From contig OX465103.1 in assembly GCA_949987565.1 (NCBI GenBank), positions 10,367,149 to 10,431,148 on the forward strand: DNA of 64,000 nucleotides, given 5' to 3'. The stretch is from Luidia sarsii (lineage: Eukaryota; Echinodermata; Asteroidea; Paxillosida; Luidiidae). Both the position numbers and the translations under genes were made by a program. This document shows, piece by piece, positions 1-64,000 of this stretch (position 1 is the first letter of the stretch; every line of letters begins with the position of its first letter). The notes beneath the pieces were generated by a model that had not been told where the DNA came from, did not search any database, and was given only the letters and a program-made list of their open reading frames with translations.

Positions 1-315
1 TCCCACTTTGGGGAAAAACCACTTCTAGGGAAAATTATTTTGTAAGCCGGAGTCAGCCTTGAGTTCAACGGATATCCTAGAAATCCCTAGTGATTGCACC
101 TTGTGAAAATTCTGTGAGGTTTGGAAAGTGGAAGTGAGCACACGGATATCTATGGCCTCATATATGGGAAACTTTGCATGAAATCACCGTAGACAATTCA
201 GCAATTGCCTTTTTCCTAGTACCGGTACACAAGCTCTGTGGTGAGAAAAATTTACCAATCTATATTCTCAACCACTCATGGGAACATGTGTATACTATGG
301 TGGTCATGAATATTC

Positions 316-900
316 ATGCAGGAAACCAGTGCATTTGATTGGTTTCTCCGTAGAGCTCGTGTACTGCGGAAAAGAAAACAACAACCCGGATGTGAATGTA
401 TGGGGGAATTCCCCTGGATAGTTTGGCCTGTTCACAGAATCATGGTTCAGTTCTTATCAATCATGATTCATGGACATAGTGACAATGGAGTGGAGTTACG
501 GTGTACTGTTCATATTGTGCAAAGCCTCAGTGAACTCAGGAAGGTTTGTGGTGACACCATGTACAGTGTAGTACTTACAACGGGCAGAGTACCGGTACAC
601 ACTACCCAAAATGTTGAGTTACAATGTTATACCTCATTGAACTCCCTGGGTGAAGATGACAAGGCCATTTTGATGCTTCGTAACTCAGCTTACAAAATTT
701 TGAGAAGCATTATTATACATTATGATGGGCTATGTGGTTTCTGTGCATCACTCATTGTCTTGCAGTTGTTCGTAAGGGCCAGACAAAAAATAGTTGTGGT
801 TCCTATTACATGGGTAAAAGGGTACAATATACCAATACCGTACATGTACGTACATGTAGGTAGGTTGGACTTTTTGTATGCTGAAATTGCTGAGACGTGA
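316..900 (+). CDS. Unrecognised 194-codon open reading frame (doubtful)
   Basis: An ATG-to-TGA frame of 194 codons. I recognise no domain, signal peptide or family motif. The N-terminal part is rich in Arg and Lys, and the C-terminal third has hydrophobic stretches. The ATG overlaps a perfect 14-bp palindrome and has no visible promoter. It sits in what is probably an intron of the SH2/WW gene. A frame this long is uncommon by chance in AT-rich DNA, which is the only reason to list it. It could be a decayed transposon fragment, an unrelated small gene or chance. Confidence 0.15.
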   Translation: MQETSAFDWFLRRARVLRKRKQQPGCECMGEFPWIVWPVHRIMVQFLSIMIHGHSDNGVELRCTVHIVQSLSELRKVCGDTMYSVVLTTGRVPVHTTQNVELQCYTSLNSLGEDDKAILMLRNSAYKILRSIIIHYDGLCGFCASLIVLQLFVRARQKIVVVPITWVKGYNIPIPYMYVHVGRLDFLYAEIAET

Positions 901-1108
901 GTCATGTACTGGCTAAGTGTTATACTCAAGCCAACATAAACATGATTTACATGTATGCAGGGTTGGTTGATTTAAAATCACTGGTCATGGCATCAAAAAC
1001 ATTTAGGGTTGAGTTGATGTGCTGTCAAAATGGGGTCGTTGGGAAACACACTTCCCCCAAAAAACCCCAAAATGTAGGGTTGGCCCGAAAACCGGAAGCA
1101 CAACTACG

Positions 1109-1145
1109 TATATAATATATATATATATATTTTTTTTGGGGGGGG
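1109..1145. repeat. AT dinucleotide run followed by poly-T and poly-G
   Basis: A run of alternating TA is followed directly by about eight T and then about eight G residues. This is simple low-complexity sequence inside the presumed intron, likely to be length-polymorphic and error-prone in sequencing. Confidence 0.85.
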
Positions 1146-1986
1146 CCTAAGGTATGATGAGTCGTATGGAAACGGCCACTGCACATTCTTACCGATGCAA
1201 ACAATTATTTGTTTTTTCAATACATGATGAATGCCCTCGTCTTCCTTTTCATGTTTAGTGCAGAATGCCTCTGTCTATGTTTAAGTTTTTGGTCCGGGCT
1301 GAAGCATTCTGCTAGCAAGGAGAAATACAAGTTTACTCCTAGGTTTTGCCAGCAGTGAGAATTGAATTAAATTTGCACTGTGAAAAGAATTTACATGTTA
1401 CGAATGCCATTTTGTTGCCTTGGCCGTTTATTGCAGAAACTGCAAATTGTGCCTACATACCTGTGTGAATTTGTTTCTGCTACATGGTTGAGACTTAAAA
1501 CTAGAGTAATGGCTGACTAAAAAGAAATACTAATTTCTAGGATGTGTGAATATTGAGAATCTTGCATAATCGAGCTGTATTGTTTAGCATTCTAGTTACA
1601 TTCCAAATGTGATTAATGCTTCTTGAAATAAATTAATTGATTATCAATCATTTAGAAGTTTTGTTTGCACTTTTTATCAACTTTTGAAACTCACTGAATA
1701 ATTGATATGATTTGACATGTACTGTATATGATGCAATAATTATATGACACAATATGACATGCGATAAATTTCTTGCGACCAATCTTAAGACCTGAGTGGT
1801 ATACAGAAATCATATGGGCTATCACAACTTATGATGGGTTATTGTCGTACAGTAAGTTGAGGTACAGGTATGATTCCTAGCTGCTTTAGAGAAACATTTG
1901 CCAGATATGATCCGATACCAAACAATCTATATTTTGAACCTTTAATATACCCAGTATTCATGCCTAGCCTTTTTGCCTTTACTTAG

Positions 1987-2200
1987 GGACAACCCAAGAC
2001 ACATCTACAACTTCAAGGTCAACTGTACAGCTACAGGCATGTTTGAAGTCACCCCCAAGTTGGTCTTCTGGTCCCTGCCACACCTTGTGGAATACTTCTG
2101 GCTCAATGATGTGCCGGGGAAGGATATCGACCAACTCAAACTCCTGAAGCCCATCTGCAGCTATTCCCCGACAAGGACGACACCGACTAGTCCGCCAGCA
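1987..2200 (+). CDS. Internal exon: C-terminal half of an SH2 domain
   Basis: The exon follows a pyrimidine-rich AG acceptor (TTTGCCTTTACTTAG ending at 1986) and ends at a strong donor, GTGAGT, at 2201. It begins with the third base of a codon and then reads 71 complete codons, ending in phase 0, which matches the next exon. The peptide has the back half of an SH2 fold: a strand of the type YNFKVNCTATGMFEVTPK, then the hallmark FWSLPHLVEYF (the FxSLxxLVxYY helix of SH2 domains), then a C-terminal LKLLKPIC resembling the closing L-x-x-PC segment. SH2 domains bind phosphotyrosine peptides in cytoplasmic signalling. The phosphotyrosine-binding arginine lies in the missing N-terminal half, so binding competence cannot be judged. 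The last residues (SPTRTTPTSPPA) start a Ser/Thr/Pro linker. The frame stays open upstream only from a TTG, so no initiator is assigned. Confidence 0.8.
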
Positions 2201-2775
2201 GTGAGTACATGCTTGAGCTTGGGCTCGCTCTCAGACATGGTCTTGGTCTCCCTGTCAGTCTCGGTCACCGTCCCCATCTTGGTCTCTGCCTCTGTCTTAG
2301 TCGAAGTTCATGTCTTGGTCTTTGTCTCTGTCTTAGTCTTGGTCTCAGTCCCCAACTTGGTCTTGGTCTCTGTCTTAGTCTTGGTCTCAGTCCCTGACAT
2401 GGTCTTGGTCTCTGTCTTTGTCTTGGTCGCAGTCCTTTACTTGGTCTTGGTCTCTGTCTTTGTCTTGGTCTCAGTCCCCAACTTAGTTTTGGTCTCTGTC
2501 TTTGTCTTGGTCGCAGTCCTTTACTTGGTCTTGGTCTCTGTCTTTGTCTTGGTCTCAGTCCCCAACTTAGTTTTGGTCTCTGTCTTTGTCTTGGTCTCAG
2601 TCCCTGACTTGGTCTTTGTCTCTGTCTTTGTCTTGGTCGCAGTCCTTTACTTGGTCTTGGTCTCCGTCCCCGACTTGGTCTTTGTCTTGGTCTCTGTCTT
2701 AGTCTTGGTCTCTGTTCTAGTTCTAGTGTCTGCTTGCTAATTTTCCTTCATTTGTTTATCTTTCTGATCATAAAG
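2201..2775 (+). other. Phase-0 intron (575 bp) between the SH2 exon and the terminal exon
   Basis: The donor is GTGAGT at 2201-2206. The acceptor is AAAG ending at 2775, preceded by a pyrimidine-rich stretch (ATTTTCCTTCATTTG and TTTATCTTTCTG). Both sides are in phase 0, so the two exons join without a frame change. Most of the intron is a CT-rich minisatellite. Read from the upstream exon, the intron has no in-frame stop until the TAA at 2738-2740, so a retained intron would add about 180 codons of Val/Leu/Ser-rich sequence. Confidence 0.8.
2215..2732 (+). repeat. Intronic minisatellite, 42-bp units built from TYNGTC-like hexamers
   Basis: The tract is made of hexamers such as TTGGTC, TCTGTC and TCAGTC arranged into a 42-bp unit (seven hexamers). 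About seven recognisable 42-bp units run from roughly 2340 to 2660, with less regular hexamer sequence on both sides. Within the tract there is a higher 84-bp alternation between a CCCCAAC or CCCTGAC type and a CCTTTAC type. Because 42 is divisible by three, every unit stays in the same frame. Confidence 0.9.
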
Positions 2776-3264
2776 GAAGCCATTCCGTCCCTTCCACCTC
2801 GTAAAAACAAGATGAGGTCGCCATCAAACTCGCTGGAGAAATCCAATTACTCCAGCTTCATGGACTCAAGGGCTCCGCTGCCCATCCCCAATCACGGCAC
2901 TGAGCCCATGTACATCGTCAACAATCACGTCTACTGCAGGGCCGAGGACCTGAAGAAATCCCGCGTGGACGAGATCATGGAACTCTGCAAGATCTCCGAG
3001 CAGAAGCACAAGAAGTGCTCGTGCGGCCTGTACATTGACCAGTCGCAGCTGGTGGACAACTGGATGATGCACATCGATCGGCCCGACACTGAGGGTGCCA
3101 GTGAGAGTGACCTGCCGGGCAGTGGTCACATCTTCTTTGTTAACTCGGTCACGAACGAGACCACCTGGGAGCTCCCAAAGAGGGTCATGAGCATCTTGGA
3201 GGACCAGTTCCCCGAGAAGTTCAAGCTTGTGCAGAAACTTTTGCAGGAAGGAGGCAATTTGTGA
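2776..3264 (+). CDS. Terminal exon: proline motif, linker and divergent WW domain of an SH2-containing protein
   Basis: This exon carries 162 codons plus a TGA at 3262-3264 and continues the preceding exon in phase. It opens with PSLPPRK, a PxxPxR class II SH3-ligand motif. A polar Ser/Lys-rich segment follows, then PMYIVNNHVYCRAEDLKK and a KHKKCSCGL patch. The C-terminal third looks like a WW domain: first tryptophan in LVDNWMMHID, then the hydrophobic strand GHIFFVNSVTNETTWELP with the second tryptophan and the closing proline. The two tryptophans are 34 residues apart instead of the usual ~21, the excess being an acidic Ser-rich insertion in loop 1. WW domains bind proline-rich or phospho-Ser/Thr-Pro peptides, so the protein looks like a cytoplasmic adaptor. 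The base composition is markedly more GC-rich than the flanks, as expected for an exon. SH2 plus WW in one chain is an uncommon pairing and I cannot name the gene. The WW call is less secure than the SH2 call. Confidence 0.75.
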   Translation, partial: EAIPSLPPRKNKMRSPSNSLEKSNYSSFMDSRAPLPIPNHGTEPMYIVNNHVYCRAEDLKKSRVDEIMELCKISEQKHKKCSCGLYIDQSQLVDNWMMHIDRPDTEGASESDLPGSGHIFFVNSVTNETTWELPKRVMSILEDQFPEKFKLVQKLLQEGGNL

Positions 3265-3880
3265 CAGAGAGGAGGAACGCTTGAGACTGATGGATACAGA
3301 CAGTGTAGCATGACGATAAGTGTTATCTAATCATGCTCTTATTCAAGACTTCATTGAAGGAGTCTTGAGATGTTTAGAGGAAGGGAAGGCATCCCTACTT
3401 CATGCCCCAAGGAACGAAATGAGTAAGACCATTGGCGGTTGATTTCATCAAAATCATCAAAACATACGACCAATAGTAAGACAACGAGCAGTTGAGCAAT
3501 ATAGGGAAAATATATTGTTAGCCTAGTAGAGTGTGTGAATGCTCTCATGTTAACTATTTTTCTTGGTAATCCCACAATGCACTGTACGCACTCGTCACTA
3601 GCTATCAGCAGCCTAGTGACAGGAAGTGCTGGCCATGTCTCCCGGAATACGCTATGCTGTCGTCGTTCTGGAAGGACGGATGCGCAGTGTGACGACGATG
3701 ATAATTGCAAGCGGGTCTGGATTTTTTTTGGGTGTGTGCGATTTATGGTGTGCGTGAACCCAAGCAATTTGAATCGTGATTCAAAACATGGAGTATTATA
3801 ATGAATAATTATTTGATTAATCATTTGTAATTATATAATTGAATAATTAATGTGAACGAATTAGTGTGAACGAGGTATAT
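3265..3880 (+). other. Presumed 3' UTR and downstream flank
   Basis: This is the sequence directly after the stop codon. I found no canonical AATAAA signal between 3265 and 6690, so the transcript end cannot be placed. A few reading frames of 60-157 codons cross this stretch on both strands, but none has a recognisable domain or splice context. Around 3800-3860 the DNA becomes very AT-rich (ATAATTATTTGATTAATC-type sequence), immediately before the fold-back element. Confidence 0.4.
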
Positions 3881-4034
3881 TATAACAGGACAAATGTATG
3901 AAGCCAGACCACAATGTCGCAACCCCATTGCCTGTGCATGGTTGCACGGCTTCATACGTACGAACCGTGCCCATTGCCTGTGCATGGCTGCGACATTGTG
4001 GTTTGGCTTCATACGTCTGACTCTGTCCTGTTAT
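3881..4034. mobile_element. Fold-back (MITE-like) element, ~154 bp
   Basis: The two ends are inverted copies: TATAACAGGACA at 3881-3892 and its complement TGTCCTGTTATA at 4023-4034. Inside them the arms continue with GTATGAAGCC and ACCACAATGTCGCA on the left, matched by TGCGACATTGTGGT and GGCTTCATAC on the right. The centre holds a duplicated segment, CATTGCCTGTGCATGG, at about 3928 and 3972. The element lies in a TA-rich setting (TAT on both sides), compatible with a TA target duplication of Tc1/mariner type. No coding capacity is present, so it would be non-autonomous. Confidence 0.6.
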
Positions 4035-4595
4035 ATATCTGGTGAGAACAGCCCTTACGAGACTCATCCCTTGTAAGGCAGATGCAGCTAGTCTTCCTCT
4101 CCAGTCAATTGTTTGAACCCGACTTTCTGGCTGATTAATGAAGAATGTCTGATGACTTGACACACTAGTCTTCCAACCAGCAGTTTTTTTTTTACATTGG
4201 GGTAACAAGGTGCACAGCATTGAAAATGTGACGTGGTAGGTGAGTCGTACGTTTCTGAAACATAAGACTCATTTCTTGACCGAAAAAGGCTTAATCCAAG
4301 ACATACATGTATATTATCTGTCCAAATAAGTGTGGTTAGTTTTTAAATATTTGAAATCATAATCTAGATGTTACAATTTATGCTGACTTTGTTTTATTGT
4401 GTGAAATAATTGTGTAGCATGTGGTGATACTACTCTATTTCAGGATACTGTATTTGGGAGCTGTGTTTCTGATTTGTATATTATAAATGTGTTACAATGC
4501 TCATCGATATTGATCAATTCTGCAATGCATCTGTACTTTCTTATATGAGTCTTTTGTATCGTTCAAGTAACAACATTGAGACAACGTGTTAGTTA
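4035..4595. other. Non-coding stretch with no recognised feature
   Basis: AT-rich single-copy sequence. I see no exon with splice sites, no RNA gene and no clear repeat. A run of about nine T occurs at 4184-4193. Confidence 0.5.
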
Positions 4596-4599
4596 AAAC

Positions 4600-5018
4600 C
4601 AATCAAGTTAAAACGCCTTCGAACAATGTGGGCAAGTTGTAAATTTAAAACTCATACAGCGTCCTACAGCAAGCAGATAAAACCGATTTGGTTTTAAAAA
4701 GTCACTCACTCTGCCCCACATCCTATAGATGCATAAAGTGCATGCTACTCACACACATCATTATTACCTGTTATGCAAACTGTGCAGCAAGGCAGGTCAA
4801 CATCGCTGATTGTGTCCAAACAGCGTTTGAGCGGCTAAACCAGATCATGTTTAGTACTAAAGCCTCCTCTTGAGCAGTTTTGAATTTGAGTTTTAGCGGC
4901 GAGTTAGATTGGATCGGTTTTAAATTTAAAACGGCGTCGGACCATTCAGACACACATTTTGATAACCGATCGGGTTAAAACGGTAGTTTTAGCGAATTTA
5001 AAACGCTGTCTGAATGTA
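4600..5018. repeat. Cluster of TTAAAACG-motif repeats, probable decayed MITE
   Basis: Three direct copies of a motif of about 20 bases are visible, starting TTAAAACGCCTTCGAACAAT (4608), TTAAAACGGCGTCGGACCAT (4926) and TTAAAACGCTGTCTGAATG (4998). Between them are further AATTTAAAAC and GGTTTTAAA segments in both orientations, including the palindromic GTTTTAAATTTAAAAC around 4918-4933. This pattern of short inverted and direct motifs at the two edges of a ~400-bp block is typical of a degraded miniature transposon. Exact ends and a target duplication could not be settled. Confidence 0.4.
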
Positions 5019-5033
5019 TCCACTGTTGGCATC

Positions 5034-5129
5034 TAAAGACTAACCAGGAGTGCATCAGCTTTCATAGCATCTTATGTGATAGTTGTTGCTACGAAAGCTC
5101 ATGCACTCTTTCCGACTGGTTAGCCTTTA
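5034..5129. repeat. Long imperfect hairpin, 96 nt
   Basis: The left arm TAAAGACTAACCAG ... GAGTGCATCAGCTTTCATAG is mirrored on the right by GCTACGAAAGCTCATGCACTC ... CTGGTTAGCCTTTA. After inversion the arms differ at only a few positions, apart from a short unpaired bulge (TTTCCGA side). The loop is about 18 nt (CTTATGTGATAGTTGT region). It could be a small fold-back transposon or a hairpin RNA precursor. There is no sign of transcription in the sequence itself. Confidence 0.6.
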
Positions 5130-5280
5130 AGCGCTACCCATACTCTATCTTTGCACAACTTAAATATTATTTGAGGTAGATTTCTCACAAAGCTCCCTTG
5201 AATCTACCAGTATAGGTACTTGTACATAATTGTTTCTTATATTACCAGTTTCCCAAAACTACCTTCAGTATTGAAATTCC

Positions 5281-5335
5281 TTTCAGAACTAATTTTGAAG
5301 AATTAGTGAGAGTTCTGAAAAGGACCTTTCTCAAA
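5281..5335. repeat. Small perfect-stem hairpin next to a thrice-repeated motif
   Basis: TTTCAGAACT (5281-5290) pairs exactly with AGTTCTGAAA (5311-5320), and an inner AATT pairs with AATT. Directly after it comes AGGACCTTTCTCAAA (5321-5335). The same 15-mer occurs again at 5406-5420 and 5891-5905, the last two extended to AGGACCTTTCTCAAAGGCAGA. Their role is unknown. Confidence 0.6.
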
Positions 5336-5439
5336 CAGAGAAAAATGACAAATGCTTGAAGTGATAATTTCAAAAAATAGGAGAGCCTGATGTTTGGATC
5401 CTAGCAGGACCTTTCTCAAAGGCAGAATGACAGGGACAA

Positions 5440-5590
5440 AACAAATACAAGTAGGAAGGGATAGAGAATGAATAGGACACGGATGACAAACAGGAAGAGA
5501 AAAGCTGGCAGGGTAAGATGAAAGGGATGAGGGAAGGGCAGGCAATAGGGTAGGGATTAGTGAGAAGAGAGGGAAAGATCAAAGTGTGGA
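5440..5590. repeat. Purine-rich (GA-rich) tract
   Basis: The plus strand is dominated by G and A with many GGGA, GGAAG and GAGA blocks and few pyrimidines. It is low complexity. The apparent reading frames on the minus strand here (Ser/Pro/Leu-rich) follow from the composition and are not evidence of a gene. Confidence 0.7.
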
Positions 5591-6689
5591 GCAGTGAACA
5601 CCAAAGAAGGATTATTAGTAAACATGCACAGTGTTAGTCATTACCCTCCTGGATGTTGAGGCCATGTGGTTGATTAGTCCGAAGATGCTTCATCCACATT
5701 TTCTCACAGCTAAGATGGACAGCATCACTGCGGTGACCAGGTGATTAAGTGATAATTTAATTAAGTTAGGCCTATGGTCAGAATTCTACTTCACTAGTTT
5801 GTTTTTGAAACCTGTTTCATAAAGTGTTATTTTCTGAAAAGTAAATTGCAAACTGACCTCAAAGTATACGCTTAGCATTTTTATCCGAGTAGGACCTTTC
5901 TCAAAGGCAGATTATGTGATGATTACCACAAAGTCCAGTCACCTGAATGGTTACAGTTTCTGAGTAGTCATAAAAATGTGGTTACTGAAAATCAAAATTT
6001 AAATCTATAATTGAGGGACAGTTATAAAAGGGACCTCATTTACATGCAGGTTGATTTTTTTGGCATTAATCTGAGCATGCTTTGTGCATTGTGTTGCGTA
6101 TTATCCTAATTGTGATGCAGTAGATCTCATAAAACTGATTTCTTTTCAAGCAGTTGACTTTAAACTGGCTTTGTCTTGACTGGTAATATACCGATGATCT
6201 TCAAAACCAAATTGTCAAGCATGAATGTAATTTGTGTTCTTCATTAAAATAGGTCACATTTCTGATTGTTGTGCCATGAAAATACATGATAATCTTCCAA
6301 AATATGATTTCAATGTGTCTTTCTTGTTAAGAGCTGTGGCATTTTTAGTTATTGTCATGCATGAATCAGTTTGTTTCTTTTATTTCCCAATTTTGTACGT
6401 TTTTGACGTACCCCCTGTACATAATTCTCTAATTCATGTTTGGTTTTTGCATCAAATTTGTTTACTAATACCTGTTTTTGTTTGACAGAATATATTTGAA
6501 AGATTATGTACGAACGTTATGGAACAGGATTTCCAATTTGTGTGAGAATTTACTCCATATATTTGAAAACAAGATTATTACCCATTGTCACACCTGAGTA
6601 CTCAGGAAGCAAAATGAATGAAAGATAGACATGATTTTTGGTTGAGTGATGTTTCATGTTTCGGTCTATCATACTTGAATGCATTGCTG
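5591..6689. other. Non-coding stretch between the gene flank and the satellite
   Basis: Unique AT-rich DNA. The longest frame (84 codons from 6234) is hydrophobic and has no family signature, so I do not call it a gene. No RNA gene or structured element is apparent apart from the third copy of the AGGACCTTTCTCAAA motif at 5891. Confidence 0.5.
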
Positions 6690-7290
6690 TTTGTTGATAT
6701 CCTTTATTGACATAACAAAGCTGCCGCAATTGATTGACTAATATTTCAGCATTCAAAATCGGGCGGAAAAATTGTATTAAAGGTTTTGCGGGACAATAGG
6801 AGACGCCATTTTGCCTGTGAAAGGATCACTGATCATTTTAATAACCGATAGTAGGTTAATAGTAGATTAATTGCGAGACAATATGTACTTACTTCGCTGA
6901 CCATTTCAGTGACCAATAGTAGGTTGATCCTTTGATTGACGTAACAAAGGTTCTGCAAATGTTTCAGCATTCCAAATCTGGAAGAAAAATTGTATTGAAG
7001 GTTTTACAGGACATTAGGAGACCCCATTTTGGCTCTGAAAGGCTCGCTGATCATTTCAGTAACCGATAGTAGGTTAATATCTTTGATTGACGTAACAAAA
7101 ATGCCGCAATTCATTTATTATTTTTTTAGCATTAAAAATTTGAAAGAAAAATTGTATTGAAGGTTTTGCGGGACAATAGGAGCCACCATATTGGTTGTAA
7201 AAAGGATCACTGATCATTTTAATAACCGATAGTAGGTTAATAGTAGGTTAATACCTTTATGCTGCATAATTAACCTTATTCTATTCATTA
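6690..7290. repeat. Decayed outer edge of the satellite array
   Basis: Recognisable but irregular monomer pieces start here. The landmarks are TTGACATAACAAAGCTGCCG near 6708, TTGATTGACGTAACAAAGG near 6932 and TTGATTGACGTAACAAAAAT near 7083, each followed by a degenerate AAAATTGTATTGAAGG and GGGACAATAGGAG block. Spacings vary and there is no tRNA-like core in this part. This is the first sequence related to the array, so its left boundary is about 6,690. Confidence 0.8.
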
Positions 7291-8057
7291 TCACCTAGGA
7301 GACGCCATTTTGGCAGTGAAAGGCTCGCTGACCATAATTGTAACTTACAGTTAGTTGATACCTTTGATTGACATAACGAAGCTAGCGAAATTTATTCACT
7401 AAAATTTCAGCATTGAAAATCTGGAAGAAAAATTGTATTGAAGGTTTTGCTTGACATTAGGAGACGCCATTTTGGCTGTGAAAGGCTCGCTGATCAGTTC
7501 AGTAACCGATAATAGGTTAATATCTTTGATTGATGTAACAAAGCTGCCGCAATTCATTCATTAATTTTCAGCATTCCAAATTGGAAAGAAAAGTTGTATT
7601 GAAGGTTTTGTAGGACAATAGGAGCCGCCATTTTGGCTGTGAAAGAATCACTGATCATTTTAATAACCGATAGTAGGTTAATAGGAGGTTAAAAGTAAGT
7701 TAATTGCGAGACAATATGAATCCATATTTACTTACTTCGCTTACTCCGCTGAGCATTTCAGTAACTAATAGTAGGTTGATACCTTTGATTGACGTAACAA
7801 AGGTGCCGCAAATCATTGATTAATATTTCAGCAATCAACATCGGGAAGAAAATTGTATTGAAGGTATTGCGGGACAATAGGAATCCATATTTAATCACTT
7901 ATGATAATTAGGATACTTTCTAATGAGGTTTTAAGTTGTCTTTAGTCATTCTAACAAAACAATCAACAGAGGACACAGTTGTGCAATTCCCGGACTTATT
8001 AGCACAATAAGAAATGAGAAATATGTAAAACAATGGGGGAAAAATTTGGGAAAAAAA

Positions 8058-8135
8058 TGCACATTCGGGAATCGAACCCGTGCTTTCTTGCTACTAGGTC
8101 TACACCGGTCCCTTAGACTGCGCTGAGTTGTCTTG
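8058..8135 (-). pseudogene. tRNA-like sequence, minus strand (family A type)
   Basis: Read on the minus strand, the element ends in GCACGGGTTCGATTCCCG followed by AATGTGCA. This gives a perfect 4-bp T stem (CGGG/CCCG) with the loop TTCGATT and an intact pol III B-box of GGTTCGANNCC form. Upstream, GCGCAGTCTAAGGGACC resembles a D-arm/A-box, and GGTGTAGACC resembles an anticodon stem-loop with TAG in the anticodon position. The acceptor ends do not pair well and position 33 is not T, so a working tRNA is unlikely. The closest resemblance is to tRNA-Leu (D-loop TCTAAGG, TAG anticodon), which is inference only. Confidence 0.6.
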
Positions 8136-8332
8136 AACAAGACTGAAAAAATGATTGATATTTTGTAATTGGGATACCAGTTCTGTTTCTTATTGAATGG
8201 AAAGAAGTTATTTGCTGCTGATCATTTTGATCGGGTTCATTATCATGTTTGGAATCATTTCAATCCATTGATTTATAAAATTGAAATTTAATACTTTTTC
8301 AAGATATAAGTTAACTAATTTCCGGCTAGTTT

Positions 8333-8410
8333 TCGAGATCTCTGATTACTCTAAGTGACTGGTGTAGAACCAGTAACTAGAAAGCGAGGGTTCGAGTCGC
8401 GGATGCTGCA
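8333..8410 (+). pseudogene. tRNA-like sequence, plus strand (family A type)
   Basis: The 78-nt element has an anticodon-arm analogue ACTGG-TGTAGAA-CCAGT with a perfect 5-bp stem and a 7-nt loop; TAG sits at the anticodon position. It also has a T-arm analogue with the loop TTCGAGT. The B-box is GGTTCGAGTCG, which fails at the last bases. The acceptor ends (TCGAGAT and ATGCTGC) pair only partly. Out-of-frame translation of this sequence gives the spurious peptide start TGVEPVTRKRGFESR. Confidence 0.6.
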
Positions 8411-9455
8411 TATTTTATTTCTCAATTCATATTTTTTTCTTTTCTTCATATTTGTCATATTTCTTTGTTTTAATGACTTAAAGAATGGTTCTGTAATACC
8501 TTTATGCTGCATAATTAACCTTATTCAATTCATTATCACCTATGAGAAGCCATTTTGGCAGTGAAAGGCTCGCTGACCATATTTGTAACTTAAAGTAAGT
8601 TGATACCTTTGATTGACGTAACGAAGCTGGCGAAATTTATTCACTAAAATTTCAGCATTGAAAATCTGGAAGAAAAATTGTATTGAAGGTTTTGCTGGAC
8701 ATTAGGAGACGCCATTTTGGCTGCAAAAGGCTCGCTGATCATTTCAGTAACCGATAATAGGTTAATATCTTTGATTGATGTAACAAAGCTGCCGCAATTC
8801 ATTAAGGAATAATTCAGCATTCAAAATCTGGAAAATAAGTTGTATTGAAGGTTATACAGGACATTAGGAGACGTCATTTTGGCTGTGAAAGGCTACCTGA
8901 TCATTTGAGTAACCGATACTAGAATAATATCTTTGATTGACGTAACAAAGCTGCCGCAATTTATTCATTAATTTCCAGCATTCAAAATTGGAAATAAAAG
9001 TTGTATTGAAGGTTTTGCAGGACAATAGGAGCCGCTATTTTGGCTGTGAAAGGATCACTGATCATTTTAATAACTGATAGAAGGTTAATAGTAGGTTAAT
9101 AGTAAGTTAATTGCGAGACAATATGAATCCATATTTACTTACTTCGCTGACCATTTCAGTAACTGATAGTAGGTTTATACCTTTGATTGACGTAACAAAG
9201 GTGCCGCAAATCATTGATTAATATTTCAGCAATCAAAATCGGGAAGGAAATTGTATTGAAGGTATTGCGGGACAATAGGAATCCATATTTAATCAATTAT
9301 GGTAATTAGGAAACTTTCTAATGAGGTTTTAAGTTGTCTTTAGTCATTCTAACAAAACAATCAACAGAGGACACGGTTGTGCAATTCCCGGACTTATTAG
9401 CACAATAAAAAATGAGAAATATGTAAAAACAATGGGGAAAAAATATGGGAAAAAA

Positions 9456-9807
9456 TGCATATTCGGGATTCGAACCCGTGCTTTCTTGCTACTAGGTCTA
9501 CGCGGTCCCCTAGACTGCGCTGAGTTGTCTTCAGGAAGACTGAAAAATTGATTGATATTTTGTAATTGGGATACTATTTCTGTTTTTTATTGAATGGAGA
9601 GAAGTTATTTGCTGCTGATCATTTTGATCGGGTTCATTATCATGTTTGGAATCATTTCAATCCATTGATTTATAAAATTGAAATTTAATACTTTTTCAAG
9701 ATATAAGTTAACTATTTTCCAGCTAGTTTTCGAGATCTCTGATTACTCTAAGTGACTGGTGTAGAACCAGTAACTAGAAAGCGAGGGTTCGAGTCGCGGA
9801 TGCTGCA
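9456..9807. repeat. Family A palindromic core 2
   Basis: Same layout as core 1. The minus-strand tRNA-like arm starts at 9456 with GGGATTCGAACCC, an exact B-box on the minus strand, and the plus-strand arm is 9730-9807. One C is lost in ACGCGGTCCCC compared with the other cores. Confidence 0.85.
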
Positions 9808-10851
9808 TTTTTTTTCTCAATTCATATTTTTTTCTTTTTCTTCATATTTGTCATATGTCTTTGTTTTAATGACTGAAAGAATGGTTCTGTAATACCTTCA
9901 TGCTGCATAATTAACCTTATTCAATTCATTATCACCTAGGAGAAGCCATTTGGGCAGTGAAAGGCTCGCTGACCATATTTGTAACTTAAAGTAAGTTGAT
10001 ACCTTTGATTGACGTAACGAAGCTGGCGAAATTTATTCACTAAAATTTCAGCATTGAAAATCTGGAAGAAAAATTGTATTGAAGGTTTTGCTGGACATTA
10101 GGAGACGCCATTTTGGCTGCAAAAGACTCGCTGATCATTTCAGTAACCGATAATAGGTTAATATCTTTGATTGATGTAACAAAGCTGCCGCAATTCATTA
10201 AGGAATAATTCAGCATTCAAAATCTGGAAAATAAGTTGTATTGAAGGTTATACAGGACATTAGGAGACGTCATTTTGGCTGTGAAAGGCTACCTGATCAT
10301 TTAAGTAACCGATACTAGAATAATATCTTTGATTGACGTAACAAAGCTGCCGCAATTCATTCATTAATTTCCAGCATTTAAAATTGGAAATAAAAGTTGT
10401 ATTGAAGGTTTTGCAGGACAATAGGAGCCGCCATTTTGGCTGTGAAAGGATTACTGATTATTTTAATAACCGATAGTAGGTTAATAGTAGGTTAATAGTA
10501 AGTTAATTGCGAGACAATATGAATCCATATTTACTTACTTCGCTGACCATTTCAGTAACTGATAGTAGGTTTATACCTTTGATTGACGTAACAAAGGTGC
10601 CGCAAATCATTGATTAATATTTCAGCAATCAAAATCGGGAAGGAAATTGTATTGAAGGTATTGCGGGACAATATGAATCCATATTTAATCAATTATGGTA
10701 ATTAGGATACTTTCTAATGAGGTTTTAAGTTGTCTTTAGTCATTCTAACAAAACAATCAACAGAGGACACGGTTGTGTAATTCCCGGACTTATTAGCACA
10801 ATAAAAAATGAGAAATATGTAAGAAAAATGGGGAAAAAATATGGGCAAAAA

Positions 10852-11204
10852 TGCATATTCGGGATTCGAACCCGTGCTTTCTTGCTACTAGGTCTACGCC
10901 GGTCCCCTAGACTGCGCTGAGTTGTCTTCAGGATGACTGAAAAAATGATTGATATTTTGTAATTGGGATACTATTTCTGTTTTTCATTTAATGGAAAGAA
11001 GTTATTTGCTGCTGATCATTTTGATCGAGTTCATTATCATGTTTGGAATCATTTCAATCCATTGATTTATAAAATTGAAATTTAATACTTTTTCAATATA
11101 TAAGTTAACCATTTTCCAGCTACTTTTCGAGATCTCTGATTACTCTAAGTGACTGGTGTAGAACCAGTAACTAGAAAGCGAGGGTTCGAGTCGCGGATGC
11201 TGCA
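10852..11204. repeat. Family A palindromic core 3
   Basis: Same layout. The minus arm begins at 10852 and the plus arm is 11127-11204. The minus arm retains GGGATTCGAACCC (exact B-box). Confidence 0.85.
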
Positions 11205-12246
11205 TTTTTTTTCTCAATTCATAATTTTTTCCTTTCTTCATATTTGTCATATTTCTTTGTTTAATGACTTAAAGAATGGTTCTGTAATACCTTTATGCTG
11301 CATAATTAACCTTATTCAATTCATTATCACCTAGGAGAAGCCATTTGGGCAGTGAAAGGCTCGCTGACCATATTTGTAACTTAAAGTAAGTTGATACCTT
11401 TGATTGACGTAACGAAGCTGGCGAAATTTATTGACTAAAATTTCAGCATTGAAAATCTGGAAGAAAAATTGTATTGAAGGTTTTGCTGGACATTAGGAGA
11501 CGCCATTTTGGCTGCAAAAGACTCGCTGATCATTTCAGTAACCGATAATAGGTTAATATCTTTGATTGATGTAACAAAGCTGCCGCAATTCATTAAGGAA
11601 TAATTCAGCATTCAAAATCTGGAAAATAAGTTGTATTGAAGGTTATACAGGACATTAGGAGACGTCATTTTGGCTGTGAAAGGCTACCTGATCATTTAAG
11701 TAACCGATACTAGAATAATATCTTTGATTGACGTAACAAAGCTGCCGCAATTCATTCGTTAATTTCCAGCATTTAAAATTGGAAATAAAAGTTGTATTGA
11801 AGGTTTTGCAGGACAATAGGAGCCGCCATTTTGGCTGTGAAAGGATTACTGATCATTTTAATAACCGATAGTAGGTTAATAGTAGGTTAATAGTAAGTTA
11901 ATTGCGAGACAATATGAATCCATATTTACTTACTTCGCTGACCATTTCAGTAACTGATAGTAGGTTTATACCTTTGATTGACGTAACAAAGGTGCCGCAA
12001 ATCATTGATTAATATTTCAGCAATCAAAATCGGGAAGGAAATTGTATTGAAGGTATTGCGGGACAATAGGAATCCATATTTAATCAATTATGGTAATTAG
12101 GATACTTTCTAATGAGGTTTTAAGTTGTCTTTAGTCATTCTAACAAAACAATCAACAGAGGACACGGTTGTGCTATTCCCGGACTTATTAGCACAATAAA
12201 AAATGAGAAATATGTAAGAAAAATGGGGAAAAAATATGGGCAAAAA

Positions 12247-12599
12247 TGCATATTCGGGATTCGAACCCGTGCTTTCTTGCTACTAGGTCTACGCCGGTCC
12301 CCTAGACTGCGCTGAGTTGTCTTCAGGAAGACTGAAAAAATGATTGATATTTTGTAATTGGGATACTATTTCTGTTTTTTATTGAATGGAGAGAAGTTAT
12401 TTGCTGCTGATCATTTTGATCGGGTTCATTATCATGTTTGGAATCATTTCAATCCATTGATTTATAAAATTGAAATGTAATACTCTTTCAAGATATAAGT
12501 TAACTATTTTCCAGCTACTTTTCGAGATCTCTGATTACTCTAAGTGACTGGTGTAGAACCAGTAACTAGAAAGCGAGTGTTCGAGTCGCGGATGCTGCA
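12247..12599. repeat. Family A palindromic core 4
   Basis: Same layout, with the plus arm at 12522-12599. The plus-strand B-box is damaged here, reading GTGTTCGAG instead of GGGTTCGAG. This is the last family A core before the family A/B junction. Confidence 0.85.
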
Positions 12600-13491
12600 T
12601 TTTTTTTCTCAATTCATATTTTTTTCTTTTCTTCATATTTGTCATATTTCTTTGTTTTAATGACTTAAAGAATGGTTCTGTAATACCTTTATGTTGCATA
12701 ATTAACCTTATTCAATTCATTATCACCTAGGAGAAGCCATTTGGGCAGTGAAAGGCTCGCTGACCATATTTGTAACTTAAAGAAGTTGAAACCTTTGATT
12801 GACGTAACGAAGCTGGCGAAATTTATTCACTAAAATTTCAGCATTGAAAATCTGGAAGAAAAATTGTATTGAAGGTTTTGCTGGACATTAGGAGACGCCA
12901 TTTTGGCTGCAAAAGGCTCGCTGATCATTTCAGTAACCGATAATAGGTTAATATCTTTGATTGATGTAACAAAGCTGCCGCAATTCATTAAGGAATAATT
13001 CAGCATTCAAAATCTGGAAAATAAGTTGTATTGAAGGTTATACAGGACATTAGGAGACGTCATTTTGGCTGTGAAAGGCTACCTGATCATTTGAGTAACC
13101 GATACTAGAATAATATCTTTGATTGACGTAACAAAGCTGCCGCAATTCATTCATTAATTTCCAGCATTCAAAATTGGAAATAAAAGTTGTATTGAAGGTT
13201 TTGCAGGACAATAGGAGCCGCCATTTTGGCTGTGAAAGGATCACTGATCATTTTAATAACCGATAGTAGGTTAATAGTAGGTTAATAGTAAGTTAATTGC
13301 GAGACAATATGAATCCATATTTACTTACTTCGCTTACCATTTCAGTAACTGATATATTAATTTTAAGTTGTCTTTAGTCATTTTTACTAAACAATCAACG
13401 GTCGTCACGGTTGTGCAATTACCGGAGTAATTAGCACAATAAAAAATGAAAAATATGTAAAACAATGGAGAAAAAAAAATGGGGAAAAAAA

Positions 13492-13569
13492 TTGCACATT
13501 CCGGATTCGAACCAGTGCTTTCTTTCTACTGGTTCTACGCCGGTCCCCTAGACTGCGCAGAGTTGTCTT
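13492..13569 (-). pseudogene. tRNA-like sequence, minus strand (family B example)
   Basis: On the minus strand the T-arm region reads ACTGGTTCGAATCCGGA, which includes a perfect pol III B-box (GGTTCGAATCC). A D-arm-like CTCT ... AGGG stem, a GCGCAGTCTAGG A-box-like stretch and an anticodon-arm analogue ACCGG-CGTAGAA-CCAGT (4 of 5 pairs, TAG in the anticodon slot) precede it. The acceptor ends do not pair. In 10 of 43 family B copies the B-box carries a single change (GGTTCGCATCC). It could still bind TFIIIC, but a mature tRNA is improbable. Confidence 0.6.
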
Positions 13570-13768
13570 GAACTAAGCAAAAATAAGCGATTGATATGTT
13601 GTAATCGGGATACTATTTCTATTTCTTATTGCATTGAAAGAAGTTCTTTGTTTCTGATCATTTTGATCGGATTCATTTTGATGCTTCAAATCATTTCAAT
13701 CAATTCATTTAAAAAATGGAAATTTATTCCAATTTCAAAATGTAAATGAACTATTTTCCTACTAGTTT

Positions 13769-13846
13769 TCAACATGTTAGTATGCTCTGATGGACTGGTG
13801 TAGAACCAGTAAGTATAATGCACGGGTTCGAGTCACGGATGTTGCA
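13769..13846 (+). pseudogene. tRNA-like sequence, plus strand (family B example)
   Basis: This 78-nt element has full tRNA proportions: acceptor-like TCAACAT pairing with ATGTTGC over six base pairs (CAACAT/ATGTTG), two spacer bases, a ~16-nt D-arm region, a perfect anticodon-arm analogue ACTGG-TGTAGAA-CCAGT, an 11-nt variable region, a T-loop TTCGAGT, and a terminal A. The T stem is weak (ACGGG/CACGG) and the B-box reads GGTTCGAGTCA. Position 33 is G. Later copies vary at the acceptor 3' side: GGAAGTTGCA in many, GGATGTTACA in those following 36667, 58862, 62153 and 63465. This is a tRNA-derived relic, homologous in inverted orientation to its minus-strand partner. Confidence 0.6.
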
Positions 13847-14158
13847 ATTTTTTTTCTCAATTTATTAATTTTTATTTTCTTCATATTTGTCATATTTCAT
13901 TGTTTTTATCACTCAAAGGATGCTTCTGTGATACTTTTATGCTGCATAATTAACCTTATTCAATTCATAATCACCTAGGAGACCACATTTTGTCTGTGAA
14001 AGACTCTCTGTCCTTTTCAGTAACCTATAGTAAGTTAATATCTTTGATTGACGTAACAAAGCTGCCGCAATTCATTTATTAATATTTCAGCAATCAAAAT
14101 ATGATAGAAAAATTGTATTGAAGGTATTGCGGGACAATAAGAGACGCAATTTTGGCTC

Positions 14159-14320
14159 TGAAAGGCTCGCAGACAATTTCAGTAACCTATAGTAAGTTGA
14201 TACCTTTGATTGACTTAACAAAGGTGCCGCAGTTCATTTATTAATATTTCAGCAATCAAAATATGATAGAAAAATTGTATTGAAGGTATTGCGGGACGAT
14301 AAGAGACGCAATTCTGGCTC
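14159..14320. repeat. Example of the 162-bp monomer (middle type)
   Basis: The distance between successive TGAAAGGCTCGCAGAC landmarks (14159 and 14321) is exactly 162 bp. Landmarks in order: GGCTCGCAGAC, CAGTAACCTATAGTAAG, TTGATTGACTTAAC, AAGGTGCCGCA, TTATTAATATTTCAGC, TTGTATTGAAGGTATTGCGG, AAGAGACGCAATT. Three positional types exist in each unit. The first monomer carries GACGTAACAAAGCTGCC. Middle monomers carry GACTTAACAAAGGTGCC. The terminal monomer switches after TTTCAG to TTTTAAATATGGGGACAAG and leads into the core. Confidence 0.92.
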
Positions 14321-17300
14321 TGAAAGGCTCGCAGACCATTTCAGTAACCTATAGTAAGTTGATACCTTTGATTGACTTAACAAAGGTGCCGCAATTCATT
14401 TATTAATATTTCAGCAATCAAAATATGATAGAAAAATTGTATTGAAGGTATTGCGGGACAATAAGAGACGCAATTTTGGCTCTAAAAGGCTCGCAGACCA
14501 TTTCAGTAACCTCTAGTAAGTTGATGCCTTTGATTGACTTAACAAAGGTGCCGCAATTCATTTATTAATATTTCAGTTTTAAATATGGGGACAAGAATAT
14601 GTATTGAAGGTGTTACGGGACAATAGGAATCCATATTTAATCACTTATGGTAATTAGGATACTTTTTAATGAGATTTTAAGTTGTCTTTAGTCATTTTTA
14701 CTAAACAATCAACGGTCGTCACGGTTGTGCAATTACCGGAGTAATTAGCACAATAAAAAATGAAAAATATGTAAAACAATGGAGAAAAAAAAATGGGGAA
14801 AAAAATTGCACATTCCGGATTCGAACCAGTGCTTTCTTTCTACTGGTTCTACGCCGGTCCCTTAGACTGCGCAGAGTTGTCTTGAACTAATCAAAAATAA
14901 GCGATTGATATGTTGTAATCGGGATACTATTTCTATTTCTTATTGAATTGAAAGAAGTTCTTTGTTTCTGATCATTTTGATCGTATTCATTTTGATGCTT
15001 CAAATCATTTCAATCAATTCATTTAAAAAATTGAAATTTATTCCAATTTCAAAATGTAAATGAACTATTTTTCTACTAGTTTTCAACATGTCAGTATGCT
15101 CTGATGGACTGGTGTAGAACCAGTAAGTAGAATGCACGGGTTCGAGTCACGGAAGTTGCAATTTTTTTTCTCAATTTATTAATTTTTATTTACTTCATAT
15201 TTGTCATATTTCATTGTTTTTATCACTCAAAGGATGCTTCTGTGATACTTTTATGCTGCATAATTAACCTTATTCAATTCATAATCACCTAGGAGACGCC
15301 TTTTTGGCTGTGAAAGACTCTCTGTCCTTTTCAGTAACCTATAGTTAGTTAATATCTTTGATTGACGTAACAAAGCTGCCGCAATTCATTTATTAATATT
15401 TCAGCAATCAAAATATGATAGAAAAATTGTATTGAAGTTATTGCGGGACAATAAGAGACGCAATTTTGGCTCTGAAAGGCTCGCAGACCATTTCAGTAAC
15501 CTATAGTAAGTTGATACCTTTGATTGACTTAACAAAGGTGCCGCAATTCATTTATTAATATTTCAGCAATCAAAATATGATAGAAAAATTGTATTGAAGG
15601 TATTGCGGGACAATAAGAGACGCAATTTTGGCTCTGAAAGGCTCGCAGACCATTACAGTAACCTATAGTAAGTTGATACCTTTGATTGACTTAACAAAGG
15701 TGCCGCAATTCATTTATTAATATTTCAGTTTTAAATATGGGGACAAGAATATGTATTTAAGGTATTGCGGGACAATAGGAATCCATATTTAATCACTTAT
15801 GGTAATTAGGATACTTTTTAATGAGATTTTAAGTTGTCTTTAGTCATTTTTACTAAACAATCAACGGTCTTCACGGTTGTGCAATTACCGGAGTAATTAG
15901 CACAATAAAAAATGAAAAATATGTAAAACAATGGAGAAAAAAAAATTGGGAAAAAAATTGCACATTCCGGATTCGAACCAGTGCTTTCTTTCTACTGGTT
16001 CTACGCCGGTCCCCTAGACTGCGCAGAGTTGTCTTGAACTAAGCAAAAATAAGCGATTGATATGTTGTAATCGGGATACTATTTCTATTTCTTATTGAAT
16101 TGAAAGAAGTTCTTTGTTTCTGATCATTTTGATCGTATTAATTTTGATGCTTCAAATCATTTCAATCAATTCATTTAAAAAATTGAAATTTATTCCAATT
16201 TCAAAATGTAAATGAACTATTTTCCTACTAGTTTTCAACATGTCAGTATGCTCTGATGGACTGGTGTAGAACCAGTAAGTAGAATGCACGGGTTCGAGTC
16301 ACGGAAGTTGCAATTTTTTTTCTCAATTTATTAATTTTTATTTACTTCATATTTGTCATATTTCATTGTTTTTATCACTCAAAGGATGCTTCTGTGATAC
16401 TTTTATGCTGCATAATTAACCTTATTCAATTCATAATCACCTAGGAGACGCCTTTTTGGCTGTGAAAGACTCTCTGTCCTTTTCAGTAACCTATAGTTAG
16501 TTAATATCTTTGATTGACGTAACAAAGCTGCCGCAATTCATTTATTAATATTTCAGCAATCTAAATATGATAGAAAAATTGTATTGAAGTTATTGCGGGA
16601 CAATAAGAGACGCAATTTTGGCTCTAAAAGGCTCGCAGACCATTTCAGTAACCTATAGTCAGTTGATGCCTTTGATTGACTTAACAAAGGTGCCGCAATT
16701 CATTTATTAATATTTCAGTTTTAAATATGGGGACAAGAATATGTATTGAAGGTGTTACGGGACAATAGGAATCCATATTTAATCACTTATGGTAATTAGG
16801 ATACTTTTTAATGAGATTTTAAGTTGTCTTTAGTCATTTTTACTAAACAATCAACGGTCGTCACGGTTGTGCAATTACCGGAGTAATTAGCACAATAAAA
16901 AATGAAAAATATGTAAAACAATGGAGAAAAAAAAATGGGGAAAAAAATTGCACATTCCGGATTCGAACCAGTGCTTTCTTTCTACTGGTTCTACGCCGGT
17001 CCCTTAGACTGCGCAGAGTTGTCTTGAACTAATCAAAAATAAGCGATTGATATGTTGTAATCGGGATACTATTTCTATTTCTTATTGAATTGAAAGAAGT
17101 TCTTTGTTTCTGATCATTTTGATCGTATTCATTTTGATGCTTCAAATCATTTCAATCAATTCATTTAAAAAATTGAAATTTATTCCAATTTCAAAATGTA
17201 AATGAACTATTTTTCTACTAGTTTTCAACATGTCAGTATGCTCTGATGGACTGGTGTAGAACCAGTAAGTAGAATGCACGGGTTCGAGTCACGGAAGTTG

Positions 17301-19109
17301 CAATTTTTTTTCTCAATTTGTTAATTTTTATTTACTTCATATTTGTCATATTTCATTGTTTTTATCACTCAAAGGATGCTTCTGTGATACTTTTATGCTG
17401 CATAATTAACCTTATTCAATTCATAATCACCTAGGAGACGCCTTTTTGGCTGTGAAAGACTCTCTGTCCTTTTCAGTAACCTATAGTTAGTTAATATCTT
17501 TGATTGACGTAACAAAGCTGCCGCAATTCATTTATTAATATTTCAGCAATCAAAATATGATAGAAAAATTGTATTGAAGTTATTGCGGGACAATTAGAGA
17601 CGCAATTTTGGCTCTGAAAGGCTCGCAGACCATTTCAGTAACCTATAGTAAGTTGATACCTTTGATTGACTTAACAAAGGTGCCGCAATTCATTTATTAA
17701 TATTTCAGCAATCAAAATATGATAGAAAAATTGTATTGAAGGTATTGCGGGACAATAAGAGACGCAATTTTGGCTCTGAAAGGCTCGCAGACCATTACAG
17801 TAACCTATAGTAAGTTGATACCTTTGATTGACTTAACAAAGGTGCCGCAATTCATTTATTAATATTTCAGTTTTAAATATGGGGACAAGAATATGTATTT
17901 AAGGTATTGCGGGACAATAGGAATCCATATTTAATCACTTATGGTAATTAGGATACTTTTTAATGAGATTTTAAGTTGTCTTTAGTCATTTTTACTAAAC
18001 AATCAACGGTCTTCACGGTTGTGCAATTACCGGAGTAATTAGCACAATAAAAAATGAAAAATATGTAAAACAATGGAGAAAAAAAAATTGGGAAAAAAAT
18101 TGCACATTCCGGATTCGAACCAGTGCTTTCTTTCTATTGGTTCTACGCCGGTCCCCTAGACTGCGCAGAGTTGTCTTGAACTAAGCAAAAATAAGCGATT
18201 GATATGTTGTAATCGGGATACTATTTCTATTTCTTATTGAATTGAAAGAAGTTCTTTGTTTCTGATCATTTTGATCGTATTAATTTTGATGCTTCAAATC
18301 ATTTCAATCAATTCATTTAAAAAATTGAAATTTATTCCAATTTCAAAATGTAAATGAACTATTTTCCTACTAGTTTTCAACATGTCAGTATGCTCTGATG
18401 GACTGGTGTAGAACCAGTAAGTAGAATGCACGGGTTCGAGTCACGGAAGTTGCAATTTTTTTTCTCAATTTATTACTTTTTATTTACTTCATATTTGTCA
18501 TATTTCATTGTTTTTATCACTCAAAGGATGCTTCTGTGATACTTTTATGCTGCATAATTAACCTTATTCAATTCATAATCACCTAGGAGACGCCTTTTTG
18601 GCTGTGAAAGACTCTCTATCCTTTTCAGTAACCTATAGTTAGTTAATATCTTTGATTGACGTAACAAAGCTGCCGCAATTCATTTATTAATATTTCAGCA
18701 ATCTAAATATGATAGAAAAATTGTATTGAAGTTATTGCGGGACAATAAGAGACGCAATTTTGGCTCTGAAAGGCTCGCAGACCATTTCAGTAACCTATAG
18801 TAAGTTGATACCTTTGATTGACTTAACAAAGGTGCCGCAATTCATTTATTAATATTTCAGCAATCAAAATATGATAGAAAAATTGTATTGAAGGTATTGC
18901 GGGACAATAAGAGACGCAATTTTGGCTCTGAAAGGCTCGCAGACTATTTCAGTAACCTATAGTAAGTTGATACCTTTGATTGACTTAACAAAGGTGCCGC
19001 AATTCATTTATTAATATTTCAACAATCAAAATATGATAGAAAAATTGTATTGAAGGTATTGCGGGACAATAAGAGACGCAATTTTGGCTCTAAAAGGCTC
19101 GCAGACCAT
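14178..19109. repeat. 4,932-bp tandem block duplication, copy 1
   Basis: This block and the next (19110-24041) match almost base for base at an offset of 4,932 bp. Shared private variants include the CAGTTCATTT plus GGGACGATAAG monomer (14241/19173 region), TCAATTTGTTAATT (17313/22245), TCTATTGGTTCTAC (18133/23065) and TTTATTACTTTT (18470/23402). Both breakpoints lie inside 162-bp monomer tracts. Confidence 0.88.
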
Positions 19110-22100
19110 TACAGTAACCTATAGTAAGTTGATACCTTTGATTGACTTAACAAAGGTGCCGCAGTTCATTTATTAATATTTCAGCAATCAAAATATGATA
19201 GAAAAATTGTATTGAAGGTATTGCGGGACGATAAGAGACGCAATTCTGGCTCTGAAAGGCTCGCAGACCATTTCAGTAACCTATAGTAAGTTGATACCTT
19301 TGATTGACTTAACAAAGGTGCCGCAATTCATTTATTAATATTTCAGCAATCAAAATATGATAGAAAAATTGTATTGAAGGTATTGCGGGACAATAAGAGA
19401 CGCAATTTTGGCTCTAAAAGGCTCGCAGACCATTTCAGTAACCTCTAGTAAGTTGATGCCTTTGATTGACTTAACAAAGGTGCCGCAATTCATTTATTAA
19501 TATTTCAGTTTTAAATATGGGGACAAGAATATGTATTGAAGGTGTTACGGGACAATAGGAATCCATATTTAATCACTTATGGTAATTAGGATACTTTTTA
19601 ATGAGATTTTAAGTTGTCTTTAGTCATTTTTACTAAACAATCAACGGTCGTCACGGTTGTGCAATTACCGGAGTAATTAGCACAATAAAAAATGAAAAAT
19701 ATGTAAAACAATGGAGAAAAAAAAATGGGGAAAAAAATTGCACATTCCGGATTCGAACCAGTGCTTTCTTTCTACTGGTTCTACGCCGGTCCCTTAGACT
19801 GCGCAGAGTTGTCTTGAACTAATCAAAAATAAGCGATTGATATGTTGTAATCGGGATACTATTTCTATTTCTTATTGAATTGAAAGAAGTTCTTTGTTTC
19901 TGATCATTTTGATCGTATTCATTTTGATGCTTCAAATCATTTCAATCAATTCATTTAAAAAATTGAAATTTATTCCAATTTCAAAATGTAAATGAACTAT
20001 TTTTCTACTAGTTTTCAACATGTCAGTATGCTCTGATGGACTGGTGTAGAACCAGTAAGTAGAATGCACGGGTTCGAGTCACGGAAGTTGCAATTTTTTT
20101 TCTCAATTTATTAATTTTTATTTACTTCATATTTGTCATATTTCATTGTTTTTATCACTCAAAGGATGCTTCTGTGATACTTTTATGCTGCATAATTAAC
20201 CTTATTCAATTCATAATCACCTAGGAGACGCCTTTTTGGCTGTGAAAGACTCTCTGTCCTTTTCAGTAACCTATAGTTAGTTAATATCTTTGATTGACGT
20301 AACAAAGCTGCCGCAATTCATTTATTAATATTTCAGCAATCAAAATATGATAGAAAAATTGTATTGAAGTTATTGCGGGACAATAAGAGACGCAATTTTG
20401 GCTCTGAAAGGCTCGCAGACCATTTCAGTAACCTATAGTAAGTTGATACCTTTGATTGACTTAACAAAGGTGCCGCAATTCATTTATTAATATTTCAGCA
20501 ATCAAAATATGATAGAAAAATTGTATTGAAGGTATTGCGGGACAATAAGAGACGCAATTTTGGCTCTGAAAGGCTCGCAGACCATTACAGTAACCTATAG
20601 TAAGTTGATACCTTTGATTGACTTAACAAAGGTGCCGCAATTCATTTATTAATATTTCAGTTTTAAATATGGGGACAAGAATATGTATTTAAGGTATTGC
20701 GGGACAATAGGAATCCATATTTAATCACTTATGGTAATTAGGATACTTTTTAATGAGATTTTAAGTTGTCTTTAGTCATTTTTACTAAACAATCAACGGT
20801 CTTCACGGTTGTGCAATTACCGGAGTAATTAGCACAATAAAAAATGAAAAATATGTAAAACAATGGAGAAAAAAAAATTGGGAAAAAAATTGCACATTCC
20901 GGATTCGAACCAGTGCTTTCTTTCTACTGGTTCTACGCCGGTCCCCTAGACTGCGCAGAGTTGTCTTGAACTAAGCAAAAATAAGCGATTGATATGTTGT
21001 AATCGGGATACTATTTCTATTTCTTATTGAATTGAAAGAAGTTCTTTGTTTCTGATCATTTTGATCGTATTAATTTTGATGCTTCAAATCATTTCAATCA
21101 ATTCATTTAAAAAATTGAAATTTATTCCAATTTCAAAATGTAAATGAACTATTTTCCTACTAGTTTTCAACATGTCAGTATGCTCTGATGGACTGGTGTA
21201 GAACCAGTAAGTAGAATGCACGGGTTCGAGTCACGGAAGTTGCAATTTTTTTTCTCAATTTATTAATTTTTATTTACTTCATATTTGTCATATTTCATTG
21301 TTTTTATCACTCAAAGGATGCTTCTGTGATACTTTTATGCTGCATAATTAACCTTATTCAATTCATAATCACCTAGGAGACGCCTTTTTGGCTGTGAAAG
21401 ACTCTCTGTCCTTTTCAGTAACCTATAGTTAGTTAATATCTTTGATTGACGTAACAAAGCTGCCGCAATTCATTTATTAATATTTCAGCAATCTAAATAT
21501 GATAGAAAAATTGTATTGAAGTTATTGCGGGACAATAAGAGACGCAATTTTGGCTCTAAAAGGCTCGCAGACCATTTCAGTAACCTATAGTCAGTTGATG
21601 CCTTTGATTGACTTAACAAAGGTGCCGCAATTCATTTATTAATATTTCAGTTTTAAATATGGGGACAAGAATATGTATTGAAGGTGTTACGGGACAATAG
21701 GAATCCATATTTAATCACTTATGGTAATTAGGATACTTTTTAATGAGATTTTAAGTTGTCTTTAGTCATTTTTACTAAACAATCAACGGTCGTCACGGTT
21801 GTGCAATTACCGGAGTAATTAGCACAATAAAAAATGAAAAATATGTAAAACAATGGAGAAAAAAAAATGGGGAAAAAAATTGCACATTCCGGATTCGAAC
21901 CAGTGCTTTCTTTCTACTGGTTCTACGCCGGTCCCTTAGACTGCGCAGAGTTGTCTTGAACTAATCAAAAATAAGCGATTGATATGTTGTAATCGGGATA
22001 CTATTTCTATTTCTTATTGAATTGAAAGAAGTTCTTTGTTTCTGATCATTTTGATCGTATTCATTTTGATGCTTCAAATCATTTCAATCAATTCATTTAA

Positions 22101-24041
22101 AAAATTGAAATTTATTCCAATTTCAAAATGTAAATGAACTATTTTTCTACTAGTTTTCAACATGTCAGTATGCTCTGATGGACTGGTGTAGAACCAGTAA
22201 GTAGAATGCACGGGTTCGAGTCACGGAAGTTGCAATTTTTTTTCTCAATTTGTTAATTTTTATTTACTTCATATTTGTCATATTTCATTGTTTTTATCAC
22301 TCAAAGGATGCTTCTGTGATACTTTTATGCTGCATAATTAACCTTATTCAATTCATAATCACCTAGGAGACGCCTTTTTGGCTGTGAAAGACTCTCTGTC
22401 CTTTTCAGTAACCTATAGTTAGTTAATATCTTTGATTGACGTAACAAAGCTGCCGCAATTCATTTATTAATATTTCAGCAATCAAAATATGATAGAAAAA
22501 TTGTATTGAAGTTATTGCGGGACAATTAGAGACGCAATTTTGGCTCTGAAAGGCTCGCAGACCATTTCAGTAACCTATAGTAAGTTGATACCTTTGATTG
22601 ACTTAACAAAGGTGCCGCAATTCATTTATTAATATTTCAGCAATCAAAATATGATAGAAAAATTGTATTGAAGGTATTGCGGGACAATAAGAGACGCAAT
22701 TTTGGCTCTGAAAGGCTCGCAGACCATTACAGTAACCTATAGTAAGTTGATACCTTTGATTGACTTAACAAAGGTGCCGCAATTCATTCATTAATATTTC
22801 AGTTTTAAATATGGGGACAAGAATATGTATTTAAGGTATTGCGGGACAATAGGAATCCATATTTAATCACTTATGGTAATTAGGATACTTTTTAATGAGA
22901 TTTTAAGTTGTCTTTAGTCATTTTTACTAAACAATCAACGGTCTTCACGGTTGTGCAATTACCGGAGTAATTAGCACAATAAAAAATGAAAAATATGTAA
23001 AACAATGGAGAAAAAAAAATTGGGAAAAAAATTGCACATTCCGGATTCGAACCAGTGCTTTCTTTCTATTGGTTCTACGCCGGTCCCCTAGACTGCGCAG
23101 AGTTGTCTTGAACTAAGCAAAAATAAGCGATTGATATGTTGTAATCGGGATACTATTTCTATTTCTTATTGAATTGAAAGAAGTTCTTTGTTTCTGATCA
23201 TTTTGATCGTATTAATTTTGATGCTTCAAATCATTTCAATCAATTCATTTAAAAAATTGAAATTTATTCCAATTTCAAAATGTAAATGAACTATTTTCCT
23301 ACTAGTTTTCAACATGTCAGTATGCTCTGATGGACTGGTGTAGAACCAGTAAGTAGAATGCACGGGTTCGAGTCACGGAAGTTGCAATTTTTTTTCTCAA
23401 TTTATTACTTTTTATTTACTTCATATTTGTCATATTTCATTGTTTTTATCACTCAAAGGATGCTTCTGTGATACTTTTATGCTGCATAATTAACCTTATT
23501 CAATTCATAATCACCTAGGAGACGCCTTTTTGGCTGTGAAAGACTCTCTATCCTTTTCAGTAACCTATAGTTAGTTAATATCTTTGATTGACGTAACAAA
23601 GCTGCCGCAATTCATTTATTAATATTTCAGCAATCTAAATATGATAGAAAAATTGTATTGAAGTTATTGCGGGACAATAAGAGACGCAATTTTGGCTCTG
23701 AAAGGCTCGCAGACCATTTCAGTAACCTATAGTAAGTTGATACCTTTGATTGACTTAACAAAGGTGCCGCAATTCATTTATTAATATTTCAGCAATCAAA
23801 ATATGATAGAAAAATTGTATTGAAGGTATTGCGGGACAATAAGAGACGCAATTTTGGCTCTGAAAGGCTCGCAGACTATTTCAGTAACCTATAGTAAGTT
23901 GATACCTTTGATTGACTTAACAAAGGTGCCGCAATTCATTTATTAATATTTCAACAATCAAAATATGATAGAAAAATTGTATTGAAGGTATTGCGGGACA
24001 ATAAGAGACGCAATTTTGGCTCTAAAAGGCTCGCAGACCAT
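19110..24041. repeat. 4,932-bp tandem block duplication, copy 2
   Basis: Second copy of the block at 14178-19109. Very few differences were seen, for example CATTCATTAAT at about 22786 against CATTTATTAAT in copy 1. The near identity implies a recent event. Confidence 0.88.
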
Positions 24042-27000
24042 TACAGTAACCTATAGTAAGTTGATACCTTTGATTGACTTAACAAAGGTGCCGCAATTCA
24101 TTTATTAATATTTCAGTTTTAAATATGGGGACAAGAATATGTATTTAAGGTGTTGCGGGACAATAGGAATCCATATTTAATCACTTATGGTAATTAGGAT
24201 ACTTTTTAATGAGATTTTAAGTTGTCTTTAGTCAGTTTTACTAAACAATCAACGGTCGTCACGGTTGTGCAATTACCGGAGTAATTAGCGCAATAAAAAA
24301 TGAAAAATATGTAAAACAATGGAGAAAAAAAACATGGGGAAAAAATTGCACATTCCGGATGCGAACCAGTGCTTTCTTTCTACTGGTTCTACGCCGGTCC
24401 CTTAGACTGCGCAGAGTTGTCTTGAACTAAGCAAAAATAAGCGATTGATATGTTGTAATCGGGATACTATTTCTATTTCTTATTGAATTGAAAGAAGTTC
24501 TTTGTTTCTGATCATTTTGATCGTATTCATTTTGATGCTTCAAATCATTTCAATCAATTCATTTAAAAAATTGAAATTTATTCCAATTTCAAAATGTAAA
24601 TGAACTATTTTCCTACTAGTTTTCAACATGTCAGTATGCTCTGATGGACTGGTGTAGAACCAGTAAGTAGAATGCACGGGTTCGAGTCACGGAAGTTGCA
24701 ATTTTTTTTCTCAATTTATTAATTTTTATTTACTTCATATTTGTCATATTTCATTGTTTTTATCACTCAAAGGATGCTTCTGTGATACTTTTATGCTGCA
24801 TAATTAACCTTATTCAATTCATAATCACCTAGGAGACGCCTTTTTGGCTGTGAAAGACTTTCTGTCTTTTCAGTAACCTATAGTTAGTTAATATCTTTGA
24901 TTGACGTAACACAGCTGCCGCAATTCATTTATTAATATTTCAGCAATCTAAATATGATAGAAAAATTGTATTGAAGTTATTGCGGGACAATAAGAGACGC
25001 AATTTTGGCTCTGAAAGGCTCGCAGACCATTTCAGTAACCTATAGTAAGTTGATACCTTTGATTGACTTAACAAAGGTGCCGCAATTCATTTATTAATAT
25101 TTCAGCAATCAAAATATGATAGAAAAATTGTATTGAAGTTATTGCGGGACAATAAGAGACGCAATTTTGGCTCTGAAAGGCTCGCAGACCATTTCAGTAA
25201 CCTATAGTAAGTTGATACCTTTGATTGACTTAACAAAGGTGCCGCAATTCATTTATTAATATTTCAGTTTTAAATATGGGGACAAGAATATGTATTTAAG
25301 GTGTTGCGGGACAATAGGAATCCATATTTAATCACTTATGGTAATTAGGATACTTTTTAATGAGATTTTAAGTTGTCTTTAGTCATTTTTACTAAACAAT
25401 CAACGGTCTTCACGGTTGTGCAATTACCGGAGTAATTAGCACAATAAAAAATGAAAAATATGTAAAACAATGGAGAAAAAAAAATGGGGAAAAAAATTGC
25501 ACATTCCGGATTCGAACCAGTGCTTTCTTTCTACTGGTTCTACGCCGGTCCCCTAGACTGCGCAGAGTTGTCTTGAACTAAGCAAAAATAAGCGATTGAT
25601 ATGTTGTAATCGGGATACTATTTCTATTTCTTATTGAATTGAAAGAAGTTCTTTGTTTCTGATCATTTTGATCGTATTCATTTTGATGCTTCAAATCATT
25701 TCAATCAATTCATTTAAAAAATTGAAATTTATTCCAATTTCAAAATGTAAATGAACTATTTTCCTACTAGTTTTCAACATGTCAGTATGCTCTGATGGAC
25801 TGGTGTAGAACCAGTAAGTAGAATGCACGGGTTCGAGTCACGGAAGTTGCAATTTTTTTTCTCAATTTATTAATTTTTATTTACTTCATATTTGTCATAT
25901 TTCATTGTTTTTATCACTCAAAGGATGCTTCTGTGATACTTTTATGCTGCATAATTAACCTTATTCAATTCATAATCACCTAGGAGACGCCTTTTTGGCT
26001 GTGAAAGACTTTCTGTCTTTTCAGTAACCTATAGTTAGTTAATATCTTTGATTGACGTAACAAAGCTGCCGCAATTCATTTATTAATATTTCAGCAATCT
26101 AAATATGATAGAAAAATTGTATTGAAGTTATTGCGGGACAATAAGAGACGCAATTTTGGCTCTGAAAGGCTCGCAGACCATTTCAGTAACCTATAGTAAG
26201 TTGATACCTTTGATTGACTTAACAACGGTGCCGCAATTCATTTATTAATATTTCAGCAATCAAAATATGATAGAAAAATTGTATTGAAGGTATTGCGGGA
26301 CAATAAGAGACGCAATTTTGGCTCTGAAAGGCTCGCAGACCATTACAGTGACCTATAGTAAGTTGATACCTTTGATTGACTTAACAAAGGTGCCGCAATT
26401 CATTTATTAATATTTCAGTTTTAAATATGGGGACAAGAATATGTATTTCAGGTGTTGCGGGACAATAGGAATCCATATTTAATCACTTATGGTAATTAGG
26501 ATACTTTTTAATGAGATTTTAAGTTGTCTTTAGTCATTTTTACTAAACAATCAACGGTCTTCACGGTTGTGCAATTACCGGAGTAATTAGCACAATAAAA
26601 AATGAAAAATATGTAAAACAATGGAGAAAAAAAAATGGGGAAAAAAATTGCACATTCCGGATTCGAACCAGTGCTTTCTTTCTACTGGTTCTACGCCGGT
26701 CCCCTAGACTGCGCAGAGTTGTCTTGAACTAAGCAAAAATAAGCGATTGATATGTTGTAATCGGGATACTATTTCTATTTCTTATTGAATTGAAAGAAGT
26801 TCTTTGTTTCTGATCATTTTGATCGGATTCATTTTGATGCTTCAAATCATTTCAATCAATTCATTTAAAAAATTGAAATTTATTCCAATTTCAAAATGTA
26901 AATGAACTATTTTCCTACTAGTTTTCAACATGTCAGTGTGCTCTGATGGACTGGTGTAGAACCAGTAAGTAGAATGCACGGGTTCGAGTCACGGATGTTG

Positions 27001-29875
27001 CATTTTTTTTCTCAATTTATTAATTTTTATTTTCTTCATATTTGTCATATTTCATTGTTTTTATCACTCAAAGGATGCTTCTGTGATACTTTTATGCTGC
27101 ATAATTAACCTTATTTAATTCATAATCACCTAGGAGACGCCATTTTGGCTGTGAAAGACTCTCTGTCCTTTTCAGTAACCTATAGTAAGTTAATATCTTT
27201 GATTGACGTAACAAAGCTGCCGCAATTCATTTATTAATATTTCAGCAATCAAAATATGATAGAAAAATTGTATTGAAGGTATTGCGGGACAATAAGAGAC
27301 GCAATTTTGGCTCTGAAAGGCTCGCAGACAATTTCAGTAACCTATAGTAAGTTGATACCTTTGATTGACTTAACAAAGGTGCCGCAATTCATTTATTAAT
27401 ATTTCAGCAATCAAAATATGATAGAAAAATTGTATTGAAGGTATCGCGGGACGATAAGAGACGCAATTCTGGCTCTGAAAGGCTCGCAGACCATTTCAGT
27501 AACCTATAGTAAGTTGATACCTTTGATTGACTTAACAAAGGTGCCGCAATTCATTTATTAATATTTCAGCAATCAAAATATGATAGAAAAATTGTATTGA
27601 AGGTATTGCGGGACAATAAGAGACGCAATTTTGGCTCTGAAAGGCTCGCAGACCATTTCAGTAACCTCTAGTAAGTTGATACCTTTGATTGACTTAACAA
27701 AGGTGCCGCAATTCATTTATTAATATTTCAGTTTTAAATATGGGGACAAGAATATGTATTGAAGGTGTTACGGGACAATAGGAATCCATATTTAATCACT
27801 TATGGTAATTAGGATACTTTTTAATGAGATTTTAAGTTGTCTTTAGTCATTTTTACTAAACAATCAACGGTCGTCACGGTTGTGCAATTACCGGAGTAAT
27901 TAGCACAACAAAAAATGAAAAATATGTAAAACAATGGAGAAAAAAAAATGGGGAAAAAAATTGCACATTCCGGATTCGAACCAGTGCTTTCTTTCTACTG
28001 GTTCTACGCCGGTCCCTTAGACTGCGCAGAGTTGTCTTGAACTAATCAAAAATAAGCGATTGATATGTTGTAATCGGGATACTATTTCTATTTCTTATTG
28101 AATTGAAAGAAGTTCTTTGTTTCTGATCATTTTGATCGTATTCATTTTGATGCTTCAAATCATTTCAATCAATTCATTTAAAAAATTGAAATTTATTCCA
28201 ATTTCAAAATGTAAATGAACTATTTTCCTACTAGTTTTCAACATGTCAGTGTGCTCTGATGGACTGGTGTAGAACCAGTAAGTAGAATGCACGGGTTCGA
28301 GTCACGGATGTTGCATTTTTTTCCTCAATTTATTAATTTTTATTTTCTTCATATTTGTCATATTTCATTGTTTTTATCACTCAAAGGATGCTTCTGTGAT
28401 ACTTTTATGCTGCATAATTAACCTTATTTGATTCATAATCACCTAGGAGACGCCATTTTCGCTGTGAAAAACTCTCTGTCCTTTTCAGTAACCTATAGTA
28501 AGTTAATATCTTTGATTGACGTAACAAAGCTGCCGCAATTCATTTATTAATATTTCAGCAATCAAAATATGAAAGAAAAATTGTATTGAAGGTATTGCGG
28601 GACAATAAGAGACGCAATTTTGGCTCTGAAAGGCTCGCAGACAATTTCAGTAACCTATAGTAAGTTGATACCTTTGATTGACTTAACAAAGGTGCCGCAA
28701 TTCATTTATTAATATTTCAGCAATCAAAATATGATAGAAAAATTGTATTGAAGGTATTGCGGGACAATAAGAGACGCAATTTTGGCTCTGAAAGGCTCGC
28801 AGACTATTTCAGTAACCTATAGTAAGTTGATACCTTTGATTGACTTAACAAAGGTGCCGCAATTCATTTATTAATATTTCAACAATCAAAATATGATAGA
28901 AAAATTGTATTGAAGGTATTGCGGGACAATAAGAGACGCAATTTTGGCTCTAAAAGGCTCGCAGACCATTACAGTAACCTATAGTAAGTTGATACCTTTG
29001 ATTGACTTAACAAAGGTGCCGCAATTCATTTATTAATATTTCAGTTTTAAATATGGGGACAAGAATATGTATTTAAGGTGTTGCGGGACAATAGGAATCC
29101 ATATTTAATCACTTATGGTAATTAGGATACTTTTTAATGAGATTTTAAGTTGTCTTTAGTCAGTTTTACTAAACAATCAACGGTCGTCACGGTTGTGCAA
29201 TTACCGGAGTAATTAGCGCAATAAAAAATGAAAAATATGTAAAACAATGGAGAAAAAAAACATGGGGAAAAAATTGCACATTCCGGATGCGAACCAGTGC
29301 TTTCTTTCTACTGGTTCTACGCCGGTCCCTTAGACTGCGCAGAGTTGTCTTGAACTAAGCAAAAATAAGCGATTGATATGTTGTAATCGGGATACTATTT
29401 CTATTTCTTATTGAATTGAAAGAAGTTCTTTGTTTCTGATCATTTTGATCGTATTCATTTTGATGCTTCAAATCATTTCAATCAATTCATTTAAAAAATT
29501 GAAATTTATTCCAATTTCAAAATGTAAATGAACTATTTTCCTACTAGTTTTCAACATGTCAGTATGCTCTGATGGACTGGTGTAGAACCAGTAAGTAGAA
29601 TGCACGGGTTCGAGTCACGGAAGTTGCAATTTTTTTTCTCAATTTATTAATTTTTATTTACTTCATATTTGTCATATTTCATTGTTTTTATCACTCAAAG
29701 GATGCTTCTGTGATACTTTTATGCTGCATAATTAACCTTATTCAATTCATAATCACCTAGGAGACGCCTTTTTGGCTGTGAAAGACTTTCTGTCTTTTCA
29801 GTAACCTATAGTTAGTTAATATCTTTGATTGACGTAACAAAGCTGCCGCAATTCATTTATTAATATTTCAGCAAT

Positions 29876-32800
29876 CAAAATATGAAAGAAAAATTGTATT
29901 GAAGGTATTGCGGGACAATAAGAGACGCAATTTTGGCTCTGAAAGGCTCGCAGACAATTTCAGTAACCTATAGTAAGTTGATACCTTTGATTGACTTAAC
30001 AAAGGTGCCGCAATTCATTTATTAATATTTCAGCAATCAAAATATGATAGAAAAATTGTATTGAAGGTATTGCGGGACAATAAGAGACGCAATTTTGGCT
30101 CTGAAAGGCTCGCAGACTATTTCAGTAACCTATAGTAAGTTGATACCTTTGATTGACTTAACAAAGGTGCCGCAATTCATTTATTAATATTTCAACAATC
30201 AAAATATGATAGAAAAATTGTATTGAAGGTATTGCGGGACAATAAGAGACGCAATTTTGGCTCTAAAAGGCTCGCAGACCATTACAGTAACCTATAGTAA
30301 GTTGATACCTTTGATTGACTTAACAAAGGTGCCGCAATTCATTTATTAATATTTCAGTTTTAAATATGGGGACAAGAATATGTATTTAAGGTGTTGCGGG
30401 ACAATAGGAATCCATATTTAATCACTTATGGTAATTAGGATACTTTTTAATGAGATTTTAAGTTGTCTTTAGTCAGTTTTACTAAACAATCAACGGTCGT
30501 CACGGTTGTGCAATTACCGGAGTAATTAGCGCAATAAAAAATGAAAAATATGTAAAACAATGGAGAAAAAAAACATGGGGAAAAAATTGCACATTCCGGA
30601 TGCGAACCAGTGCTTTCTTTCTACTGGTTCTACGCCGGTCCCTTAGACTGCGCAGAGTTGTCTTGAACTAAGCAAAAATAAGCGATTGATATGTTGTAAT
30701 CGGGATACTATTTCTATTTCTTATTGAATTGAAAGAAGTTCTTTGTTTCTGATCATTTTGATCGTATTCATTTTGATGCTTCAAATCATTTCAATCAATT
30801 CATTTAAAAAATTGAAATTTATTCCAATTTCAAAATGTAAATGAACTATTTTCCTACTAGTTTTCAACATGTCAGTATGCTCTGATGGACTGGTGTAGAA
30901 CCAGTAAGTAGAATGCACGGGTTCGAGTCACGGAAGTTGCAATTTTTTTTCTCAATTTATTAATTTTTATTTACTTCATATTTGTCATATTTCATTGTTT
31001 TTATCACTCAAAGGATGCTTCTGTGATACTTTTATGCTGCATAATTAACCTTATTCAATTCATAATCACCTAGGAGACGCCTTTTTGGCTGTGAAAGACT
31101 TTCTGTCTTTTCAGTAACCTATAGTTAGTTAATATCTTTGATTGACGTAACACAGCTGCCGCAATTCATTTATTAATATTTCAGCAATCTAAATATGATA
31201 GAAAAATTGTATTGAAGTTATTGCGGGACAATAAGAGACGCAATTTTGGCTCTGAAAGGCTCGCAGACCATTTCAGTAACCTATAGTAAGTTGATACCTT
31301 TGATTGACTTAACAAAGGTGCCGCAATTCATTTATTAATATTTCAGCAATCAAAATATGATAGAAAAATTGTATTGAAGTTATTGCGGGACAATAAGAGA
31401 CGCAATTTTGGCTCTGAAAGGCTCGCAGACCATTTCAGTAACCTATAGTAAGTTGATACCTTTGATTGACTTAACAAAGGTGCCGCAATTCATTTATTAA
31501 TATTTCAGTTTTAAATATGGGGACAAGAATATGTATTTAAGGTGTTGCGGGACAATAGGAATCCATATTTAATCACTTATGGTAATTAGGATACTTTTTA
31601 ATGAGATTTTAAGTTGTCTTTAGTCATTTTTACTAAACAATCAACGGTCTTCACGGTTGTGCAATTACCGGAGTAATTAGCACAATAAAAAATGAAAAAT
31701 ATGTAAAACAATGGAGAAAAAAAAATGGGGAAAAAAATTGCACATTCCGGATTCGAACCAGTGCTTTCTTTCTACTGGTTCTACGCCGGTCCCCTAGACT
31801 GCGCAGAGTTGTCTTGAACTAAGCAAAAATAAGCGATTGATATGTTGTAATCGGGATACTATTTCTATTTCTTATTGAATTGAAAGAAGTTCTTTGTTTC
31901 TGATCATTTTGATCGTATTAATTTTGATGCTTCAAATCATTTCAATCAATTCATTTAAAAAATTGAAATTTATTCCAATTTCAAAATGTAAATGAACTAT
32001 TTTCCTACTAGTTTTCAACATGTCAGTATGCTCTGATGGACTGGTGTAGAACCAGTAAGTAGAATGCACGGGTTCGAGTCACGGAAGTTGCAATTTTTTT
32101 TCTCAATTTATTAATTTTTATTTACTTCATATTTGTCATATTTCATTGTTTTTATCACTCAAAGGATGCTTCTGTGATACTTTTATGCTGCATAATTAAC
32201 CTTATTCAATTCATAATCACCTAGGAGACGCCTTTTTGGCTGTGAAAGACTTTCTGTCTTTTCAGTAACCTATAGTTAGTTAATATCTTTGATTGACGTA
32301 ACAAAGCTGCCGCAATTCATTTATTAATATTTCAGCAATCAAAATATGATAGAAAAATTGTATTGAAGGTATTGCGGGACAATAAGAGACGCAATTTTGG
32401 CTCTGAAAGGCTCGCAGACAATTTCAGTAACCTATAGTAAGTTGATACCTTTGATTGACTTAACAAAGGTGCCGCAATTCATTTATTAATATTTCAGCAA
32501 TCAAAATATGATAGAAAAATTGTATTGAAGGTATTGCGGGACAATAAGAGACGCAATTTTGGCTCTGAAAGGCTCGCAGACTATTTCAGTAACCTATAGT
32601 AAGTTGATACCTTTGATTGACTTAACAAAGGTGCCGCAATTCATTTATTAATATTTCAACAATCAAAATATGATAGAAAAATTGTATTGAAGGTATTGCG
32701 GGACAATAAGAGACGCAATTTTGGCTCTAAAAGGCTCGCAGACCATTACAGTAACCTATAGTAAGTTGATACCTTTGATTGACTTAACAAAGGTGCCGCA

Positions 32801-34803
32801 ATTCATTTATTAATATTTCAGTTTTAAATATGGGGACAAGAATATGTATTTAAGGTGTTGCGGGACAATAGGAATCCATATTTAATCACTTATGGTAATT
32901 AGGATACTTTTTAATGAGATTTTAAGTTGTCTTTAGTCAGTTTTACTAAACAATCAACGGTCGTCACGGTTGTGCAATTACCGGAGTAATTAGCGCAATA
33001 AAAAATGAAAAATATGTAAAACAATGGAGAAAAAAAACATGGGGAAAAAATTGCACATTCCGGATGCGAACCAGTGCTTTCTTTCTACTGGTTCTACGCC
33101 GGTCCCTTAGACTGCGCAGAGTTGTCTTGAACTAAGCAAAAATAAGCGATTGATATGTTGTAATCGGGATACTATTTCTATTTCTTATTGAATTGAAAGA
33201 AGTTCTTTGTTTCTGATCATTTTGATCGTATTCATTTTGATGCTTCAAATCATTTCAATCAATTCATTTAAAAAATTGAAATTTATTCCAATTTCAAAAT
33301 GTAAATGAACTATTTTCCTACTAGTTTTCAACATGTCAGTATGCTCTGATGGACTGGTGTAGAACCAGTAAGTAGAATGCACGGGTTCGAGTCACGGAAG
33401 TTGCAATTTTTTTTCTCAATTTATTAATTTTTATTTACTTCATATTTGTCATATTTCATTGTTTTTATCACTCAAAGGATGCTTCTGTGATACTTTTATG
33501 CTGCATAATTAACCTTATTCAATTCATAATCACCTAGGAGACGCCTTTTTGGCTGTGAAAGACTTTCTGTCTTTTCAGTAACCTATAGTTAGTTAATATC
33601 TTTGATTGACGTAACACAGCTGCCGCAATTCATTTATTAATATTTCAGCAATCTAAATATGATAGAAAAATTGTATTGAAGTTATTGCGGGACAATAAGA
33701 GACGCAATTTTGGCTCTGAAAGGCTCGCAGACCATTTCAGTAACCTATAGTAAGTTGATACCTTTGATTGACTTAACAAAGGTGCCGCAATTCATTTATT
33801 AATATTTCAGCAATCAAAATATGATAGAAAAATTGTATTGAAGTTATTGCGGGACAATAAGAGACGCAATTTTGGCTCTGAAAGGCTCGCAGACCATTTC
33901 AGTAACCTATAGTAAGTTGATACCTTTGATTGACTTAACAAAGGTGCCGCAATTCATTTATTAATATTTCAGTTTTAAATATGGGGACAAGAATATGTAT
34001 TTAAGGTGTTGCGGGACAATAGGAATCCATATTTAATCACTTATGGTAATTAGGATACTTTTTAATGAGATTTTAAGTTGTCTTTAGTCATTTTTACTAA
34101 ACAATCAACGGTCTTCACGGTTGTGCAATTACCGGAGTAATTAGCACAATAAAAAATGAAAAATATGTAAAACAATGGAGAAAAAAAAATGGGGAAAAAA
34201 ATTGCACATTCCGGATTCGAACCAGTGCTTTCTTTCTACTGGTTCTACGCCGGTCCCCTAGACTGCGCAGAGTTGTCTTGAACTAAGCAAAAATAAGCGA
34301 TTGATATGTTGTAATCGGGATACTATTTCTATTTCTTATTGAATTGAAAGAAGTTCTTTGTTTCTGATCATTTTGATCGTATTAATTTTGATGCTTCAAA
34401 TCATTTCAATCAATTCATTTAAAAAATTGAAATTTATTCCAATTTCAAAATGTAAATGAACTATTTTCCTACTAGTTTTCAACATGTCAGTATGCTCTGA
34501 TGGACTGGTGTAGAACCAGTAAGTAGAATGCACGGGTTCGAGTCACGGAAGTTGCAATTTTTTTTCTCAATTTATTAATTTTTATTTACTTCATATTTGT
34601 CATATTTCATTGTTTTTATCACTCAAAGGATGCTTCTGTGATACTTTTATGCTGCATAATTAACCTTATTCAATTCATAATCACCTAGGAGACGCCTTTT
34701 TGGCTGTGAAAGACTTTCTGTCTTTTCAGTAACCTATAGTTAGTTAATATCTTTGATTGACGTAACAAAGCTGCCGCAATTCATTTATTAATATTTCAGC
34801 AAT
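29876..34803. repeat. 2,464-bp tandem block duplication (29876-32339 and 32340-34803)
   Basis: Cores 30588 and 31739 match cores 33052 and 34203 at a constant offset of 2,464 bp. They share the GATGCGAACC B-box variant in the first core, the ATTAATTTTGATG variant in the second and the GTAACACAGCTGCC monomer (about 31146 and 33610). Outside these limits the monomers diverge. Confidence 0.8.
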
Positions 34804-37800
34804 CTAAATATGATAGAAAAATTGTATTGAAGTTATTGCGGGACAATAAGAGACGCAATTTTGGCTCTGAAAGGCTCGCAGACCATTTCAGTAACCTATA
34901 GTAAGTTGATACCTTTGATTGACTTAACAAAGGTGCCGCAATTCATTTATTAATATTTCAGCAATCAAAATATGATAGAAAAATTGTATTGAAGGTATTG
35001 CGGGACAATAAGAGACGCAATTTTGGCTCTGAAAGGCTCGCAGACCATTACAGTAACCTATAGTAAGTTGATACCTTTGATTGACTTAACAAAGGTGCCG
35101 CAATTCATTTATTAATATTTCAGTTTTAAATATGGGGACAAGAATATGTATTTCAGGTGTTGCGGGACAATAGGAATCCATATTTAATCACTTATGGTAA
35201 TTAGGATACTTTTTAATGAGATTTTAAGTTGTCTTTAGTCATTTTTACTAAACAATCAACGGTCTTCACGGTTGTGCAATTACCGGAGTAATTAGCACAA
35301 TAAAAAATGAAAAATATGTAAAACAATGGAGAAAAAAAAATGGGGAAAAAAATTGCACATTCCGGATTCGAACCAGTGCTTTCTTTCTACTGGTTCTACG
35401 CCGGTCCCCTAGACTGCGCAGAGTTGTCTTGAACTAAGCAAAAATAAGCGATTGATATGTTGTAATCGGGATACTATTTCTATTTCTTATTGAATTGAAA
35501 GAAGTTCTTTGTTTCTGATCATTTTGATCGGATTCATTTTGATGCTTCAAATCATTTCAATCAATTCATTTAAAAAATTGAAATTTATTCCAATTTCAAA
35601 ATGTAAATGAACTATTTTCCTACTAGTTTTCAACATGTCAGTGTGCTCTGATGGACTGGTGTAGAACCAGTAAGTAGAATGCACGGGTTCGAGTCACGGA
35701 TGTTGCATTTTTTTTCTCAATTTATTAATTTTTATTTTCTTCATATTTGTCATATTTCATTGTTTTTATCACTCAAAGGATGCTTCTGTGATACTTTTAT
35801 GCTGCATAATTAACCTTATTTAATTCATAATCACCTAGGAGACGCCATTTTGGCTGTGAAAGACTCTCTGTCCTTTTCAGTAACCTATAGTAAGTTAATA
35901 TCTTTGATTGACGTAACAAAGCTGCCGCAATTCATTTATTAATATTTCAGCAATCAAAATATGATAGAAAAATTGTATTGAAGGTATTGCGGGACAATAA
36001 GAGACGCAATTTTGGCTCTGAAAGGCTCGCAGACAATTTCAGTAACCTATAGTAAGTTGATACCTTTGATTGACTTAACAAAGGTGCCGCAATTCATTTA
36101 TTAATATTTCAGCAATCAAAATATGATAGAAAAATTGTATTGAAGGTATTGCGGGACAATAAGAGACGCAATTTTGGCTCTGAAAGGCTCGCAGACCATT
36201 ACAGTAACCTATAGTAAGTTGATACCTTTGATTGACGTAACAAAGGTGCCGCAATTCATTTATTAATATTTCAGCAATCAAAATATGATAGAAAAATTGT
36301 ATTGAAGTTATTGCGGGACAATAAGAGACGCAATTTTGGCTCTGAAAGGCTCGCAGACCATTTCAGTGACCTATAGTAAGTTGATACCTTTGATTGACTT
36401 AACAAAGGTGCCGCAATTCATTTATTAATATTTCAGTTTTAAATATGGGGACAAGAATATGTATTGAAGGTGTTACGGGACAATAGGAATCCATATTTAA
36501 TCACTTATGGTAATTAGGATACTTTTTAATGAGATTTTAAGTTGTCTTTAGTCATTTTTACTAAACAATCAACGGTCGTCACGGTTGTGCAATTACCGGA
36601 GTAATTAGCGCAATAAAAAATGAAAAATATGTAAAACAATGGAGAAAAAAAACATGGGGAAAAAATTGCACATTCCGGATGCGAACCAGTGCTTTCTTTC
36701 TACTGGTTCTACGCCGGTCCCTTAGACTGCGCAGAGTTGTCTTGAACTAAGCAAAAATAAGCGATTGATATGTTGTAATCGGGATACTATTTCTATTTCT
36801 TATTGAATTGAAAGAAGTTCTTTGTTTCTGATCATTTTGATCGGATTCATTTTGATGCTTCAAATCATTTCAATCAATTCATTTAAAAAATTGAAATTTA
36901 TTCCAATTTCAAAATGTAAATGAACTATTTTCCTACTAGTTTTCAACATGTCAGTGTGCTCTGATGGACTGGTGTAGAACCAGTAAGTAGAATGCACGGG
37001 TTCGAGTCACGGATGTTACAATTTTTTTCTCAATTTATTAATTTTTATTTTCTTCATATTTGTCATATTTCATTGTTTTTATCACTCAAAGGATGCTTCT
37101 GTGATACTTTTATGCTGCATAATTAACCTTATTCAATTTATAATCACCTAGGAGACCACATTTTGTCTGTGAAAGACTCTCTGTCCTTTTCAGTAACCTA
37201 TAGTAAGTTAATATCTTTGATTGACGTAACAAAGCTGCCGCAATTCATTTATTAATATTTCAGCAATCAAAATATGATAGAAAAATTGTATTGAAGGTAT
37301 TGCGGGACAATAAGAGACGCAATTTTGGCTCTGAAAGGCTCGCAGACAATTTCAGTAACCTATAGTAAGTTGATACCTTTGATTGACTTAACAAAGGTGC
37401 CGCAGTTCATTTATTAATATTTCAGCAATCAAAATATGATAGAAAAATTGTATTGAAGGTATTGCGGGACGATAAGAGACGCAATTCTGGCTCTGAAAGG
37501 CTCGCAGACCATTTCAGTAACCTATAGTAAGTTGATACCTTTGATTGACTTAACAAAGGTGCCGCAATTCATTTATTAATATTTCAGCAATCAAAATATG
37601 ATAGAAAAATTGTATTGAAGGTATTGCGGGACAATAAGAGACGCAATTTTGGCTCTGAAAGGCTCGCAGACCATTTCAGTAACCTCTAGTAAGTTGATAC
37701 CTTTGATTGACTTAACAAAGGTGCCGCAATTCATTTATTAATATTTCAGTTTTAAATATGGGGACAAGAATATGTATTGAAGGTGTTACGGGACAATAGG

Positions 37801-40049
37801 AATCCATATTTAATCACTTATGGTAATTAGGATACTTTTTAATGAGATTTTAAGTTGTCTTTAGTCATTTTTACTAAACAATCAACGGTCGTCACGGTTG
37901 TGCAATTACCGGAGTAATTAGCACAATAAAAAATGAAAAATATGTAAAACAATGGAGAAAAAAAAATGGGGAAAAAAATTGCACATTCCGGATTCGAACC
38001 AGTGCTTTCTTTCTACTGGTTCTACGCCGGTCCCTTAGACTGCGCAGAGTTGTCTTGAACTAATCAAAAATAAGCGATTGATATGTTGTAATCGGGATAC
38101 TATTTCTATTTCTTATTGAATTGAAAGAAGTTCTTTGTTTCTGATCATTTTGATCGTATTCATTTTGATGCTTCAAATCATTTCAATCAATTCATTTAAA
38201 AAATTGAAATTTATTCCAATTTCAAAATGTAAATGAACTATTTTTCTACTAGTTTTCAACATGTCAGTATGCTCTGATGGACTGGTGTAGAACCAGTAAG
38301 TAGAATGCACGGGTTCGAGTCACGGAAGTTGCAATTTTTTTTCTCAATTTATTAATTTTTATTTACTTCATATTTGTCATATTTCATTGTTTTTATCACT
38401 CAAAGGATGCTTCTGTGATACTTTTATGCTGCATAATTAACCTTATTCAATTCATAATCACCTAGGAGACGCCTTTTTGGCTGTGAAAGACTCTCTGTCC
38501 TTTTCAGTAACCTATAGTTAGTTAATATCTTTGATTGACGTAACAAAGCTGCCGCAATTCATTTATTAATATTTCAGCAATCAAAATATGATAGAAAAAT
38601 TGTATTGAAGTTATTGCGGGACAATAAGAGACGCAATTTTGGCTCTGAAAGGCTCGCAGACCATTTCAGTAACCTATAGTAAGTTGATACCTTTGATTGA
38701 CTTAACAAAGGTGCCGCAATTCATTTATTAATATTTCAGCAATCAAAATATGATAGAAAAATTGTATTGAAGGTATTGCGGGACAATAAGAGACGCAATT
38801 TTGGCTCTGAAAGGCTCGCAGGCCATTTCAGTAACCTCTAGTAAGTTGATACCTTTGATTGACTTAACAAAGGTGCCGCAATTCATTTATTAATATTTCA
38901 GTTTTAAATATGGGGACAAGAATATGTATTTCAGGTGTTGCGGGACAATAGGAATCCATATTTAATCACTTATGGTAATTAGGATACTTTTTAATGAGAT
39001 TTTAAGTTGTCTTTAGTCATTTTTACTAAACAATCAACGGTCTTCACGGTTGTGCAATTACCGGAGTAATTAGCACAATAAAAAATGAAAAATATGTAAA
39101 ACAATGGAGAAAAAAAATGGGGAAAAAAATTGCACATTCCGGATTCGAACTAGTGCTTTCTTTCTACTGGTTCTACGCCGGTCCCCTAGACTGCGCAGAG
39201 TTGTCTTGAACTAAGCAAAAATAAGCGATTGATATGTTGTAATCGGGATACTATTTCTATTTCTTATTGAATTGAAAGAAGTTCTTTGTTTCTGATCATT
39301 TTGATCGGATTCATTTTGATGCTTCAAATCATTTCAATCAATTCATTTAAAAAATTGAAATTTATTCCAATTTCAAAATGTAAATGAACTATTTTCCTAC
39401 TAGTTTTCAACATGTCAGTGTGCTCTGATGGACTGGTGTAGAACCAGTAAGTAGAATGCACGGGTTCGAGTCACGGATGTTGCATTTTTTTTCTCAATTT
39501 ATTAATTTTTATTTTCTTCATATTTGTCATATTTCATTGTTTTTATCACTCAAAGGATGCTTCTGTGATACTTTTATGCTGCATAATTAACCTTATTTAA
39601 TTCATAATCACCTAGGAGACGCCATTTTGGCTGTGAAAGACTCTCTGTCCTTTTCAGTAACCTATAGTAAGTTAATATCTTTGATTGACGTAACAAAGCT
39701 GCCGCAATTCATTTATTAATATTTCAGCAATCAAAATATGATAGAAAAATTGTATTGAAGGTATTGCGGGACAATAAGAGACGCAATTTTGGCTCTGAAA
39801 GGCTCGCAGACAATTTCAGTAACCTATAGTAAGTTGATACCTTTGATTGACTTAACAAAGGTGCCGCAATTCATTTATTAATATTTCAGCAATCAAAATA
39901 TGATAGAAAAATTGTATTGAAGGTATTGCGGGACAATAAGAGACGCAATTTTGGCTCTGAAAGGCTCGCAGACCATTACAGTAACCTATAGTAAGTTGAT
40001 ACCTTTGATTGACTTAACAAAGGTGCCGCAATTCATTTATTAATATTTC

Positions 40050-43000
40050 AGTTTTAAATATGGGGACAAGAATATGTATTTCAGGTGTTGCGGGACAATA
40101 GGAATCCATATTTAATCACTTATGGTAATTAGGATACTTTTTAATGAGATTTTAAGTTGTCTTTAGTCATTTTTACTAAACAATCAACGGTCTTCACGGT
40201 TGTGCAATTACCGGAGTAATTAGCACAATAAAAAATGAAAAATATGTAAAACAATGGAGAAAAAAAAATTGGGAAAAAAATTGCACATTCCGGATTCGAA
40301 CCAGTGCTTTCTTTCTACTGGTTCTACGCCGGTCCCCTAGACTGCGCAGAGTTGTCTTGAACTAAGCAAAAATAAGCGATTGATATGTTGTAATCGGGAT
40401 ACTATTTCTATTTCTTATTGAATTGAAAGAAGTTCTTTGTTTCTGATCATTTTGATCGTATTAATTTTGATGCTTCAAATCATTTCAATCAATTCATTTA
40501 AAAAATTGAAATTTATTCCAATTTCAAAATGTAAATGAACTATTTTCCTACTAGTTTTCAACATGTCAGTATGCTCTGATGGACTGGTGTAGAACCAGTA
40601 AGTAGAATGCACGGGTTCGAGTCACGGAAGTTGCAATTTTTTTTCTCAATTTATTAATTTTTATTTACTTCATATTTGTCATATTTCATTGTTTTTATCA
40701 CTCAAAGGATGCTTCTGTGATACTTTTATGCTGCATAATTAACCTTATTCAATTCATAATCACCTAGGAGACGCCTTTTTGGCTGTGAAAGACTCTCTGT
40801 CCTTTTCAGTAACCTATAGTTAGTTAATATCTTTGATTGACGTAACAAAGCTGCCGCAATTCATTTATTAATATTTCAGCAATCTAAATATGATAGAAAA
40901 ATTGTATTGAAGTTATTGCGGGACAATAAGAGACGCAATTTTGGCTCTGAAAGGCTCGCAGACCATTTCAGTAACCTATAGTAAGTTGATACCTTTGATT
41001 GACTTAACAAAGGTGCCGCAATTCATTTATTAATATTTCAACAATCAAAATATGATAGAAAAATTGTATTGAAGGTATTGCGGGACAATAAGAGACGCAA
41101 TTTTGGCTCTAAAAGGCTCGCAGACCATTACAGTAACCTATAGTAAGTTGATACCTTTGATTGACTTAACAAAGGTGCCGCAATTCATTTATTAATATTT
41201 CAGTTTTAAATATGGGGACAAGAATATGTATTTAAGGTGTTGCGGGACAATAGGAATCCATATTTAATCACTTATGGTAATTAGGATACTTTTTAATGAG
41301 ATTTTAAGTTGTCTTTAGTCATTTTTACTAAACAATCAACGGTCTTCACGGTTGTGCAATTACCGGAGTAATTAGCACAATAAAAAATGAAAAATATGTA
41401 AAACAATGGAGAAAAAAAAATGGGGAAAAAATGGCACATTCCGGATTCGAACCAGTGCTTTCTTTCTACTGGTTCTACGCCGGTCCCCTAGACTGCGCAG
41501 AGTTGTCTTGAACTAAGCAAAAATAAGCGATTGATATGTTGTAATCGGGATACTATTTCTATTTCTTATTGAATTGAAAGAAGTTCTTTGTTTCTGATCA
41601 TTTTGATCGGATTCATTTTGATGCTTCAAATCATTTCAATCAATTCATTTAAAAAATTGAAATTTATTCCAATTTCAAAATGTAAATGAACTATTTTCCT
41701 ACTAGTTTTCAACATGTCAGTGTGCTCTGATGGACTGGTGTAGAACCAGTAAGTAGAATGCACGGGTTCGAGTCACGGATGTTGCAATTTTTTTCTCAAT
41801 TTATTAATTTTTATTTTCTTCATATTTGTCATATTTCATTGTTTTTATCACTCAAAGGATGCTTCTGTGATACGTTTATGCTGCATAATTAACCTTATTC
41901 AATTCATAATCACCTAGGAGACGCCATTTTGTCTGTGAAAGACTCTCTGTCCTTTTCAGTAACCTATAGTAAGTTAATATCTTTGATTGACGTAACAAAG
42001 CTGCCGCAATTCATTTATTAATATTTCAGCAATCAAAATATGATAGAAAAATTGTATTGAAGGTATTGCGGGACAATAAGAGACGCAATTTTGGCTCTGA
42101 AAGGCTCGCAGACAATTTCAGTAACCTATAGTAAGTTGATACCTTTGATTGACTTAACAAAGGTGCCGCAATTCATTTATTAATATTTCAGTTTTAAATA
42201 TGGGGACAAGAATATGTATTTAAGGTGTTGCGGGACAATAGGAATCCATATTTAATCACTTATGGTAATTAGGATACTTTTTAATGAGATTTTAAGTTGT
42301 CTTTAGTCATTTTTACTAAACAATCAACGGTCTTCACGGTTGTGCAATTACCGGAGTAATTAGCACAATAAAAAATGAAAAATATGTAAAACAATGGAGA
42401 AAAAAAAATTGGGAAAAAAATTGCACATTCCGGATTCGAACCAGTGCTTTCTTTCTACTGGTTCTACGCCGGTCCCCTAGACTGCGCAGAGTTGTCTTGA
42501 ACTAAGCAAAAATAAGCGATTGATATGTTGTAATCGGGATACTATTTCTATTTCTTATTGAATTGAAAGAAGTTCTTTGTTTCTGATCATTTTGATCGTA
42601 TTAATTTTGATGCTTCAAATCATTTCAATCAATTCATTTAAAAAATTGAAATTTATTCCAATTTCAAAATGTAAATGAACTATTTTCCTACTAGTTTTCA
42701 ACATGTCAGTATGCTCTGATGGACTGGTGTAGAACCAGTAAGTAGAATGCACGGGTTCGAGTCACGGAAGTTGCAATTTTTTTTCTCAATTTATTAATTT
42801 TTATTTACTTCATATTTGTCATATTTCATTGTTTTTATCACTCAAAGGATGCTTCTGTGATACTTTTATGCTGCATAATTAACCTTATTCAATTCATAAT
42901 CACCTAGGAGACGCCTTTTTGGCTGTGAAAGACTCTCTGTCCTTTTCAGTAACCTATAGTTAGTTAATATCTTTGATTGACGTAACAAAGCTGCCGCAAT

Positions 43001-44329
43001 TCATTTATTAATATTTCAGCAATCTAAATATGATAGAAAAATTGTATTGAAGTTATTGCGGGACAATAAGAGACGCAATTTTGGCTCTGAAAGGCTCGCA
43101 GACCATTTCAGTAACCTATAGTAAGTTGATACCTTTGATTGACTTAACAAAGGTGCCGCAATTCATTTATTAATATTTCAACAATCAAAATATGATAGAA
43201 AAATTGTATTGAAGGTATTGCGGGACAATAAGAGACGCAATTTTGGCTCTAAAAGGCTCGCAGACCATTACAGTAACCTATAGTAAGTTGATACCTTTGA
43301 TTGACTTAACAAAGGTGCCGCAATTCATTTATTAATATTTCAGTTTTAAATATGGGGACAAGAATATGTATTTAAGGTGTTGCGGGACAATAGGAATCCA
43401 TATTTAATCACTTATGGTAATTAGGATACTTTTTAATGAGATTTTAAGTTGTCTTTAGTCATTTTTACTAAACAATCAACGGTCTTCACGGTTGTGCAAT
43501 TACCGGAGTAATTAGCACAATAAAAAATGAAAAATATGTAAAACAATGGAGAAAAAAAAATGGGGAAAAAATGGCACATTCCGGATTCGAACCAGTGCTT
43601 TCTTTCTACTGGTTCTACGCCGGTCCCCTAGACTGCGCAGAGTTGTCTTGAACTAAGCAAAAATAAGCGATTGATATGTTGTAATCGGGATACTATTTCT
43701 ATTTCTTATTGAATTGAAAGAAGTTCTTTGTTTCTGATCATTTTGATCGGATTCATTTTGATGCTTCAAATCATTTCAATCAATTCATTTAAAAAATTGA
43801 AATTTATTCCAATTTCAAAATGTAAATGAACTATTTTCCTACTAGTTTTCAACATGTCAGTGTGCTCTGATGGACTGGTGTAGAACCAGTAAGTAGAATG
43901 CACGGGTTCGAGTCACGGATGTTGCAATTTTTTTCTCAATTTATTAATTTTTATTTTCTTCATATTTGTCATATTTCATTGTTTTTATCACTCAAAGGAT
44001 GCTTCTGTGATACGTTTATGCTGCATAATTAACCTTATTCAATTCATAATCACCTAGGAGACGCCATTTTGTCTGTGAAAGACTCTCTGTCCTTTTCAGT
44101 AACCTATAGTAAGTTAATATCTTTGATTGACGTAACAAAGCTGCCGCAATTCATTTATTAATATTTCAGCAATCAAAATATGATAGAAAAATTGTATTGA
44201 AGGTATTGCGGGACAATAAGAGACGCAATTTTGGCTCTGAAAGGCTCGCAGACAATTTCAGTAACCTATAGTAAGTTGATACCTTTGATTGACTTAACAA
44301 AGGTGCCGCAATTCATTTATTAATATTTC
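40050..44329. repeat. 2,140-bp tandem block duplication (40050-42189 and 42190-44329)
   Basis: Cores 40282 and 41432 match cores 42422 and 43572 at an offset of 2,140 bp. They share the variants AAAAAATGGCACATT (instead of TTGCACATT), GATACGTTTATGCTGC and GCCATTTTGTCTGTG. The second copy diverges after about 44329. Confidence 0.82.
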
Positions 44330-47300
44330 AGCAATCAAAATATGATAGAAAAATTGTATTGAAGGTATTGCGGGACGATAAGAGACGCAATTCTGGCTCT
44401 GAAAGGCTCGCAGACCATTTCAGTAACCTATAGTAAGTTGATACCTTTGATTGACTTAACAAAGGTGCCGCAATTCATTTATTAATATTTCAGCAATCAA
44501 AATATGATAGAAAAATTGTATTGAAGGTATTGCGGGACAATAAGAGACGCAATTTTGGCTCTGAAAGGCTCGCAGACCATTTCAGTAACCTCTAGTAAGT
44601 TGATACCTTTGATTGACTTAACAAAGGTGCCGCAATTCATTTATTAATATTTCAGTTTTAAATATGGGGACAAGAATATGTATTTAAGGTGTTGCGGGAC
44701 AATAGGAATCCATATTTAATCACTTATGGTAATTAGGATACTTTTTAATGAGATTTTAAGTTGTCTTTAGTCATTTTTACTAAACAATCAACGGTCGTCA
44801 CCGTTGTGCAATTACCGGAGTAATTAGCGCAATAAAAAATGAAAAATATGTAAAACAATGGAGAAAAAAAAATGGGGAAAAAAATTGCACATTCCGGATT
44901 CGAACCAGTGCTTTCTTTCTACTGGTTCTACGCCGGTCCCTTAGACTGCGCAGAGTTGTCTTGAACTAAGCAAAAATAAGCGATTGATATGTTGTAATCG
45001 GGATACTATTTCTATTTCTTATTGAATTGAAAGAAGTTCTTTGTTTCTGATCATTTTGATCGTATTCATTTTGATGCTTCAAATCATTTCAATCAATTCA
45101 TTTAAAAAATTGAAATTTATTCCAATTTCAAAATGTAAATGAACTATTTTCCTACTAGTTTTCAACATGTCAGTATGCTCTGATGGACTGGTGTAGAACC
45201 AGTAAGTAGAATGCACGGGTTCGAGTCACGGAAGTTGCAATTTTTTTTCTCAATTTATTAATTTTTATTTACTTCATATTTGTCATATTTCATTGTTTTT
45301 ATCACTCAAAGGATGCTTCTGTGATACTTTTATGCTGCATAATTAACCTTATTCAATTTATAATCACCTAGGAGACGCCTTTTTGGCTGTGAAAGACTCT
45401 CTGTCCTTTTTAGTAACCTATAGTTAGTTAATATATTTGATTGACGTAACAAAACTGCCGCAATTCATTTATTAATATTTCAGCAATCAAAATATGATAG
45501 AAAAATTGTATTGAAGTTATTGCGGGACAATAAGAGACGCAATTTAGGCTCTGAAAGGCTCGCAGACCATTTCAGTAACCTATAGTAAGTTGATACCTTT
45601 GATTGACTTAACAAAGGTGCCGCAATTCATTTATTAATATTTCAGCAATCAAAATATGATAGAAAAATTGTATTGAAGGTATTGCGGGACAATAAGAGAC
45701 GCAATTTTGGCTCTGAAAGGCTCGCAGACCATTTCAGTAACCTCTAGTAAGTTGATACCTTTGATTGACTTAACAAAGGTGCCGCAATTCATTTATTAAT
45801 ATTTCAGTTTTAAATATGGGGACAAGAATATGTATTTAAGGTGTTGCGGGACAATAGGAATCCATATTTAATCACTTATGGTAATTAGGATACTTTTTAA
45901 TGTGATTTTAAGTTGTCTTTAGTCATTTTTACTAAACAATCAACGGTCTTCACGGTTGTGCAATTACCGGAGTAATTAGCACAATAAAAAATGAAAAATA
46001 TGTAAAACAAGGGAGAAAAAAAAATGGGGAAAAAAATTGCACATTCCGGATTCGAACCAGTGCTTTCTTTCTACTGGTTCTACGCCGGTCCCCTAGACTG
46101 CGTAGAGTTGTCGTGAACTAAGCAAAAATAAGCGATTGATATGTTGTAATCGGGATACTATTTCTATTTCTTATTGAATTGAAGGAAGTTCTTTGTTTCT
46201 GATCATTTTGATCGTATTAATTTTGATGCTTCAAATCATTTCAATCAATTCATTTAAAAAATTGAAATTTATTCCAATTTCAAAATGTAAATGAACTATT
46301 TTCCTACTAGTTTTCAACATGTCAGTATGCTCTGATGGACTGGTGTAGAACCAGTAAGTAGAATGCACGGGTTCGAGTCACGGAAGTTGCAATTTTTTTT
46401 CTCAATTTATTAATTTTTATTTACTTCATATTTGTCATATTTCATTGTTTTTATCACTCAAAGGATGCTTCTGTGATACTTTTATGCTGCATAATTAACC
46501 TTATTCAATTTATAATCACCTAGGAGACGCCTTTTTGGCTGTGAAAGACTTTCTGTCCTTTTCAGTAACCTATAGTTAGTTAATATCTTTGATTGACGTA
46601 ACAAAGCTGCCGCAATTCATTTATTAATATTTCAGCAATCTAAATATGATAGAAAAATTGTATTGAAGTTATTGCGGGACAATAAGAGACGCAATTTTGG
46701 CTCTGAAAGGCTCGCAGACTATTTCAGAAACCTATAGTAAGTTGATACCTTTGATTGACTTAACAAAGGTGCCGCAATTCATTTATTAATATTTCAACAA
46801 TCAAAATATGATAGAAAAATTGTATTGAAGGTATTGCGGGACAATAAGAGACGCAATTTTGGCTCTAAAAGGCTCGCAGACCATTACAGTAACCTATAGT
46901 AAGTTGATACCTTTGATTGACTTAACAAAGGTGCCGCAATTCATTTATTAATATTTCAGTTTTAAATATGGGGACAAGAATATGTATTTAAGGTGTTGCG
47001 GGACAATAGGAATCCATATTTAATCACTTATGGTAATTAGGATACTTTTTAATGAGATTTTAAGTTGTCTTTAGTCAGTTTTACTAAACAATCAACGGTC
47101 GTCACGGTTGTGCAATTACCGGAGTAATTAGCGCAATAAAAAATGAAAAATATGTAAAACAATGGAGAAAAAAAAAATGGGGAAAAAATTGCACATTCCG
47201 GATGCGAACCAGTGCTTTCTTTCTACTGGTTCTACGCCGGTCCCTTAGACTGCGCAGAGTTGTCTTGAACTAAGCAAAAATAAGCGATTGATATGTTGTA

Positions 47301-47946
47301 ATCGGGATACTATTTCTATTTCTTATTGAATTGAAAGAAGTTCTTTGTTTCTGATCATTTTGATCGTATTAATTTTGATGCTTCAAATCATTTCAATCAA
47401 TTCATTTAAAAAATTGAAATTTATTCCAATTTCAAAATGTAAATGAACTATTTTCCTACTAGTTTTCAACATGTCAGTATGCTCTGATGGACTGGTGTAG
47501 AACCAGTAAGTAGAATGCACGGGTTCGAGTCACGGAAGTTGCAATTTATTTTCTCAATTTATTAATTTTTATTTACTTCATATTTGTCATATTTCAATGT
47601 TTTTATCACTCAAAGGATGCTTCTGTGATACTTTTATGCTGCATAATTAACCTTATTCAATTCATAATCACCTAGGAGACGCCTTTTTGGCTGTGAAAGA
47701 CTTTCTGTCCTTTTCAGTAACCTATAGTTAGTTAATATCTTTGATTGACGTAACAAAGCTGCCGCAATTCATTTATTAATATTTCAGCAATCTAAATATG
47801 ATAGAAAAATCGTATTGAAGTTATTGCGGGACAATAAGAGACGCAATTTTGGCTCTGAAAGGCGCGCAGACCATTTCAGTAACCTATAGTAAGTTGATAC
47901 CTTTGATTGACTTAACAAAGGTGCCGCAATTCATTTATTAATATTT
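42110..47946. repeat. ~5.8-kb block repeated at an offset of 9,533 bp (copy at 51643-57479)
   Basis: Cores 42422, 43572, 44885, 46038 and 47190 correspond to 51955, 53105, 54419, 55571 and 56723. The rare shared changes CAAGGGAGAAAA (46008/55541), CTGCGTAGAGTTGTCGTG (46097/55630) and GCAATTTATTTTCTC (47540/57074) mark them as one duplication. A few private single-base changes separate the copies, for example TGTAGAACCTGTAAG only at 53410. Confidence 0.85.
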
Positions 47947-50900
47947 CAACAATCAAAATATGATAGAAAAATTGTATTGAAGGTATTGCGGGACAATAAG
48001 AGACGCAATTTTGGCTCTAAAAGGCTCGCAGACCATTACAGTAACCTATAGTAAGTTGATACCTTTGATTGACTTAACAAAGGTGCCGCAATTCATTTAT
48101 TAATATTTCAACAATCAAAATATGATAGAAAAATTGTATTGAAGGTATTGCGGGACGATAAGAGACGCAATTCTGGCTCTGAAAGGCTCGCAGACCATTT
48201 CAGTAACCTATAGTAAGTTGATACCTTTGATTGACTTAACAAAGGTGCCGCAATTCATTTATTAATATTTCAGCAATCAAAATATGATAGAAAAATTGTA
48301 TTGAAGGTATTGCGGGACAATAAGAGACGCAATTTTGGCTCTGAAAGGCTCGCAGACCATTTCAGTAACCTCTAGTAAGTTGATACCTTTGATTGACTTA
48401 ACAAAGGTGCCGCAATTCATTTATTAATATTTCAGTTTGAAATATGGGGACAAGAATATGTATTTAAGGTGTTGCGGGACAATAGGAATCCATATTTAAT
48501 CACTTATGGTAATTGGGATACTTTTTAATGAGATTTTAAGTTGTCTTTAGTCATTTTTACTAAACAATCAACGGTCTTCACGGTTGTGCAATTACCGGAG
48601 TAATTAGCACAATAAAAAATGAAAAATATGTAAAACAATGGAGAAAAAAAAATGGGGAAAAAATGGCACATTCCGGATTCGAACCAGTGCTTTCTTTCTA
48701 CTGGTTCTACGCCGGTCCCCTAGACTGCGCAGAGTTGTCTTGAACTAAGCAAAAATAAGCGATTGATATGTTGTAATCGGGATACTATTTCTATTTCTTA
48801 TTGAATTGAAAGAAGTTCTTTGTTTCTGATCATTTTGATCGGATTCATTTTGATGCTTCAAATCATTTCAATCAATTCATTTAAAAAATTGAAATTTATT
48901 CCAATTTCAAAATGTAAATGAAATATTTTCCTACTAGTTTTCAACATGTCAGTGTGCTCTGATGGACTGGTGTAGAACCAGTAAGTAGAATGCACGGGTT
49001 CGAGTCACGGATGTTGCAATTTTTTTCTCAATTTATTAATTTTTATTTTCTTCATATTTGTCATATTTCATTGTTTTTATTACTCAAAGGATGCTTCTGT
49101 GATACTTTTATGCTGCATAATTAACCTTATTCAATTCATAATCACCTAGGAGACGCCTTTTTGGCTGTGAAAGACTTTCTGTCCTTTTCAGTAACCTATA
49201 GTTAGTTAATATCTTTGATTGACGTAACAAAGCTGCCGCAATTCATTTATTAATATTTCAGCAATCTAAATATGATAGAAAAATCGTATTGAAGTTATTG
49301 CGGGACAATAAGAGACGCAATTTTGGCTCTGAAAGGCTCGCAGACCATTTCAGTAACCTATAGTAAGTTGATACCTTTGATTGACTTAACAAAGGTGCCG
49401 CAATTCATTTATTAATATTTCAGTTTGAAATATGGGGACAAGAATATGTATTTAAGGTGTTGCGGGACAATAGGAATCCATATTTAATCACTTATGGTAA
49501 TTAGGATACTTTTTAATGAGATTTTAAGTTGTCTTTAGTCATTTTTACTAAACAATCAACGGTCTTCACGGTTGTGCAATTACCGGAGTAATTAGCACAA
49601 TAAAAAATGAAAAATATGTAAAACAATGGAGAAAAAAAAATGGGGAAAAAATTGCACATTCCGGATTCGAACCAGTGCTTTCTTTCTACTGGTTCTACGC
49701 CGGTCCCCTAGACTGCGCAGAGTTGTCTTGAACTAAGCAAAAATAAGCGATTGATATGTTGTAATCGGGATACTATTTCTATTTCTTATTGAATTGAAAG
49801 AAGTTCTTTGTTTCTGATCATTTTGATCGGATTCATTTTGATGCTTCAAATCATTTCAATCAATTCATTTAAAAAATTGAAATTTATTCCAATTTCAAAA
49901 TGTAAATGAAATATTTTCCTACTAGTTTTCAACATGTCAGTGTGCTCTGATGGACTGGTGTAGAACCAGTAAGTAGAATGCACGGGTTCGAGTCACGGAT
50001 GTTGCAATTTTTTTCTCAATTTATTAATTTTTATTTTCTTCATATTTGTCATATTTCATTGTTTTTATCACTCAAAGGATGCTTCTGTGATACTTTTATG
50101 CTGCATAATTAACCTTATTCAATTCATAATCACCTAGGAGACGCCTTTTTGGCTGTGAAAGACTTTCTGTCCTTTTCAGTAACCTATAGTTAGTTAATAT
50201 CTTTGATTGACGTAACAAAGCTGCCGCAATTCATTTATTAATATTTCAGCAATCTAAATATGATAGAAAAATCGTATTGAAGTTATTGCGGGACAATAAG
50301 AGACGCAATTTTGGCTCTGAAAGGCTCGCAGACCATTTCAGTAACCTATAGTAAGTTGATACCTTTGATTGACTTAACAAAGGTGCCGCAATTCATTTAT
50401 TAATATTTCAACAATCAAAATATGATAGAAAAATTGTATTGAAGGTATTGCGGGACAATAAGAGACGCAATTTTGGCTCTAAAAGGCTCGCAGACCATTA
50501 CAGTAACCTATAGTAAGTTGATACCTTTGATTGACTTAACAAAGGTGCCGCAATTCATTTATTAATATTTCAGTTTGAAATATGGGGACAAGAATATGTA
50601 TTTAAGGTGTTGCGGGACAATAGGAATCCATATTTAATCACTTATGGTAATTAGGATACTTTTTAATGAGATTTTAAGTTGTCTTTAGTCATTTTTACTA
50701 AACAATCAACGGTCTTCACGGTTGTGCAATTACCGGAGTAATTAGCACAATAAAAAATGAAAAATATGTAAAACAATGGAGAAAAAAAAATTGGGAAAAA
50801 AATTGCACATTCCGGATTCGAACCAGTGCTTTCTTTCTACTGGTTCTACGCCGGTCCCCTAGACTGCGCAGAGTTGTCTTGAACTAAGCAAAAATAAGCG

Positions 50901-53900
50901 ATTGATATGTTGTAATCGGGATACTATTTCTATTTCTTATTGAATTGAAAGAAGTTCTTTGTTTCTGATCATTTTGATCGGATTCATTTTGATGCTTCAA
51001 ATCATTTCAATCAATTCATTTAAAAAATTGAAATTTATTCCAATTTCAAAATGTAAATGAAATATTTTCCTACTAGTTTTCAACATGTCAGTGTGCTCTG
51101 ATGGACTGGTGTAGAACCAGTAAGTAGAATGCACGGGTTCGAGTCACGGATGTTGCAATTTTTTTCTCAATTTATTAATTTTTATTTTCTTCATATTTGT
51201 CATATTTCATTGTTTTTATCACTCAAAGGATGCTTCTGTGATACTTTTATGCTGCATAATTAACCTTATTCAATTCATAATCACCTAGGAGACGCCATTT
51301 TGTCTGTGAAAGACTCTCTGTCCTTTTCAGTAACCTATAGTAAGTTAATATCTTTGATTGACGTAACAAAGCTGCCGCAATTCATTTATTAATATTTCAG
51401 CAATCAAAATATGATAGAAAAATTGTATTGAAGGTATTGCGGGACAATAAGAGACGCAATTTTGGCTCTGAAAGGCTCGCAGACAATTTCAGTAACCTAT
51501 AGTAAGTTAATATCTTTGATTGACGTAACAAAGCTGCCGCAATTCATTTATTAATATTTCAGCAATCAAAATATGATAGAAAAATTGTATTGAAGGTATT
51601 GCGGGACAATAAGAGACGCAATTTTGGCTCTGAAAGGCTCGCAGACAATTTCAGTAACCTATAGTAAGTTGATACCTTTGATTGACTTAACAAAGGTGCC
51701 GCAATTCATTTATTAATATTTCAGTTTTAAATATGGGGACAAGAATATGTATTTAAGGTGTTGCGGGACAATAGGAATCCATATTTAATCACTTATGGTA
51801 ATTAGGATACTTTTTAATGAGATTTTAAGTTGTCTTTAGTCATTTTTACTAAACAATCAACGGTCTTCACGGTTGTGCAATTACCGGAGTAATTAGCACA
51901 ATAAAAAATGAAAAATATGTAAAAAAATGGAGAAAAAAAAATTGGGAAAAAAATTGCACATTCCGGATTCGAACCAGTGCTTTCTTTCTACTGGTTCTAC
52001 GCCGGTCCCCTAGACTGCGCAGAGTTGTCTTGAACTAAGCAAAAATAAGCGATTGATATGTTGTAATCGGGATACTATTTCTATTTCTTATTGAATTGAA
52101 AGAAGTTCTTTGTTTCTGATCATTTTGATCGGATTCATTTTGATGCTTCAAATCATTTCAATCAATTCATTTAAAAAATTGAAATTTATTCCAATTTCAA
52201 AATGTAAATGAACTATTTTCCTACTAGTTTTCAACATGTCAGTATGCTCTGATGGACTGGTGTAGAACCAGTAAGTAGAATGCACGGGTTCGAGTCACGG
52301 AAGTTGCAATTTTTTTTCTCAATTTATTAATTTTTATTTACTTCATATTTGTCATATTTCATTGTTTTTATCACTCAAAGGATGCTTCTGTGATACTTTT
52401 ATGCTGCATAATTAACCTTATTCAATTCATAATCACCTAGGAGACGCCTTTTTGGCTGTGAAAGACTCTCTGTCCTTTTCAGTAACCTATAGTTAGTTAA
52501 TATCTTTGATTGACGTAACAAAGCTGCCGCAATTCATTTATTAATATTTCAGCAATCTAAATATGATAGAAAAATTGTATTGAAGTTATTGCGGGACAAT
52601 AAGAGACGCAATTTTGGCTCTGAAAGGCTCGCAGACCATTTCAGTAACCTATAGTAAGTTGATACCTTTGATTGACTTAACAAAGGTGCCGCAATTCATT
52701 TATTAATATTTCAACAATCAAAATATGATAGAAAAATTGTATTGAAGGTATTGCGGGACAATAAGAGACGCAATTTTGGCTCTAAAAGGCTCGCAGACCA
52801 TTACAGTAACCTATAGTAAGTTGATACCTTTGATTGACTTAACAAAGGTGCCGCAATTCATTTATTAATATTTCAGTTTGAAATATGGGGACAAGAATAT
52901 GTATTTAAGGTGTTGCGGGACAATAGGAATCCATATTTAATCACTTATGGTAATTAGGATACTTTTTAATGAGATTTTAAGTTGTCTTTAGTCATTTTTA
53001 CTAAACAATCAACGGTCTTCACGGTTGTGCAATTACCGGAGTAATTAGCACAATAAAAAATGAAAAATATGTAAAACAATGGAGAAAAAAAAATGGGGAA
53101 AAAATGGCACATTCCGGATTCGAACCAGTGCTTTCTTTCTACTGGTTCTACGCCGGTCCCCTAGACTGCGCAGAGTTGTCTTGAACTAAGCAAAAATAAG
53201 CGATTGATATGTTGTAATCGGGATACTATTTCTATTTCTTATTGAATTGAAAGAAGTTCTTTGTTTCTGATCATTTTGATCGGATTCATTTTGATGCTTC
53301 AAATCATTTCAATCAATTCATTTAAAAAATTGAAATTTATTCCAATTTCAAAATGTAAATGAACTATTTTCCTACTAGTTTTCAACATGTCAGTGTGCTC
53401 TGATGGACTGGTGTAGAACCTGTAAGTAGAATGCACGGGTTCGAGTCACGGATGTTGCAATTTTTTTCTCAATTTATTAATTTTTATTTTCTTCATATTT
53501 GTCATATTTCATTGTTTTTATCACTCAAAGGATGCTTCTGTGATACGTTTATGCTGCATAATTAACCTTATTCAATTCATAATCACCTAGGAGACGCCAT
53601 TTTGTCTGTGAAAGACTCTCTGTCCTTTTCAGTAACCTATAGTAAGTTAATATCTTTGATTGACGTAACAAAGCTGCCGCAATTCATTTATTAATATTTC
53701 AGCAATCAAAATATGATAGAAAAATTGTATTGAAGGTATTGCGGGACAATAAGAGACGCAATTTTGGCTCTGAAAGGCTCGCAGACAATTTCAGTAACCT
53801 ATAGTAAGTTGATACCTTTGATTGACTTAACAAAGGTGCCGCAATTCATTTATTAATATTTCAGCAATCAAAATATGATAGAAAAATTGTATTGAAGGTA

Positions 53901-56900
53901 TTGCGGGACGATAAGAGACGCAATTCTGGCTCTGAAAGGCTCGCAGACCATTTCAGTAACCTATAGTAAGTTGATACCTTTGATTGACTTAACAAAGGTG
54001 CCGCAATTCATTTATTAATATTTCAGCAATCAAAATATGATAGAAAAATTGTATTGAAGGTATTGCGGGACAATAAGAGACGCAATTTTGGCTCTGAATG
54101 GCTCGCAGACCATTTCAGTAACCTCTAGTAAGTTGATACCTTTGATTGACTTAACAAAGGTGCCGCAATTCATTTATTAATATTTCAGTTTTAAATATGG
54201 GGACAAGAATATGTATTTAAGGTGTTGCGGGACAATAGGAATCCATATTTAATCACTTATGGTAATTAGGATACTTTTTAATGAGATTTTAAGTTGTCTT
54301 TAGTCATTTTTACTAAACAATCAACGGTCGTCACCGTTGTGCAATTACCGGAGTAATTAGCGCAATAAAAAATGAAAAATATGTAAAACAATGGAGAAAA
54401 AAAAATGGGGAAAAAAATTGCACATTCCGGATTCGAACCAGTGCTTTCTTTCTACTGGTTCTACGCCGGTCCCTTAGACTGCGCAGAGTTGTCTTGAACT
54501 AAGCAAAAATAAGCGATTGATATGTTGTAATCGGGATACTATTTCTATTTCTTATTGAATTGAAAGAAGTTCTTTGTTTCTGATCATTTTGATCGTATTC
54601 ATTTTGATGCTTCAAATCATTTCAATCAATTCATTTAAAAAATTGAAATTTATTCCAATTTCAAAATGTAAATGAACTATTTTCCTACTAGTTTTCAACA
54701 TGTCAGTATGCTCTGATGGACTGGTGTAGAACCAGTAAGTAGAATGCACGGGTTCGAGTCACGGAAGTTGCAATTTTTTTTCTCAATTTATTAATTTTTA
54801 TTTACTTCATATTTGTCATATTTCATTGTTTTTATCACTCAAAGGATGCTTCTGTGATACTTTTATGCTGCATAATTAACCTTATTCAATTTATAATCAC
54901 CTAGGAGACGCCTTTTTGGCTGTGAAAGACTTTCTGTCCTTTTCAGTAACCTATAGTTAGTTAATATATTTGATTGACGTAACAAAGCTGCCGCAATTCA
55001 TTTATTAATATTTCAGCAATCAAAATATGATAGAAAAATTGTATTGAAGTTATTGCGGGACAATAAGAGACGCAATTTAGGCTCTGAAAGGCTCGCAGAC
55101 CATTTCAGTAACCTATAGTAAGTTGATACCTTTGATTGACTTAACAAAGGTGCCGCAATTCATTTATTAATATTTCAGCAATCAAAATATGATAGAAAAA
55201 TTGTATTGAAGGTATTGCGGGACAATAAGAGACGCAATTTTGGCTCTGAAAGGCTCGCAGACCATTACAGTAACCTATAGTAAGTTGATACCTTTGATTG
55301 ACTTAACAAAGGTGCCGCAATTCATTTATTAATATTTCAGTTTTAAATATGGGGACAAGAATATGTATTTAAGGTGTTGCGGGACAATAGGAATCCATAT
55401 TTAATCACTTATGGTAATTAGGATACTTTTTAATGAGATTTTAAGTTGTCTTTAGTCATTTTTACTAAACAATCAACGGTCTTCACGGTTGTGCAATTAC
55501 CGGAGTAATTAGCACAATAAAAAATGAAAAATATGTAAAACAAGGGAGAAAAAAAAATGGGGAAAAAAATTGCACATTCCGGATTCGAACCAGTGCTTTC
55601 TTTCTACTGGTTCTACGCCGGTCCCCTAGACTGCGTAGAGTTGTCGTGAACTAAGCAAAAATAAGCGATTGATATGTTGTAATCGGGATACTATTTCTAT
55701 TTCTTATTGAATTGAAGGAAGTTCTTTGTTTCTGATCATTTTGATCGTATTAATTTTGATGCTTCAAATCATTTCAATCAATTCATTTAAAAAATTGAAA
55801 TTTATTCCAATTTCAAAATGTAAATGAACTATTTTCCTACTAGTTTTCAACATGTCAGTATGCTCTGATGGACTGGTGTAGAACCAGTAAGTAGAATGCA
55901 CGGGTTCGAGTCACGGAAGTTGCAATTTTTTTTCTCAATTTATTAATTTTTATTTACTTCATATTTGTCATATTTCATTGTTTTTATCACTCAAAGGATG
56001 CTTCTGTGATACTTTTATGCTGCATAATTAACCTTATTCAATTTATAATCACCTAGGAGACGCCTTTTTGGCTGTGAAAGACTTTCTGTCCTTTTCAGTA
56101 ACCTATAGTTAGTTAATATCTTTGATTGACGTAACAAAGCTGCCGCAATTCATTTATTAATATTTCAGCAATCTAAATATGATAGAAAAATTGTATTGAA
56201 GTTATTGCGGGACAATAAGAGACGCAATTTTGGCTCTGAAAGGCTCGCAGACTATTTCAGTAACCTATAGTAAGTTGATACCTTTGATTGACTTAACAAA
56301 GGTGCCGCAATTCATTTATTAATATTTCAACAATCAAAATATGATAGAAAAATTGTATTGAAGGTATTGCGGGACAATAAGAGACGCAATTTTGGCTCTA
56401 AAAGGCTCGCAGACCATTACAGTAACCTATAGTAAGTTGATACCTTTGATTGACTTAACAAAGGTGCCGCAATTCATTTATTAATATTTCAGTTTTAAAT
56501 ATGGGGACAAGAATATGTATTTAAGGTGTTGCGGGACAATAGGAATCCATATTTAATCACTTATGGTAATTAGGATACTTTTTAATGAGATTTTAAGTTG
56601 TCTTTAGTCAGTTTTACTAAACAATCAACGGTCGTCACGGTTGTGCAATTACCGGAGTAATTAGCGCAATAAAAAATGAAAAATATGTAAAACAATGGAG
56701 AAAAAAAACATGGGGAAAAAATTGCACATTCCGGATGCGAACCAGTGCTTTCTTTCTACTGGTTCTACGCCGGTCCCTTAGACTGCGCAGAGTTGTCTTG
56801 AACTAAGCAAAAATAAGCGATTGATATGTTGTAATCGGGATACTATTTCTATTTCTTATTGAATTGAAAGAAGTTCTTTGTTTCTGATCATTTTGATCGT

Positions 56901-57429
56901 ATTCATTTTGATGCTTCAAATCATTTCAATCAATTCATTTAAAAAATTGAAATTTATTCCAATTTCAAAATGTAAATGAACTATTTTCCTACTAGTTTTC
57001 AACATGTCAGTATGCTCTGATGGACTGGTGTAGAACCAGTAAGTAGAATGCACGGGTTCGAGTCACGGAAGTTGCAATTTATTTTCTCAATTTATTAATT
57101 TTTATTTACTTCATATTTGTCATATTTCAATGTTTTTATCACTCAAAGGATGCTTCTGTGATACTTTTATGCTGCATAATTAACCTTATTCAATTCATAA
57201 TCACCTAGGAGACGCCTTTTTGGCTGTGAAAGACTTTCTGTCCTTTTCAGTAACCTATAGTTAGTTAATATCTTTGATTGACGTAACAAAGCTGCCGCAA
57301 TTCATTTATTAATATTTCAGCAATCTAAATATGATAGAAAAATCGTATTGAAGTTATTGCGGGACAATAAGAGACGCAATTTTGGCTCTGAAAGGCTCGC
57401 AGACCATTTCAGTAACCTATAGTAAGTTG

Positions 57430-60400
57430 GTACCTTTGATTGACTTAACAAAGGTGCCGCAATTCATTTATTAATATTTCAGTTTTAAATATGGGGACAA
57501 GAATATGTATTTAAGGTGTTGCGGGACAATAGGAATCCATATTTAATCACTTATGGTAATTAGGATACTTTTTAATGAGATTTTAAGTTGTCTTTAGTCA
57601 TTTTTACTAAACAATCAACGGTCTTCACGGTTGTGCAATTACCGGAGTAATTAGCACAATAAAAAATGAAAAATATGTAAAACAATGGAGAAAAAAAAAT
57701 GGGGAAAAAATTGCACATTCCGGATTCGAACCAGTGCTTTCTTTCTACTGGTTCTACGCCGGTCCCCTAGACTGCGCAGAGTTGTCTTGAACTAAGCAAA
57801 AATAAGCGATTGATATGTTGTAATCGGGATACTATTTCTATTTCTTATTGAATTGAAAGAAGTTCTTTGTTTCTGATCATTTTGATCGGATTCATTTTGA
57901 TGCTTCAAATCATTTCAATCAATTCATTTAAAAAATTGAAATTTATTCCAATTTCAAAATGTAAATGAAATATTTTCCTACTAGTTTTCAACATGTCAGT
58001 GTGCTCTGATGGACTGGTGTAGAACCAGTAAGTAGAATGCACGGGTTCGAGTCACGGATGTTGCAATTTTTTTCTCAATTTATTAATTTTTATTTTCTTC
58101 ATATTTGTCATATTTCATTGTTTTTATCACTCAAAGGATGCTTCTGTGATACTTTTATGCTGCATAATTAACCTTATTCAATTCATAATCACCTAGGAGA
58201 CGCCATTTTGTCTGTGAAAGACTCTCTGTCCTTTTCAGTAACCTATAGTAAGTTAATATCTTTGATTGACGTAACAAAGCTGCCGCAATTCATTTATTAA
58301 TATTTCAGCAATCAAAATATGATAGAAAAATTGTATTGAAGGTATTGCGGGACAATAAGAGACGCAATTTTGGCTCTGAAAGGCTCGCAGACAATTTCAG
58401 TAACCTATAGTAAGTTGATACCTTTGATTGACTTAACAAAGGTGCCGCAATTCATTTATTAATATTTCAGCAATCAAAATATGATAGAAAATTTGTATTG
58501 AAGGTATTGCGGGACGATAAGAGACGCAATTCTGGCTCTGAAAGGCTCGCAGACCATTTCAGTAACCTATAGTAAGTTGATACCTTTGATTGACTTAACA
58601 AAGGTGCCGCAATTCATTTATTAATATTTCAGTTTTAAATATGGGGACAAGAATATGTATTGAAGGTGTTACGGGACAATAGGAATCCATATTTAATCAC
58701 TTATGGTAATTAGGATACTTTTTAATGAGATTTTAAGTTGTCTTTAGTCATTTTTACTAAACAATCAACGGTCGTCACGGTTGTGCAATTACCGGAGTAA
58801 TTAGCGCAATAAAAAATGAAAAATATGTAAAACAATGGAGAAAAAAAAATGGGGAAAAAATTGCACATTCCGGATGCGAACCAGTGCTTTCTTTCTACTG
58901 GTTCTACGCCGGTCCCTTAGACTGCGCAGAGTTGTCTTGAACTAAGCAAAAATAAGCGATTGATATGTTGTAATCGGGATACTATTTCTATTTCTTATTG
59001 AATTGAAAGAAGTTCTTTGTTTCTGATCATTTTGATCGGATTCATTTTGATGCTTCAAATCATTTCAATCAATTCATTTAAAAAATTGAAATTTATTCCA
59101 ATTTCAAAATGTAAATGAACTATTTTCCTACTAGTTTTCAACATGTCAGTGTGCTCTGATGGACTGGTGTAGAACCAGTAAGTAGAATGCACGGGTTCGA
59201 GTCACGGATGTTACAATTTTTTTCTCAATTTATTAATTTTTATTTTCTTCATATTTGTCATATTTCATTGTTTTTATCACTCAAAGGATGCTTCTGTGAT
59301 ACTTTTATGCTGTATAATTAACCTTATTCAATTCGTAATCACCTAGGAGACGCCATTTTGGCTGTGAAAGACTCTCTGTCCTTTTCAGTAACCTATAGTT
59401 AGTTAATATCTTTGATTGACGTAACAAAGCTGCCGCAATTCATTTATTAATATTTCAGCAATCAAAATATGATAGAAAATTTGTATTGAAGGTATTGCGG
59501 GACAATAAGAGACGCAATTTTGGCTCTGAAAGGCTCGCAGACCATTTCAGTAACCTATAGTAAGTTGATACCTTTGATTGACGTAACAAAGGTGCCGCAA
59601 TTCATTTATTAATATTTCAGTTTTAAATATGGGGACAAGAATATGTATTTAAGGTGTTGCGGGACAATAGGAATCCATATTTAATCACTTATGGTAATTA
59701 GGATACTTTTTAATGAGATTTTAAGTTGTCTTTAGTCATTTTTACTAAACAATCAACGGTCTTCACGGTTGTGCAATTACCGGAGTAATTAGCACAATAA
59801 AAAATGAAAAATATGTAAAACAATGGAGAAAAAAAAATGGGGAAAAAAATTGCACATTCCGGATTCGAACCAGTGCTTTCTTTCTACTGGTTCTACGCCG
59901 GTCCCCTAGACTGCGCAGAGTTGTCTTGAACTAAGCAAAAATAAGCGATTGATATGTTGTAATCGGGATACTATTTCTATTTCTTATTGAATTGAAAGAA
60001 GTTCTTTGTTTCTGATCATTTTGATCGTATTAATTTTGATGCTTCAAATCATTTCAATCAATTCATTTAAAAAATTGAAATTTATTCCAATTTCAAAATG
60101 TAAATGAACTATTTTCCTACTAGTTTTCGACATGTCAGTATGCTCTGATGGACTGGTGTAGAACCAGTAAGTAGAATGCACGGGTTCGAGTCACGGAAGT
60201 TGCAATTTTTTTTCTCAATTTATTAATTTTTATTTACTTCATATTTGTCATATTTCATTGTTTTTATCACTCAAAGGATGCTTCTGTGATACTTTTATGC
60301 TGCATAATTAACCTTATTCAATTCATAATCACCTAGGAGACGCCTTTTTGGCTGTGAAAGACTTTCTGTCCTTTTCAGTAACCTATAGTTAGTTAATATC

Positions 60401-62911
60401 TTTGATTGACGTAACAAAGCTGCCGCAATTCATTTATTAATATTTCAGCAATCTAAATATGATAGAAAAATTGTATTGAAGTTATTGCGGGACAATAAGA
60501 GACGCAATTTTGGCTCTGAAAGGCTCGCAGACCATTTCAGTAACCTATAGTAAGTTGATACCTTTGATTGACTTAACAAAGGTGCCGCAATTCATTTATT
60601 AATATTTCAACAATCAAAATATGATAGAAAAATTGTATTGAAGGTATTGCGGGACAACAACAGACGCAATTTTGGCTCTAAAAGGCTCGCAGACCATTAC
60701 AGTAACCTATAGTCAGTTGATACCTTTGATTGACTTAACAAAGGTGCCGCAATTCATTTATTAATATTTCAGTTTTAAATATGGGGACAAGAATATGTAT
60801 TTAAGGTGTTGCGGGACAATAGGAATCCATATTTAATCACTTATGGTAATTAGGATACTTTTTAATGAGATTTTAAGTTGTCTTTAGTCATTTTTACTAA
60901 ACAATCAACGGTCTTCACGGTTGTGCAATTACCGGAGTAATTAGCACAATAAGAAATGAATAATATGTAAAACAATGGAGAAAAAAAAATGGGGAAAAAA
61001 AGTGCACATTCCGGATTCGAACCAGTGCTTTCTTTCTACTGGTTCTACGCCGGTCCCCTAGACTGCGCAGAGTTGTCTTGAACTAAGCAAAAATAAGCGA
61101 TTGATATGTTGTAATCGGGATACTATTTCTATTTCTTATTGAATTGAAAGAAGTTCTTTGTTTCTGATCATTTTGATCGGATTCATTTTGATGCTTCAAA
61201 TCATTTCAATCAATTCATTTAAAAAATTGAAATTTATTCCAATTTCAAAATGTAAATGAACTATTTTCCTACTAGTTTTCAACATGTCAGTGTGCTCTGA
61301 TGGACTGGTGTAGAACCAGTAAGTAGAATGCACGGGTTCGAGTCACGGATGTTGCAATTTTTTTCTCAATTTATTAATTTTTATTTTCTTCATATTTGTC
61401 ATATTTCATTGTTTTTATCACTCAAAGGATGCTTCTGTGATACTTTTATGCTGCATAATTAACCTTATTCAATTCATAATCACCTAGGAGACGCCATTTT
61501 GTCTGTGAAAGACTCTCTGTCCTTTTCAGTAACCTATAGTAAGTTAATATCTTTGATTGACGTAACAAAGCTGCCGCAATTCATTTATTAATATTTCAGC
61601 AATCAAAATATGATAGAAAAATTGTATTGAAGGTATTGGGGGACAATAAGAGACGCAATTTTGGCTCTGAAAGGCTCGCAGACAATTTCAGTAACCTATA
61701 GTAAGTTGATACCTTTGATTGACTTAACAAAGGTGCCGCAATTCATTTATTAATATTTCAGCAATCAAAATATGATAGAAAAATTGTATTGAAGGTATTG
61801 CGGGACGATAAGAGACGCAATTCTGGCTCTGAAAGGCTCGCAGACCATTTCAGTAACCTATAGTAAGTTGATACCTTTGATTGACTTAACAAAGGTGCCG
61901 CAATTCATTTATTAATATTTCAGTTTTAAATATGGGGACAAGAATATGTATTGAAGGTGTTACGGGACAATAGGAATCCATATTTAATCACTTATGGTAA
62001 TTAGGATACTTTTTAATGAGATTTTAAGTTGTCTTTAGTCATTTTTACTAAACAATCAACGGTCGTCACGGTTGTGCAATTACCGGAGTAATAAGCGCAA
62101 TAAAAAATGAAAAATATGTAAAACAATGGAGAAAAAAAAATGGGGAAAAAATTGCACATTCCGGATGCGAACCAGTGCTTTCTTTCTACTGGTTCTACGC
62201 CGGTCCCTTAGACTGCGCAGAGTTGTCTTGAACTAAGCAAAAATAAGCGATTGATATGTTGTAATCGGGATACTATTTCTATTTCTTATTGAATTGAAAG
62301 AAGTTCTTTGTTTCTGATCATTTTGATCGGATTCATTTTGATGCTTCAAATCATTTCAATCAATTCATTTAAAAAATTGAAATTTATTCCAATTTCAAAA
62401 TGTAAATGAACTATTTTCCTACTAGTTTTCAACATGTCAGTGTGCTCTGATGGACTGGTGTAGAACCAGTAAGTAGAATGCACGGGTTCGAGTCACGGAT
62501 GTTACAATTTTTTTCTCAATTTATTAATTTTTATTTTCTTCATATTTGTCATATTTCATTGTTTTTATCACTCAAAGGATGCTTCTGTGATACTTTTATG
62601 CTGTATAATTAACCTTATTCAATTCATAATCACCTAGGAGACGCCATTTTGGCTGTGAAAGACTCTCTGTCCTTTTCAGTAACCTATAGTTAGTAAATAT
62701 CTTTGATTGACGTAACAAAGCTGCCGCAATTCATTTATTAATATTTCAGCAATCAAAATTCGATAGAAAATTTGTATTGAAGGTATTGCGGGACAATAAG
62801 AGACGCAATTTTGGCTCTGAAAGGCTCGCAGACCATTTCAGTAACCTATAGTAAGTTGATACCTTTGATTGACGTAACAAAGGTGCCGCAATTCATTTAT
62901 TAATATTTCAG
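57430..62911. repeat. ~2.2-kb block repeated at an offset of 3,291 bp (57430-59620 and 60721-62911)
   Basis: Cores 57712 and 58862 match 61003 and 62153 at the same offset. Both copies share GGATGTTACAATTTT and ATGCTGTATAATTAACC. About 1.1 kb of other array sequence lies between the two copies. Confidence 0.75.
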
Positions 62912-64000
62912 CAATCAAAATATGATAGAACAATTGTATTGAAGTTATTGCGGGACAATAAGAGACGCAATTTTGGCTCTGAAAGGCTCGCAGACCATTT
63001 CAGTAACCTATAGTAAGTTGATACCTTTGATTGACTTAACAAAGGTGCCGCAATTCATTTATTAATATTTCAGCAATCAAAATATGATAGAAAAATTGTA
63101 TTGAAGGTATTGCGGGACAATGAGAGACGCAATTTTGGCTCTGAAAGGCTCGCAGACCATTTCAGTAACCTATAGTAAGTTGATACCTTTGATTGACTTA
63201 ACAAAGGTGCCGCAATTCATTTATTAATATTTCAGTTTTAAATATGGGGACAAGAATATGTATTGAAGGTGTTACGGGACAATAGGAATCCATATTTCAT
63301 CACTTATGGTAATTAGGATACTTTTTAATGAGATTTTAAGTTGTCTTTAGTCATTTTTACTAAACAATCAACGGTCGTCACGGTTGTGCAATTACCGGAG
63401 TAATTAGCACAATAAAAAATGAAAAATATGTAAAACAATGGAGAAAAAAAAATGGGGAAAAAATTGCACATTCCGGATGCGAACCAGTGCTTTCTTTCTA
63501 CTGGTTCTACGCCGGTCCCTTAGACTGCGCAGAGTTGTCTTGAACTAAGCAAAAATAAGCGATTGATATGTTGTAATCGGGATACTATTTCTATTTCTTA
63601 TTGAATTGAAAGAAGTTCTTTGTTTCTGATCATTTTGATCGGATTCATTTTGATGCTTCAAATCATTTCAATCAATTCATTTAAAAAATTGAAATTTATT
63701 CCAATTTCAAAATGTAAATGAACTATTTTCCTACTAGTTTTCAACATGTCAGTGTGCTCTGATGGACTGGTGTAGAACCAGTAAGTAGAATGCACGGGTT
63801 CGAGTCACGGATGTTACAATTTTTTTCTCAATTTATTAATTTTTATTTTCTTCATATTTGTCATATTTCATTGTTTTTATCACTCAAAGGATGCTTCTGT
63901 GATACTTTTATGCTGTATAATTAACCTTATTCAATTCGTAATCACCTAGGAGACGCCATTTTGGCTGTGAAAGACTCTCTGTCCTTTTCAGTAACCTATA

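Follow-up and report, generated by a model that had tools for sequence, protein, structure and literature searches.

Each unit of a satellite array in Luidia sarsii carries two tRNA-like sequences in inverted orientation. Where does such a pair come from, and does it serve the array or is it only carried along by it? We addressed this question in the window, meaning the whole stretch of 64,000 nucleotides that was analysed, and all coordinates below refer to it.

Organisation of the array

The flank before ~6.7 kb includes one or more protein-coding exons, one of them encoding a WW domain, and the DNA of the window is animal-like. In a protein search, the WW-domain exon found no match at E up to 0.001. 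A minisatellite with 18- and 42-bp periods (2218-2721 and 2776-3264) lies beside it. The array itself is built from groups of 162-bp monomers alternating with a constant module.

6680..64000 (limits approximate), no strand assigned: composite satellite array; monomer similarity rises at ~6660-6700
7998..13424 (limits approximate), no strand assigned: family A units, n=4
13425..64000 (limits approximate), no strand assigned: family B units, n=43
15455..15616, plus strand: representative 162-bp monomer; the score of the core against it lies below the shuffle maximum on both strands

The four family A units come first and are followed by the 43 units of family B. On the left, the array begins inside 162-bp monomers, while on the right it runs off the 64-kb window; the last listed 162-bp array ends at 63284 and the last core extends to ~63885. 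Unit spacing equals 666 + 162n, with n between 2 and 6 and a tolerance of 2 bases, in 42 of 46 cases, and the four spacings that depart from this formula all start in family A units. Units are very similar to one another, with a mean match per column to the family consensus of 97% in family A and 99% in family B. Kinship between the core or its flanks and the 162-bp monomer was considered and rejected, as scores stayed below the shuffle maximum in six of six comparisons. At the left array edge (7229-7300), a 162-bp monomer passes into the right-flank module without a preceding core; the two sides of this junction share TAATACCTTT, and it resembles a junction of unequal exchange.

The tRNA-like arms lie within a longer palindrome

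Fuzzy seeds, with errors allowed, located 47 minus-strand and 47 plus-strand tRNA-like arms in the window (first pair at 8061/8350, last pair at 63470/63761), in agreement with the one inverted pair per core reported in an earlier note on this DNA. That note also credited the plus copies with a perfect anticodon arm and, in family B, with a paired acceptor stem. The anticodon-arm string ACTGG-TGTAGAA-CCAGT is exact in 46 of 47 plus arms, so the first statement stands but for one exception. The second holds in part only, since the 3' tail of family B reads ATGTTGC in 13, AAGTTGC in 26 and ATGTTAC in 4 of the 43 units, and the stem forms 6/7 pairs in the unit at 13770 and 5/7 in the commoner form (16234). 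All plus arms except one carry GGTTCGAGTCA or GGTTCGAGTCG (46/47; the remaining one matches neither), and GGTTCGAATCC is exact in 35/47 minus arms. As regards a SINE, which would show a tRNA head, a body, a LINE-related part, a simple tail and dispersed copies, the arms are followed on their 3' side by a T run and an AT-rich stretch. A 21-base arm string gave no exact match in viral contigs.

Inverted alignment of one core half with the other succeeds in all 47 units, scoring 51-82, while none of 47 shuffled controls exceeds 18. The homology proposed between the inverted 78-nt elements is therefore present, but these elements are not free-standing. The palindrome arms are 71% identical on average (47 units) and ~214-229 nt long in the four units whose limits were determined, and together they make up an imperfect palindrome of ~490 bp in family B. 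As the inverted homology spans far beyond 78 nt, the tRNA-like pair occupies the middle of a longer inverted repeat. Outside the core, inverted homology did not rise beyond shuffles (37.9 versus top controls of 51.6-53.9).

15891..16380, no strand assigned: palindrome of a representative family B unit; arms at 15891-16116 (left) and ~16153-16380 (right), 161/223 aligned positions identical

The hairpin potential claimed for the core is borne out by folding. RNA of 15890-16410 (521 nt) has a predicted energy of -166.8 kcal/mol (z -13.7), and folding of 15890-16380 as DNA gives z -9.2. Among single-arm folds, one of five (B minus, z -2.1) beats most shuffles, and its shape is not a cloverleaf. 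A short local hairpin, TTGTGCAATTAC...GTAATTAGCACAA, spans the left outer end of the palindrome in the representative unit (15877-15905). Matches to the plant miRNA families MIR7533 and MIR7723 were discarded, as they fell well short of gathering scores and the foldback accounts for them. A plant miRNA model was also matched through shape by a second, unrelated foldback in the flank (~3880-4038; arms TATGAAGCC...GGCTTCATA, outer arms TATAACAGGACA...TGTCCTGTTATA), which resembles a MITE.

Long inverted repeats in 47/47 units are what a MITE or foldback element would carry. A DNA transposon of the foldback or MITE type could have supplied the palindrome arms as its long terminal inverted repeats, in which case the tRNA-like piece would be captured or coincidental. 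Such an element would end either at the outer margins of the palindrome or, if the array is head-to-tail, in the middle of the palindrome, so that the 162-bp monomers would be internal. The long arms and short spacer fit this proposal, and MITEs combined with tandem repeats have precedents in Xstir and miDNA4 of Xenopus, as far as the available part of that source describes them (PMC12628747). Yet no target-site duplication or terminal motif was recognised by eye, the left array edge falls within 162-bp monomers, and the likeness to tRNA exceeds that of shuffles, with T runs at the expected place (see below). We consider a foldback origin the main rival explanation, possible if rather unlikely; it may be compatible with tRNA-derived arms. 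The tandem repeats at the centre and a hairpin next to the core also brought Helentron-type elements into consideration as possible candidates.

Likeness to tRNA

A functional tRNA gene would be expected to be recognised by ARAGORN at default settings or by the Rfam tRNA model, and neither was the case. ARAGORN found no tRNA in the 64-kb window, and RF00005 was not listed at E up to 10 for the window and two small stretches; Rfam lists only the best match of a clan, so that a weak tRNA match may sit hidden beneath the tmRNA hit on the first family A minus arm. Lowered ARAGORN thresholds were judged too permissive to be used: there were no hits at 95% and one, on a plus arm, at 90%, while plus arms received 12 of 54 hits at 85% and 45 of 96 at 80% (none on minus arms), and minus arms 23 of 155 at 75%.

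We then compared the arms with tRNA references, which were human genes. A cloverleaf scorer was built from 17 class I tRNAs, with the length of the variable region left free, and was applied to one representative per arm type and 1000 dinucleotide shuffles. The representatives scored -15.9 (A minus), -19.1 (B minus) and -16.8 and -14.5 (two forms of B plus), and none of the 1000 shuffles matched any of them. The A plus arm, at -43.0, is at chance level (203/1000 shuffles reach it). Antisense strands scored between -49 and -71, at shuffle level, and three tRNAs of the training set 87 to 90. The best of 1320 overlapping flank windows (-18.4) beats B minus but not A minus or B plus. Statistical support for tRNA relatedness therefore extends to three of four arm types, A plus being the exception, and the earlier note's description of all arms as tRNA-like needs to be narrowed accordingly. 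Of the two outcomes it had named together as speaking against its own reading, the first, scores no better than shuffles in both arms, was not found.

Two covariance models were used in addition, a class I model (R1) and a model of seven human Leu and Ser tRNAs (R2), the latter scanned over the window at E up to 10; E-values are rough. Representative matches are as follows.

15958..16025, minus strand: representative minus tRNA-like arm; R2 10.9 bits, R1 12.2 bits, exact B box at 15969-15979
16234..16313, plus strand: representative plus tRNA-like arm, commonest form; R2 12.1 bits
41708..41787, plus strand: plus arm among the seven with the highest scores; 20.0 bits with R2 (rough E 0.0014)
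8066..8080, minus strand: match to a T arm within the first minus arm of family A; 13.6 bits against the T arm of the tmRNA model, 12.9 bits with R1

R2 gave 91 hits, of which 89 fall in sense on the 94 arms; as these are copies of one another, they are worth few independent observations, not 89. All 43 family B plus arms were matched end to end (9.9 to 20.0 bits). Matches were also obtained for 46/47 minus arms (7.4 to 12.8 bits), six of them through the T arm only, and for none of the four plus arms of family A. In family B, the most frequent plus form (25/43 arms) scores 12.1 bits, and 15/43 arms, at 16.7-20.0, are more tRNA-like. The top score of 20.0 bits compares with 9.2 for the best match off the arms, and lies far below the three real E. 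coli tRNAs used as a control (48.4, 36.0 and 32.7 bits). R1 gave 83 hits, the top 36 of which are all minus arms (4/4 of family A, 32/43 of family B), with a best score of 12.9 bits, through the T arm, in family A and 12.2 in family B. None of its hits is in sense on a plus arm: of the 47 lower-ranking hits, 46 run antisense to plus arms and a single one falls outside the arms. In a region with three real E. coli tRNAs, R1 scored 68.3, 49.7 and 32.8 bits. On these results, the likeness of the arms to tRNA is, as judged from sequence, real, strongly decayed and a better fit to class II.

The 3' ends point in the same direction. TTTT begins 19-22 nt past the start of TTCG, that is, at the predicted tRNA 3' end, in 47/47 minus and 45/47 plus arms, and a 3' oligo-T run as expected of a functional tRNA gene is thus present in 92/94 arms. 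As background, TTTT occurs within 24 nt at 25% of sampled places in the array.

Plain alignment was less clear about the tRNA concerned. The best partners were Thr for A minus, Leu for A plus, Phe for B minus, and Gly or Glu for B plus. Of 500 shuffles, none reached A minus or B minus, four reached A plus, and 33 and 36 reached B plus; the best of 264 flank windows (16.5) equalled the best arm, which we counted against a derivation from tRNA. A majority consensus of the four arms reached a mean of 17.0 against the tRNAs, compared with 13.0-16.5 for single arms and 15.3 for random picks at the variable sites, and 2/900 shuffles attained this mean. The highest single alignment score, 24.5, came from a random pick; the maximum of the majority consensus was 21.5. 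Leu was the best partner in 185 of 300 majority-consensus draws; by inspection, the TAG read as anticodon and the ~11-nt variable region fit Leu too. The isotype is uncertain, and Leu appears to be a possible to probable candidate.

Could the likeness be due to chance, with a T-arm-like hairpin and another short hairpin falling within an old palindrome? The silence of RF00005 at E up to 10, the lack of ARAGORN hits at default or at 95% with a single one at 90% of threshold, and the similar plain alignment scores of flank windows would all be in keeping with this, and the arms, being homologous, are not independent evidence. Against it stand the 0/1000 shuffles for three of four arm types, the gap between the best R2 score and the best one off the arms, and the position of the T runs. 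We consider chance unlikely.

Promoter boxes and history of the arms

The earlier note reported a perfect B box in most minus copies, and we find the same: GGTTCGANNCC is exact in 36/47 minus arms and in 0/47 plus arms. These 36 occurrences, which are mutual copies, are the only ones in the window, where shuffling predicts 0.11. The A box tells little, as its best match has one mismatch in 94/94 arms and 40% of 3000 random flank places are equal or better. The internal A and B boxes of a functional tRNA gene are thus not present as a set.

The history of the arms was read from a four-arm alignment of 194 ungapped columns. In 97 columns all four arms are identical, in 35 the arms differ while the families agree, and in 42 a change in one arm has left a match in a single family. 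A single column changed in both arms together, and 19 fit no category. This pattern suggests that the inverted duplication is older than the split between families A and B, that there was no conversion between the arms, and that the hairpin has not been maintained by compensating changes. The arms agree with each other more often over the 3' half of the tRNA-like part, where 42/55 columns are identical in each family, than over the 5' half taken together with the inner flank (57/106 in A, 60/107 in B; Fisher p 0.006 and 0.016). The better conservation of the 3' half could reflect past constraint. The outer flank, outside that Fisher test, has 23/37 (A) and 24/35 (B) identical columns. Among the 43 B units, 14/155 columns of the tRNA-like parts are polymorphic versus 9/200 of the inner part (Fisher p 0.13); polymorphism is not lower in the tRNA-like parts, so there is no sign of constraint.

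These data bear on the proposal that the arms are functional, with B boxes acting as regularly spaced TFIIIC sites or with the palindrome giving rise to a long hairpin RNA, the two roles put forward in the earlier note. The canonical B box, the strong predicted hairpin and the better conserved 3' half speak for it. On the other side, A-box matches do not surpass those in random flank, B units vary no less in the tRNA-like parts than in the inner part, there is one concerted column against 42 one-sided ones, and the commonest B plus form scores below the 15 arms that are more tRNA-like. Beyond the B box itself, we find nothing in favour of these roles, and consider functional arms distinctly unlikely. 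In a more elaborate version, B boxes in most units would recruit TFIIIC every ~1.0-1.6 kb, the opposed arms would give a hairpin RNA, and the tRNA-derived inverted pair would set the chromatin state of the satellite. Such a working chromatin element is highly improbable.

Origin of the array and related systems

We favour the view, to which we would give about an even chance, that a sequence derived from a class II tRNA, perhaps a Leu-like one, was duplicated in inverted orientation long ago, and that the resulting pair is now a decaying passenger of a composite satellite. The duplicated stretch would have comprised a 5' leader, the tRNA sequence and a T-run terminator, and its inverted duplication would have produced the ~490-bp palindrome. 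As the four-arm alignment suggests, this probably took place before the families split, after which the arms would have diverged without mutual conversion and lost different parts of the tRNA fold. The palindrome would then belong to a constant module of ~666 bp, and the composite unit would consist of this module and direct repeats of the 162-bp monomer, of which a family B unit has between 2 and 6. The 162-bp steps in unit length suggest that units were multiplied and homogenised by unequal exchange. The tRNA-like pair is most likely a passenger without a present role. On this reading, the array displays an order of events, from inverted duplication through family split to amplification of the present arrays, in which a decayed tRNA sequence was carried by the growth of a satellite. 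Were its B boxes bound, the array would in addition represent a naturally occurring series of spaced TFIIIC sites.

The statement that the array is unlike ordinary satellite DNA was too strong, since tandem repeats containing tRNA sequence have already been described: the available part of one source names OAX in Xenopus, PolIII/TAN in the newt Cynops, Rana/polIII and Hy/polIII (called questionable), together with SINE-derived satellites in squamates (PMC10702118). In the titles and abstract openings that form most of the open-licence literature consulted, we found no report of an inverted tRNA-like pair in each satellite unit. The Xenopus OAX repeat (satellite I) is, like the array here, a tandem repeat with a tRNA-derived segment; as far as the accessible text goes, it is described with one central tRNA segment, whereas here an inverted pair lies in a palindrome with 162-bp monomers in between (PMC10702118). 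PolIII/TAN, Rana/polIII and Hy/polIII are likewise tRNA-like tandem repeats, with units of ~200-360 nt and, in Rana/polIII, a tRNA likeness of only 64% over 64 nt; the accessible text does not mention an inverted pair in them (PMC10702118). Squam1-3 of squamate reptiles resemble the present array in being satellites, made from parts of tRNA-headed SINEs, but according to the same partial source they trace to identified SINEs, unlike the array here (PMC10702118). Xstir and miDNA4, inverted-repeat elements of Xenopus tied to tandem arrays, share that association with the array here; unlike it, they are recognised MITEs and, in the part of the source available, not called tRNA-like (PMC12628747).

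With 47 tandem units and tRNA-related sequence in each, the array is a variant of the tRNA-containing satellite DNA known from amphibians and reptiles, and the inverted palindromic pair is its new twist, which would widen the small set of tRNA-related satellites by a palindromic form with inverted copies.
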